From Nymphaea colorata (taxonomy: Eukaryota; Streptophyta; Magnoliopsida; Nymphaeales; Nymphaeaceae), in assembly GCF_008831285.2 (NCBI RefSeq), contig NW_022204968.1, positions 1 to 64,000 on the forward strand: a DNA stretch of 64,000 nucleotides. The letters run 5' to 3'. The stretch's first letter is position 1, and each line of letters begins with the position of its first letter. The position numbers and the translations under genes are program-made. Of this stretch, positions 1 to 64,000 are shown piece by piece. The notes below the pieces were generated by a model, which saw only the letters and a program-made list of their open reading frames with translations, did no database searches and was not told the DNA's origin.

Positions 1-75
1 CCCAACCCCAACCCCAACCCCAACCCCAACCCCAACCCCAACCCCAACCCCAACCCCAACCCCAACCCCAACCCC
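1..75. repeat. Telomere, (CCCCAA)n
   Basis: Twelve-odd uninterrupted CCCCAA units open the window and stop abruptly at base 75, where unique sequence starts. The C-rich strand reads 5' to 3' inward from the left end, as expected for a left chromosome end. CCCCAA is the repeat of Tetrahymena-type oligohymenophorean ciliates. No subtelomeric repeat family follows: the first gene's stop codon lies only 74 bases further in. No telomere is visible at the right edge, so the window is cut from a longer chromosome. Confidence 0.97.
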
Positions 76-148
76 TCGCAATCCAATCCGATGATTGCCA
101 TCTCGATATATAGGCATAGATGATGAAAGATAAGAAAATGATAGATGA

Positions 149-2247
149 TCATATATTATAGAGTAATTTGGGTTTGCGCTTGATCCTGTTGGTCTTGCTC
201 AGCAGTGTGTTTTTTATTTATTTCTCACCCAGCGCATCAGGATTGAACTTCGTGAAGTAGGAGTGAAAGTTGCAGGCCTCATCGCAATCCACGTTATCCC
301 ACAGGGTAAACTGGAAATTAGTGAAAGAGGTTCGCTTCAGGTTCTTAATGTCGTCCCGCAATTGAGTCACCATCTGGATCGTCATCATCATGCTCTCGTT
401 AGATGGCCTCAGATAGCTGTTCCGCGCCTTCATTTGCTGCTGCTGGTCCTTCTCACTCTCGAACCGGCAGTCTTCTCGATCAAATTAGTAATGCTTCTGG
501 AGTCGAGAGGTCAGATTAGAAATCCCTTGAGTTTTTGGACTGGACGATGACCTCACAGCTGACCTGCATTTTATTCCTTTCGAACTTGACTCTAGTCTGT
601 TTGAAGTTGACTTTCTTGGACTTGTTGTACTTGAGCGGGAGTGTCTTCCTGAAGGGTTGGTAGTGTATCCTGGGGCACTAGAAGAGTGTGTGCATCCTAT
701 TATCACAGAAGCGCACTTGACCAGTGCGAACTAGTTGAGCTTGAACCTGCACTTATCGAGCAGCTATCGATACACCTGATAGTCCTTCTTTGATTAAATA
801 ATGGATTACTCGAAGGTGGCCTTGTCCATCTCGTAAATGACTGAATAGTCCAACGATTTTATGTCGTAGTTTAGAGGCTCACTCATCAGATCCAGACAGA
901 CCAGCTTGGATTAGGTCTATAACTGACTGTTGATTCGCTAGATGATGATGTTCCTCAACTTGCTTGGGTATTTGAACGAGTAATGTAGCCCACCTACCCT
1001 GATTGCAGGATGATGAGACTTTGCTGGCTCTAGATTCCCTTTATCATTTGGTCAGGGTGGCAGAAACGAGCTTAGATCTTAAGAGAAAGCTTCTAGATGG
1101 CCTGGTTTCCCATAGGAATCAGATGCCGCAAATTTTTGAATATCTTTAGTTTGCCTACTGCAGGAAGGACGACCGTAACGATTAAGGAAGTTCCTTGAGA
1201 AGTTTTTCTATTCAGTATAGTTAGATGTCTGTTTGATCTTTGATTCCTCGATGATATACCTTGCGATTTCATCGTTGATGGCTTTGGAAACTTTAGATTT
1301 CTTGGATAATGAGCTGAGCAATTTCAACTTGCTATTCCTCTCATTCTATTCCTGCTTGATGTTGTTGATGAGGTTGCCGATATAGTTGATATTATATCCG
1401 AAGAAAACGCAGGCGAAGAAGGAAATTACGATGATGAAGAAAGCCTCAATGGTATTGTTAGCATGCAGATCACCGAATCCGATGGTGAGGATGATAGTGG
1501 TTCCAAAGTAGTAACTCCAGATGTACTGTTCGTACCAATGGAGCTGGTCGATGCTGTTGGGAGTCATCCAGTTGTTCTCGCGGTCCATGAAGGCAATGAA
1601 GATGAGGGTGCAGGCGAGAGGTGGCAGACGAACAGGTTCTTGATGATCACCTTGAACAGGCTCCAGTACTTCACGAGTTGCGATGCGTTCAAATACTGTT
1701 CCTCCAGTTTGTGCAGTTGCTCCACGAAGTGGGAGATGTTAAGGCAGGGGCCTAGAAATAAAATGTTGCCCAGATCGACGTGGCAGTAGCTGAGTACAAG
1801 CGAAAAAGCGGTGGAGAGGAGAATGAAAAATTACAGTACCATTTGGATCTTTTTATCTCGACGCAGCTGCAGATATTTTTATTGGTTGAGAGCGTTATTA
1901 TCGACTGAGAAGTTCTTCTGGACGGTCTCGGCGAAATCTAAAAAACTGAAGATAATTCCAGCCCATTTGAGTCCGTAAAGCAGGACGGTTTCAGAGAGAT
2001 TTTAATAGAGGAGCGAGAGGGGCACGATGAAAAAATAGAGAACGATGAAGATGACCTTTGCGAGGTATATGAAGTCCATAAATTTGGTGTGAAGGTTAAT
2101 TTTGAGTTTTTAGAGAAACCAAATGTTCTAATAGGAGAAAATGTTTTAAAAGGGATTGAATGAGACGGGCGCTCGGAAGGGACTATTCATGGTGGCTTTA
2201 TCGTGAAAAAGTTTGACCATCTCTCTGACTTTTAGTATTTTTCGCAT
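149..2247 (-). CDS. Cyclic-nucleotide-gated/EAG-type K+ channel
   Basis: This is a six-transmembrane voltage/ligand-gated potassium channel of the plasma or ciliary membrane. Seen in order: hydrophobic segments (about 2080-1580), a pore with selectivity filter TIGFGD preceded by YIWSYYFGTT (about 1500-1450), the last membrane helix, a C-linker (FLNRYGR), and a cyclic-nucleotide-binding fold (KGIESQQSLIILQSGEVGYI, about 1040-970). UAA/UAG codons occur throughout as sense codons. The reading frame breaks near 1605, 1160 and 940; adding the lost bases restores one protein of about 700 residues ending at UGA 149-151. An alternative N-terminus in another frame could begin at 2518. Ciliates carry large families of such channels. 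The family is certain; the exact start is not. Confidence 0.85.
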
Positions 2248-2518
2248 GGGAGGTTTCTCCAGATTTCTACTTCTGTCTATGAGCTGTTATTACTCTTTGG
2301 AAGATTACTTTGAAGTCTTGTTTCGTTTGAGTCTCTTGCTGTGATTTTGGGAGAGGGAGCCCTGCTCGAGCAGAAAATTGAGGGATTTGATGTTGGGGTG
2401 ACCCATATTTTAGAGATTTGATTGCTGCATGTTGCCATTCATCTCCATGCCGGAATCTATCTCGTCGTGGTTTGAATAAAAATCGAGTTAAGGCTAAATA
2501 TTGGCATTCGATGGGCAT

Positions 2519-2953
2519 GCCATTTGGCCGATTTTATGCAGGCCTCGCCTCTTTTCCATTATCTCGTTATATAACTTATCATATTCAGCAAAATAAACTA
2601 CAGAAAATCAAAATTTTACAGATGAACAGCTCACTCCAATCACGCCCCCGCCCTTCTTTCCTTTTCTCCCGTCTATTTTTGGACTGTTAAGATAAAAATT
2701 GTTTAGAAGTTAAACAAAACTTGCTATTTGTTAGAATTTATTTTACCTTAACCGATATAATTCATACGCTTCAGAAATCAACAAATCATACCCTATACCA
2801 GGACAGACGTCCCCATAATCCTGCACACTTCATTATTATGCCTATTATTCCCAGTTATTTGGCAACGGCAAATTTTGATATTTTGGATCCACTTATTTGA
2901 GATAATCACAAATACCCAAGTATAGGGGGCATTAAAATTATTAGAGATGAAAA
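2519..2953. other. Intergenic, no gene recognised
   Basis: This is AT-rich sequence between the possible N-terminal extension of the channel and the 3' end of the next minus-strand gene. Short open stretches are present on both strands but none has protein-like composition or recognisable motifs. Confidence 0.5.
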
Positions 2954-3844
2954 TCAATTCAGCAAGACCCCGCAAGAAGTTGAGTACATCTTTCCCCACA
3001 GATATGAGACGTCCAAATTCCCCAACTCCCTTACCACCAGCAAATGAGCGAATATTTTACTCTTTCCGAAGATTCTCTGAAGAATGTCCAGGTTTTGCTA
3101 GAGGTTTTCTTCATTTTAGGCCAGCAACTGCTGGATTGATAGAATTATCTTCTATTTTTCATGAAAATTTTTACACTTTCTCAGCTTTTTCATCAATTTT
3201 AACATATCCTTGTTCAATGACTGATGGTTGAATTCGTACTCGCCCTCAAGGATTCTTGAAATTTCCTACTTTTAGAGATACTGAACATATGTCTTGGAGG
3301 CAGCCTCCATGATCTCTGAGTAGACTGAATCCTCCTGTGCGAATCTGACGAAGATCTATTTTTCGCATCCATCCGTATCCTTAATTTTAGCCTCGCTGAG
3401 TGAGCTGATCTTATGGAGCCAATTCATCACCATGAAATAGCACTTGCATTCAAAAATGAGGGATTTGAGTTGGGAAAGACTCAGGATGGACTTTTTGAGA
3501 TCGTATTTTTATGTGATTTCCTGCAGGAATATGTTTCTGAGGGTGATGGCGTGAAAGACTAGCTCATGCTGGCCATCCCTGCGGCAATTCTCTTGGAAGA
3601 TGGCTTGGTATTCTTCGTAGAGATCATCGATATTGGCATTTTGCAGTCGACTGTATATATCCTTGGCCCACTGGTAACTGAGATATGAAGTTTTTTTGCA
3701 AACTGCCTCTATCTATTTCATAAATTTTTCAAACGACTTTCTGTTCTCGATGTAGATTTTGGAGTGGTAGAGTCTGTGGAGTCTGGAGATGTTCATGGTG
3801 TCACTTTTGAACTTTTTCTAGCGGGCGGAAAAGGAGGATCCCAT
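2954..3844 (-). CDS. Hypothetical protein, possible N-myristoylation
   Basis: An unbroken frame of 296 residues with UAR read as sense runs from ATG to UGA at 2954-2956. The N-terminus MGSSFSAR has glycine at position 2 and serine at position 6, the usual N-myristoylation pattern, which suggests membrane attachment. The rest is mainly helical and charged, with no transmembrane segment and no family I recognise. At least ten in-frame UAA/UAG codons occur in one intact frame, useful evidence that they are not stops. The function is unknown. Confidence 0.7.
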
Positions 3845-4106
3845 CTTGGAGCGACAGTGTTAATAAATTCTAAGAATAATATATTATAGCTTAGATGGAC
3901 TTTACGGATTATTCGAATATACTGCAGCCAATTATTTATGACCAATGGATTAAAATATCTGTTTTCTTTTTTTAGTGCAAGAACGGCCAAAAATCTACCA
4001 TCAAATATTACGGTACCGGGAAGAATAAAACTAGCGGTCCAATTCGGCCAAATAGAGTTGGAAAGTAATGGTAGATGAGTTGAATGATTGGTTGGGAATG
4101 AAATAA

Positions 4107-4992
4107 TCAAGAAGAGTCCAAATCAAGTATGATATTATCATCCTAAAAGTCACCAAACATCAGCTATTATTCGAAATCCATATGCTCCTCGTGGGTTGTG
4201 CTTCTATTGACGGTTTCTTCTTCCTTCTTTACCTCCATCCAGCCATTAAATCATCTCTAAATCGAATTCCCCTATAGATTTTCTCGTAGTGGTCGATGTT
4301 TGGGAACAGTCTCTTGATTTAGTTGGTCAGCAGTGACTTTATGGTCGATAGCTTGCTGATCAGCAGTCTCCGGTTGTTGATTTCGTTCCATCTTAGGTAA
4401 AGTTTAAGATCATTTCTTTGGGAATCGAGAAAGTCTTAGAAGAGTCGTAAACGATGCTGTTCTGCAGCTGGTCACGTACGAACTTCTATATTTGCTGACA
4501 TTACTCTCTGGCATCCTCCCGGTGCTTGTCTTTTGTGGAAGTTGCCAATACTTTCTTCTGCTAGAAAGTGGTAGGAAGGGTAAATTTAGATGCGAAATTT
4601 TAGGCTATTTTGGGAAACAGAGGCACGAAAGTACTCAATTTCCGACCTGCCTCTCCGAAACTAAGCTACTATTTCTATTGGATTTTAGATAAGATGGGAT
4701 GCCTTGGATTTATCTTTCGAATTTGCTCCTCTAATTAGGCCACTCTAGCTTACAGTTTATCATTTTGGAGTGTAATTTTGCGAATGATTCCCTTCAGATA
4801 TGAGAAAATTTAATTGAAATTATGGTTGGAGAGGTTTAGATTCTTGATATTCGTGTAGTTGTCTTCTATGAGCAGGTCTTTGAGGGTTTGGATGTTTCTG
4901 AGAAAGGTCTGCTCAGGCGTGATTGTCGATTTGCTTTCTTGGTCTAAGTTGTATCTATCAATATTATCCCTACTATACTTACTTTTTCTCAT
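4107..4992 (-). CDS. Hypothetical coiled-coil protein
   Basis: The frame starts at MRKSKYSRDNIDRYNLD and continues through a heptad-rich stretch (LQNDKLEARVAELEEQIRKI) typical of a coiled coil. Two single-base frame breaks follow, then an acidic tail (MDFEEELMFGDFEDDN) ending at UGA 4107-4109. Many codons are UAA/UAG. No catalytic motif or membrane segment is visible. A structural or adaptor protein is the most that can be said. Confidence 0.5.
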
Positions 4993-5077
4993 AATTGCAG
5001 GCCATATGGTGAGAATGTGTGGTGGAGATGAATGCAAAGTTTTATTTAAGTTTTGGTGGGTGAAGAGTATTGAAATT

Positions 5078-5158
5078 GTCGCTATGGCCGAGTGGTTAAG
5101 GCGACAGACTAGAAATCTGCTGGGGAAACCCGCACAGGTTCGAATCCTGTTGGCGACG
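5078..5158 (+). tRNA. tRNA-Ser, anticodon AGA
   Basis: The acceptor stem GTCGCTA (5078-5084) pairs with TGGCGAC (5151-5157), with discriminator G at 5158. The D-arm GGCCGAGTGGTTAAGGC, a long variable arm (TGGGGAAACCCGCA) and the TΨC arm GGTTCGAATCC are all present. The anticodon loop CTAGAAA places AGA at 5111-5113; after A-to-I editing it would read UCU, UCC and UCA. The long variable arm is diagnostic of serine. There is no intron. It is the only tRNA found; no tRNA reading UAA or UAG lies in the window. Confidence 0.95.
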
Positions 5159-5303
5159 CTTTTTTATCACTTCCATCCTTATACTCAAAGCCTATTTTTT
5201 GTGGTATTCCGCGAAACGATGGTCCTTTTCGTTCATTTTTTCCTCATTTTTGGTAGCTTCACCATCAGTTTGGACATTAACTTAAAATAATAACGTAGAG
5301 ACG

Positions 5304-5897
5304 ATGGAATTAAAGAAATAGTTGCTGTAATGGTATAATAGCCAGCTCGAATAGAAGAACCTGTTCCTTTCCTCCCTTTAGGAGCTCTCTACAGGGTACT
5401 ACTTCCTCGAAGTTCTTCACAATTTCCACCCCAAAAATGTAGATCTTTCCAAGGTCTACCTCAAGCCGAAAAATTAGTACGAAGTTCTCCAAAACTACAA
5501 ACTGCTTTCGGGGTGCTTCATCAAGCTGGGATGGAAAAAATTCGATCCTGAGAGATATAGCAAAAGGAAAGAAAAAGATTATCTGTCCCTGGCCCAAATT
5601 TTACGCAAGATCCTGAGTACGAGAAGCATAAAGTAGAGTACCCTGCAGAACAACCTCGACACTACCTTGGAAGAGTTCAAGAACGATGAATAGGTGAAGA
5701 AGGGAGCGCCGCAGGAAAACCAAATGAGGAGCATGCGGATCATGCGGTTGGAGAAGGTCAAGAAGGAGCTTTTGGGCAAGATCATGAGGATCCAGGAGGA
5801 GCTATATAAAGAAGAGGAAGGAGATGATGCGATTTTGGTCCAAAATTTGGAGAGGACCATAAAGTAGATCATAGACGGAAAGGACCACCCAAATTGA
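5304..5897 (+). CDS. EB1-family calponin-homology protein
   Basis: This is an intact 197-residue frame, start ATG to UGA, with no break. Residues about 1-90 match the N-terminal CH domain of the microtubule plus-end protein EB1/MAPRE: a tryptophan-containing helix, LEELSTGYYFLEVLH, then NEYEVLQNYKLL, which aligns with the family's EHEYIQNFKLL. A UAG codon sits exactly at the conserved Glu of that motif. The C-terminal half is basic and coiled-coil, suitable for dimerisation. The canonical EB1 acidic tail is not obvious, so a divergent EB1-like or CH-coiled-coil protein is also possible. The likely role is binding to axonemal or cortical microtubules. Confidence 0.75.
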
Positions 5898-5997
5898 TAC
5901 TTCTGTTTCTAATCATATGCATCACTCCTTCCCCAAGGATGAAATGAAGTTCGGCTTATATACTGGAATCGCAGATAATAAACATAACTTAAATTAA

Positions 5998-6684
5998 TCA
6001 AACCTTGATGATACTGTTTCTTGACCTCCTGGCCAATTTCAATTTGGGCGGCGCGTATCTCCTGGCTTTGACGACAATTTATTTTTTTGTGCAATATTCT
6101 CCGAAGAAGAATACGGTCATAAACAAGAGGAAAAGGAAGCAGAGGAGGATGACAGCGACGTAGATGAGCATGACGGTGCCACTGGGAATGATTTTGGGTT
6201 TTAGATTTGCCTCATCGTTGTTTGCAACTGATAGAAATACTATGAACGAAACAAGAAAAAGCAGACCAGTTAGGTAAAAGGCTAAATAACAGCACATCTC
6301 CTTCCTCTTCCGCTACCAGTTCTTCTTTATCTGACTGCAGACCAACATCTTACGCTAGTCCTGGTCGTAGTTGTAGTCCGCCTGGCACAGCTCACACTTA
6401 ATGCTCAGTTAACCCTTCTAAACCTTTGTTTTTATCCATTGACTCAGGCATTTTTAGTGGGAGAATTAGACACTGCCGGTGCATTTGCACGGTTTGATCA
6501 TGAAGCTCTAGTCTGACTCTTCCAGGCATATGCGGCACTAGACTATGCGATGCTTGAGAGATGGTCGGGGTATGTTCCATCTGAATGCTTGCTCGATCGA
6601 TGAAGGATTGAAAATTTAGAGAGTCTTTGCGAGTTTCCGTGTCTCATTGGGACTATCTTGACCAAGGGCGAGACGGTGGGGCAT
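5998..6684 (-). CDS. RINGv (MARCH-type) membrane E3 ubiquitin ligase
   Basis: An unbroken frame gives 228 residues. A C4HC3 RING-variant finger is seen in full: CRICLEESD, CKCTGSVEFSHEKC, CELC, with the tryptophan (SQW) typical of MARCH proteins between. Two hydrophobic segments follow (LAFYLTGLLFLVSFIVFL and a second near VMLIYVAVILLCFLFLL), separated by a short loop, then a basic tail. This finger-then-two-helices layout is that of membrane MARCH ligases, which ubiquitinate membrane proteins. UAA and UAG fall at Glu-compatible places inside the finger. The start is the ATG that keeps all of this in one frame. Confidence 0.9.
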
Positions 6685-7028
6685 GAGGACTCATCGATTT
6701 CTTCCATCTGTGTTTATTTTGTATTAATCAGAAGCTTATTGATTGATAGAACAAATTCGATAATATAACAATGAGCATTAAATGTTCGGAAAGTATTTGG
6801 ACATTTTAGAACAAGTAAGGGTGCTTTTGCTATACAGAACCCAAAAGGATCCGATTCATCGTTAAAACTAAATTTTGGTATGTTAAATTGCGGAACTTTT
6901 GCATCTCAACCATGAGTAAGCTAGTCTGGATGCCATTATATCTATCATTTGAAGGATGCGCTTCAATAAGTTAATCCGGATGCATATTATCCTGCTAGCC
7001 ATTAATATAAGCAATAGATCCTGATTAA

Positions 7029-7313
7029 TCATCGATTTTGGTATGCGTTTTGCTGGTATTGCTGCTGGTACGGCTGCTGGTATTGCGTACTTGGGTTCAG
7101 ATTGATTTAGATTGCCCGAGCCTTCTGGATTCTTCTCCTCCTCCGCATGAAAAAAAAGATGATTCCGCCAATAATCATCAGTATGCCTGCGCCCATCACG
7201 TACCAGTACCAGACCGAGCAGGCCGAGCATGGATCTCCACAGGTATTGCATCCGCAGGAGCAAATGGTGACGACGCCTGTATTTGGACATGTGCAAGTAT
7301 ATGTGGTGCCCAT
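7029..7313 (-). CDS. Small Cys-rich single-pass membrane protein
   Basis: This is an intact 94-residue frame. The N-terminal 40 residues are packed with cysteine (CTCPNTG, CSCGCNTCGDPCSAC), followed by one membrane segment (YVMGAGILMIIGGIIFFF), a run of five arginines, and a Tyr/Gln-rich tail (QYQQPYQQQYQQ). The positive-inside rule puts the Cys-rich part outside. No family is recognised. It starts only 50 bases from the start of the next gene on the opposite strand, so both must share a very short divergent promoter. The 30221-30664 gene has the same architecture. Confidence 0.7.
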
Positions 7314-7363
7314 TGATTGTGATCAATTAATTAGTGATAAATCTATAATCGTATTGTAAGTTG

Positions 7364-8227
7364 ATGACATCACAACCGCCACAGGCCGGCGCACTCACCT
7401 TCGCCGATAAGCTCGAAAGGTTCCAGACCTTCATCCTCTTCGATTTCTGTAATCAGATCGCGAATTAGACGGACCCAAGGTTCAATTCTTTAGAATCCAA
7501 TTGGACTTCTTCAAAGGCACCACCTTCCTGTGGATCCTTTGGCTCATGTACTACAACCAGAACTACTCTCCCGCCATGTATCTCTACCTCTTCCTCCACG
7601 GCACCTACGGCATCTGTTGGGTCGTCAAGGATTTCTGGTTCCCCGATGCAAAAGTACTCCAGAAGGGATCGATTGGCTCGCAATGCATCCTCTTCGTGTT
7701 GCTCAGCGCATACTGGATGATTCCTGTTCCCCTGGCAGCTGGATACGGTATTTCCCATCCTTCATTGCCAAGGATAATCTTCCTGATCGTTCTATACTTG
7801 ACTGGAGTTATCCTGATGATGGGCGCTGACTACCAGAAGACTACAACTCTCAAGAAGAAAAAAGGTAATTAATATCTTATTTAGGCCTTATTTCGGATGG
7901 ATTTTTCAAGTTAGTAGAAATCCAAACTATTTGGGAGAGATATTCATCTACTCTTCCTTCGTCCTGTGCTCGGGCCACATCCTCGGCTTCATCATCTTCT
8001 ACGGCATGGCTGGACTTCTTTTCACGCTCAATATAATGGTGAAGGAGGAATGCTCCTACAAGAAGAAGGCCGGTTGGGAGGAGTACAGCAAGCAAAGCTA
8101 TATCCTATTCCCCAAGGTGTTTTCCACCCACCTGCTCAACTTCGCCTTCTACGGCGCCCTCGCAATTGCCACTTTCTACTTCCTCAGTCTGGAATCGCCA
8201 TCCACTTTCCTCTACCCCTTCAATTGA
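7364..8227 (+). CDS. DUF1295/steroid-5-alpha-reductase-like membrane enzyme
   Basis: This is a multi-pass membrane protein of about 281 residues. The conserved DGFFK..SRNPNYLGE motif of the DUF1295/ERG4/isoprenylcysteine methyltransferase-like superfamily lies just after a 20-nt intron, and the C-terminal signature (GWEEYSKQSYILFPK) follows. An early segment (DGPKVQFFRIQLDFFKGTTF) and several hydrophobic helices precede it. Two one-base gaps (near 7470 and 7913) are needed; with them and the intron removed the length is a whole number of codons. The substrate (sterol, fatty acyl or prenyl compound) cannot be told from sequence. It probably acts in the ER. Confidence 0.75.
7865..7884 (+). other. 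20-nt spliceosomal intron
   Basis: GTAATTAATATCTTATTTAG interrupts the DUF1295-like gene. Removing it joins LKKKKG to LISDGFF in frame, as the family requires. Confidence 0.85.
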
Positions 8228-8284
8228 TTGATTGTCCATGCATACCATCATAGCTATACTTGATGTAAACTGTAAAAAATTAAA

Positions 8285-9217
8285 TCACAGGGCCTCAACG
8301 GACTCGGATTCCGAGTGGACTGAGTTTGACTATTTTTCGCTCTATGTGATCTTATTGATCTTCTTGAGTATTTTCTCAGTGGTTGAGGCATAGGCGCGTT
8401 TGAGGTGGAAGCCAGCGAAGGCAGTGACGGCCTCTCTGAACTTGGTGAAGCCGATGTTCATTCCGAACTGTTTGAGGTGGGCGTAGATGGCATAGAAAAG
8501 CTTGATGCTGTGGTTGGGGGTGAAGGTCATTTCATCATAGATCTTCCTGTCGATCTCCTGGCACCTCTCTGCCATTTTTTCAATGAGCTGCCGTCTATTA
8601 TCCTGAAAATAGTAAGATTTGAATATACCATCGTAAATGAGCTCAATTGCCTGTTTTGGATTGCTGATCTGTCTCCGTTAGGGCTCCACCTCCAGGGGTC
8701 TATCATTAGAGACCTCTTCTTCTTTCTCTGAGGTTGATTCTTCGAGTTTCTATTCTAATTTGACCTGATTACTTGCGGTCTGGGCCTCTCTCTTGAGCAT
8801 GGTTTGATAGGCCACATATTTTCTGTTGAAGGTTTTTTGGTTGAGCTGGTTCATCAGTGAGAAATCCTTCAGTTGAGCCGGATAACACCTGAATATTAAC
8901 AATAAACCACAGCTGCGACCAACTAGCGGACTCCCTTCTGGCGACTGATGCCCTCGCCCACCTTGGCGAGCTTCCTCAGGATATGGTTGACGGTGAGCTG
9001 GAGAAGCTCTCTAGGTATTTGTGGCAGAATTATTCAATTACCTCTATGATTTGGGAGAGGAACTGCGGACTGCAGTCGAAATCAATGGCGGAACCGCCTT
9101 CAACATTCTCCTGCTTGACCGCCCCCCGCGGGAGGGAAGCACCGACTGAGATCGGACAGGCCTTACCTGCGGTTGGAAGCTAGGAGGGAAGGGAAATAGG
9201 AGCGGAAACTGTGCCAT
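8285..9217 (-). CDS. Hypothetical protein, helical with acidic central region
   Basis: After re-inserting single bases the protein reads from SAPISLPSELPTAGKACPIS through FCHKYLE and LLQLTVNHILRKLAKVGEG, a Glu-rich middle (KLEEKLEESTSEKEEE, partly encoded by UAG), and a globular C-terminal part (MAERCQEIDRKIYDEM ... AFAGFHLKRAYA) to UGA 8285-8287. The composition is clearly protein-like across about 310 residues. A 19-nt GT..AG candidate intron lies near 8893-8911. I do not recognise the family. The exon structure and start are uncertain. Confidence 0.5.
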
Positions 9218-9287
9218 TCTTTTAAAAAATTATTATAGACTCTCTTATAACATCGTTTGTTTTTGGAAGCTTATGACGTTTCAACGG

Positions 9288-9465
<178 letters not shown>

Positions 9466-9473
9466 CAACTGGT

Positions 9474-9529
9474 TAGGGGGATAAGGATATGTTATTAGAG
9501 AGAGAGATCAATAGAACATGTGACGCTAC
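9474..9529. repeat. Right copy of imperfect direct repeat flanking poly-C
   Basis: TAGGGGGATAAGGATATGTT, then ATTAGAGAGAGAGATC and a GTGACGCT-type end, repeat the order of elements in 9288-9336 with about 75-80 percent identity by eye. The copy spans the UGA of the neighbouring gene. Confidence 0.7.
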
Positions 9530-10325
9530 TTTTAGCTTCTTTATTACTGCCATCCTTCGATCTTGAACACCTCCGGTTTCTTGGCCTCGCTCTTCGATGA
9601 TTTTTTCGTAAGATACATTCGAAACTTGCTCTGCGCCTTCCTAGTAAGCAAAATTCGCCCTTGTCTTCGGACGTTCTCCGAATGACCCGCAAGGTTTTGA
9701 GTTATTCGGCATCTGCTGCAATTAAGTCTACTTTTTCTTCTGATATTTCTCGAGCTCGGAGGCGCAGCCAAGATCTCTTGAGGAGCTTCAATTTCTCGTT
9801 GAATATTTCGACGTGTTTGGGGATGGAATTGAGGGCCTCGTGGGTGAAGTGAGAGATGGTGAGGAGTTGCTGGGATATCTTGGGCATTTTGAACTGCTTC
9901 AGGACCTCTATCTTTTTCTGGTAGCGCTCAGTGATGTTTTTTTAGATACGATGGAAACCGGCCTTGTTGAGCCGGATCGAGGAATAGGTCTGCAGTCTCT
10001 CTCAGGGTTCTCCTAAATATCCTTGGACGAATTGCACTCGAAGCTCTGCTGAGGAAGGAACACAATTTTTCGCGAGGAGAAATCGTACTCCGAAGATACG
10101 CCCAATTCGACAGTCCCTTCGAGTTCATCATCCTCCTCTCTTCGTTTTCTTCTATTTTGCTCATCTTCCGTTCGCTCCTGGGATCGTTGACAATCTTTTT
10201 GTAGGTGATTTTTGGCTGCAGTGACATTTCTCGGGATATGGCCGGTATCTCGCGATCCAGGGAGGAAAGCTTGTTCAAGTCCTGGATGATTAGCTGGTCT
10301 TTTTGGGTGGGCTTGCCTCAGCCAT
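9508..10325 (-). CDS. Hypothetical coiled-coil protein
   Basis: The protein begins MAEASPPKKT; a base is lost in the A-run, and it continues DQLIIQDLNKLSSLDREIPA and KITYKKIVNDPRSERKMSKI. After further breaks it reads ERYQKKIEVLKQFKMPKISQ and EIFNEKLKLLKRSWLRLR, then a strongly basic tail (YLTKKSSKSEAKKPEVFK). The 3' end, UGA at 9508-9510, lies inside the right copy of the poly-C-flanking repeat. No family is recognised. A charged, helical structural protein is inferred. Confidence 0.5.
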
Positions 10326-10470
10326 GTGTGAGCTTAATTTATTGTATTGATAATAGGATTAATTTAATCATCCAAACAACTTGTCCACCTTACACCTCGT
10401 CCTTATATCAATCCGCCCTGCCTGCCAGTTATCTTTTCGCCTCCATCTAAATCGGAATCTTATAATAATT

Positions 10471-11121
10471 ATGCTTTCATCTGGAAAAGTTGAGATCGTG
10501 ATTGCGCTTCTCCTGCTCCTTGCCCTTGCAGACTCGACGATAATCATAGTGAAGGTGGTGACGTATACGAAGAGGAACAGATAAGTATCTCTAACAAATT
10601 CAAATTCAACTAAGTCATCATCACTAACAAGACGAGAGAATTGGCAGCTAAGCCTATGGCCTTTGACGATATCAACCACATCCCCACCATAAAGATAGAG
10701 TATAGGGCATCATCCAACAGAAGTGGATGCACTTGAAGGGGGAAACAAGCGTCTATATGCTCAAATCAGCAGTAGATGCAAGCCAATTTTCATCATTTTT
10801 ATCAAGTCTAAACCACTCCAGCAAAGACTAGGTCTTCTTGATCCACAAAAAATACGAAGAGATGTGATCAAATCCATTAAAACGGACATAAATTATTGTC
10901 TCTTTGAATAACTATAGCTTAGTCAGTAAACATCAACCTTATCTGTAAAAATGCCTAAAAAACCGCATAAAGGAAGTATAGATGGACAAATAGAGCTACT
11001 TGAGCGTTAGGACAGCAACCATATCTAAATTTTGGCCATAACTGCCATTTTATTTTCATTTCTGACAGTTTCAAAACTGCTCTACTTCTCCTTCCTCAGC
11101 AAAAAGGAGTCGGTAGTGTGA
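10471..11121 (+). CDS. Hypothetical two-pass membrane protein
   Basis: The single open frame of 217 codons has an N-terminal hydrophobic segment (VEIVIALLLLLALADSTIII), a polar central region, and a second hydrophobic segment near the end (ILAITAILFSFLTVSKLLYF) before UGA 11119-11121. Several UAA/UAG codons lie inside. No conserved motif is recognised. A spliced form is possible because GT..AG pairs occur after the first membrane segment. Confidence 0.45.
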
Positions 11122-11172
11122 TTACGGGCACGATAGTGATAAATATAACAATATATAAGATAAATGCCTGGT

Positions 11173-11911
11173 TCAAAAGTTGCATTGCGATGAAAACAGT
11201 TCCATTGGAGGTAAATATTTCAAGCTCACCAACATATTATCCGTATTGTTTTTTGAGTCCTAAAGGTTGAGGAAAGAGTTGTGGCTCACCTAAGATTGGT
11301 TCTCCATCAGTTCGTTGCACCTTCCGAGGGTCTCTCCGAGTTCGTCCTTCAGTTCTGGGTGGTTTCCTTCGATGTTCTTGAGCATGTCTGCGATTTCCTT
11401 GACTTTAGCCTTAACGAAGTTCCTGTACTCTGCGAGTGCGATGTTCTTGGAGAGTTCGTTATCGATGCTGATGTTATCGTCCTTGTATCCCTCGGAGATG
11501 GTCTAAAGGGACAAGCTTTCTTTTTTCGACTTTTTGTTATTTCTTTTGATATTCACCAAATCCTTTCTGAATAAAATGGGGATTACACGCTGCCTCTCCG
11601 AAAGTATTAGTTTTTGAAGTACATATAGTTTTTTTCCTTGACCATCTTGATTACCTTATTGAACTTGTACATGTTGAGCTGCCGGATGAAGGAGGAGAGG
11701 TGCCGGTGCCTGAAGAAGTGCGGCAACACTTTGTCCTCCAGCTTTTTTGGGTTTTTGATGAGGATCTCATTGTCTCCGAACCACGATAGGTAGTCGCTGT
11801 ATTATTTTTGCTGAGTCGGTTGGGGAGTACCTCGAGGATGTGATACAGTTTAATCACAAATTAGGGGATCTTGTCTTTGTAGGGTTCAAATTCTGGGATT
11901 AAAATGTCCAT
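11173..11911 (-). CDS. Heat shock transcription factor (HSF)
   Basis: The protein starts MDILIPEFEPYKDKIPEF and immediately enters an HSF winged-helix DNA-binding domain: FVIKLYHILE, SDYLSWFGDNEILIKNPKKL, KVLPHFFRHRHLSSFIRQLN, MYKFNKV, ending FKNEYFRRGS. The recognition helix SSFIRQLNMY is nearly invariant in HSFs. A helical region with heptads (FVKAKVKEIADMLKNIEG, then LMENQSE) matches the trimerisation zone. Two one-base gaps (near 11827 and 11597) restore a length divisible by three, about 246 residues, short for an HSF. A nearby gene (13979-14220) encodes the HSF regulator HSBP1. It acts in the nucleus on heat-shock elements. Confidence 0.93.
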
Positions 11912-12162
11912 GGCGGCGGCCTAAAAGCTCAAAGAATGAGATTTTTAAAAAATATTGTAATCTATAAGCCAGGAGATTAGTATTAAAATTCGTTATATAG
12001 GCCCACACCCGCCAGCCCAGCCCAATTTTATCCTCAGGCCGCCCCACCTCCCGCCCAAATAAAAAAATGAAAGAAAAGTTTCTATTATTTTTTTATTTCT
12101 CCCACAGAAATCAATACAACTCCCATTAGCCCTTCCGCAGGAATATCAAATCTATATATCAA

Positions 12163-12644
12163 TCACTCATATTCCGAAGGAGTCTCGTTGACCTTCTATA
12201 CCTTCTTTAACTTGTGGAGCTGGTCCTTGAAGAGGTAGTGAACGGTTTACAACTTGGCAAGAGGATGTTGATGTTTAGGATTTGCGGTTCTTGAGAAGGT
12301 GCGGAACTAGGTCTCGTAATACTTCTTCCTGGCCTAGATGGCCTGCATTATCTTTCGTTTTATTTATTTTCCTCCAGCGAGAGCAGGGTAAACTTGTTCT
12401 TCTTCTTGTCCCTGCGTTTGATGGCCTCATATAACTCCTCAGGCTTGTCCTCGAGGCGGTCGATGAGTTTGGAAACCTCCGCATCCTTGATGGCTCGCCA
12501 GGGGTCGTCCTCGATGACGATGCTGCGCTTGATGGGGCGCACCACCGAGCGCGAGATCAGTTCCTTGAAGCGTATCTAGGGAGATTTGTAGAAGAAGGTG
12601 CGGGTTTTGTGCGAGTTGAAGGAGGGGAGGATCTTGTGAGACAT
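12163..12644 (-). CDS. Hypothetical basic helical protein
   Basis: About 160 residues run from MSHKILPSFNSHKTRTFFYK to UGA 12163-12165 with one lost base (near 12360). The central part is KLIDRLEDKPEELYEAIKRR then DKKKNKFTLLSLEENK; the end is EARKKYYETEFRTFSR and HKLKKVEKVNETPSEYE. It is highly charged and helix-prone, with no cysteines, membrane segment or catalytic motif. The family is unknown. Confidence 0.55.
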
Positions 12645-12968
12645 ACGGTTATTATATAGAAGAAATTACTATCGAATAGAATTAAGAACTGGAATACCAA
12701 TGAGCAACCGCATGAGGAAATGGAAGGGATGGGATATGATTCATGTGTAGTTGGAGTGTTATGCGAAGTTTAATAGTAAGGTAGTTTTACTTACCTTTTG
12801 CTAGCTTCTTCCAAAAGCCCTCCTCTGACAAGTTCGTCATCGTTTTCCACTCAAAACCTTCAATTTTTTTGACCTGGAGGCATCATCTTTATGCATGGGG
12901 GTGGTGCTTTCTAATGGCATAAATGAATCAATATTTAGAGTATAGTATAATAATTAGGCAATCTCAGC
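12645..12968. other. Intergenic, divergent promoter region
   Basis: An AT-rich spacer lies between two divergently transcribed genes. No gene or RNA is recognised. It presumably holds both promoters. Confidence 0.4.
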
Positions 12969-13807
12969 ATGCTAGCTCCCGCACCAGCAGAGCAAGAAAG
13001 AGCGCCCGCCTCCTTCCTCGTCAAACAGCCACTCAGCAACGAAACCGACAAATGCATCGTCATCAAAAAGGTACCAGCTCCTCCCACCCAGACTCCATCT
13101 CTTCAGCCTTCGACTTGAAATTCTGCAGCAACGAAGCCTTCAACCTCCGCCAGTGCAACCACCCGTGCATCGTCAAGTTCATCCGCTGCTACTACGTCCA
13201 GGGGAAGACCTTCAGCATCGAGATGGAGCACCTCTAGGGCAAGGACTCTCCAAGGCCCAAATCGATGGAAATTTCGAGCAACTCTGGAGGTGGATCTACC
13301 AGGTGGCCCACGCGCTGCACTACATCCACAAGAAGGGCATCATCCACCGCGACGTCAAATTGCAAAACTTGGTCCTCGACAAGAATGGCTGTGCCAAATT
13401 GATCGATTTCGGGGCATCCATCTCCAGGCAGGACCTCGAGAAGGAGGGCTACAGGATGGCAGGAACGCCTTGCTACACCCCTCCCGAGATGATCCTCCGC
13501 CAGTAGACTTCGATTAAGGCAGGAAGTACGATGAAAAAGTGGACGTCTATGCGCTGGGAGTTTGCGTCTACTTGCTGGTCTTCGGCAGGACACCCTTCGA
13601 GGGGGAAGACGTAGGAGAGTACTGGGACAATGTTACCAGCAAGGAGGTTAGCTTGAGGGGACGTGTCCGTAGGAACTGGTGGCCTTGATGCGGAGGATGA
13701 TGTAGAAGGATCCTTGCAAAAGGGCAACCACGCTCTAAATTTTGAGTACCTTTTTGGCAAAATTAGGTTGCTAGCCCATCGTGCTCAGGCTGATCAAGAA
13801 GAACTGA
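12969..13807 (+). CDS. Serine/threonine protein kinase
   Basis: Kinase subdomains are seen in order: the VAIK-like CIVIKK, an IEMEHLEG hinge, the catalytic loop HRDVKLQN, DFG in IDFGASIS, GTPCYTPPEM as the APE motif, DVYALGVCVYLLVFGRTPF, and the closing arginine in RMMEKDPCKRATTLEIL. The two UAR codons in that last motif read well as Glu. A clear glycine-rich loop is absent, so the N-terminus may be incomplete or degenerate. Four one-base losses restore a length divisible by three (about 280 residues). It resembles compact CAMK/ULK-type kinases of ciliates. The substrate is unknown. Confidence 0.85.
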
Positions 13808-13978
13808 CACCCTCTCTGCTCATTTATATGCCGTTATCTCCAAAGACCCAACCAACCAACCAAATCCCTCTCCTTCTCTCATGGATAGTTTTCCACTCTT
13901 TGCTGCTGTTGTGATTATTGGCTGCATTCCTCGGTAGCGCTAGATAATGACGAAGATGGGATCAAACTGGAGAAACTA

Positions 13979-14220
13979 TCATTTTTCCCTTTTGTTGCCA
14001 CTCTCCTCCTCTTCTCCGAGATCGTTCATGATGTCTCCGATGGATTTTTCGATATCATCGATCCTCTTGCCTACATATGATGATCCGTACCCATTTCGTC
14101 GACCCTGCCGATGATGTTGGAGGACATCTAATCGAACCTCTCCTGCATTTGCTTCAGCATGTTCTGCACGAATTGGTTCAGTTCCTTCGTGTTGGGGTCC
14201 TCAGACAGCTTCTTGTCCAT
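13979..14220 (-). CDS. HSBP1: Heat shock factor-binding protein 1 (HSBP1)
   Basis: This small protein of about 80 residues has the whole HSBP1 pattern: NQFVQNMLKQMQERFDEMSS, then NIIGRVDEMG, RIDDIEKSIGDIM, and an acidic end before UGA 13979-13981. In animals and plants HSBP1 forms a coiled-coil trimer that binds HSF trimers and damps the heat-shock response. One base is missing near 14090, and a small insertion (SSYVGK) relative to the family may reflect the same error. The probable HSF target gene lies 2 kb away on the same strand, with two other genes between. Confidence 0.9.
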
Positions 14221-14739
14221 ACGTTCAAATTTTAAATTAATAAATACACACCCCGAAGAATAGAAATGAAAATGCAGCATAGGTATTAAAAATAGAGAGG
14301 TTTTGGAGAGATTTGAATTAATTGGGATTGGATTAGGAGAAAAGATGGGGTTTTGGGTAATTGACGAAAATAGGCTGCGTGGAAATAGAGGGACAGATTT
14401 TTCAGCTATTTAAAGCTATTATTTGAAGAAAATCATATATTGCTCGTATTTTATAGGATTCATATAGACAGCATTACAATAATTCATCTATTGGTTCTTA
14501 ATCTTCATCTAAATTTCCATGCTGATCTGTTTGCGTTTTCTAATCCTATTTTGTATTTTCAATTATCTTGCATGATTACCTGTTCTCCAATGCTGCTTTC
14601 TCTCTATTTGGATGTTTTTAGAAGAATTGGCGTTGCCAGCTCATCCATTTTTGGAAGTTATTCATAAAAAATGATATGTCAAAATCTCACTTTTTTAGAC
14701 TGCAATTTCCCTCAAATAGGAAACAAAGCGTCATTCTTC
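14221..14739. other. AT-rich region, no gene supported
   Basis: An open frame on the plus strand runs through here and into the next gene but has hydrophobic, low-information composition and overlaps a better minus-strand candidate. I see no reliable feature. Confidence 0.35.
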
Positions 14740-15206
14740 TCATCTTTTCTTTATCTGTGGCGGTTGATTGTTAGAGGTGATTTTGAACGGTCCAGCATTG
14801 CCCATGCACCAAGATAGCCACTATTTCTCCAAACAATTTCTCTCAATTTCTTCAATTCTCTCGCAGATAATGCAATAAGCATGCACATAGCAATTAAAAC
14901 TATACTTCTCTGCAGTGCAGAGCCAAAGTTGATGACTCTCTGCTATCTCTCCTGGAAAAAAGACGTTCAGTTTTGGCTATTATCAAGCATTCAAGCGCAT
15001 ATCTGTCTTACTATCCCATACAAGAATACGGTAGGCCAATCCTTTGCTCTCTTCCCATTTTTCCAAATCTTTTTTTCGATGTAGGAGTTTCTGATTCTAC
15101 CGGAGGCTATATCGCAAAACGGGGCCAAAATTCAAATCAGGAGAGCGAAATTCATGCTCAATATGGAATTCCGCATGAAATGGGCAAGAATGTATTGAGC
15201 TCTCAT
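14740..15206 (-). CDS. Hypothetical protein with Cys-rich C-terminal part
   Basis: A minus-strand frame beginning MRAQYILAHFMRNSILSMNF passes three breaks to GREQRIGLPYSCMG, DRYALECLIIAKTERLF, then LWLCTAEKYSFNCYVHAYC and IICERIEEIERNCLEKEWLS, ending QPPQIKKR and UGA 14740-14742. The CxxC-like spacing (AYCIICERIEE) could be a small metal site or a LIM/B-box-like fragment, but no family fits with certainty. Its start is only 28 bases from the start of the gene on the other strand. Confidence 0.4.
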
Positions 15207-15234
15207 TATGTTCGATTTATAGTTAACTTTTCAA

Positions 15235-15691
15235 GATGGCTTAACAGACCCCAAAAGAAACCACCCTCCTTCCCCTTTCTTTTCTGCGATCCCTGTCCCC
15301 AAAAAGAGGTAATTCTTCGTCGGAATATGGTAATTTTATGCCTTTTAGGACTTTAAGAAATGCTTTATGATTCCAGCAAATGAGCTCAAAGTTCAAGTCT
15401 CTCCTTTCACATTGAGTCTCTGCCGTCAAAAGCGACTGGAGATGTGTCTTAGGACCAATTCGACCTCAACGTCCTCCTTCGCCCTTACCTCCGCGACGCG
15501 CCGAGGAGATATAGAGGTCTGTGCTGGCTGGTTCTGTCTAAGGGCGTGGTGCAGGGACATCCGAATAGCTGCGGACTGAATTCACCGGTCTGCAGATGAG
15601 AAAGGTGATTAGTTTGCAGGAGGGCGTTGCCAAGGCGCTTCCGGGATTACTTGAACGTCGTCTCAGCAGGAAGATGACCGTCAAGGTGTGA
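15235..15691 (+). CDS. Hypothetical protein
   Basis: About 145 residues: MAEQTPKETTLLPLSFLRSL, then after one lost base KEVILRRNM. A 19-nt intron (15330-15348) splices this to DFKKCFMIPANELKVQVSPF, followed by DQFDLNVLLRPYLRDAPRRY, GLCWLVLSKGVVQG and EFTGLQMRKVISLQEG, ending RRLSRKMTVKV at UGA 15689-15691. The composition is convincing and the C-terminus is basic. No family is recognised. The frame was assembled across several breaks, so details are uncertain. Confidence 0.4.
15330..15348 (+). other. 19-nt intron
   Basis: GTAATTTTATGCCTTTTAG; splicing joins LRRNM to DFKKCF. Homopolymer T-runs inside make a lost base (true length 20) plausible. Confidence 0.5.
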
Positions 15692-16329
15692 TTTTTAATA
15701 TTTCTTACCAGTTTTCTGCTTTTTGTTGGGGAAATAAAGCGAGAGTTTGCGTCCACATGGGGACTAACTTTTGAAAGAGGGTAAAAAATGGACCAAACTG
15801 TGCGGGAGGAGGGTGACTTGCCTTTCCCTCTGGAGTTTTGGCATTAAATTGAGGGAAAATTGACCATATTGCGTTTATTTATTGTTGCAATATATCTAAG
15901 ACCAAAATCTTTAAAAATAAACACAAACGGGCGGAAAAATAATTCTTTTTCCCACATAAATGCATAAAACTACCGAGAAATAGATGCAGAGTTTCAATTG
16001 CATTTTTTGGAAAAAATGTTTATTGGTTTATATGCTCTGAGCATTTGCTTATTCTTGACTGGAAACCCCGAAAAAGATAGCAAAATATCGTATGATGGGC
16101 ATATTGATGAGATATAGATGAAAAACAGTTAGGTGTGTAAGTTATTATCACATTTTATTTTCTGATGTTTATCTTACCTTCTCTTGAGAAATATGATGAA
16201 AAACATAAAAATGTGAGTTCCTAACCGCCGGAAGATGAGCAGTAATAAAGTAAGCTTACTGTAGGGGTGACGGATGGAAAAGAGTGAGTAGATAAAAATA
16301 TGAGATGATCAGAGAAAGGTAGCTACGGT
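15692..16329. other. AT-rich intergenic region, no gene seen
   Basis: About 640 bases of AT-rich sequence lie between two converging genes. No RNA gene, repeat or coding composition was recognised. Confidence 0.45.
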
Positions 16330-17207
16330 TCATACGGCCCAACCGTTCTTCATTATTTCTCGAGTCGTTGGTCTTTCCCCCGCCTCGTAGCTGACCATCC
16401 TTTGAAAAAGCTATTGAAACTATTGCATCCTGCTGTCCTCCTCCGCGAAGATGACGTGAACCTGATGATGGAAGGTCCAGAAATCTTGGAATTTCCTCTC
16501 CACGATCATGCGGTAGAGCTTGTTGTCCTCGGTGGCCATCTAGAATGGCAATTTGCCCATCACCAGAGCGAATAGGAGACTCCGAGAGCGAAGATATCGG
16601 CGCTGGCGGCATGATAGGGCCTATCTGTACTTTTCTGGCAATAGTGAATCTCTGGAGCCATGTATCCTTTGCGTGTTCCTTTATGTTAATTGAACAGTAC
16701 AGTCTGTCCGTCCTTCTAGAAATGGCTAGCGAATCCAAAATCGCTGAGTTTGATGCAGAGCTACTCATTCTCGAGGGAGACGAGAACATTTTCGAGCTTG
16801 ATATCCCGGTGTGCAATTTTTTGAGAGTGGAGGTAGTGAATGGCTGAGAGTACCTGTTGGAAGAGTATTTTTTGTGTGGATTTGGGAGGTTGGTGGGTTT
16901 GTATGTAGGTGAGTAGGGATCCCTGTGGTGCATATTCGAGTACTAGTATGTTCTTCGTGGGAGTGGGGAACTATTTATCCATTTTATTACCCTGAAAGGC
17001 AACCAGTTCCTGATATCTAAGGGCTTTGATGATGTGTTAGTGCTCGAGGGATTTCAAAAGTTGGAACTCGTTTCTCAGGTGCCTCTGCTCCTTCCTGCAC
17101 ACAGAGGAAACCACCTTCAGCACCACCCGAGCCTACGCCTGACCGTATGTGAACAGCTCGGAGTTGCACCCCCGCCCCAGCAATGCCAGCCTGTTCTCAA
17201 TCATCAT
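16330..17207 (-). CDS. Serine/threonine protein kinase
   Basis: This is a full kinase domain of about 290 residues. The G-loop is degenerate (LLGRGCNSELF). VVLKVVSS carries the ATP-lysine, FQLLKSLEHEHI the C-helix, and NILVLEYAPQGSLLTYI the hinge. The catalytic loop is HRDIKLEN and the DFG motif is KLSDFGFA. GTRKGYMAPEI is the activation/APE motif, followed by ADIFALGV, LVMGKLPFEMA and a C-terminal GERPTTREIM. UAG at LPFEMA and in SLENEEL suits Glu. One lost base near 16575 makes the length exact. It resembles CAMK/SNF1-like ciliate kinases. Confidence 0.88.
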
Positions 17208-17566
17208 CAGCAATAACTAATTATAACACATGCCAAACATATCCATCACATCGAACCCCAAAGAGCATACGCGCATGCAGAGAACAACAGGAATGGGTTT
17301 TGAAAGTAGAGGGGATTTTGATTTTTTTTGTTGTTGGAGCCCTTCTATAGTGCCCCCTATGGAGTTAGAATGAAAAAATAATTACGGGGCATTAATTTCG
17401 AAAAATCGTCATATTTTCATCATTTATGATGATTCCTATGCCATTTGGACACCTTTTCCCTATGCTTATTTTTTGGAAGACAGTAAGAAATAATCGATTA
17501 TCAGTAAAATCCCTCATTCCCACCACCAAAATCGTAATGTGAGTTAGGATTACGAATAAAAAAGGA
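17208..17566. other. AT-rich intergenic region, no gene seen
   Basis: About 360 bases lie between the start of a kinase gene and the end of the next minus-strand gene. No structure was recognised. Confidence 0.4.
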
Positions 17567-19140
17567 TCAATTTTCTGTATTATTTTGAGTATTCTTGGGA
17601 CACAAGATATCGTAGACGAATGTGACGCCGCTCCTGTTGCCGCTCCTCTCGATGTCCTTGATCAGACCGAGGAACATCGAATAGAGAATCCCGCGGTGAC
17701 TGTATTTCTTGGCTCGGAAGTAAGCCTCCCGCAAGTAGGAAAATTGCTTGCGCCGTTCGAAGTAGATGAAGATCTCTTCGAACCTGAGCTCCAGCAGATT
17801 CCTGAGGAAGCGCACGATGAGGATGAGGACGTACTTGTCTTCGGCCTTGCTGTCGAGTTTGGCGATAATGGCGCTGTCGATGATGCAGCGCCTGGTCCTG
17901 TGGTGGTCCACCCTGTAGCATCGCAGCAGGAAGGCTATCTATATCTCCAGTTCCTCCACGGTGGTCAGGAAGGGGTCGATCTTGTCCACGAACTCCGAGA
18001 AAACGTAGCTGAGGAAGGATTGCTTCATCGATTTGCGGGTTTAGGTACCTCCAGTAAATACCTCGCGAACAGCAAAACCACAGTCTTCGTGTTGTAGTCG
18101 TCCAAACGCATTATCTCGATGAGGATCTTCAGCAGGTGAGCTTGGCCGGCCTTGTAGAAGGATAGCAGGTAGTCCTGCGACTAGTTCCACTTGAAGCTGA
18201 GGAAGGGATTCAGGGACTACAGAAACTTTTGGTAGAGTCTGAGTTCTGCCTTGTTCTCCTGCGCCACTTTCAAAACGCAAGAGAAGGTGATTTCGAGCAG
18301 GTTCTCCTTGAGGAAGAGGGCGTGGAACTTGTTCTTCAGCTCAATCGTCGACAGGTCTTCCTGAATCTGCCAATGAGTACGATGACCAGCTTGAACATCT
18401 CCCACAGCTAGGAGAAAAGCTCGATGAAGATGACGGGATCGATGAGAGCTAGTTCCTTATACCTCCTGAGGAAGTTGGGGTGCTCGATCAAGATCTTGAT
18501 GATGGCTATTGTGTTTTCTCGGATGATCTACTTGGAGTGAGGCTTACTTCGTTGAGGGCGGCCTGTGCGTTCATTTCGATGAACATGGAGGTGGGGTAAT
18601 CGATGAGATACCTGGTCTTCATGATGGTCCTGTAGTGGCTGATGATGTGTTCCTCCTCCAGCTCCAGAATGTTCCTGAGTTTGCAGATGCGTTAGAACTA
18701 CCCTGCGTAGTCGATCCTGCGGTCTCCGAACTAGAAGTTGACTAAATGGCGGGGAAGGTACAGGAGAGGCAGTCTCCTCTCTGAAGCTAAGCGCCAGTAC
18801 GCGTCCCCATTCCTCCAATTTCACCGCAATTATCAGCTCATCTGCATCCACACACCAGTACCCAACCGCTACACCTGCGAAATCATCTACAGGCCTATGC
18901 AGATCGTCCTGTCCTTCTCTCGGTAGATCTGGATCAGGGGGAGGACTGTCAGGAGGTGCGAAGGGGGTGACTATGTGAGTGCGAACTGTATGGGGAATGC
19001 GATACGAGGAGGTCGAGCCCGCCCTAGGGCCGCCGTTGCAGGGTGAGGCTGGCTTCGAGGTATTCTTGCCAGGTCTGTTGCTCGTTGAGATAGAGGACCT
19101 TGACCATCTTCTGCTCGTTGGTCATTGTGTGCAACTGCAT
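17567..19140 (-). CDS. Hypothetical all-helical (ARM/HEAT-like) protein, three 20-nt introns
   Basis: About 500 residues run from MQLHTMTNEQKMVKVLYLNE to UGA at 17567-17569. Long amphipathic helices dominate, for example ISHYRTIMKTRYLIDYPTSM, IAIIKILIEHPNFLRRYKEL, HALFLKENLLEITFSCVLKV and YVLILIVRFLRNLLELRFEE, giving an armadillo/HEAT-like impression. Three GT..AG introns of exactly 20 nt (18361-18380, 18528-18547, 18986-19005) restore continuity; a few one-base losses remain. UAR codons occur at acidic helix positions. No family name can be given; a scaffold or transport adaptor is a guess. Confidence 0.6.
18361..18380 (-). other. 20-nt intron
   Basis: On the minus strand, GTACTCATTGGCAGATTCAG; removal joins MFKLVI to EDLSTIELKN. 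Confidence 0.75.
18528..18547 (-). other. 20-nt intron
   Basis: On the minus strand, GTAAGCCTCACTCCAAGTAG; removal joins AQAALNE to IIRENTIAI in frame. Confidence 0.7.
18986..19005 (-). other. 20-nt intron
   Basis: On the minus strand, GTATCGCATTCCCCATACAG; removal joins GGLDLL to FALTESPPS. Confidence 0.7.
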
Positions 19141-19325
19141 CGGGTGTTGGAGGGAATATCTCTTTATAAAGTTCAACTGAGTCAAACCCAATCCGAACTA
19201 TCCGAACCCATCCAGATTTATATCCGTATTCCCGTGGCTGCGGATTTGGAGGGAGTTTGGAGGATGGGGAAATGGAATGGCTTTATGAAGGTCGGTGCGG
19301 TATGGCTGATAAAAGGAGATAAATA

Positions 19326-19745
19326 TCAACGGATTGCCCTGATGGCTTTCAGCAGACTTTGGCGAACTTTTTCCACGATATTGTTGCAGCGCGTGCAGAA
19401 ATGGATCTTGTCCCTGCAGGAGTCGAAGCAGAGACAGCTGATGCCCACGCATGCGAAGGGGGCGAGCAGGACGCACCACACCCAGGCTGCTGCTCCCATC
19501 TCGCTGTTCATGCGCGTCATGCACACGTTGTTGCACTTCGGACAGCGCACCTTGATGGGGTAATTCGAGTAGGATGCGTCGGAAGGGTATTTTCCAGTGT
19601 CCTTGGGCGGCTCTTCGTCCTTCTTGGGGGCGGGTGGCTCGGTCAGTTCCTGGTTGGAGGGCGGAAGGGACTATTTTGGGTTGACTTGCTGCGTTGATTT
19701 TTCGCCGAAACCGCCGTAAGCGTCGTGGATGCTCGGGAAGGACAT
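19326..19745 (-). CDS. LITAF-domain membrane-associated zinc protein
   Basis: This is an intact 139-residue frame. A proline/charged N-terminus (PPAPKKDEEPPK) precedes a LITAF/SIMPLE-like domain: an N-terminal CPKCNNVCMT knuckle, a hydrophobic in-plane anchor (GAAAWVWCVLLAPFACVGIS), CFDSC, and the C-terminal CTRCNN knuckle. LITAF proteins bind zinc through the two CxxC pairs and sit as monotopic anchors on endosomal membranes. The spacing resembles the family although the classic HxCPxC is HFCTRC here. One UAG lies in the linker. A role in endosome/lysosome trafficking is inferred. Confidence 0.8.
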
Positions 19746-19993
19746 CAGATTATTATTATCATCCAATCATAAAATGAAACATCTAACCTCAATTCGATTA
19801 AGAGATAATCATCCATCATGATCCCACCATCTGATGTTAACTTTACATTAATCTCTATGATGAGTTATAATGGTCACAACTGTAAAATCAGTCACTTGAT
19901 ATCCCCGCATAGAGAACTTATTGTTGCTATTCTGATTATCTGGAGTAAGCGAAAATGGGGGAAAAACAGTCTTGTGAGAGCATAGTTTTATTC

Positions 19994-20585
19994 ATGCGAT
20001 AATAGTAGCGGTTACCCTATACTCCCCAATTCGGCGACCACGGCAACGTCATCCGCAACTAGCACTCAAAGCTCACCTCAGGGGCATGGCCACTCGCGTC
20101 ATCGAATGCTCCGAATAATCTTCAGCGAGTTCGAAGGCTACTCCCCGAAGCTGAAGTCCGTCGCCGTCACTGAGGTGCAGGTCATGCGGAAGGACCTCGA
20201 TAAGCCGCTGGGACTGCTCAAGTCTTCTTCGCCAAAGTGGCCAGCATCAAGGAGGAGCACCAGTTCATCCTCATCCACACCGAGCGCTTCCTGGTCAGCG
20301 TGACTATTACATCCAGAACAGGCTGGTCATCAGGATCGGCGACCATAGCTTCGTGCTGGACTACCAGAAGTCCTAGGCAAGGAGAAACGCTAAAGTTTTG
20401 AGAGAGGAGAATGGATTGTAGTGGAGGAGGGTGATTCGTTCTGAGTAGGAGCTGACGTTGGGAGTGGTCTTGGAACGCTGATGGAGTACCAGATGAGGGA
20501 GTTTAGCCAACTATCCTACACGGGGTCGCACTTCAGCCATGAAATCTTCAACATCATCCAGTACAAGCTCATCAAGCAAAAATGA
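19994..20585 (+). CDS. Hypothetical protein
   Basis: The frame opens MREEERLPYTPQFGDHGNVI (three consecutive UAR codons as EEE), then, across one-base losses, FSEFEGYSPKLKSVAVTEVQ, FAKVASIKEEHQFILIHTER, YYIQNRLVIRIGDHSFVLDY, and ends MEYQMREFSQLSYTGSHF, EIFNIIQYKLIKQK, UGA 20583-20585. It is a mixed alpha/beta globular protein of about 195 residues. No family is recognised. Confidence 0.5.
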
Positions 20586-20707
20586 TCACTCCATTCACAT
20601 TACCCCTATTATCTGCATACATTCCGTATACAGTATCGGAACGATCGTGATATCTCGCCATCATTGTTGGGTTGTTGCAGAGATAGATTTATAATAAGTG
20701 GATAATA

Positions 20708-22315
20708 ATGAACAAAACCAATTAGTTGCTCACTTAGGACAAATAGAGCTCCAACCTAGCAGCCGACGCCTATGAGCTGCTCGATGAGGATGCCGACATC
20801 CTGCCGGACGATCTCAGCGGCGACTAGAACATCTAGCGCAGCGTGTTGCTGGCGTAGGTAAGAAGACATCCGCCACCAAGGCCAGTAAGGATGCAGCCAC
20901 GTAGATTTCTTCCTCACCGTGATGACCATCATGAAGACGATCATCGGAGCAGGAGTCCTCTCCCTCCCCTTCACCATCAGCAAACTGGGATACGTATTCG
21001 CCATCATCATCTTCGTGGCAGTGATGGCTCTTTCCTACTTCAGCACCACCCTCCTCATCAAGGCCAAGAACCTCACCAGGCACAGCAATTTCTCCACCAT
21101 CTTCTACTTCCTCCACAAGAATCGACTGGTAAAGGGATTGGGGTCGATTTTCATCGTCTTGAAGAACGTGGGAATATGTAAGGAGTTTTATAGTAGGCAC
21201 TGCTGAGCTGACCATCTTCAAAGAGTCCATACGCAAGATCCTCGAGGATTTCATATAAAATAAGCAAGTTCTCGACTAGTGGTACACCTCAGAGATCCTC
21301 ATCGTCATCGTCATCGCAGCTCTCGAGTTCCCCTTGGCGATCGCTCGCAAGATATAGAGGCTAAAGGTCTTCTCTTTGATCGGCATTTCGGGCATAGTCT
21401 TCTTCCTCATATGCCTTATGTTCCACTTCTTCTACGAGATGATCGAAAACAAGCACTGGCAAGTCTCTCCCACCATGTACCCCTTCCCGCAAGACTGGCT
21501 GAAGTTTTCAGCAGTGATTCCCAACGTGCTGCTTTCGCTGACCTTCCAGGCCAACTTCTTCCCCATCTACAAGGGCATGAAGAACAGCAACGACCACCGC
21601 ATCACCAGCGCATGCCTCACCGCCATCGTTACCTGCGGGTCGGTCTACCTGGTGGTGAGTCTGTACACCTACATGCTGTACGGTGACACCCTCAAGGCCA
21701 ACTTCCTCCTCTGTCTCGATAAAAACACCACTGATCCCATCCTCTACTACGGCATGAACATGGGCTTCCTGGTTTCGGTGCTGTTCGCCTATCCGATCAT
21801 GTTCTTCAGCGCCAGGAACAACTTCATCGCCATCGTAAACTGTTCATTGCGTACTATGAGGAGAAACACCCTGACAGCAAGAGTGAGCCACTGATGAAGA
21901 AGAAAGATGATGTGGACGATGACGGAGTGGGATCGGATGAGGATTACCCAAACAGGCAGGAATCAGAAATAACATAGGAGATTGTTGCTCAAAGTGAGTA
22001 AAACCTGGCAAGGAGGAAGCGCAGAGCAGTCTTCCTATACTATGGACTCACTTCCCTACTCTATACGGTGATCGTATTGCTGGCAGTGCTGGCAGGAGAC
22101 ATCTAATTCATCTTCAACATCGTGGGTGCCATCTGTTCCACCACAATCTGCTTTCTCTTTCCGTACTATTTCTACTCCACCATCACTGAGAAGCTGGGCA
22201 GGAAGAAGGGCATCGTTACTATTACACCAAAATTGCCTTCTTCATACTGGGACCCTATGCATCTTCTCGATCGTTGTCAAAACCTGTGATAGTATCTATC
22301 ATCCATCACCAAAAG
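20708..22315 (+). CDS. Amino acid transporter (AAAP/SLC38 family)
   Basis: An acidic cytosolic N-terminus (ELLDEDADILPDDLSGDENI) leads through a 20-nt intron (20885-20904) to the signature first helix, TVMTIMKTIIGAGVLSLPFT, which matches the AAAP IVGAGxLxLP motif. Further membrane helices follow: IIFVAVMALSYFSTTLLI, EILIVIVIAALEFPLAI, SLIGISGIVFFLICLMFHFF, ACLTAIVTCGSVYLVVSLYT, MGFLVSVLFAYPIMFF. An acidic loop and last helices (LYTVIVLLAVLAGDI) come after. Two 19-nt introns (21178-21196, 21994-22012) and several base losses are needed. The 3' end is uncertain; no UGA falls where expected near 22315. Confidence 0.85.
20885..20904 (+). other. 20-nt intron
   Basis: GTAAGGATGCAGCCACGTAG; removal joins TSATKAN to FFLTVMTIM just before the first membrane helix of the transporter. 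Confidence 0.75.
21178..21196 (+). other. 19-nt intron
   Basis: GTAAGGAGTTTTATAGTAG; removal joins LKNVGI to CTAELTIFKE and removes a frame conflict. Confidence 0.65.
21994..22012 (+). other. 19-nt intron
   Basis: GTGAGTAAAACCTGGCAAG; removal joins the acidic loop (EIVAQ) to RKRRAVFLYYGL. Confidence 0.6.
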
Positions 22316-22521
22316 TATAAGATAAATAAGATATCAATTATAATTCAACCCAATTTATGCATTATTTATCATTTGTCATTTCCTGCATCTCGGTCACCTC
22401 TTCCCCATAATTATACTCCTTACGTTCCTTTTTCGGAGCTTGTTATAAAAATAACCGAGCAAAAAGTATATCTATATAGCGTTGAGATTAGGTAACGTCT
22501 CCAAGAGGGCCGCCACTACCC

Positions 22522-23174
22522 ATGAAGTAAATCAAGAGGCAGATCGCCAAGAGCAAGACCGCAGACGCAGTCAAGAAACTGGACTTCACCGAAGTGCAGA
22601 TCGGCAAGCTGACCGCTGAGATGAAGAAAGAACTCGAGAAGTGCAAGAACCTGGAGACCTCTACTTGGCTGAGTGCGACCTCACCTCGCTCGAGAATTTC
22701 CCCAAATTGGAGAAACTGCAGGAACTAGACGTGTCCAGCAACTCCATCAAGGACGGTGATCTCAAGGCCATTGCCAGTTGCTGCAAAAACCTAACCTCTC
22801 TCAGCATCGGCGACAACCACATCGCTTCCCTCGACTCCTTCAAGCTGCTAAAGGGGCTCAAGGAGTTGGAGGTGCTCAACTGCGACGACACGCCCGTCTC
22901 CAACGAGGCCAACTACGCCAAGACCGCCTTCGACACCTTCAAGAAGCTGAAGATGCTGGACAACAAGGACAAGGACGGCAAGGAAATGCCCGAAGACGAC
23001 ATGAACGACAAGTACGAGGACGACGATTAGGACGAGGAGGGAGAGGAGGGAGAGGATGAGGAGGACGAGGAGGACGACGGAGATGACGACGATTAGGAGT
23101 TTTAGGCGGGAAGCTAGTCTGAGGATGGAGCTGAGGAATAATCAGAGTAGGAGAAGCCAAAAAAGCGTAAATGA
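22522..23174 (+). CDS. ANP32-type acidic leucine-rich nuclear phosphoprotein
   Basis: Leucine-rich repeats (LYLAECDLTSLENFPKLEKL, ELDVSSNSIKDGDLKAIA, LTSLSIGDNHIASLDSFKLL, LEVLNCDDTPVSNEANY) are capped by the LRRCT-like segment of ANP32 and followed by a long Asp/Glu tail that finishes with KPKKRK, a nuclear localisation signal, before UGA 23172-23174. Six in-frame UAG/UAA codons lie in the acidic tail, where glutamate is expected. One base lost near 22656 makes 217 residues. ANP32 proteins act as histone chaperones and PP2A inhibitors in the nucleus. Confidence 0.9.
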
Positions 23175-23308
23175 TATTCCTATAAATCAACCCATCCAAC
23201 CCCAATCACATAATCAATCCCTCCTATACACCCTCGGTTGTTCCTTTTCTTAAATCTCAGCCGATATAACCACGGTCGCTATTTAAATTATAACATTCTT
23301 GACATTCG

Positions 23309-25326
23309 ATGGCCACACAGTAACGCAACTCCATTTCTACTGGTATTCCTGCTGCGGGAGCCAACGTAAAGGTGGTCTGTCGTTTCCGTCCTCTGAACGA
23401 GAAGGAGAAGGCGATGGGCGCCATGCACTGTCACTAGTTGCTAGATGACAAGACGCTATCCATCAAGGACAAGGAGCAGAAGGACAAGGAACCGCTCAAG
23501 TTCACCTTCGATAAGATCTTCGATGTCAATACCAACCAGGCAGAAGTCTACTCCTACGCCGCCTCCTCCATCATCGATAGCGTCATCGAAGGCTTCAACG
23601 GCACCATCTTCGCCTATGGACAAACCGCATCCGGAAAAACACACACCATGGAAGGAGCCATCGGAGAGGCAATCACATAACAGTCCGGAATTATACCCAG
23701 AATGGTCAAACACGTCTTCGATTCGATAGCTGGTTTCTATGAAAACGTGGAGTTCCGAATCAAGGTATCCTTGGTGTAGCTCTACATGTAGAAGTTGAAG
23801 GATTTGCTGGATTCCAACAAGAACGATCTGAAGATCCGATCTGACAAGAAGCGGGGAATCTTCATCGAGGACCTTACCGAAAACTACATCTCCTCCATGG
23901 AGGAGGTCTACAAGCTGATAGAGATCGCACGCAACTGCCGCTCCATCGCTGCCACCAACATGAACGAACGCTCCTCCAGGTCTCACATGATCTTCATCCT
24001 CACCATCAGCCAGAACAACACCCTTGACCTCACCGCCAAGACTGGAAAATTGTACCTGGTGGATCTGGCTGGCAGCGAGAAGATATCGAAGACTGGAGCG
24101 GAGGGCAAGACGCTGGACGAGGCCAAGAAGATCAATGCCAGTCTCACCACTCTCGGCAAGGTCATCAACGCACTCACTGATGGAAAATCCACCCACATCC
24201 CCTACAGAGACAGCAAGCTGACGCGTGTCCTGCAGGAGTCTTTGGGAGGAAATTCCAAGACCACGCTAATCGTTACCTGTTCCCCCCACCCCAACAACCT
24301 CGCAGAAACCATCTCCACTCTCCGTTTCGGTATCTCCGCCAAGAAGATCAAGAACACGCCCAAGATCAATAAGGAGCTGACGGTTGCTGAGCTGCAGGCC
24401 TTGCTGGACAAGTCAGAAAAGGAGTTATAAGTGCGCAACAAGTATATTGAGCAGCTCAAGAATCACATCTTGGTCGATTTGAAGCAGAAAAGCGTCCCTG
24501 AGTTCGAGACTGACAAGAACATCGTCCCCATTGAGGAGAATGATAATGACTATCTCACTGAACTGCAGAGACAGCTCTAGATGGAGAAGAATCTTCACAT
24601 CGTGCAGGACGAGCAGATCAACTCACTCAAGATCAAGTGCGACCAGATCACCAACGAAAAAGACGACCTCTAGAGAGAAATCTAGGGGCTTAAGGCAGAA
24701 GTGGCCCTCAAGATGAGGGAACTAAAGGAGCTAAAGCAAAACACAAGGCCGAACGTGGCAAACGCTGACGAAAATGCAATCAAATGCGGATCCACAGAAT
24801 AATTCCTGAAGGAACTGCAGAAGATCACCTCAGATGAGAAGGTGCTCAAGTTCATGAGCCAACTTCCTGAGATCAAGCCTGCCAAAAACGAATAGCTCAG
24901 CAAAATGCTGGAGGAGTATGAGCAGGAGAAGGACAAGCGCAAAAAAGCTGAAGACAGCTTGGCCAAGTACGAAAGGAACATGCAGAAAAGCTAGTCCAGT
25001 TGGAAAATAACATTTGCCAACTCACCCACGCATACTACGATCTAGTGGTGGTGCAGCAGCGTTACAAGGTGGATAACATCTTCATCAAGAAGGAGCTGGA
25101 GACCAAGGACATCACCATCCAGATGATGAAGGAGAAGATAAAGGACCTGGAGGACCAGAACAGGGAGCTAGAGGATGGCTACCTCAACGAGGACGACCGC
25201 AACAACCGAGGAGAGCCCACCCTTAAGGAGGGATTCGAGGAGAGCAACCGCAAGTTCGAGAAGAAAATGGAAGAGATGAAACACAAACCCAATGTGGTGA
25301 AGGTCCTCAAGGGCGGACTCAAGTGA
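23309..25326 (+). CDS. Kinesin-1-like motor protein
   Basis: About 672 residues. N-terminal motor domain: [15 protein letters not shown]-loop [15 protein letters not shown], switch I NERSSRSH, switch [11 protein letters not shown], then [18 protein letters not shown]. The neck, [20 protein letters not shown], resembles fungal-type conventional kinesin. A coiled-coil stalk follows, ending [11 protein letters not shown] at UGA. VSLVELYMEKLKDLLD contains two UAG codons exactly where kinesins have Glu, strong support for UAR=Glu. Only one base (near 24990) is missing. It should transport cargo to microtubule plus ends. Confidence 0.95.
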
Positions 25327-26272
25327 TCGTAATAAGTTGCTCCATTCACTCATCAATTCTGCTCGGACTAAGCATTACATTATTGAATAGCTATTGAGTA
25401 GGGGAGCAGCAGGTTGGATGAGATGAATCAGCTGCATTTTTTCGAGGCTTGTTCGGGGCATAAGGGAAATCTATGAAGGATTTGTTGGTTTTTGAAGATA
25501 ATCGAAAAATTGCAGAAAAATATAGTATTTAGAAATAGGCTGGCTTATCATTCCATCCTTCATTCTCAACCATCAGTCATAATCTCCATTTTGCTATATA
25601 TTCCCTAAGCCATCCCATCGAATCTGCACTTATCATTAATCATATGACATATAAACATTTTCAAGCCTTCAAAAGTCCTTCATAAAAGACGGTTATCAAT
25701 AAATTACGCATCGCCATCACATAAAACACTGAGTCAAGCCTGTTCCTATGCATATCGTTTATTTTACTTGCTTAACTTCTTTTTTATTCCTTTTGGGATT
25801 ATTAACTTTCAATTTTTTCTCTCCTTCTTTTGTCTTTTAGTGATCATCGTCAAACCTTACTGATTTTTACCTAAAACCGCCCCTTTTTAAGTTTTATCAT
25901 TTATCTAAATAATAAAGATTGCATTTTCCCGATGATAAGCATTGGTTTCATATGCGAACACCTAAAAAATCAGAATTTTACTTCATTTCGGCCGACTATA
26001 TTCGCCAAGATATTATAAAGGTGCGTGTTCTGATGATTTGGAAGAGTCAGCAGAGGCATGATAAGTGCAAAAGCTCAAAGAAGCAAGACTAATATAATCC
26101 AAAACCACCCAATTTTGCATCAATTGCATGTTTATAGCCATAACTACCTTGGGAATGCAAGCAATTCCTTGATCTGCAGGCAAACTCATAAAAATATTAT
26201 CAATACGATCAAGTGGAAAATCTAAGCCTGAATGGAGGGCAATCCTTTATGATCGTATCCGGGATGGGTGAT
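25327..26272. other. AT-rich intergenic region, no gene seen
   Basis: At nearly 950 bases this is the longest spacer in the window. It is AT-rich, with short T-runs, and has no protein-like frame on either strand and no RNA gene I can recognise. Confidence 0.45.
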
Positions 26273-26475
26273 TCAGAGAGAGTGAGAAGATGGAAGATCA
26301 AGGCCTTCTGTGGGAATATCATTATCAAGTCGAGGAGAGTTAATTTGTTCCTGCTCCTGTTGTTCTTGAAGCCATTGCAGAAACTCCCGGAAGCTTTATT
26401 GGTCGGGAAGGCGTAAAAGGTCTGTGTGGTCTCACAGTAGAATCCAAAATGGTCCTGCTTTGCCTAGTTTTGCAT
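26273..26475 (-). CDS. Small hypothetical protein
   Basis: MQNEAKQDHFGFYCETTQTF, FPTNKAS, then after one lost base EFLQWLQEQQEQEQINSP and an acidic, Ser-rich end at UGA 26273-26275. It has about 67 residues; the span plus one base is an exact number of codons. The Gln-rich helix EQQEQEQ is notable. It may be the last exon of a longer gene because the frame stays open upstream. No family is known. Confidence 0.35.
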
Positions 26476-26801
26476 CTGCTCCTGCCTTAAAATATAATTC
26501 TAACTATATAATATCCCCTCAAGAATTAATTTGAAAAGATTAACAAAAATTCGATGAAAATAACTATCTTCACGATTGTAGAGTAATGTATGCTGGTCAG
26601 GGCATAAGGATAATGATTATGCATGTCTTTGACATATAAAATGATCTTTAAGAATAAATGGCAAACGATTGAGAATTTATATCCAAAGATCAGTATTAGA
26701 TTTTATATTTCTTCCTTTTGTGGATGACTGATTTTATTTAGATTATTGCTGACTATTATTCCACATCTTATAAAGCCCGTTTGATATTTTATTGCCACTC
26801 C
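26476..26801. other. AT-rich intergenic region
   Basis: About 325 bases between divergently transcribed genes. No feature recognised beyond AT-richness. Confidence 0.35.
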
Positions 26802-27421
26802 ATGTTTTACTCGGTCTACCCACAGCCCACCATCGTATCCGTAAAGACGCCAACATACAGACCGGCTCAGCAAGGCCCAGTGTCAAATTCCCAGAAGATG
26901 TGCAGGTGATCCTTCGCGCGGATCGGCCATCCGCTGGCAACCTCTTCATCAGCAACGTGGAAGCAGCTGAAAACAAAGCCATCCTTGAAAGTAATGTATT
27001 GTTAAATAAGATTTGAAGATAGGAGCCATTCTGTGCGTTGCTAAAGGATATGGAACCAAGCATTCGTCTTCATTGATCAAACATGCCAAATATTTACCTG
27101 TTGAAGACGACGAGAATGCCGACCTTTCTAAGTTTTTATCTTAGGGAGTTGCCTTTATTGCATAAAAATTGAAGACTACTAATGTATGCGTGCTTGGATA
27201 TAGGTTTTGGTGCACTGCGTGGCAGGGACTAACCGATCAGCTGCCTTCGTGATTGCCTTTTTGATAAAGCATATGGGCTTGCCCTTGGAAGACGCATATA
27301 ATGAGGTGAAATCGAGGCGAAAAGTTGTAAGAATTGTGATAGTTAGATATGTCCCAGCGAAACAGTCATAAACCAACTCAAAAATACGAACAGAGCGTAG
27401 GAGTAGGTTCCAACGTAATGA
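26802..27421 (+). CDS. Dual-specificity protein phosphatase (DUSP)
   Basis: About 186 residues once three 20-nt introns are removed and one base added; the arithmetic is exact. Domain order: NLFISNVEAAENKAIL, IGAILCVAKGYGTKH, KHAKYLPVEDDENADLSKFL, SEGVAFIAEKL, the active site HCVAGTNRS (HCxxGxxRS, catalytic Cys and Arg), AAFVIAFLIKHMGLPLEDAY, SRRKVICPSETVINQL. The general-acid Asp is in VEDDEN. UAG and UAA fall at Glu-compatible sites in FLSEGVAFIAEK. It would dephosphorylate phospho-Ser/Thr/Tyr, for example MAP kinases. Confidence 0.94.
26991..27010 (+). other. 20-nt intron
   Basis: GTAATGTATTGTTAAATAAG; removal joins KAILE to NLKIGAILC in the phosphatase. Confidence 0.85.
27184..27203 (+). 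other. 20-nt intron
   Basis: GTATGCGTGCTTGGATATAG, immediately upstream of the active-site loop; removal gives TTN-VLVHCVAG. Confidence 0.92.
27327..27346 (+). other. 20-nt intron
   Basis: GTAAGAATTGTGATAGTTAG; removal gives SRRKV-ICPSETVINQL, the conserved C-terminal DUSP motif. Confidence 0.9.
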
Positions 27422-27654
27422 AAACAAATCAGTCAGTCCATTCAACCAGCCATCCATCGTGGTAGAGCCAGCATAAAGATCGATAAGGATTAAAACTAAC
27501 CAAAATAAATCAAATTTTCTCGATGTAGTGGACCAACGCAGCGCAAGAGGATCCAAGGCTGGCAGCAAGATACGCATGGACGAGCTGGACGAACGCAGAT
27601 CATATAGACCATCTTCTTGCCACTCCAATCCCGTAATCTAAGTTCCCACCTAAA

Positions 27655-28109
27655 ATGGGGAGGAATCCTGAGGAAAGCTTCATCTCCAGGCAGTCCAAAG
27701 CACCAAGCGCCCTCAACAAGTCCTTCTACGCATCCTCGCAGCAAGGAAATCGCAGCATCATCCAATAGCCTCCCATCCCTGCATCCCGCATTGAATCCTC
27801 AAACAAGACGACGCGTGAAGAGTTCCTGCAGAAGATGAGCAAGACAGAGACTAAAAACCGAGAGATAAACCATCGATTTTAGATGGTGCAGGAGAAGTTC
27901 GACCACTCTGAGCAGCACAACAGGCTGGAGATGGAAAACCAGATGAATAACCTCACCCAGCTAAGGTCAATTTGCACAATAGGCAAAGCTAACGCAAGGG
28001 AAAGATCGTATAGCACAGAGAATTACATGACAAGTCGATGCTGAACCAAGAAGCACAGCAGTATATGGCATCTTTGCCGTTGGAAACTGCAGCCAAGAGG
28101 AGATATTGA
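27655..28109 (+). CDS. Hypothetical disordered/coiled-coil protein
   Basis: MGRNPEESFISRQSKAPSAL begins a Ser/Gln-rich disordered stretch, then TTREEFLQKMSKTETKNREI and MVQEKFDHSEQHNRLEMENQ give a coiled coil, ending LPLETAAKRRY at UGA. With one lost base (near 27962) the span is exactly 152 codons. The frame is also open upstream to 27418, so the start could be earlier. No family is recognised. Confidence 0.45.
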
Positions 28110-28232
28110 TAATAATAACAACATAACCAAGCTAAAAGTTAAAAAGATCAGCAAATAGTTGTCTACCGATATGCTAAGGTGGATCCGCTTCAGCTTTTGG
28201 GTCATCTACATCCTTCCACTCTAATCTTTCCT

Positions 28233-29145
28233 TCACATTTGGTGAAAGCTTTCATCAGTGCTCTTATCCTCTATTCCTAACAAGCTGTGCTCCTCTTTTA
28301 TGGCGAATGTGAGCAAAACATCACCCACTTTTGCCACTTTTTCCCCTTACGAGTCCTCCATATTAGCTCTGCGGTGCTAAATGCAGATCCTCTTGGTGCG
28401 TAGCCACACCCCGTTGCTGCTTTGGTGAATACCGTCTCCATCTCCCAACCGCCACTCCTTCCCCGTATACTCCAAGTAGGCGTGCTTCCTGCTGACTGAT
28501 GCTTCGGGAATGGCTAGGTGGCAGTCGCTTGACCTTCCGATCAGTATTTTCCCGGTCTGTCCAGCAGGATCAGCTTGGATCCTTTAAAGGAAAGCACCCA
28601 GAAAGAGAGCGCTCCTTCTCCAGGGTTAAGCAGCAAGTGGCCTTGGTCTGCAAGCTATCTCATTCTCGCTCCTAGCTATTCGGGACTGTTATATATTTCT
28701 TGATGGTGGAAGACCAATGGCCTGCTATCCCCAAGCACGATTGCAGGCCTGCTGCGATGGTGATGGTGGTGACTTTGCGGAAGAGGCCTGTTTTGCTGTG
28801 CAGATCTTGAGGACGATGGTGCGTGGAGATTGGATGAATTGCCAAATGAGGAGAAGATGTGATCGGGGAGGAGTGGAGGGAGGGGATGCGAGAAAGAAAG
28901 GCGGGGTAGGAGTGAGGCTGGTAGAAGAAGGCAGGCGAGAAGGAAAGGCAAGCGTGGATGCGACTGACGGCTTGGCTGATCCCTGCCAGGTTCAAAACAT
29001 GGCTTTCTGGGGATTGTGTTTGTTTTTCTACAAGTTCTTCTCCCCTGCCAATCCACACAGTTCTGCAATCAAACGGAAACTCGACCTGAGTGTGATTCAA
29101 TACTCCTTCCAGCGTGGTCGCTCCTTTAGCTTTTATCTCGATCAT
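28233..29145 (-). CDS. FHA-domain protein (two FHA modules)
   Basis: The C-terminal module is a textbook forkhead-associated domain: ILIGRSSDCHLAIPEASVSR, KHAYLEYTGKEW, SSNGVWL (GRSxxCxI, SxxH and NG motifs), ending at UGA 28233-28235. The N-terminal part repeats the beginning of the fold: VWIGRGEELVEKQTQSPESH and LAGISQAVSRIHACL. Between them is a Ser/Pro/His-rich linker. One clear frame break (about 28563) separates the modules. FHA domains bind phosphothreonine; the partner is unknown. The first module seems incomplete, so it may be degenerate. Confidence 0.78.
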
Positions 29146-29255
29146 CGATTATATTATGCAAGCCAAGACTATATCACCTTCCTTCCAATACCAACACACA
29201 TCCCAACTGTTTGATAAATATTTGATTAAAGTAACGTATCATGGCTACTCACGCT

Positions 29256-30151
29256 TCACTCTCTTTCCTGATTTTTACTGAGTTTCCAATAGCTCTGCCG
29301 CCATCCTAGATATATAGATCTATACTCTCTGAGCTCCTCGCAAAGCCAAGACTAAACTCGATCGAGGGAGATTTGGCACTTGTTGTCTTCGAGGTAGTGG
29401 CAAGCCATGGGGGAATCGTGCAGGATAACCTCAACCACCTTGCCCAGACTATCAGCGTTAAGACGTTTCAGCTGCTATGCCAGGCGGATCCTGTCCTGGT
29501 ATTTTCCCGCTCCTACTATGAGTCGAAATCGATGGCCTTTATGCGTTCTACCTTGCGCGATGCTGCACGAGAAGCTCTGGGGACCGGTTGCGATGCGCTT
29601 TCTTTTTCTTTTTCTTTCTCGGCCTACCGTTATCTTTATCTTTCCTTCTATTTTTCCCTCTCCTTCTGTTTCTCCTTCTCATTGGCTGCCTCTGCGTTTA
29701 GGATGAGTTACTGGTGGCGTTGGTAGCGGGGGGCGCGAAGTTGACACTGGTGAAGTAGTTTTGATGAGCTTTTTGAAGAACTTGTCCATTTTGTCAGCGA
29801 GGAGATAGATCCACTTGATCGGGGGAAAGTTACCGAGCCGGAGTGGTTGTAGGCCTTGCAGTTGTCCCAGATGAGTTGGAGGTCATCGAGCATCTCTTCA
29901 ACCCAACGATATCGATCGGTCTGCAACTTGGAGGATACGGTTCCGAGATCCATTGGCTGCTTGATTAGCACCGGGTAGTCAGTTAGTCCCAAGGCTCAAT
30001 ATGCAGCATGTACATTCCCAGTCTACTGGGGTGCGGAATTCACGGAATCTGGGTTATCGATGAGCATCTGGAGTATGGTGCGCATCTTCCTCAGTTCTTC
30101 CTTTTCCAGGGGTGTGGTGGAGGCCAGATTGAGAGTGGAGGAGAGACTCAT
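29256..30151 (-). CDS. BET-type bromodomain protein (one bromodomain plus NET domain)
   Basis: The bromodomain reads PVDWE-SLGLTDYPVLIKQP, MDLGTVSSKLQTDRY and DDLQLIWDNCKAYNHSGS, with the acetyl-lysine-binding Asn in YNH. WIYLLADKMDKFFKKLI closes the last helix. A Pro/Ser linker, a long Lys/Glu/Arg mixed-charge stretch (partly UAR) and a NET domain (LAEQLKRLNADSLGKVVEVI ... VESWLCEELREY) follow. Introns of 19 nt (29995-30013) and 20 nt (29814-29833) repair the bromodomain exactly. Animal BETs have two bromodomains; only one is present in about 285 residues. It reads acetylated histones. Confidence 0.92.
29814..29833 (-). other. 20-nt intron
   Basis: On the minus strand, GTAACTTTCCCCCGATCAAG; removal gives NHSGS-WIYLLADKM, as in BET bromodomains. 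Confidence 0.9.
29995..30013 (-). other. 19-nt intron
   Basis: On the minus strand, GTACATGCTGCATATTGAG; removal gives PVDWESLGLTDYPVLIK. Confidence 0.85.
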
Positions 30152-30220
30152 TCTTACGGAGGGGAATTATAAGTCACATTCAAATCACAAGAAAACTATG
30201 GCGGGAGCCAACACCAATCC

Positions 30221-30664
30221 TCACGCCAGGACTCGTTCTGTTGGGGCATCGTGGTGGCCATTTGGACGCTGTTTCGGATGGGAGAATGATCGATATTTCC
30301 TTGGACTTATTTTTGAGGGTTGTTTAGTTTCAGTCTTTTACCTTTATCCCTGGTTTGATGCCTCTATCCGTTCATCAGTATCCCTATAGTCTTCTCCTTA
30401 ACCTCTCATCTTCCTCTGCCTGCAACAGCAATAAACTCCCCACAGCAAACCCGCAAAAATAAACAGAATCCCTACGCAAAGGGCAACGATTGTGGCTGAA
30501 GGTATGGTGATCATCGAGCATTATGTTTGAGCTAGACAGTAGGAGACATTTTCACTCTCTTTCCTGCAGCAGTTAGGACAATCTCCACAGGCAAACTTCA
30601 TCCCACATATAATGCTCACAAAAACCAACACAACCACCACCCATTCTCACAATCCTCGCCGCAT
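30221..30664 (-). CDS. Small Cys-rich single-pass membrane protein with signal peptide
   Basis: A hydrophobic leader (VVVLVFVSIICGMKFA) is followed by a Cys-rich ectodomain (CGDCPNCCRKESENVSYC), a membrane helix (TIVALCVGILFIFAGLLWGV), a CCCRQRK stop-transfer motif and a charged cytosolic tail to UGA 30221-30223. The CCC next to the membrane suggests palmitoylation. The start is unsettled: the leader lacks an in-frame ATG without a one-base correction, and the frame from 30514 onward is intact. The architecture matches the protein at 7029-7313. Confidence 0.55.
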
Positions 30665-30748
30665 AGTCCCCATTCTTATAAAGCTCTACTGATCACTTCA
30701 TAAATATGCACCCGCATCCCATCCTCCTCCCGTAATAATAATAACAAA

Positions 30749-31601
30749 ATGAGCACTCTCGCCGCAGCCAGAGCCGACAACTTCTACCGCCCAAGAACTT
30801 CGACCCCTCCAAGGTGGTCCCGCGCAAGAGCGACCTCGCCTAGGAGAAGCCCTTCGTGGTGGTGGAGGGACAGCGGGTGGGCGGGACCAAGGTCCGCTAC
30901 GAGACGCCCTTCCACGTGCGTTGCGAGGGCTGCCAGAACATGGTGGCTAAGGGAGTCCGCTTTAACTCCATCAAGACCTGGGTGGGCAACTTCCACACCA
31001 CCAAGATCTACGAGTTTCGCATGAAATGCCCACAGTGCATACAGCGCTTCGTCGTCAGGACAGACCCAGAAAACTGCGAATACATCTACGTCTCGGGAGC
31101 CAGGAGGATCTTCCAGACCAAGGATTGCACAGACGAATCACGGATCAGGGACGAGGAGAAGCAGAAGAAAATAAAAGAGAATCCCTTTGCCAAGCTGGAG
31201 AATGAGTATGAGGACAAGATTGCCTATGGAGGGATGGAGGCGACCATATAAAAATTGGAGGAGCAGCAGGAGAGAGGAATGGAGGACTTCGAACTCAACC
31301 GTATGCTACGCAAGCAGGCACGAGTGCTACGCGAGGAGGAGAAGGCATATTTTGATGAAAAAAAGCCAAGAATTTATCGATCCCTCTGCTGCCTGCCAGC
31401 GTTGAAGATGACCTGATGGCCGACCAGGTGGAATTCAAGCAGGAGAAGACCAAACCCATCAAGAAGGAGGACCGCGTGATGACCGAGCGCGAGAAGCTGA
31501 AGGAGAAGATGAGGAAGATGAATCCTTAGTTCCGCAACCGGCTGAGGATGGAGATAAAGACGATGAACAAACCCACTTCCTCAGTCTTCATCAAAAAGTG
31601 A
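30749..31601 (+). CDS. CWC16/YJU2-CCDC130 family splicing factor
   Basis: About 284 residues. The CWC16 core is plain: YETPFHVRCEGCQNMVAKGV, RFNSIKTWVGNFHTTKIYEF, RMKCPQCIQRFVVRTDPENC, EYIYVSGARR. The two CxxC pairs bind zinc. A charged coiled C-terminus ends SSVFIKK. Proteins of this family (Yju2, CCDC94, CCDC130/Saf4) act at the spliceosome in branching. Two one-base losses (near 30790 and 31363) make the length exact. UAG in DLAEEKPF and UAA in TIEKLEEQ suit Glu. Confidence 0.92.
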
Positions 31602-31631
31602 TCACCACATCTTTGTATACCATCATCAACA

Positions 31632-32510
31632 TCAATCCAAATCTTAGAACTGTCTCTTCCTCCCCTTCCTCATTATCTTCATCTCTATGTGCTTGTCCAT
31701 GACCTCCTCGCTAACTGGATTATTCCACTTCCACTCCAAATCCATAGCCTACCTCTGCTCCTCAGTCATCAAGCTAATCTCGTACTCTTTATACTCGACC
31801 AGGCACCACTCCTCCGCCTTTCCTCCGTTCATGACCGCGTATATGGGATCGTACTCCTTCTTGCGTTTGAGCTTGGTCTTGGCGGAGTTGAGGTTGAATG
31901 CATTTTTCAGCTAAATCCCCGTCTTCCAGCAGTGCTTGGAGGAGAAGCAGCTGGCGAGGATGGCATAGCGTCTGCGGTTGTTCTACCTCCGCTCCGTATT
32001 CTCGGCGAAGAAGTCGTGCACGTAGATGTTCTTGCACTGGTGAAGCTGCAGGAATTCTACTATTTCGTCAGTCTCTGCCTTCAGTCCCTAAAGCTGGACC
32101 TTTTTGGAAGCCAGCATCAGCTGTCCGCCCAATCCCCATGCTGCTCCCTTGCTCGGTCGGTGCACCAATTTATGCGGGCTCGGGTCTTCCCCCTCGTAGC
32201 TGTACTTCAGTTCCTCTGCGACTTTGTTCCTAAGCGAATCCTGCACCATCTTATCGTAGCTGAGCGGTTCCAGCTCATCCTCAAGCTCCTATTAGATGGA
32301 ACGTTCTTCAGACTTAGATTCTACGGCTCCTGCCTCCTACTGGGACTGCTGGAGGGATTGCTATTCTGGTTTGGGGGCGTTCCTGGGAGTTCTGCGTAGG
32401 TTTCTGGCGAAAAAGTAAACTAGTTGTTGAAGTTTGCCAGCATAGTTAATTATAAATGAGGCATAACCATGAGAGGCAAACTTTTCAAACAAAATCATCA
32501 CATTCATCAT
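31632..32510 (-). CDS. Ribosomal silencing factor RsfS/MALSU1-like
   Basis: An intact 292-residue frame. Residues about 150-270 carry the RsfS fold: TDEIVEFLQLHQCKNIYVHD, RRRYAILASCFSSKHCWKTG (the CFSSKHC-type strand), GGKAEEWCLVEYKEYEISLM, TEEQREAMDLEWKW. The UAG in EQR[UAG]AMDLE sits on the family's conserved Glu (R-E-x-Y-x-L-E). A basic, aromatic N-terminus (NYAGKLQQLVYFFARNLRRT) suits a mitochondrial targeting sequence. RsfS/MALSU1 binds L14 of the mitochondrial large subunit and blocks premature subunit joining. Confidence 0.85.
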
Positions 32511-32739
32511 TAAATTCCCAATAACCCAATATCCCCTTATTTTCTCCACATCATTAAGAGTTTGCACATTTTAATCTCATTACTTCCGATTAATTGCAGC
32601 CAATCCACGCAACTGCATTCAAGCATAATCTTCGGTGTATTTTGGGTTAAAGTGAATAACTTTTATTATTAAAAATTATAAATGACGTTTTGTTTGCCTC
32701 TTCAATAAAAATTATAAATAAATAAGGTCAAAATCTTGC

Positions 32740-34072
32740 ATGGACGCCCAAAATAGAACGGAATACCTGTCCAAAATTGAAGAGATTCGGCAGAGGATTC
32801 AAAACAAACAGACCAACAATCGATAAAACAAGCTCAGGGGTATTAGACGCTCCAGGGATAAAATAGCGCAAAGACACCGAGATAGACCCCATCAGCATTG
32901 TTGAAGATCTCTCCAAACGCAGGCCACTATAATCCGCTGAGAATAAGGCAAACCAGTTCCAGGAGAGAGTCAAAGAGCTTGATTCCGTCAGCGAAAGGAT
33001 CAAAGTCTTGCTATCGAACAAACGCACCCCCACAGTCAACGTTTAGAACACTCCTCGCCCATCGCAAACGGTCATATAACCGCCACCCAAGAGCGAAAAA
33101 CTAACGTCGCTCTTCCAGAAGGAAATCCAGTTTTCGGAAAGCAAGGTAGGAGAGGGCTTCTTCACAGATATCAAGAGCAGAGATATTGCCACTTTCAAGG
33201 AAAAACTGAATGCTCCCTCTCTCGAATCATACAAGCCGGCTCCCGTTCCCTCCCAGCCGTAGACCAGCCAAATTTATCAATAAAGTGTGGAAAGCAAGCC
33301 ACCGATGCAGCCATAAGCATAGAAAACCTCTCCTAACAATCCGCCTCCATTCGATATATAGGCATTTAAGAAGAGGTTATGAAGTAAATGTCAAAAGATA
33401 CCCTTACAGAACGGTTCATCTAGGCTCCTCCTCAAGCTGCTCCTGCCTCCCATCCTGCAACTGATCGATACGAGTCAATATCCACCAAGAGAGAAACAAG
33501 CAGCTATAAGAGCTCCTCCCAACCTTCAGCCACTCCATAGACGAAGAACTGGTCTCCATCCTTTCCAAACAGATCTAGCTGTAGGCCAAGCTGAGAGCCA
33601 GCAAGGAGAAGTTCGACGCTTTTAGGGCATAGAATAAAATGAGTCTTCTTCGGGAGGAATTAACCAAAGCGCAGGGTATCGATATCTGAGAAGGAGCTTT
33701 AGGAGTGGATCAAGATCGAAGAGTAGTAATTCGATCCATTCGTTTCTTTGGTCTTCACCAAGGACTTCAACTTCGACGAGCTGATTTCCACTTGACGCAG
33801 GCGAAGAGCCACTGGTAGCAAAGGGTGAAGAGGTGCGTGTAGCTGGAGGAGCTCAAGAAGGAGTAATTTAAGATCAAGGAGGTGGAGGGCTTCAAGAAGG
33901 GATTCATCTTCCTGAGGGCTTCGTCTGTTTCATCAACCTCAAGAACGACTGCTTCCTCAAGAATCGCGACCTCTTCAGTCTCTTCAAGCACTTCATGATG
34001 CTGTAATCCACCCAAATGGGCGCCGAGCATAAGATAAGGAACGAGACCTTCATGGGATACGTTTCCAAGTGA
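32740..34072 (+). CDS. Hypothetical coiled-coil protein
   Basis: About 440 residues across several one-base losses. MDAQNRTEYLSKIEEIRQRI opens a coiled coil; Pro/Ser-rich disordered sequence follows (KPAPVPSQPETSQIYQ), then a second coiled part (EELVSILSKQIELEAKLRAS) and a globular end (FDPFVSLVFTKDFNFDELIS, FVCFINLKNDCFLKNRDLFS, MGAEHKIRNETFMGYVSK) to UGA 34070-34072. UAR codons are frequent at Glu-like heptad positions. The family is unknown; a cytoskeletal role is inferred only from the layout. Confidence 0.5.
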
Positions 34073-34136
34073 TGATTTTAATAATTATGTCCAAGCGATC
34101 ATGCATAAAGGTATTGAGTGATAATGGTGATGAAAA

Positions 34137-35094
34137 TCAGCGTCTGACTAGCTACTAGGAGGACCTGATGATGGCGGTCTTGATCACCGATTCCTGGTCG
34201 GTCAGCAACCCCCTCAGCTTGTTGAGGCAGGAGGCCTTCCTGCGCTCGAAGGTCTCGTCCATGACTGGCTTGAACTTCTTCATGAGGATGGAGACGAGCT
34301 GCTTGGTGTCCACTCTGGTGGGCTTGGTGATGTAGACCTCCTTGGTCTTGATGACTTCGTGGATGATGGGCTCAGGCGGGTTGTTATCCTCGCTGCGTTC
34401 GGATCTGTCGTTCTTGGAGAGCTAGTTTTCGAGGAACTACACCTTCCTGGTGAGGGTGACGTTCTTCTCCATCTCCTCCTGGTACTTGTGGTACAGTTTC
34501 TCGTACTGTTCCAGCATTTGGTCGTCGGCTCGTTGATGTCTGCTTCCCTCTCCTCGGGGACTTCCTCGTCGACGTGGTCCTGCTGGTAGTGCTCCTGCTG
34601 GTAGTACTTGGTCTCGCTGTTGAGGATGGGATTTCGTTGTAGATGTGGTGCGGGATGTAGGTCTTGCGGATGCTCTGGTAGAGCGGTTGGACTGTGGGGA
34701 GAGGGGGGTGGGTGCTCTGGATCGGCAGCTGGGACGGCTGCGGACCGCTGGAGCTGTGGTGGCCGCTGGAGACGAGGAAGCGGGAGGGCGGCGGAGGCAC
34801 GAATTTCAAATTGGTGACTGGCTGCTGGAAGGTGTAGGGGTACTACGGACGGCCGTTCCTCACTCCCAGTGAGTTGAAGTACTGCGTATTGTTGAGTTCG
34901 TCAGCAGTGAGGGGCGGTTTGTTGACGATGGTATTGGCGGAGACGTTCAATCCGCCCTGCACGTGGACGGTGGTTTCCTTTCTGGTTTCTGTGACGATGG
35001 GCGTGACGTTGGTTTGTCCCTGGTGGAGGTTGCTTTCTATCATTTCCCTGCTGGTGAGGACGCCCCTTTTGACGTACTGTCCGTTTTGGGTCAT
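34137..35094 (-). CDS. Hypothetical protein, disordered N-terminus and coiled coil
   Basis: MTQNGQYVKRGVLTSREMIE starts a Thr/Val-rich then Pro/Ser/Gln-rich region (SGPQPSQLPIQSTHPPLPTV). After two breaks comes a heptad stretch (MLEQYEKLYHKYQEEMEKNV, RKVEFLENELSKNDRSER) and a basic helical end (LVSILMKKFKPVMDETFERR, CLNKLRGLLTDQESVIKTAI) to UGA 34137-34139. About 318 residues. No family known. Confidence 0.5.
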
Positions 35095-35140
35095 AATTCA
35101 AAGATTATATAAGCATCATTCTGCGGTGAGGGGCGGAGTA

Positions 35141-35374
35141 TCAGGCCATGGTGCGTTTGATGATGTTTTATCGGATATTGCTGAGGAAGTCGTCGTCGGA
35201 GGGCGATTGGCTGATCCTGTTGGTGGGGGTGAAGTTGGTGAGGCGTTCCCTGCGTTTGAGGAAGCGTCTGTGCTCGACCAGCTATACGAAGAGGACCAGC
35301 AGCAGGGCGAGGAAGAAGACTGCCGCCTGCATGATGATGCCGATCTTGTCGGTTACGTCGAAACTCTCCCCCAT
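35141..35374 (-). CDS. Small single-pass membrane protein
   Basis: An intact 77-residue frame: a short polar N-terminus (MGESFDVTDKIGIIMQ), one hydrophobic helix (AAVFFLALLLVLFVE, with a UAG at its end), then a basic loop (RRFLKRRERL) and a Ser/Asp-rich tail to UGA 35141-35143. The topology is probably N-out, C-in by the positive-inside rule. The function is unknown. Confidence 0.5.
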
Positions 35375-35640
35375 TTATATTTATTACCTACGATTGCGTC
35401 ATTATTAGAGGAAATTGTCCAAAGAAAAATAGTAAAAATAGTCAGCAAACCTACCCCCAATGCTCTCTTTCTCCCCATCCCAAAATCACCTATATTTTCT
35501 TTTAAACTCCTCCATTCTTTCTCTTTCCAATTTTCCTCGTGATCCTGGAGAGTGATGGTCATTTTTTCTGTATATTTCGATATGCTATTGAGGATATTGG
35601 CGCGACAACTTTAACATATCAATATAATTTTAATATTTCC

Positions 35641-37590
35641 ATGAAGATCAAGGAGAAAAAGGCCAAGGATTAGTTTTAGATCTCCAATAAAAATCGCATC
35701 AAGGAAATCAAACGATAACTCAAGTCCAACCTCAGAAGCGTAACGCACACACATATCCAGAATAGAACTCACTCAAAAATCTACTCGAATCACCATAAAA
35801 TTCAGATGACGAATAATACCAATAAAAACTGTAAGCTAATCACTATCCAGCGTCAACCGAGGCTCCGAGTGGTGGAGCAAGGTGAACCACCGCTTCTTTC
35901 GAGTGCTCCCCGAATAATAACTGGAAATGCTGAGAGAAAGAACCACCTCTGAGGAGTTGTTGAGTCTGAAGTACCCAGCTAAATAGCTCGGCCGGTATTT
36001 CGAGGAATAGATAACCTCGTTGAATCCCTTCCTGGGCAGTCCGTCCTTCCTGAAGGTGCTTTTCCGCAGGGAAGTGAAGTTGGACCGTTGGGAGCACTAC
36101 TAGTTGGTGACTTTTTCCTTCAAGGAGTACGATACCTGCGGAGAAGGCGGGACGGATGGCCGACCGCAACATCCACCTCTCCTCCTTTAGGTACCCCACG
36201 CAGGAGAAGGCCGACTGGAGCGGCATGGAACTCTAGCGGTTGGAGCTGGACATCATCGACGTGGAGGACAACCAGCAGGAGATCAAGAAGCTGCTGACCT
36301 TCGACGTGCTCACCGCCAACACCAAGGAGGAAGTCGACCAGGAAATCGACCTATGGGAACACGAGCTGGCGAGGATCAACGCAGGCAACCTGCTCAACTG
36401 GAGGGAAATGATGGATCGCATGGACAAGGAGCCGAAAGTGGCCAGCAACGAGGGGGAAATCGAGACCATCAAGAAGGAACTGCGGATGAACGAAGTCATG
36501 CTCTACTTCAAACGGGACACTCGGACAAGACCGAAGCCATGCTGGAGGAGGCACTGGAAGTGGCGATGATCAAGGAAATGAGTCTCTAGGAGAAGATGCG
36601 GAAGAAGCGAAGCACTCGCATGGAAAAACTGAAATGCCTGTTTGAGACAGACTGCAAGATCTGTTTCTGCACGGAAAGCGACGACAAGAACCAAGTCCTC
36701 TACTGCGACTCCTGCAATACCAGCTTCCACCAGGCCTGCTACGGGGTGGAGACCATCAAGGACGAGAAGTTCTTCTGCGAGGTCTGCAGGTTCATCAAGA
36801 AGCATACAGTCAACGATAAAGATGGCAACGCCAAGACTGTCAAAAAACCGGTCTGCCAGGTGTGCTCGAAATTGAATTTCCCCATGAGGCAGCTAAACGG
36901 CCACTTCTACCATATCACATGCCTGGTGCTGTTCGACTTGGGTATACCGAATTCTATTTAGTGGAGATAAAAAACTACCGGATCTAATTCAAGCCTGGCC
37001 TGACCTACGAGGCCATTCTGCAGCGAGTGGTATAGAATGAGATGGTTTCATCCTACTGTGCCTTCTGCCAGAAGGAGGCGGGGATGAAGTTCAGATGCGC
37101 GGTGCAGGGGTGCAGGCAGTTTTTCCACCCCATCTGCGCCTACCTCCACGGCGTCCATTTCGAACTGGTCCGGTCCTACCGCGCCCTCAACGTCACCCTC
37201 ACCTGCTCCCACCACCACCCCCACAGGGACACCCTCAACCAGATCTACCTGAGACGCTTCTTCTGCGACTACAAGGGAACTTCCAACCGCAACGATCTGG
37301 AGTTCGAGCAGGAGTACCGCAAGGAGATGCAGGAGAAGGCCAATACCCTGGCGATTAAGCTGAAGGAGGCAGCCAGGGGGGTGAAGCGCAGTGGGAAGAT
37401 CTGCAAGAGCTTCAAGTGCAGCCAAGTAAAGCACTCCAGGAGCGCCAACAAGGACAAGTCCGAACTCCCTCTCAGCGTCTCCAAAAAGGATAGCTCGGAG
37501 ATCTTCTCGAATCCCCTCCCTCCCAACAGCGAATCCGACATCACTGAGTCCCGCAGGCTGCTCCGCTTGATTTCCGACCGCAATTAGTGA
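35641..37590 (+). CDS. JADE/BRPF-type PHD-zinc knuckle-extended PHD protein
   Basis: The first PHD finger is CKICFCTESDDKNQVLYCDS, CNTSFHQACYGVETI and FFCEVC. A zinc knuckle (CQVCSKLNFPMRQLNGHFYH) and an extended PHD (YCAFCQKEAGMKFRC, CRQFFHPICAYLHGVHFEL, TCSHHH) follow. This PZP block is the hallmark of BRPF, JADE and AF10-like subunits of MYST histone acetyltransferase complexes. N-terminal to it are acidic helices (FRVLPEEELEMLRERTTSEE). A 20-nt intron (35831-35850) is essential. Several single-base losses remain. The protein ends ISDRNE at UAG-UGA (37585-37590). Met at 35641 is the first in frame; the true start may be near the intron. Confidence 0.9.
35831..35850 (+). other. 20-nt intron
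   Basis: GTAAGCTAATCACTATCCAG; removal joins NTNKNS to VNRGSEWWSKVNHRFF. Confidence 0.8.
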
Positions 37591-38046
37591 TTTTAATGTC
37601 TATAACTAATCCCAATGCGGTTCCGCCTGATCTTGCCGAAAGTTAAGCTGCAATAAAATTTGTTTAATGGGAGTATTTGCAGATTTTTTGAGAAGGGGAA
37701 AGGACTAGGGGCAAAAACGTGCTTTTTTTAGGTTTATGGCGCTAAAATGGTAAAAAATAATAAATAATATGGGCATGAAGAGGTGGGCGCATATGATTTG
37801 CCATAAAGAATAAGTCCCAAGCAAAAGAATCCGTATTTATGCAAATGAGTCAGAAATGATTCGGAGGCGAATGCTACCGAAATCGTTCATTTTTCATGAC
37901 TATCAAAAAGGGACATGAAAAAAGGGCAAAGTTCCCAGATGATTGTCAAACTTGGCAAATGAGCAGATTTCCGCTTCACTTTCATACTGTTATATTTCTG
38001 AGAAGGAGGGGGGAAGATATTATAATTTTATTGAAAGCATTCCAGC
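37591..38046. other. AT-rich intergenic region, no gene seen
   Basis: About 455 bases after the PHD gene. A short plus-strand frame is present but has no protein-like features. Confidence 0.4.
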
Positions 38047-38533
38047 ATGCAGCTAAACTAAGATCTAATCAAAGCCCACCTGCAAACCAACGCCCTCCGC
38101 ATCGTCAGCATCGATAAAGTCAACGTCTCGGTAAAAATGGTGACAAATATGAAGTTGTGGCAGGAACTGAAGGCAAATTTTTCTTCCTTAAAACCGGCCA
38201 TCCAAGTGGGACGATAGATCATAGTCTAGGCCTAAAGGAACTGCCAGTGATTTGCTTACTTTGTTATTTTGGTGGAAGAATGCAGGTTAATGATGAATGT
38301 GATTTTATTTTTTTTGGAATGTTGGTGCGTAATATATGCTGCGTGAGGGGTTTTCCCATACAAAGATAGAATTACTCGAAAATATGATATTAAAAACAAG
38401 TCAAATCACTTATACTATTGGATATAGTGGCCCAGCATTCCAAAAAGAGCTTTTTTGGACCTCTTATGAAAAAGAAATTAAGTTTCACATGGGAGAAAAT
38501 ATTCAAATAATTTTTGATTCGGAGACCAATTGA
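38047..38533 (+). CDS. Hypothetical protein
   Basis: MQLNEDLIKAHLQTNALRIV begins a protein of about 163 residues. After a one-base loss it reads KNGDKYEVVAGTEGKFFFLK, ELPVICLLCYFGGRMQVNDE and FIFFGML, then after another GFSHTKIELLENMILK, YTIGYSGPAFQKELFWTSYE and HMGENIQIIFDSETN before UGA. The beta-rich composition looks like a small globular domain. No family recognised. Confidence 0.45.
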
Positions 38534-38704
38534 AATTAATATCAAGGATTGCTCATGGGTAGATTGGCCGGTAGCCATGAAACTTAAATTTGGCGTTTTG
38601 TTTTTGCATATTTATAATATAATCAACGGATAATCATGACCAGCATATGGCATAATAAATAAAACTGCATTCAAGCATCAAACTCTCATAGGCCTGCCTC
38701 ACTG

Positions 38705-39950
38705 ATGGATAAAAATAGAGGAGAAACAGAAAATAGGAGGAATGATATGCTTGAGTAAGGGATTGGATCATTGGATATTTGTGATGTGGTGAGGAGACAA
38801 TTAACCAATCAGCAGAACAAGAATAAGGCCCTGTATAATCAGATCGTGGGCAAGAATCATCTGTTCGATTATCGGTTGTTAAGCAAGAGGGGATAGGCTA
38901 CCCACTTGCATATGTTGGTTAGATAGCATGAGGCACTGCTGCAGGAGGAAGCTTTTCTTCTCAAATAACTAGCCAAAATAGAATGTGATGAACGGTTGAT
39001 GCATCCTCACAACGATCCGTTCTCCTTCTTGGTGGATGTCTGGGAAAGGGATGATGAGGAACCCCAAGATATAGAAGATAGGATTGATCGAATGAATAAG
39101 AATGTTAGCTTCTTAAAGACAAACGTGAAGGGAGTCACCAAGAAACTCTCTAACGACCATCTACTCTTCTCCAAAAATATTATCTTGAACAGTTAATAAT
39201 ATCGATAATTAAGTCTAAAATATACGCATTCTATAGCATAAGTACAAAGGATGTCTGAAGAGAATAAGTAAAATACTATCCTTTATTAATAAAAGATTGG
39301 CAATCTAACCAAACACAACTAAAAACTATTCAAATAAAATAAGGAATTGCTGTAAAGGCTGCACTTCTACGAGGATAAATCAAAGGAACTCCTCTCGAAG
39401 ATTGCGGAACTCACGCAAAGTATCAACGAACAGCAAAGGAAAGTTATGAAGCCACTCATGGCTTTGCCAAAAGATACTAGTCTGAAGAAAGATAGGCATC
39501 CAATAGGCCTATCTTTGAAATTAATATCAAAATTAACAGTTCATCAACACAACAGAAGAGCAGTGTACTCAGGAATGCACATCCTATCACGATTGGCAAG
39601 TCCTTGCAAGAAATAATAGACTTCATAGAAGATAAGAGCAAAATATAGTCCTAATAATGCTTTCGATGGCTCACTCATCAGTCATATCGGAAATCTCCTT
39701 TGAAAGTATCTCAAACCCAGCAGAAGATAAGTAAAACAGCCTTTCTGATGTTTTGAATGATCTAAATGCTCAATAAGAACGTCTTCTCCCTTGCACTTCC
39801 ACAAAGAAGCACAAAAACGCCAAAAATAGAGAGCTCTTATTCAGCAACTGCAAGTAAAGAGCCAACCTGTTCAACAATAATATTTCTAAAGTAAGCAACC
39901 AGTCAGATCTAAAGGAATAGGCATCGCTGAGGTTCATTCGTAGGAAATGA
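38705..39950 (+). CDS. Hypothetical coiled-coil protein
   Basis: MDKNRGETENRRNDMLE starts a frame that stays open for about 300 codons with roughly twenty UAA/UAG codons: DICDVVRRQLTNQQNKNKAL, HEALLQEEAFLLKELAKIEC, DIEDRIDRMNKNVSFLKTNV, RLHFYEDKSKELLSKIAELT. Two breaks later come SLQEIIDFIEDKSKIES and a Ser/Asn-rich end to UGA 39948-39950. It is charged and helical. The function is unknown; AT content is higher than in most genes here. Confidence 0.5.
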
Positions 39951-40013
39951 TAATCATCTTATTATGAGTTTATTAATCAATAAGTATAGATTAAAAAAAG
40001 TATGCATTTGTTA

Positions 40014-41780
40014 TCAATCCATCAGATTCTACAATCTGGAGTAAGTTTATCGACGCCGAACCATGTGGTCATTAGTTCTCTGCTCGTTTAATCGCACTTG
40101 GTGATTGTTGAGGCCTGTGTTGGAGTTGTAATAGTAGGTAAGTTCGGGAAGATATCCCACTCTCTCGTGAGCTTGCTAGAGGATGGGAATGCAAATTGCT
40201 ACGTCGTTTGCAGCTCTCAGATACTCTCCGTTGGCGTCCTTCAGTCCTCTTCCTTTATGTTCACGAAGAGCTTGGTATAGAAGGCTCTTAAGTGACTGGT
40301 TATAAAGGGATATTTGCGATAAGTGTTTTACTTTATAGTGGAGGGAGGGAAAGGCCGCGAGAAGCCAACTCCAGCAGTGGTCGTGAAGAAGTTGGAATAT
40401 ACAAACCACAGTTCTTTTCGGTGAAGACTGCATTGAAAAGCTTTAAGACTTGCTTTCCTAACAGCTCATCATCTCCATCCACAATCATGAATATTTCTTC
40501 AGGCTTGCAAAACTCTTTAGCAGCTCTGCGCAGATTAGGCATGGCTCTAACCTGCAAGCTATTGGTGATGAGCTGATACCTATCTGAGCCTACTTTCTTA
40601 TGCGATTCTAGGTATTCTTTGATCAATGTTCCAGTCTTATCAGTTGAAGCATCGTCAATGATGACAATGTGATAGTTAGTATAGTCCTGCATCACAATCG
40701 ACTTGATGTTGTTGAGGTACCTGCTATTCTCTGCATTGTTGTAGGTGGGAACAACGATGCAGAATGGTTTTTCTTCATATTTGCTAATTGAATATCTCTA
40801 TTAGTAGAAAATCTTTTCCTCTAGAGCCACACTGTCAAATTATTAGATTTCTGCATCGACGAGAGATCTCATCTTGCCGGCTAGGGAGAGTTGGGTGTTT
40901 GAAATGCTGGCAAAGGAGCCCTCAAAGTCATAGTCATTTGCGGGTGGGACGTCGTTGAAAGGCTAAATGGTTGGATGGATATCTTTGTAGTCATCTTTTC
41001 TGTTGGATTGGCCGAACGATTGGAAGGAAGCGTCTGAGTTGAAGTTTGGTCTTGGAGTCACCACGTTATATTGTTCTGCATATTCGTAGCTTTGAAGACG
41101 AAAGTAAGGCTGGGAATTTTGAGGCTGAATGGTGGTCTCTGCTGTTTGAGAATTTTAGTTGAGTATGGGAATGATTGATGGATTTTCAATGGCTTCCACA
41201 GTCTCTCCGACGGGGATATAAGGGCGGCTGCATTTTGAGGAACCATGTAGCTAATTTATTGACCATCTCTCTTATGCAGTTCTTCCTTCCTATTTTTTCT
41301 ACTTGATATTTAATTCTGATGTTGAGCCTAATTAGCTTTAAGGTTTATTCTCGATTATTCATTATTTTAGTCATTACCTGTGAGTTTATTGGCAGTGTTC
41401 TTTTCCTGGAGATGGGTAGCTTGGTTGCTGTTGGCTTGTGGAGTTTCATCAACAAAGGTATAGGAATGCCTGAGTTTTTATATGTTTTGGGAGAATCTCT
41501 ATCTTTTTTGGGAGGAACCCACCATCTGTGATACCAACTGCGTTGCGAATAGGCCGATGAGGGTGATAAGGATGACAAAGTATGCCCATTTGGAGCAATT
41601 TCTCATCCATTGCCTCATTCTATTCCCTCCTACACTTATATCCTTTTCACGCTTAATCTCTTACTCCAAGCAACAATCATTGATTCTCCTTTCCTCCTGG
41701 GTTCTTTCAGCTTGGAGGTTATTTTTTTCTTCATTTTCAGCATCCTCAGCAAATATTTTCTTCATTTTATGGGAATCCAT
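40014..41780 (-). CDS. Family 2 glycosyltransferase, type II membrane protein (paralog A)
   Basis: A cytosolic N-terminus, one membrane helix (WAYFVILITLIGLFATQLV), a long stem, then a GT2 catalytic domain: FCIVVPTYNNAE, NYHIVIIDDASTDKTGTL (nucleotide-sugar-binding Asp), IFMIVDGDDELLGKQVL (DxD-like), the acceptor-site region GEYLRAANDVAICIPILEQA, and YNSNTGLNNHQVR. The end is at UGA 40014-40016. It is a close paralog of 42055-43560, with which it lies in tandem. At aligned positions the paralogs swap UAG and GAG. It probably acts in the Golgi or ER; donor and acceptor sugars are unknown. Confidence 0.88.
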
Positions 41781-42054
41781 GGCCGGCTGCTTTCTTTCCT
41801 TCGATTCTGTGTTTAAAATTGATTATAGCTAATTAAAATCGCTTGTTTTAAACATTATCTGAAAATAGCTTACGAGAGCACGAACCTACGGAGGTATTCA
41901 AAACTCTGGGAACGTTAGGAACCTGGTGGTCGGGTATAAAATTCAAAGAATGTATCAAAAAATGGTGGAAATTTGAATTTCTGTAGTTTATTGACTAACA
42001 GGATTTGCCTAATACTAAGCGCATCATCTCAATTCATAAAAAAGTCATCAGATA

Positions 42055-43560
42055 TCACTCGTTGGCGAATAGGTCCCTCACCTCTTGGTATCTGGGATAA
42101 GTCCTCACTTTTTTATCGTTGGTCCTCTGTTCCCTCAGTCTCAACGCATGGTTGTTCAGGCCGTATTGGAGTTATAGAAATAGGTAAGCTACGGCACGTA
42201 GGCTACTTTCTAATGAGCTTGCTCAAGGATAGGAATGCAAATAGCGACATCGTTTGCAGCCTTGAAGTACTCGCCCTTTCGTCCATAAGGTCCTCCTCCT
42301 TGATGTTGAGGAAAAGCTGAGTGTAGAAGGCGCGAAGATGGCTGGTGACGAAGGGGTACCTTCTGTATGCGTTTTCGTTGATGACTCGCTGCGTGAATGA
42401 TCGGGAGTAGCCGGCTCTTCCTGTTATGCTGACAAAGTTTGTGTACATGAAGTATAGACCCCGCTACTGGAAGTTAGCATTGAAAAGCTTGAGGACTTGC
42501 CTGCCGATGAGCTCATCATCACCATCGACGATCATGAAGATGTCATTGGGCTTGCAGTAGTTCTTAGCAGCAAACCTAAGGTTGTGCATGGCTCTCATTT
42601 GCTCGGCATTCCTGATGACTTCGTACCGTTATTCGGGGAGGACGTCTTGGGTTCTGAGGAAGCTGAGGATGAGTGATCCTGTCTCATCGGTGGAGGCATC
42701 GTCGATGACTACTATGTGGTAGTTGGTGTAATTCTGCATGACGATGGATCGAATGTTGTTGAGGTAGCGATCGTTCTTGGCGTTGTTGTAGGTGGAATGA
42801 CGATGCAGAAGGGCAGCTCAGAGTATGTGCCTATCTTGTACTTTTACTCGTAGTAGGCCACCTATTCATTTGAGATATCGTTTGATTAGTTGAATGGCAA
42901 ATGGACTAGAGTTTTGCGAAGACGGGCCTTGTTGAGTTGAATTTGAGTTATGCCGCTGCCCGCCACGCTGGAATAGATGGGCCTGCGACTGTTGGGTTTA
43001 TTCATCGGTCTTGGAGTAGCCTTGGCTGCTCTTTGGGTGCTACTTTTACCAGTTTATCTATGTTAAGTCTGCTATTTCACAGTTTTGGATGTTTGTATAT
43101 CTTTTGCTGTTGTGCTTTTGCTGGCCTGTGCAGTTTATTTGGGTAAAAATTCTTACTTTTGTTCATCTTTGGACGGGAACAACTCGGGGTATTACCTTTG
43201 AAGAAATTATTCCTTGGTTTCTTCCTTTTCGTTCCTGTAATTTTTAAATCTAAGGCCGCCAGGTATGACTTTTTATTTTTATGTGCTTTAACTTTATCTT
43301 TTAAGTTCCTCTAAATTCTTTAGAAATTTATCGGTATTTTTGAATTTTACCTTCTGCTCCACGAAGATTTCCCTGCAGATATATACAACCAATGCCAGAA
43401 GAATGACCAAATATATGGTCCTGTGGCAATTGTCGCCTTGCTATAGGCGTTTTTCTTTTTTATCCATAAAACGTTGATCATTTCTTTCAGATCCTGAGGT
43501 TTTGATGGTTTCGTCATGATGCAATTTTTCCTATTCTTCCTGGGTAGCGTTCTGGATCAT
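42055..43560 (-). CDS. Family 2 glycosyltransferase, type II membrane protein (paralog B)
   Basis: Start MIQNATQEEEEKLHHDE leads without breaks through a membrane helix (TIYLVILLALVVYICREIF) and a Glu/Lys-rich stem full of UAR codons to the GT2 domain: FCIVIP, TYNNAKNDRYLNNIRSI, NYHIVVIDDASTDETGSL, IFMIVDGDDELIGRQVLKLF, YFKAANDVAICIPILEQAHE, YFYNSNTGLNNH. Breaks occur near 42800, 42285 and 42160. Its catalytic half is very similar to paralog A, whereas the stem differs. The tandem same-strand position indicates local duplication. Confidence 0.88.
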
Positions 43561-43799
43561 CGTCGAGGAATATTAACTTTGGGTGTTTGGGTGCGCTTCC
43601 ATGCAGCTGAAATTAATAACCAATATTTCTATAACTATTTAAACGTGTCAGGATAAAAACAAAGATGCCGTTTCACACGGGGCAATCCAAAAGGAAATTA
43701 CATAAAAATGAATGAAGGGGTGATATTGGATTTATATTGGGAATGGTAAGATTTAAGGAAAAATGTAAATGATTTTGTAGTCTTTCTTAGAGGATTGGT

Positions 43800-46417
43800 T
43801 CATGAGTTTTGGTGACTGTTGACGATGAGAATCCTCCTTCCGAGCTCACTGTGCTTCATCTTCATCAATCTTTCCTTCATCTACTGCAAGGAAAGCCGGT
43901 CAAGGTCGCAAAGGTTCACCACATTCTTCTTAGAACTGCGTGCCTTGCGCTACTCCCACTTTATCTTCGGCAGAATAGCATTAGCGTCTTATATTTCGGG
44001 TGTTTTTCTGCATTACTCGGTACGCATGCGTTGCTTTTGGTCGTTACGGGTGACAGCTGTGCTCCATTGCCCTTGGTGTCCTTCTTTTCCTTTACAGGTA
44101 AGAATTGTTGTCCCTCTTTCTAACCAATCGCTAAAATAAGGAGCCTTAGAGCTACTAAGCTTCTTTGGTGAGCATCATTACTAACTTTTGCTAAAATTGC
44201 CTTCTTATTGGCGAATTCTAATCCTCATTTTCACTGTCGGAATCATAACCTTCGTCCTTTCTGTGGTTTCTCACTTATTCGCCCATTTTGATCAAAATTT
44301 CCTTCAGCGGCATGATTATCTTCTACTTTTGATCAGTTTAACTCAACATATTGCCAAAGTCGATGACGCTAGAGAGGATATCTTCACCCATTTTCAGGAT
44401 ATCTCTTTAGTTGATTCTTTTTCCTCTATATAGCCGAATGAGCTTTATATTGTATAGCTATAGGGAAAACCAACTTGTTGAAGAAGATGTAGCGGGAGCA
44501 TCCTTTCTTATATGGTTATAGATTGTAGCTACATTGACTTAGCTAAAAGTTTGGATTCCGCTTGCTGATGAGATAGGGTAAGACTTTGGACAAATCATAG
44601 AGTTATGAGCTTTTGTGATGAGGGGCCATAGGAAAAAACATTTTATTAGGAAGAATGGCCATGAAAATCTATGAAAATTTTGATTTTTTTAGCATGCTAT
44701 TTTTTCTTTCTCTTGAAATACGATGTGATTCCCTTCAACTAAGGGAAAAGATGATACCTGTTGGTTTCTTCATCGATATACCAGTGGCGGTTGAAGTCAA
44801 ACCCCTGCAAGCCTGTCCTATTGTTTCCCAAAATACTCCATCGATGTTGACCATGGGTATAAGGATCCAGGTGAAATTGTTTAGCGACTCTAGGAGTCTG
44901 TTTACGAATCCCTCCATGAGCCATGAGCCTACGCTTTATCCGGGATGTTGGCGAGCCATAGCCACCACGATCACATTGCTATTTGCATTCTCATTCACCA
45001 AAAAGGCCTCTATCTTGTTTCCCAAGACAGTCCTCGAGATCTATGCGCGATGGAAGGGGACAGATTTGTATATCTTGGAGTATCTACTGTAGGGATAGGC
45101 GGTTGACTGCTAAACTACACTTCATCATTGGCAATATCAAAGGAATATTCGAAGGAAAGTTAAAAAGTTGCGGCTAGCTTTCTTCCTAAGCCTGTCCGTA
45201 GGTAACTTCCCTATATCTGCTCGTAAAACCTATGCTGTTTGGCCGCAGACCGATGGTAGGGTTTTAAGCCATCGGTATAACTCATTTTCTTTTTGAGTAA
45301 ATTCTTGATGGTGATGGTGACGTTGGCGATCCTTTTATTTCTAACCTTGAAGTAAAACCACTGGAAGTGAGTCATGGTATTGGTGTCAGGTTTGAGATAG
45401 AGTTCATAGCTGTTATTGCGGTAGATCACATACTGCAGGTTTGCACTCTCGAAGGCGGAATCGAATGCCAGGGTGTTGTTGATGAGGATGCCGTTGGGAC
45501 GGTAGATGGGAGCGGGGTGGGTTGCTGCGAATTGCTTGAGCAGATACTATTGCAGATCGTTATTTATGTAGGCATCGGGAGCGATGGTGGGCTTGGCCAC
45601 TGGTTTGAGCTTGAGCGGATTGTGGTAGGCCCTGTGGTGGGACTCCTTGAAGCTCAGACAGGGCGAATAACTGTATTCCATGTACTCGGTAGGAGATTAC
45701 TATGCGAAGCCTTCCTCCTCGTTCATTTGCAGCATTATAATCACCTCATGCCGTGCGTTTGCAGTTATTCCTTATAAAAACAGTCACGGATCGAACGGAA
45801 GACCTTTTGTGAGGGGAAATGGGAAAAAGAGTATCAAAGATCAAGGTGGTTGGAGTATGCCCTTTCGCCTTTGTGTTCAGGTAGAATTTCATGAAATCTT
45901 TGTTGAGAGCAACCTCGCGAATGAACTGCATAAGACCACGCTTCTTCGCGCATTCCTCGTTCATCAGTCGCCTCGCTTTCCCCCTTAGAACTCGATGAGT
46001 GACAACTGGCTCGCCCATTTGGACAGTAGAGACTTTACGCTCAAGAGAAGCTGTATCGATGGTATGCTTTCCTCTCTCGGTAACTGTACGCTTTTGCCTG
46101 TGAGTGGTGACTTTGACTTCAGAACCATTCCACCGTTCAGAGCTCCATATCTTGATTTAGAAGAAGGCTGCGTGACAGGAGCAGCTTATGTGAAGTCAAG
46201 GCTTTGGTGGGACATCTTGAGGACTCCTTTTGACTTTTTGGTGGAGTTGTGCAGTGGCTAGGTGACTCTGGGCAAGCGCAGGAAGGTGCGTTTGTGGAGG
46301 TGAGCATTATTGGGAGCGATGAACTGTTTCCTTCGTCGATATCGTCCTGGTCGAGATAGCTGAGGCCGCGCACCCAGGACCAAGCTCAATAAAAGTTTTA
46401 TTATCGTTTTGATTCAT
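43800..46417 (-). CDS. M14 cytosolic carboxypeptidase (CCP/AGTPBP1 type)
   Basis: About 870 residues over several one-base losses. The N-domain has YELYLKPDTNTMTHFQWFYF and YTDGLKPYHRS, as in tubulin-deglutamylating CCPs. Peptidase: the zinc motif ARQHPGESVGSWLMEG (HxxE), PMVNIDGVFW, GNNRTGLQGFDFNRHW (NR), the third zinc ligand in FIDFHGHS, and the catalytic Glu in YSYTIESSFGY. Both essential glutamates, in HPGES and YTIES, are encoded by UAA (44936-44938 and 44445-44447, minus strand). The acidic C-terminal tail (DSDSENEDE) ends at UGA 43800-43802. Such enzymes trim polyglutamate from tubulin, which fits a ciliated cell. Confidence 0.93.
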
Positions 46418-46547
46418 TCATTATAATCCCATCTTTGTCCGATCCCCGCAGACAACTTTCCCTTTATATCTCCAGCATTGCCCCATATTTCAAAATTACA
46501 CTTCATGGCCAATTTGAATGAATGATAGTCACATGATGATTGATTTA

Positions 46548-46915
46548 TCAATTTTCGTCCTCGCTGGAGCGAGGGTATTTGCCAGTATGTAAGTTTTCTC
46601 CACTTTTGAGTTCCTTTTCTCCGTGGGCGTAGGAGCACTGATCGCGATATTTGCAATATCCTTTTTCCATGTAATTCTTGCACAGTTTGGTTTTATACTT
46701 GGTCTTTATCTGATCCTCGGAGTGTCTGAATTCGCAGGTGTCTCCCTTCCTGCACTAGTTCTTGAGGAAGTAGCGGCAGACCCCTCGCGTTCCAGTTTGA
46801 AGAATTCCTCCATTTCGGACTATTGGCAGATGTTGATGGTGAAGGAGGGCTTGGCGGAGGAGGTGAGGATGGAGTTGAGGGCGATTTCGACCTCTTTGGA
46901 TAGAGTGCTCTTCAT
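46548..46915 (-). CDS. Tandem CCCH zinc-finger protein
   Basis: About 122 residues: a helical N-terminus (MKSTLSKEVEIALNSIL), then two CCCH fingers, CRYFLKNECRKGDTCEFRH (C-x7-C-x5-C-x3-H) and CKNYMEKGYCKYRDQCSYAH (C-x8-C-x5-C-x3-H), each preceded by a linker of the YKTKLC type seen in TIS11/tristetraprolin. A basic, Ser-rich tail ends at UGA 46548-46550. One base is missing near 46784. Such proteins bind AU-rich RNA and control mRNA decay or processing. Confidence 0.88.
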
Positions 46916-47065
46916 GGTGACGATTAATTATTATCACAATGCATCTATTGCTTTATTCATAGAAATGAATGCCATTTTGGCAAGCAAGCGCAGCAAGGAA
47001 GGATGGAATAAGTAATAATAGTATTATGATTGATAGGGATGGGATAAACACACAGATTCAAAATA

Positions 47066-48763
47066 TCATGCAGATTTTTTATCGAAGAGCCGATGATTGA
47101 AGGCAGCTCTAATGTCCATTCTTTGCTCCACGTTGAAACAGAGGCAATCCCTGATGAAATCCTTGCTCTCCTGGCTGATGAATCCCTTCTGGGTATTGGG
47201 GAAGTTGACCACGCTGGCCTTGAGCATGATCCCTTCGTTGAGGATGCGCATCTGGCTCATCTGGTTGCCGAAGGGTTTTCTCCGAAGATCATCTCATAGT
47301 AGATGACGCCGACCGACCAGATGTCCACCTTGGTGGAGATGAGCGGTTTTTGGTCGTTGATGAAGCACTCGGGCGGCAGGTACCAGTAGGTCCCCACGCC
47401 CTGGGAGGTCAGCTCGATGAACTCCTCCTTGGTGATCTTGCACAGGCCGAAGTCGGTGATCTTGACCTTCCCCTTGTGGAAAGGATGTTCTGCGGTTTTA
47501 GGTCGTAGTGGATGACCTTGTCCGGCAGCTCGTGCAGGTAGCGGATGGCGCTCATCACCTGCCGGATGATCAGCTTGGCCTCCTTCTCGGGGATCTTCTT
47601 GTGCTTCTTCAGGTAGTAGGAGAGATCGGGCCCTCGCAAAACTATAGGACCGTGCAGAAGGAGGTGGCATCGATTTCCACCGTGTCGTAAGCTGGACATA
47701 TTGGGGTGGCAGAGCAATTTGTGGACGCTGTTTTCCCTAAGGGCGTGCTTTACGTAGTTTTCCTTGGCGTTGGTGTTCCATTTGGCATTGAATTCGTGCA
47801 CTTTCACAGCTACGTCTCTGAGCTATTCGCAGTCGAAGCCTTTGTAGACTTCGCTGAAGCCGCCCTTCCCCAGCAGGCCAAGCAGCTGGTATTTCCTGAT
47901 GCGAGGCCACCCTCCGTTGCCTCCTCCCTCTAGTTGACCGTATCTAGAGTGCTACTCCTCGTAAAGTAGTCTGTATTATTTTACGTGGAGGGCCTTTTCT
48001 CCTACAGTCTCTTTAGCACTTCCTGACAGTGGCTTTCCTAACGGCTCAGGAACTGCGCCTGGCTTGCCAAAGCTACTTTCCATTCTTCAGACTCCTCTCC
48101 ATCCTTTCCCTTCCTTGCCTGTCTTTTGGACCGATCTAATGCCTCTTTTTCTCTCTGAATTGCCTATAGTTTTCCCTAATTTCCCTAAGTTCTATTCCAT
48201 CGATCCAATGTTCCTTTCCTTTGCGGTCGGACATGTACTCGCCGAGACGGATCTTGTTATTGCTGACTCTGAGTCTGAGTTAATTGCGGCGCACGCAATG
48301 CAATCGTACTGTTGATTCCACAATTTAATTTCTAAATTTGCTCAGCAATTCCTCTTTCTCTTTCAGCTTCTCCCGCAACACCCTCACTTCCTCCTTGAGG
48401 GACTCGTCGCGTTGCTCTTGCTGTCGTCGGGAGAGGCGGGAGAGCGAGTGGTGGTGGTTGGGTGGGAGTGGGGAGGGCGGAGGAGGGGGGAGAGGGGCGG
48501 TGGGGGTGGTTGCGGACTGGGAAATAGTCGGTGATCTTCCTATTGAGCTTCATTTCCTCCTCGGAGAGGCGGATGTTGGAGTGGAGGGGGCTTTCCTCCT
48601 GCGGTTCCTCCACCAGTTTATGCAGCACCGGCATTAGTTTCTTAGAGTCTGTGCTCTTGATGCTCTTCAGCGATTCCTCGTTGGGCAACGCTCCGCCCAC
48701 CCTGCTGGGCCTCCTCATGCGATTCTCCAGCATGCGTATGCGTTCCAGCTCCTATGACTCCAT
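47066..48763 (-). CDS. TLK: Tousled-like protein kinase
   Basis: The kinase domain matches TLK closely: G-loop [34 protein letters not shown] (the TLK-specific QLNxxW region), [25 protein letters not shown], catalytic loop [11 protein letters not shown] (Tyr for Arg as in TLKs), [45 protein letters not shown], then [15 protein letters not shown] to UGA 47066-47068. The N-terminal third has coiled coils ([10 protein letters not shown]) and a Pro/His-rich stretch. TLKs phosphorylate Asf1 during S phase. Several base losses are present. Confidence 0.93.
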
Positions 48764-49020
48764 CGCGCCAAAAAATGTATTATAAAACGGGGAGAACCCA
48801 TCTACGCGCATTACTTGATGAAGGGATACAGAAATAGACGCAAGATCATCGTCCTTGGAGGAAGGGATTGTCCAAACTCCGAGGATATAGATATCATGCA
48901 AATTTGGCCGAAAAGAAAGGCGATCGATCGATGCTTTTATCGGGTGGGGTTTGGTGGGCGTTTGTGGATTGGTGGGTGATGATTTATTGGGATAATAAAA
49001 TAGTAGAACCATTCCGTTAG

Positions 49021-49997
49021 CATGGGTACGTACCTCAGCAAAAACGAAGAGGAGATCAGCGAATCCCTGAAGGAAGAATACGACATAGAGGCACAGCCCT
49101 ACCTGCTGCACAGACGCACCCAGCAGTTGTGCACTTTGCACAAGCTGACAGCCAGCTCGATGGCGGATTGCGCACGCATTCGGCAGGCCATCGACGAGTA
49201 CCAGAAGAGTCGCTGCGAATCCATCTCCAAATTGAGGACCCACTACCACCTGGATAGCACAGGATACTGCTCTGACGAACAGAGCTTCTTCCTTGTTTTT
49301 TAGGGACAGAATAGCTACACGCTTAGAGAGGAATTCGCGAAACGCAGGCTATATCGATCGCCCTTTAATGAAATCGAGATACAACAAGTGGCATAGACTT
49401 TTCTTTGCGGACTTAGGGAGTACGACCACCGTTTCCAGCGCGATTACGACCGTCTTTCGCTCTAAAGCTTGGTGATCGACCAGAGGACAAAAAGATTGTA
49501 TCTTCGCGATCCTGGCTGGCGGGCGAGAAGCCAGGACAAGGCGACCCCCTCACTTCTCTGCTCCTCCACTACCCTTCGCCCTAAAAACTGCGCACGGCCT
49601 ACAGCAGCAAGTGCGAGGACTACAAGGAATTCCTATCCAACCTCTTCAGCGTGGCAGCCATCGCGCTCGAGCTGAAACGGCTGGAGTTTGCCGATGGGAT
49701 CTACATCAAGAAGAGAGAAGTCAACTACGAGGAGATCAAGGTGAGATTGAAATAGTTTGTTAATGAGAGGCTGAAGAAGGGATTGGAGTGTCTCTTGGAT
49801 CCCAATCCCAACGAACGCAAGAAGATATTCCAGATGTGGGGGATAGAGAACAGATAATAGCATTTTCTGGAGCCAATCTTGGCTCAAAAGTAAGACAGTT
49901 CCCCCATCCTCAAATCCAAAACAAGCATGAGCAAGCTCCCCACCTTTCACAGTTCCATTTGGCCTCTACTTCTAACCTCCTCCAGCAAGAGCGGCAA
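49021..49997 (+). CDS. Kinase-like (probable pseudokinase) protein, N-myristoylation motif
   Basis: MGTYLSKNEEE carries a Gly2/Ser6 myristoylation pattern. The frame has a kinase-like flow (LVFEGQNSYTLREEF hinge, FLCGLREYDHRF, SLVIDQRTKRLYLRDPGW, YKEFLSNLFSVAAIALELKR) but lacks a G-loop, HRD and DFG, so a divergent pseudokinase is the best guess. It continues through FADGIYIKKREVNYEEIKVR to LDPNPNERKKIFQMWGIENR, and then sense UAR codons lead into the Pro/Ser-rich region ahead of the MORN repeats. Whether a UGA really ends it near 49997 or it is fused to the next gene cannot be decided here. Confidence 0.5.
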
Positions 49998-51503
49998 CTG
50001 AAGCTGGTGCCATCGGAGACAGTGATAGTGCCTCCTCTCACCATACAGCAAACCGGCAGAACAACATAGCAACTTAGCGGAAGGACCAACAGAAGCTTAG
50101 AAAAGCAGCAAATGCAACCTACCTTCCTCCATCATCAATCATTCCTCCTTCTTCCCACATCAGCAAGATAACGCAAAGCAAGTCTACCATCCACATCCTG
50201 TGTACGTCCCAATGCTCTTCCAAATGGACAATATTATGGGCCTCCTGTTCCAGTTTTCCAATCACTACCACTGCTCCACGCCAACAGCAACCTCTCCCTG
50301 CCTTCATCGATCAAAAACAGCTCACAGCAAGCCTCTCCAGATGCCTTCCTTTACCTTTACCCCTCCTCCACTAACTTCAGACATCTTTAATCGCAAAAAT
50401 GGAGAAACTTTCCTCAATGATTCAAAAAACCAATCAGTTCCTAGCTTCGTGAAGCCTCAAACCCTGCCAACCTATGTGCCTCCACCAACTGTTGCTAATT
50501 CTGCAGTTTCAAAGCCACAATCAAATGGTGGTCTTCAATCCTCTAGCTGACTATAAGTAAAGCATATACGAACCCATTCGACCATCAAACGAAGTCAGTC
50601 CTCAAACCTACGTCGAAAGCCCAGTCAAGTAGCGAGAAATAAGATCGATATTGGTCGATTAAAAGCACGAAGCTCACCCGCCTATCGAGAAGAGTCCCAG
50701 CATCATCGACAAGATCCTGGCTGAAAATGTGGAAAACCACCAGGAGGAGCTTCGTCCTGCTCCACCCAAGCACGATAAGCATAAATAGGCAGAAATCGCC
50801 AGCAACCTCCTCAAAGCCATCAACGAGAAGAAAACTCGCCAGCCATCATCCAGGACAACAACTAATAATCTAATCCTCCATCAAAAACGAGCTTTCCGAT
50901 ACTCCCGTCCGCCCCACCTCCAAAAAAATACAATTCCACCATCGTGGAGGTCAGGGACGAGGATTCCCCTTAGCCTTCCCTCCGTCCTAGGAGGCAGTAT
51001 AGGAGGAATACGTGGTGGAGGAGTATTAAACCGGCAGCAGATACTAAGGATTCAAGAGCAACGGCATGCGGAATGGCCGAGGCAAGTTTTACTACCAGGA
51101 CGGAGGTACTACGAGGGACACTGGCGCAACAACAAGATGGATGGCTTCGGCGTCTCTACTACTAGGGAGGCAAGCTGGCCTACTAGGGCAACTGGTCGCA
51201 GGACGAATTCAACGGCTCAGGGAAGGTCTACAACGACAATCCAGTCCTCCTCAATGACGTCTTCGACTATACCAACTTCTAGCTGCTGGAGGACTACTGG
51301 TAATACTACGAAGGCATGCTGGTGCACGACACAAAGAGGGGAGGGGACGCATCAGGCTCTCCAACGGAGAGATTTTCTAGGGTGATTTCCACAACGACCG
51401 CATCCAAGGCTTCGGGAAGTTCTACAACATGGACGGGAAGGTGATCGAGGGCATTTGGCGAGAGTCCAAGCTGATAAAGGTGATCAACGCTGGCGACAGG
51501 TGA
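49998..51503 (+). CDS. MORN-repeat protein with disordered N-terminal region
   Basis: A Gln/Ser/Pro-rich stretch (TFTPPPLTSDIFNRKNGETF, PSFVKPQTLPTYVPPPTV) is followed by a charged linker (VEKSPSIIDKILAENVENHQ-like) and then MORN repeats: YEGFKSNGMRNGRGKFYYQD, GHWRNNKMDGFGV, YYEGGKLAYEGNWSQDEFNG, FEGDFHNDRIQGFGKFYN, ending VINAGDR at UGA 51501-51503. In three MORN signatures (YYEGG, AYEGNW, FEGDF) the E is a UAG. MORN repeats bind phospholipids and organise cortical or ciliary structures. Many one-base losses are present. It could form one protein with the kinase-like gene. Confidence 0.7.
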
Positions 51504-51554
51504 TAGTGATTCGGTTAATATGTGAGCTTAGCAATTATATCAATAAATTATGTA

Positions 51555-52486
51555 TCATTTGGTTGCCTTTGATTAGAGTTAGTTCAATATCCTCCTAGCT
51601 TCATCCAAACTGGGCATGCTGATATACTCATAATCCCCTGTGTTCTGGTAATGACCATGATAGAGCTAGATTATGCTATTTTTGAGTAATTACTAAGGGA
51701 TGGCCAAGCTTGCATGTGCATCCTCATTTCTTAGTAGGTGTGGCTTTTAAAGTAATCGTCGCTGGTGATTAAGTCCAATATTTGGGGACTGCAATTGTAG
51801 CGATAGTTGCCTGGAGCCAGCAATACAAAAGCATACGTCAGTTATAGTTTGGCTATCTATTAGATTTATTCTTATGAGAGATTTCTTGCTTGGTTGTTTG
51901 TGCTTTCATCATCAAACCAATCCGTGGCTTAGAGAGGCCTCATGGACTATTTGTGTATGGTTTCGGTGGAGGATTAAAGGGATCGTCTCATTTGGTTGGT
52001 CGGATTATGACTAAATAACTGTGATCGCCCTTGAAATAGAATTCCCTTCCTCGGTAGGGCTCCAAACTTACTGCTTCCTCTTCCGCGTCATAGGAAAAGG
52101 AGTGATCAGGATAGTACTCAGATTCCTCTGATAAGGATTAATGCTAATCATCAAGCTCCTCTCGGGATCAGCTCTTCTTTTAGGTACGCTATCGTTTTGC
52201 CATCTTTTTCGGGTCTGGTAATTGCTCCTCCGTGGGGATAAAGTTAATACGCTGATGATTGCTCCAGGTAGGTTAGGCATATAGGGTCTCCAGTGCTTAG
52301 GAATCATCTCGGCTTCGTTATCGTCATCCCTCTTTCGTCCTATTTTATAAAGTAAATTTACCAAACTAAGTGGTAATAATAAAGGGATCATGGGCATGCC
52401 GAAACGATATCCATAGCAAAAGCGTTCCTATGGCTATTGCTTTTAGTAGACTCATCATAGAAGTGCTTCAAATCATTTGAGATCAT
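51555..52486 (-). CDS. Hypothetical protein
   Basis: Assembled across about six one-base losses: MISNDLKHFYDESTKSNSHR, HDPFIITTEFGKFTLENRTK, AEMIPKHWRPYMPNLP, INFIPTEEQLPDPKKMAKR, an acidic stretch (SLSEESEYYPDHSFSYDAEE), SLEPYRGREFYFKGDHSYLV, LAPGNYRYNCSPQILDLITS and a C-terminal EYISMPSLDEARRILNELE to UGA 51555-51557. Composition is convincing at every step, and UAR reads well as Glu. No family recognised. The beta-rich centre could be a small binding domain. Confidence 0.5.
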
Positions 52487-52672
52487 TCTATACTCAATTA
52501 TGCGATTCTCTTGGGCTTTATTCATGTATTTTATTCATGGAAGCCCAGCTGCATATGAAGCCATCATGATTCACCAATCATCATGATATCATAATGATAT
52601 GATCATGTTTATAATTCAAGTAAACTGTATGGATTAATAGGATTATGGTAAAAAAAGAAAAGCCTATATCAC

Positions 52673-53037
52673 TCAGTAGAACTCGACGGTGTTTCCATCC
52701 CTGTGGAAATAGCCGATCATTGCCCAGTTGAGGTAGCCTCCGTCTCCTTCGAGGATGAACTTGGTCTTCTGTCCCCTCCTCATGAAGTAGACCTCATAGC
52801 CGTAGGAGTTCCCCCATCCGGTGTTGAATTCCACGTGCTGGTGGATGCGCTCTCCATAGGCGAAGCGGTGCTTGGTGTGCACCATTATGATGTTGTAGTT
52901 GGGGTTCTCCTTGAAGAGGCGGGCGACGGTCTCCTGGGTGAACTTTGACCTCTTCTCCTTGGGATCGAAGCCGTTGGAGATCATGTAATCAGGTCGGCGA
53001 TCAGCTTGCCTACGTTCTCTGCGTTTCTTTCGTTCAT
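52673..53037 (-). CDS. Hypothetical beta-rich protein
   Basis: About 121 residues with one lost base near 52983: MNERNAENVGKLIADLI, then FDPKEKRSKFTQETVARLFK, YNIIMVHTKHRFAYGERIHQ, HVEFNTGWGNSYGYEVYFMR and GGYLNWAMIGYFHRDGNTVE, ending FY at UGA 52673-52675. The many Tyr/Trp/Gly residues and the GDGGYLNWAMIG turn suggest a compact beta-sandwich or lectin-like fold. I cannot name the family. Confidence 0.6.
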
Positions 53038-53245
53038 CTTTAATTAATTATTTGGGACCTCGCCATAAAGTACTTATATTATTGCCGTAGCTTACAACGC
53101 ATAAATTCTGACCATTTCCAATTTATGCAAAATCCTTTATTAATAATAAAAAAAAGAGCATCCAAACTCATCTTCTTCATGAAGCACAATGCATTCCTTC
53201 TTCATTGATCACTTTGATCGGTCTTATAACTCACTGTAATATAGA

Positions 53246-55265
53246 TCAATAAATTAGAGTGTAGGCCTGGAAGAGGGGATCTTGCAGCTTCTAAAACACT
53301 GGCATTTGCTGCACCTGAGCCACTTTCTGCTTCTTCAGGTCGTAAACGTCCACCCCGTGGGGGATGTTGCCGAAGACGTAAGCCATTCCGTTCTTGTCCA
53401 CGAAGACCTTGAGGTTTGTTCCAGGATTGCTCAGATGGCCGACCGGCTATAGCTACAGTTTCATGCATTTCTAGTACTTAACTCCCTGGTCGAGGTCGAT
53501 GTTGAGCCTGAAAACCTTCTGGATGTCGCTGTCCGAGCTGCCGCCGAAGAGATAAATGACGTTGCTGTATACAATGGGGTCATCGATTATACGGAAAGCT
53601 AGAACTTGCTGTCCATCTCAACCCACCTGTTCTCGGAGGAATGTATATCTCCGCCTCATTAGATTTTACTCCGTTTCCCTTGTATCCGCCAATCACCACG
53701 ATAAACTCCCCAAAGGCCACAGCTGTAGCGGATTGCCTCTTGTTTTCATGGCAGCGATCGGTTCCTAAGTAATTGCAACGCATACCCACTTGTACTTCTC
53801 GAAGGAGAAGCGCTAGCATTGGTTGATTATGGCGACATCATCATCTCCCAGTTCCTTCCTCCAATCGCGTATAAGTAGCTGCCTAAGACCACTGCAGAGA
53901 AAGCGTATCTGGGGGTAATCATAGGCTCCAGCATTTTGATCTAGTTGTCGAGCAGGTTGAAGCTGTAGGCTGTGTTGGTGACCTAGGAAAGGTCAGGATT
54001 GATGCCTCCCAGCACGAAGCAGTGCTACTTGTTGACCTTTATCACAGCTAAATTAAAGGGGATTACTGGTGAACTGGTAGAAGGAGTGCATGAGGGATTG
54101 CCCCTCACTTATCACCACAAAGTTATCAGTATTGACTACCTTTGCGAACGGCTAGAAGGCGTGGCCAAAATGCATACTCTGTTTTCGAAAAGGGGAAGCC
54201 CCTAATTCTTCTTGACGAATCTGAGACTGGTTTGCGGTGCAAACTGCGTGAAGGAGTTCATTCCTTCATGGTGCAATACTACAGGTATGATGGCTAGTTG
54301 CTGAGAGAACTTCGCTGTTAGACGATCGAGTAATATTCAATCCGTTCGCAGCCGCCTCCGATGAGGATGACTTCCCCGTTGACCACCGTTCCCTTGTGGA
54401 AGGAACGCAGCTCCACCGTCCCCCCGTATCCGCTCACCGTGGACTTGTCCAGGTTCAGCTAGACCACCCGGTTGGACTTGCCGAAATTGGTCTTCCCCCC
54501 GAAGATGAGCACAGAACATTCGGAATCGGCTTCTTCACTGCAAGCCCCCTAGAAGCCTTCGTGGAGGGCGTAAGGCAGCCTCCTCCAACTGCTATCCCCT
54601 GGCGAGTAGATTAATTGCTTTGGTGCGATTGTTGTTGCCAGAATATCCTCCAAAGACGTACAGATGTTCTCCATATTGGATGACGGTGGCTGCAGCTCGG
54701 GGTACTGCATGGAGGGGATGGCCTTCCACTTCTTATTGCCGAAGTCGAATCCCTCGCAGGCGGAAAGCAGGCCGTTTTCATCGGAGCCGTACTGTCTGCC
54801 GCCGATGACGAAGAGAGTTTGGTTGAGCTGGATGGCACAGTGGGCGTAACGCGCGTTTATCATATCCGGCATGACTTAGAAGGAGTTCTAGGGGTCTTGA
54901 AGAAGCTTGTTCATGTTGACTCTGAGAAACCTCCGGATATGGTTCCTTCTAGTATTGCGAGTCGATAGTTGCTTTTGAGCTGACATTGGCTTCCAGATCC
55001 TCCACTCCTCCAGTGATGAATCCCAGTCCTGGGTTCTGCAGCAGGGCGTGGCAGTACCTGGGAATGGCGATGCGCGAGGGGATGGGTATGAAGGCGGAGG
55101 GGGTGAAGCCGAGCACGAGGCCATTGGTGGCTGTGTTGCCGATGAGGTCAGCAGGAAGTCCTCGGGCGAGTGGTGTTGGTTGGAGGAGAGTGGTTGTTGC
55201 TTGCGCGGTGAGCTGGAGACCTTCTGGAGAGGATCAGAAGCCTCGTTGGATTGGCTGCATCCCAT
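53246..55265 (-). CDS. Kelch-repeat protein with acylated N-terminus
   Basis: MGCSQSNEASDP is a dual myristoylation/palmitoylation motif (Gly2, Cys3). A linker is followed by kelch blades: INARYAHCAIQLNQTLFVIG, YGEHLYVFGGYSGNNNRT, CSVLIFGGKTNFGKSNRVVE, GEVILIGGGCERIEYYS, FVLGGINPDLSEVTNTAYSF, RYAFSAVVLGSYLYAIGG, GEFIVVIGGYKGNGVKSN, IYLFGGSSDSDI, and a last partial blade ending FQAYTLIY at UGA 53246-53248. This is a full beta-propeller of about 670 residues. Many one-base losses occur. It is probably a membrane-tethered scaffold. Confidence 0.85.
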
Positions 55266-55544
55266 CTTCAGTTATATTATACCACTCGAAAGAATAGAAC
55301 ACACCCAAACAGAATATAGGCTTACAAGTATCTTCGGTTTATTGGATAAATTCCATGATTTGCAATTCGATATGCCAAAATCATCAAAAAATACGGCCTT
55401 ATCCTTCTATAATCCGAAAATACAGCAATAATTCCGCTTCATCTTCCATGATCCATCTGGTTTCCCCCTCTTCCCTCCTCTTTTCTGGTCTTATTGCGGT
55501 CGCAAAAAGATAACTTCCTTCCTTGTGAGGGTTATAATAAATAG

Positions 55545-56760
<1,216 letters not shown>

Positions 56761-56793
56761 TGGCATTTTTAATGTTTATGATCATAATCAATC

Positions 56794-57673
56794 ATGTCGA
56801 CCTACCACCCCAAGACCCTCAAACGCTGGAAAGTCCACAAACGATCCCTGGAGGACCTCCACCACTCCCACGAGAAATAACTGCCCCGCAATATGAACAA
56901 ATCCCAAGTCATACACTCACTCGACCCCAACGCCCCAGCCATCGCCGCCCCTTACCCCCTCAAAAGGGAAAGGTACAGGCTCGAGGACACCCGCAGCAAG
57001 TTTATGCAACTGTCGAATGGCTTCCGCAGAGTGCCACGCGAACACGCCCGGCTCTCCTTCTCCAAAGTGGTCTCCGAGGAAAGGTTCATCCGCGTGGACT
57101 TCAGCGAGAACAGCCAGAACCAGAAGACGCCATCGTTAACAGTCTGCCCAGGATGGTCCCAAAGAACAAGAGAATAATGGTTCGCAACCAGCTGAGACGC
57201 ATTCCGCCTTCCAACAGCTTTTTGAAAGACCTGCTGGAGGTGAAACCGCCCTCCAAACTCTAATCAGCAGAGATACTGGCCACCGACGAGGAGATAGGCG
57301 ATCTGCATCTGCTCTAGGATGACACCTTCAGTCCGTACCGAGCCAGAAGACCCATAAAAGCGAAGAACAACCGCCCCTCATCACCAGGCCAATCCACCAA
57401 AAGCCAAGCATCGTCATCTAGAGGGGATAGAGGGGAGGGAACAGGAAGGAGAAGAGGAAGGAAGAACTGACCTCGGAAAGCATAGGCAACTTCATATCGA
57501 TCAGTGAGATGGAGATCAGAAAAAAGTAGGCGAAGAGATTATAGAGGAACAAGCTGAGATCGTTCAGCGTTATGGAGATCAAGAGTGCAAGCAAATTGGT
57601 CAGCAAGTGCGTCCTCACTCGCTACAGCAGACGCATCAATACCTAGATCTAACCGTGGCAGACTTAAAAGTGA
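56794..57673 (+). CDS. Hypothetical basic protein
   Basis: MSTYHPKTLKRWKVHKRSLE begins about 293 residues, Arg/Lys-rich with SQVIHSLDPNAPAIAAPYPL, ARLSFSKVVSEERFIRVDFS, NSLPRMVPKNKRIMVRNQLR, a Ser/Pro-rich stretch, and a C-terminal EMEIRKKEAKRLERNKLRSF. It ends at UGA 57671-57673. Two or three one-base losses. No domain recognised; possibly cytoskeletal. Confidence 0.5.
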
Positions 57674-57833
57674 ATAAAGTGAACCAGTGTTTTCTTATCT
57701 ATATATTCCTTATTCTTCCCATCATCCATCTCCTTACAATCCTCTCCGTTTATCAATCTCCTCTTGAGATTCCCCAATGACAGTTTTGGATCAAATGACG
57801 AGTTGGGTTGATCGGATATATAAAGATATCACA

Positions 57834-59003
57834 ATGACGTCAAAAGCACCAGAACCTCCCAAGTCAAACTAGGGTCTTGAGGGCATCGTGGCTGGCGACA
57901 GCGCCATCTCCACCGTCGGCATTGGGCTCGGACTCAACTACAGGGGCTACAATATCGTCGACCTCGCCAACAATTGCATCTTCGAAGAGGTTGTCCATCT
58001 GCTACTCTTCGGAACGCTGCCCACCAAGGAACAACTGACTGCTCTAGTTGAGCGAATTTCCAAGCTGAGAAAGCTGCCACCAGTCCTGGTGCGTGTGCTT
58101 GAGGCCCTCCCCAAGGATTCGAACAGCATGGACGTGATGAGGACCATCAGTTCGGTGATGGGCATCATCGAGCCTGAGACCGAAAAGAACGACCAGATCA
58201 ACATCGCCCTGCGTTTGATGGCCTGCTTCGGCCCCGCCCTCAACTACTGGTACCACTTCAGCCACAGCGGCAAGCGCATCAAGATCGAGCTGAACCCCGC
58301 CGACACCATCGCCGTCAACTTCCTCAAGCTCTACCACCAGAAGGAGGAAATCGACCCCCTCATCATCAAGACCTTCGACGTCTCGCTCATCCTCTACGCT
58401 GAGCACGACTTCAATGCCTCCACCTTCACCGCCAGAGTCACAGTATCCACGCGATCGGACTTCTACAGTGGCATCACATCAGCCATCGGGACCCTCAGAG
58501 GACCCCTCCACGGTGGAGCCAACGAAGCTGCCATGAAGATGCTGGAAGAACTGAAGTCGGTGGAAGATTCCAACGCCTTCCTGGAGGCCAAGTGGAAGGC
58601 CAAGGATCTCATCATGGGATTCGGACACAGGATCTACAAGAAAGACGACCCCCGCAGCAACATCATCAAGGAGTATTCGCTCCAGCTCTCCAAGACCAAG
58701 TACGGCAGGCCCAAAATCCTGGAGATTTCGCAGAACATCAGGCGCGCATGATCAAGGAGAAGCAGAAATACCCCAATCTCGACTTCTACTCTGCCAGTGC
58801 CTACAACCAATGCGGCATCCACACGTATATTTTGACGATTTAGCGATTTCTTCACGCCCATCTTCGTCATCTCGAGAACCTCCGGCTGGTCTGCACATAT
58901 CATCGAGCAGCGCAAGTCCAAAAAACTCATCAGGCCTATGTCTAACTATACCGGACCAGGACCCATTGCGTTCACTCCCATCGGCCAGCGTCCCAAGCTT
59001 TGA
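57834..59003 (+). CDS. Citrate synthase (type II / methylcitrate-synthase-like), possible PTS1
   Basis: Substrate-binding and catalytic residues are all visible: STVGIGLGLNYRGYNIVDLA, LRGPLHGGANEAAMKMLEEL (catalytic His), LIMGFGHRIYKKDDPRSNII (second His), NLDFYSASAYNQCGI (catalytic Asp), DFFTPIFVISRTSGWSAHII, NYTGP. A 19-nt intron (58825-58843) restores GIHT-DFFTPIF, and one base near 58742 is missing. An in-frame ATG also occurs at 57777. The very C-terminus is RPKL before UGA: PKL is a plausible peroxisomal PTS1, and no clear mitochondrial presequence is seen, so a glyoxylate-cycle role is possible. It condenses acetyl-CoA with oxaloacetate. Confidence 0.93.
58825..58843 (+). other. 19-nt intron
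   Basis: GTATATTTTGACGATTTAG; removal gives QCGIHT-DFFTPIFVISRT, the exact family motif. The TTTT run may hide one lost base. Confidence 0.85.
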
Positions 59004-59480
59004 TATCCCATATCTCATATCCTCATTATCATCATTATTATTACATAGGAAACGAGTGGGATTTATTCAAGATCGATAAATTTGGAAGCCAAATTGGATG
59101 TTTTTGCGTGGATGAAGTAGGTTGATGCTAGAATAAGGCATTTTTGTTAGAAAACTTTGGAGTATAGCATGGAGGATGCATCAGTAAATCATGTTTTTAT
59201 GATTAGCAAGAATAACTATACAGGTATATGCATGAAAAACAATGGAGAACATCAAATGCTATGCCTCATCAGCAAGACGACCAAAAAAGAGCAGCTTCAA
59301 TATTAGGAGAAAATGTCTAAATGTACTGTTTCTCCTTTACTGCATCAACATCATTCATATTATCTCCTGATATTGGCTGCTTCCACCTATCTCAACCATC
59401 TCTTAGCATATCAACTATACAAAGTACTGCAACGTTGCCACGGATGAAGGCATAGTTTATCATTTTATTTCATTTATTGT
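59004..59480. other. AT-rich intergenic region, no gene seen
   Basis: About 475 bases between co-oriented genes; AT-rich with no coding composition or RNA recognised. Confidence 0.4.
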
Positions 59481-60686
59481 ATGGGCATAAAATAAACCAA
59501 GATTGCCTACTTCGACGGCAGCTACTATTCGGGGGAAGTCAACTCATCGGGCAGGTAGCACGGCAAGGGACAGATCTACTACGCCAACGGAGACCACCTC
59601 AAGGGCAGCTTCGTCGACTCCGAATGCACCTACGCGTACATCACCAAGAAGAATGGAGATACATACGAAGGGCAAATGAGAAATCTTAGGTTCCATGGTC
59701 AGGGAAAATTGACGTCGAAAGGAGAAAGCTGGAGCGGGCTTTTTAGAGCAGGCACCTTCCTCCATGGAAAAATCATATTGGAAGATGGATCAATCTACGT
59801 GGGATCGGTCGACCAAGGTTGTCGGGCAGGTTACGGGTAATTGAAGACAGCAGACGGCACAATATACAAGGGCCAGTTCAGACGTGACAAGTTCGACGGA
59901 TACGGCGAGCTTGAGCAGCGAGACGGCTCCAAATACAGTGGCCACTTCAAGTCGGGAGAGTTCGAAGGGCAAGGCACCCTGGTGAAGTTCGAAAGGGGCA
60001 AAAAGGCATACCAGTATGAGGGTGGCTTTGCTGCAGGACTCTTCGAGGGTGAGGGCAAGCTCGTGTACGCGGGCGGGAACAGCTACGAGGGCGGCTTCAG
60101 GAACGGCAAGAAAAACGGAAGAGGGATTTTCAAGTACGAGAGCGGGGATGTGTACGAGGGGTGCTTCAGGGACGACGCCAAGGAAGACACCAACTGCACC
60201 ATCACCAGGACCAACGGCACCAAGTACGTGGGCGGAATTGTGAATGATAAGTACCACGGACGGGGAAGGCTGGAGAAATCCAACGGAGAATACTATGAAG
60301 GATAGTTCTAAAATGGAGAGAAGCATGGTAGGGGAAAGCTGAAAACGCAGTAATTCCTATACGAGGGGGAGTTTGCAGGGGGTTTCAAGCACGGGTAAGC
60401 CAAGGTGACTTACTTCGACGAGGACCACAAGGTGATAGAGGGCAGGTTCTAGAACGGGGAGATGCACGGTACTTGCATCGAGAAGAGCGACAAGCAGCTG
60501 CTCGAGGTGACTTACAACAAGGGAATAAAGGAGGGGCCTTACCGCAAGAAAATGGGATCAGACTACTAATAATCAGGGACTTTCGTCAACGGTCAGCGTC
60601 ACGGGACCATAAAGATCCGCAAGGGGAACGAATCAGCAGCATACCGTTTCGAGGATGGGGTGCGTTGCTAAGAAATCCCAATATGA
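59481..60686 (+). CDS. MORN-repeat protein, about 14 repeats
   Basis: An unbroken frame of 401 residues and the cleanest long gene in the window. Nearly the whole length is MORN units of about 23 residues: YYSGEVNSSGREHGKGQIYY, TYEGQMRNLRFHGQGKLTS, IYKGQFRRDKFDGYGEL, KYSGHFKSGEFEGQGTLV, YEGGFAAGLFEGEGKLVY, YEGGFRNGKKNGRGIF, YYEGEFENGEKHGRGKLK, YEGEFAGGFKHGEAKV. Ten or so UAR codons occur, several at the Glu of YEGEF-like motifs. Its size and context next to radial spoke protein 9 suggest an axonemal protein, as several radial spoke proteins carry MORN repeats. This is an inference. Confidence 0.93.
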
Positions 60687-60724
60687 TCATGCCATCGCAT
60701 TTAAATTAGATTGTATAACTTAAA

Positions 60725-61666
60725 TATGGAACTGAGCAGGATTGACGAGCAGGTCGAAATGCTGCAGACCGTCGGATACACCCTCAACATCGACGAAAAG
60801 TAACGATCAGTACACGCAGACTCAGGCTGAAATTGGCCCATGGAGCCGTCCTCGCCGCCAATGAGCAACTGGATGAGCTTAAGTTTTGGGGAAGAGTGGA
60901 GGGACTCACCAAGAGCTACTATGTGTTGCTCGGACTCACCTTCCGCAAGGCCTATGAGTTCCCACATAAAACATTCTACTACGCGTATCTATCCCATGAC
61001 CATAGTCTATCGTCTGACTTCGAGTTCAAGGAGCTTCCCTGATCTGCTCCTGCAGCACGAGGGATTGCCTTAGAAGTTCAACGCGATGCCTTTCCTGGGC
61101 GACCCCGCCAAGATCCTGGTGAACGTGGAGGGAGAGTCAGAGCAGCAGGAGGGACAGCCTCCCGAGGAGGGCGGCGCCGAGGGCAAGGTGGAGAAGGCGG
61201 AGGACGAGGACGAGGAGGCCAAGAAGGTGCCCAAGAAGAACTTCACCGAGCTCGCCCGCCTCGCCCACGTGGTGCGGGCCATCGAGCACGATTCCCAGTG
61301 CGTGCCTCGCGGAAGCTACCGCATGACTCCTGAGCATGAGCTGAGGCCCAATCGCAACTTCTACGGCTTGGATACGGCCACTGCTCGCGCCCAGTCGAAC
61401 TGGCTGCACTTCCGCTCTCCCATCACCACTCGTGCGCGGTGGGCGATCGAGGACGATATGGTCGTCTTCAACAGCGGCTTCCTGGACTCCATCGAGTCTG
61501 ACAGTCCGGGGGGAAGCTGGACGGTGCAGATCGATGCCAAGCAGAGGAATGCTTCCCTGAGAGCCTGAAATGGCCTGGATACTTCGCCTTCCACAAGCTC
61601 AATTCCTCGCAATTCGGAAGCGCATACATCGGAGATGGCACCAAGAACGTTGACCTCCCTTCATGA
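60725..61666 (+). CDS. RSPH9: Radial spoke protein 9 (RSPH9)
   Basis: About 313 residues. LRLKLAHGAVLAANEQLDEL, KFWGRVEGLTKSYYVLLGLT, NFTELARLAHVVRAIEHDSQ, CVPRGSYRMTPEHELRPNRN, NWLHFRSP, and SLKWPGYFAFHKLNSSQFGS, AYIGDGTKNVDLP together are the RSP9 signature. An acidic insert (GQPPEEGGAEGKVEKAEDED) sits in the middle. RSP9 is part of the radial spoke head of 9+2 axonemes. Three one-base losses are needed and restore an exact codon count. UGA is at 61664-61666. It follows a MORN gene on the same strand. Confidence 0.93.
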
Positions 61667-61883
61667 TCTGACCATCATCATCAGGCATCATCCCAACCAT
61701 CGAAAAACCGCAATATAACTTATCAACCATATTCATTAATTTTGCTTCAATTGACAGTTCCTGCAAAAATGACAGTATTTTCACGTTTAACGCATTCTTT
61801 CCTTTTCTCTGGCCTGCGGATGTGGGTCGTTACATCGGATCGTCCATTATAAGCTGATTATTTATACTCACATAGACTTCTAA

Positions 61884-62450
61884 ATGCTTCTGCACTCCCC
61901 CTCCGGCGTTTCTCCCGAAGAGTCCGCGCGTCGTAGTCAGCGCAAGACCAAGCGGATCGACCGCGACCGCTTCGCCAAGGCATACTCGAAACCTGTGACT
62001 CCCAAACGCGCCAGGAATCTGCCCGACCAGCAGATCTTCCAGAGCGAGCTCCACGCCTACTGCAACAAGTTGATGTCGGCCAGTACGCGAACCCATGAGG
62101 AATATCTGCTTGCCGAAATGGAGAAGGCCTTCAAGGAACAGAGCAGCAAGCTGTTCCTCATCTGCAAAATAAAATTAAAGCAGGAAGAACCACTTCCACC
62201 ACCTACCAGGGCTCCTCCTTCACCCGTGCTGCTCATCCCGTCAATGGAGTAGGTTCTGGAGAGTTAGATCTCTCAGCTTCCAATGCTGGAGGCAGATTAG
62301 TTTCCCTGGCAGGGTCTCCACAGGGCATAGAGTGCCAAAATGCTTTGCGACAACTACGAAAACCATGAGCTGGTCTACTCGGTGGAGACCTTGACGCCCA
62401 GACTGGCCAGGGAGGATCTGGACTTCAAATTCATGGAGGAACTGCAATGA
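61884..62450 (+). CDS. Hypothetical protein
   Basis: An intact frame of 188 residues: MLLHSPSGVSPEESARRSQR, then a basic helical region (KTKRIDRDRFAKAYSKPVTP, NLPDQQIFQSELHAYCNKLM, EYLLAEMEKAFKEQSSKLFL), a Pro-rich linker (PLPPPTRAPPSPVLL), and an acidic C-terminus (LAREDLDFKFMEELQ) at UGA 62448-62450. Four UAR codons lie in the last third. No family recognised. Confidence 0.6.
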
Positions 62451-62505
62451 TAAGCCATTTTTATTAACATACACAGTATGGGTGGAAGGCAGATAAACAC
62501 AGATA

Positions 62506-63829
62506 TCATCGTTTGTCCTTCAGGGTAATGGAAGGGTTTAAGTGGTCCACCGGAATCCAACCAATCAGCATAATGGTCGGCAGCACGAACGCTCCCAAGG
62601 CGAGAACGACTGGCAGGAGGGGGATTTGGTTTCCTGAGGGAAGCAGGCTCAGCTGGAAGATAAGGTAGAAGATGGAGTGGAGCTGCTTATTTACCGAGAA
62701 AGCTTCAGCCTTGCCTCCGAAGTGCCTGCGCAGACGAGATACATCCACCCCTCCACGAAGAAGAGGAAAAATCCCCACTAAAAGGCAGTCATCATCGCCA
62801 GCTCATACAGCTTTAGCTCGAGAGTAGCCGCGAACAGCAGACATCCTAAGATGGCCAATATTAATCCGAGCCGACCGGTAAAGAGAGTGCTCATCTTGTC
62901 TGAGATCTTGCCTAGGAGGATGCCGCCTATGGTGGCGCCCGCACCCAAAGCTATCATGAGATAGCCTGCTAGTTTGTTTATCTACGATTTGCTGGCGTCC
63001 GAGAAGATAAGATGGGGGATTTCGGATGAGTAGATTCCAAGCGAAACTCCATCAACGATCAGCAGAGGCAGAACCATCTTCATTTGAGGGAAAAACTGAA
63101 ACACTTTCAGCAGCATTTCCTTCGGACTGTATACGGGTGGAGTGGGGATGGGAGCAGGACTCTACAGAAGACTGCCATTGTTTTAAGATTACATTATCGA
63201 ATCTGAAGTAGCTTGCAAGGCTTTGGGGGCGTCGATGGGGGTGATGAAGATGGCGCAGTAGATGATGGACAAGACTCCAAAGGAACTGATGATCACGAAG
63301 TAAATTTCCGCATCGAAAAACCCCAAACCGAAGGTGGTGAGGAGGCCTGCTGAGACGTTGGAAAGGCAGTAGAGAGTGCTGAATATCCCGAACATTTATC
63401 CCTGTCTCCCCTCCTCTCCTCTCTTCCCGCAAGCCAAATGAATGTAGCGGCCCTGTGATACCCACAAAGGCCCTCCCGAGAGTCCCGCGACCACTGCTCC
63501 TGTGCAGCTGATGGCGAACTTGAGCCAAGATTATTCCGCGAGTGCAGCCAGGATGCCTGAGGAGTAGTTGAGGGTGTAGCAAACTCCGCCGAAGAGGAGC
63601 TGCGTCTTGAGTGGCCACTTGAGGAGGGGGCGAGGAGAGTGGAGAGGATGAAGGCGACGTAGTTGCAGGCGAGGGTGGCTGGGCCGATGCCAGGCAGTCC
63701 GGCGTCCTCGTAGATATGAGTTAGGATGGTCATGTAGAGGAAAAGGGTGTGAAGAGCAGAAAGAAGAAAAGACTTAGTCGTAATGTGTCCTCTCTCACTC
63801 CCATGATTCTTAATAATAATACCCCCCAT
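62506..63829 (-). CDS. UNC93-like major facilitator membrane protein
   Basis: A multi-pass protein of about 440 residues. SFLLSALHTLFLYMTILTHI is the first helix region, QLLFGGVCYTLNYSSGILAA and LKFAISCTGAVVAGLSGGPL follow with WVSQGRYIHLA, the conserved W-x-x-Q-G-x-Y motif of UNC93 proteins. Then MFGIFSTLYCLSNVSAGLLT, VIISSFGVLSIIYCAIFITP, a Pro-rich loop, VLPLLIVDGVSLGIYSSEIP, GYLMIALGAGATIGGILLGK, and a final IPLLPVVLALGAFVLPTIML. UGA is at 62506-62508. Two or three one-base losses. The UNC93 family includes K+ channel regulators and transport-like proteins; the substrate is unknown. Confidence 0.85.
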
Positions 63830-64000
63830 TTTATTCCCAATTTTGATAAAATAGAATCACCAGAAAGTATAAAAAAGATGAGAAAACGATACAAATGTCA
63901 TTTGATTGAAGGATAGGACACTACTATTTCTCCTTTACTTGGTTATCCATTATGTTTTCTCTTTTTTCTATGTGAATATTCCATCTCTATTCCTTGATGT

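Follow-up and report, generated by a model that had tools for sequence, protein, structure and literature searches.

With a probability of about 0.95, the window (the whole stretch of DNA analysed, bases 1-64000 of a contig 65,106 bases long) comes from an entire ciliate macronuclear chromosome and the ciliate, probably a peritrich, uses NCBI genetic code table 30, in which UAA and UAG specify glutamate and UGA is the stop. The reading of UAR as glutamate, with UGA left as the stop, has strong support for each of the two codons, UAA and UAG. It had been proposed in a first-pass annotation made from the letters of the window, and was borne out for each codon by aligned protein columns, the net Pfam score, tRNA genes for UAR and an altered eRF1. 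The code is a rare one that is already known, and there is nothing new in the code itself.

Features of the window

Table 1. Features located in the window, with their UAR codons and Pfam bit scores when UAR is translated as Glu or as Gln
Feature	Position	Strand	UAR codons and remarks	Pfam bits, Glu vs Gln
CCCCAA telomere repeats, left chromosome end	1..75	.
tRNA-Ser(AGA)	5078..5159	+	sole tRNA detected in the window
EB1-like CH-domain exon	5301..5624	+	UAG 5319, 5352, 5379, 5475; UAA 5328	CH 35.2 vs 33.8
RING-variant exon	6376..6549	-	3 UAA, 3 UAG	RINGv 53.9 with either
HSF-type DNA-binding exon	11580..11852	-	4 UAA	66.8 vs 65.8
Protein kinase exon	16782..17198	-	1 UAA, 2 UAG	76.1 vs 76.2
Kinesin motor exon	23360..24388	+	UAG 23435, 23777, 23789; UAA 23678	385.9 vs 379.6
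Saf4/Yju2 splicing-factor exon	30772..31407	+	UAG 30841; UAA 31249	152.0 vs 151.7
RsfS-domain exon	31701..32099	-	UAG 31751, 31913, 31985, 32090	40.1 vs 39.2
Probable catalytic Glu of the M14 gene (SYTI-E-SSFGY)	44445..44447	-	UAA; read by eye from frames
M14 carboxypeptidase exon	44819-45118	-	UAA 44936..44938 at zinc-ligand Glu of HPGE	33.1 vs 28.9
MORN-repeat exons	50994..51500	+	UAA 51027, 51045, 51301; UAG 51000, 51163, 51184, 51280, 51378	15.8 vs 16.8 (exon 51103-51336)
MORN-repeat gene	59481..60647	+	7 UAA, 3 UAG	113.3 vs 114.0

Open frames and the stop codon

With all three stops in force, the longest frame in the window has 292 codons and 3 frames reach at least 250 codons (0.0 in dinucleotide shuffles), compared with 608 codons and 73 such frames when UGA is the only stop (13.4±3.6 in shuffles, maximum 22, n=50 shuffles). 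The remaining stop sets tried likewise exceeded their own shuffles in frame length. ORF-length statistics do not choose among stop sets; homology does. A read-through search for the dynein AAA_6 domain gave ten matches, all on small contigs, containing 14 TAA, 7 TAG and 1 TGA. Downstream of the lone TGA the frame stops reading as dynein, and this TGA appears to mark an intron or the end of an exon, in agreement with the proposal of UGA as stop. The frames used for the column tally below are bounded by TGA by construction, and the absence of UGA within them is not independent evidence.

Introns and frame changes interrupt many genes, as might be the case if what is read were pseudogenes, misassembled DNA or standard-code sequence with stops in it. 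Such an origin is extremely improbable given two open dynein frames (one of 905 codons, 31 of them UAR, and one of 1,075 codons, 14 of them UAR), the occurrence of UAR at conserved and catalytic residues in the manner of GAR, the tRNA genes that would read UAR and the telomeres at both ends of the contig.

The amino acid at UAA and UAG

The amino acid encoded by UAR was tallied in alignments to solved proteins that comprise 2,330 columns, drawn from four window exons and two dyneins on sister contigs; many of these columns have a single reference, and both the exons and the dynein frames were picked for matching known proteins. UAR occupies 45 columns (20 UAA and 25 UAG), 12 of them from the window exons and 33 from the dyneins on contigs C288 (26) and C222 (7). 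The glutamate fraction is 0.39 at UAA, 0.53 at UAG and 0.50 at the 158 GAR columns, and the glutamine fraction is 0.03 at UAA and 0.04 at UAG, as against 0.46 at the 84 CAR columns. Where all the references used agree, UAR stands at 19 Glu and 1 Gln, CAR at 2 Glu and 36 Gln, and GAR at 69 Glu and 11 Gln (Fisher test, UAR vs CAR p=4e-12; UAR vs GAR p=0.45). UAR columns resemble GAR, not CAR. A tally of this kind had been put forward with the original proposal, and the preference for Gln that was named there as contrary evidence is absent. With columns treated as independent, the log10 likelihood of Glu over Gln is 8.0 for UAA, 14.6 for UAG and 22.5 for both, and that of Glu over Asp, the runner-up, is 3.6, 4.9 and 8.5, respectively.

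Several alignments stood outside the tally: references that were printed but unused (kinesin 2, C288 dynein 2, C222 dynein 3, EB1 3), three YJU2 chains for Saf4, each of which has Gln opposite the UAA, the truncated end of the C222 alignment, RsfS with its E-value of 0.24, and MORN on account of its repeat register. At kinesin column 23789 and EB1 column 5319, Asp was counted as well as Glu.

Single residues named in the first-pass annotation fared unevenly. In the EB1 exon, aligned with PDB Mal3/EB1, the UAG codons at 5379-5381 and 5475-5477 each meet Glu in 5 of 5 references; UAG 5319 meets Glu in two and Asp in three, and UAA 5328 meets Ala in all five. For the two kinesin UAG codons in VELYMEK, glutamate is confirmed at 23777-23779 (5 of 5 PDB references), but at 23789-23791 one reference has Glu and four have Asp. 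The M14 zinc glutamate, encoded by UAA 44936-44938, is Glu in both PDB references. The probable catalytic glutamate of the same gene, at UAA 44445-44447, was placed by eye from its motif rather than by alignment and carries little weight. Little weight also attaches to RsfS, where UAG 31749-31751 meets Glu in two of two chains, both of one protein, MALSU1, with E-values of 0.24 and 0.68. At the Saf4 UAA column, five PDB chains have S, N, Q, Q and Q.

Pfam scoring covered ten exons between 5301 and 60647, a part of the window's genes, and favoured Glu over Gln by a net +12.3 bits, with six exons preferring Glu, three Gln and one tied. The Gln-leaning exons are two with MORN repeats (-0.7 and -1.0 bits) and the kinase (-0.1 bits), and among secondary families matching the EB1 exon, CH_2 prefers Gln by 1.6 bits and CAMSAP_CH by 2.8. 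Neither the MORN nor the RINGv domains tell Glu from Gln, nor does comparison of the gene at 59481..60647 with PDB MORN1, and the MORN motif YEGEF, once cited as evidence for Glu, is given no weight.

In NCBI table 6, the code of Tetrahymena and Paramecium, UAR is likewise sense and UGA the only stop, but UAR is read as Gln. That this code is used here is highly improbable in spite of the slightly better MORN scores: the likelihood of Gln lies the full 22.5 log10 units below that of Glu, Gln holds 1 of the 20 unanimous Glu-or-Gln columns at UAR as against 36 of 38 at CAR, and the zinc ligand of the M14 enzyme would become Gln. With table 30, the peritrich nuclear code, no difference was found, as UAA = Glu, UAG = Glu and UGA = stop were each recovered. 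Glutamate is given for peritrichs in PMC11687900, and for Campanella umbellaria and Carchesium polypinum in PMC10553269; PMC12411067 is a paper on a peritrich genome.

Suppressor tRNAs and eRF1

Sister contigs C120 and C293 of the assembly carry tRNA genes whose anticodons are UUA and CUA, and ARAGORN draws both tRNAs as cloverleaves. The suppressor-tRNA pattern was narrow, giving at least one UUA and at least one CUA gene with further copies possible, and a DNA search of the assembly with the CUA tRNA returned nothing beyond the two genes themselves. For comparison, a wider Glu-tRNA pattern yielded a Glu(CUC) gene on C269, which bears a CCCCAA telomere, and a Gln(CUG) gene on C601, which may not be ciliate; the narrower pattern missed the ciliate Glu gene, and neither pattern detected a ciliate Glu(UUC) gene. 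Pattern matches on C406, C766 and C623 were rejected as tRNAs, the first two by ARAGORN and the third likewise as not being a tRNA. The eRF1 of the assembly has its stop-codon motif changed to KAAQIKD, and its single UAR aligns with Glu in two of two plant eRF1s. Decoding may be pictured as follows: GluRS would charge both tRNAs, the UUA tRNA would read UAA and, by wobble, UAG, the CUA tRNA would read UAG, and an eRF1 with KAAQIKD would have lost termination at UAR and kept it at UGA.

A split code, with UAA as Lys and UAG as Glu, is described for Oligohymenophorea sp. PL0344 in PMC10553269, along with suppressor tRNA genes bearing UUA and CUA anticodons. These genes, UAG = Glu and UGA as stop are common to PL0344 and the contig's ciliate, and Lys makes up 15% of the UAA column weight. 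A code of this type is nonetheless scarcely credible here, as the UAA columns taken by themselves (20) favour Glu over Lys by 10^4.2 and UAA encodes the M14 zinc glutamate and two unanimous Glu columns of the C288 dynein. In addition, the UUA and CUA tRNAs share 83% identity, and the acceptor end of the UUA tRNA differs from that in the Lys tRNAs on C123 and C377.

Both suppressor tRNAs have the acceptor end U1-A72, C2-G71, C3-G70 found in the compared tRNA-Glu, unlike the G1-C72 of the compared Gln tRNAs, which is a further point against UAR = Gln. The anticodon loop (A37, A38), the variable loop and the 8-nt D loop, as in tRNA-Gln, lie on the other side. At the 30 positions where Glu(CUC) of C269 and Gln(CUG) of C601 differ, the CUA tRNA matches Glu at 13, Gln at 8 and neither at 9, and the UUA tRNA at 13, 11 and 6, respectively. 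Among positions matching one compared tRNA, those of the acceptor and position 73 are Glu-like in 6 of 7 (CUA) and 6 of 9 (UUA), and those of the T arm in 3 of 4, whereas those of the anticodon arm and variable loop are Gln-like in 5 of 7 (CUA) and 6 of 8 (UUA). A covariance model of the two suppressor tRNAs gave plant tRNA-Gln a score of 56.6 bits, higher than the 48.0 and 46.0 bits of plant tRNA-Glu. At minimum energy the CUA tRNA gene does not take the cloverleaf form, and among 200 shuffles 22 have an equally good or better fold (z -1.38).

By sequence, the suppressor tRNAs look like mosaics, with a Glu-like acceptor and T arm and a Gln-like anticodon arm, a possible new lead. It is conceivable, though rather doubtful, that they are relics of a two-step change, in which tRNA-Gln suppressors of an ancestor with UAR = Gln had their acceptor end and T arm remade to the Glu type. 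On that tentative scheme the passage of the codons from Gln to Glu would have needed no further change of anticodon. An order of Gln and then Glu is proposed from phylogeny in PMC10553269. Descriptions of peritrich suppressor tRNA genes were not found in the literature searched, much of it in excerpt, which is not proof that none is in print. Should the mosaic hold in other peritrichs, it would give a molecular-level view of the move of these codons from Gln to Glu.

The organism and the assembly

By its code alone, the organism is probably a peritrich ciliate. It is unlikely that the code is right and the organism a ciliate outside the peritrichs that came to UAR = Glu independently. The C4A2 telomeres fit Oligohymenophorea, which counts against this. 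PL0344 has UAG = Glu outside the peritrichs, but the same paper (PMC10553269) infers that UAR = Glu arose once, in Peritrichia.

The contig is a complete ciliate macronuclear chromosome within a 408-Mb, plant-like assembly. CCCCAA repeats lie at both of its ends, those on the right beginning at about contig base 65,023, beyond the window, and telomeres at both ends mean an intact chromosome, small and telomere-capped as in Ciliophora. The ciliate was presumably carried along with plant material when it was sequenced. The assembly holds many telomere-capped ciliate chromosomes together with tRNAs for UAR and an eRF1, the main chromosomes being those of another organism, and annotation of the ciliate contigs with the standard code would break genes with in-frame UAR. 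One telomere-junction pattern matched 198 times in the assembly, and the first 100 matches listed are all on contigs C19-C402.

The Meaning of UAA and UAG

The first-pass annotation had taken both UAR codons (UAA and UAG) as glutamate from the sequence alone, and this reading proved right once homology was brought to bear. PDB alignments of the window's kinesin, EB1, M14 and Saf4 genes, and of dynein heavy chains on contigs C288 and C222, were used to tally, for each ciliate codon, the residues held by reference proteins at the same column. Among 2,330 columns, 45 fall on UAR (20 UAA and 25 UAG; 12 from the window and 33 from the dyneins), and their profile of reference residues resembles that of the standard Glu codons (GAR), unlike that of the Gln codons (CAR). 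By likelihood, Glu ranks first of the 20 residues whether UAA and UAG are taken singly or pooled, the pooled value exceeding that for Asp by 10^8.5 and that for Gln by 10^22.5 under a calculation that assumes independent columns and draws on a single reference at many of them. References are mixed at 9 of the 45 columns; where they agree, they hold Glu at 19, Gln at 1, Asp at 5, Lys at 3, Ala and Val at 2 each, and Ser, Asn, Thr and Leu at 1 each. The same count gives 2 Glu and 36 Gln for CAR, and 69 Glu and 11 Gln for GAR.

Strong single cases in the window are two that had been singled out at the start, the M14 zinc ligand (UAA) and the kinesin motif VELYMEK (UAG), joined by GRS-E-LPDN, CS-E-QLSSQ and NCD-E-TFD in the dyneins. 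Weak or contrary are the UAA columns of Saf4 (references S, N, Q, Q, Q) and EB1 (Ala in the references), as well as MORN. When ten exons were each scored against Pfam with UAR as Glu and again as Gln, the sum favored Glu by 12.3 bits, of which kinesin (+6.3) and M14 (+4.2) account for 10.5; the others were CH (+1.4), HSF (+1.0), RsfS (+0.9), Saf4 (+0.3), RINGv (0.0), a kinase (−0.1) and two MORN exons (−0.7 and −1.0), so that MORN, put forward earlier as an example of Glu, leans slightly toward Gln instead. Within coding segments selected by a self-trained codon model, roughly 22% of Glu codons are UAR (per thousand, TAA 6.8, TAG 14.8, GAA 28.0 and GAG 47.8), the excess of TAG over TAA paralleling that of GAG over GAA.

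Translation of UAA into glutamate was reportedly described by Sanchez-Silva and colleagues in 2003, a study cited in PMC4967479. NCBI table 30 assigns TAA and TAG to Glu in peritrich nuclei, and PMC11687900 and PMC10553269 give this code for peritrichs including Campanella umbellaria and Carchesium polypinum. The code is thus already known and this ciliate is a new instance of it; a peritrich source is the obvious guess, resting on the code. PMC10553269 also describes a ciliate that shares UAG as Glu but reads UAA as Lys, an assignment rejected here, as Glu is the best residue for UAA alone. What is of value is a recoverable ciliate genome and the lead offered by the suppressor tRNAs.

UGA as the Stop Codon

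With the standard three stops, the longest frame in the window has 292 codons and 3 frames reach at least 250; with UGA as the sole stop, the longest has 608 and 73 reach at least 250 (13.4 ± 3.6 in shuffles). Frame length alone is no proof of the code, because other stop sets beat their shuffles too. The claim that UGA is the only stop is supported by the dynein matches, in which in-frame read-through comprises 14 TAA, 7 TAG and a single TGA, which sits at a probable exon end. The eRF1 of the telomere-bearing contig C78 has KAAQIKD and YNCDSKF where two plant eRF1s read TASNIKS and YLCDNKF, and its sole UAR aligns to Glu in both. According to PMC10553269, other ciliates have an eRF1 limited to UGA by changes in its N-terminus; by analogy, the C78 protein may be UGA-restricted.

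A Pfam scan covered 21 of the 64 translated clusters of the window (at least 60 residues each) as 20 proteins, with two clusters joined and two proteins trimmed. A family was found at E ≤ 0.01 for 19 of the 20, and 18 lie above the curated cut-off, with c6 narrowly under its own; c19 had no family at E ≤ 0.01. The families include kinesin, citrate synthase, amino-acid transporter, Saf4/Yju2, RsfS, HSF, RINGv, PHD, CH, M14, glycosyltransferase, kinase and MORN. Two adjoining glycosyltransferase-like genes are very similar in sequence and apparently a duplication, and one cluster encodes several dozen consecutive prolines.

Positions of tRNA genes, repeats and minor features
Feature	Location	Strand	Basis
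tRNA, anticodon UUA	C120:50410-50481		ARAGORN cloverleaf
tRNA, anticodon CUA	C293:3539-3610		ARAGORN cloverleaf
Internal CCCCAA repeats	C120:74339-74361		
Internal CCCCAA repeats	C272:28913-28935		
Family-2 glycosyltransferase-like gene	window 40444-40776	minus	Pfam match
Family-2 glycosyltransferase-like gene	window 42437-42861	minus	resemblance only
Proline-run cluster	window 9333-9464	plus	

Suppressor tRNAs

A search with a UAR-reading pattern, followed by ARAGORN, yielded two tRNA genes that are 83% identical; when folded by free energy, the CUA gene adopts a structure other than the cloverleaf. C120 has CCCCAA telomeres. No telomere repeats were seen at the left end of C293, whose tRNA-Arg(UCU) is the same as that of the CCCCAA-ended C251 within the stretch matched by the search pattern. 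Comparison was made with tRNA-Glu(CUC) of the telomere-bearing C269 and tRNA-Gln(CUG) of C601, which may not be ciliate. The suppressor acceptor ends are of the Glu type (TCC...GGA), unlike the Gln type (GGT...ACC). Of 61 positions compared, 39 in the CUA tRNA agree with Glu and 34 with Gln; for the UUA tRNA the figures are 35 and 33. Where the two comparison genes differ and a suppressor matches either, Glu-like bases prevail in the acceptor and T arm, and Gln-like bases in the anticodon arm and variable loop. A covariance model built from both suppressors, scored without the C269 and C601 genes, gave 56.6 bits for plant tRNA-Gln, 48.0 and 46.0 for plant tRNA-Glu and 46.6 for a tRNA-Arg of C293.

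The tRNAs therefore favor Glu at the acceptor end, with mixed identity elsewhere. In sequence they look like a mosaic, resembling tRNA-Glu in the acceptor and T arm but tRNA-Gln in the anticodon arm and variable loop, which would fit a peritrich code that was Gln first and Glu later, as proposed in PMC10553269. That these tRNAs record such a history is considered unlikely here, given a single comparison gene for each amino acid and anticodon-loop bases that may have converged.

A Probable Ciliate Genome in a Plant-Like Assembly

The window covers bases 1-64000 of contig C464. This contig (65,106 bases) begins with CCCCAA repeats and ends with TTGGGG repeats, and is thus a whole telomere-capped chromosome like those of a ciliate macronucleus. 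The assembly has 783 contigs totaling 407.8 Mb. Its big contigs, C1 to C14, come from another organism that resembles a flowering plant; on C7 and C2 the eRF1 gene runs in long open frames. By size, we take C783 (159,842 bases) to be plastid-like and C782 (617,195 bases) to be plant-mitochondrion-like. A telomere-junction pattern matched 198 times (111 forward, 87 reverse), its reversed control once forward and never in reverse, and the first 100 of the 198 matches all fall on C19 to C402. All 10 dynein heavy chain matches are on small contigs. It follows that the assembly probably holds much of at least one ciliate genome, that is, a large part of a macronuclear genome, from one species or possibly more, hidden among plant-like sequence.

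A divergent dynein-heavy-chain-like gene on C632 has a 1,061-codon frame with 30 UAR and an AAA_6 match of only 51.1 bits. Away from contig ends, the internal CCCCAA repeats of C120 and C272 are possible chromosome-fragmentation sites or assembly joins of two chromosomes.
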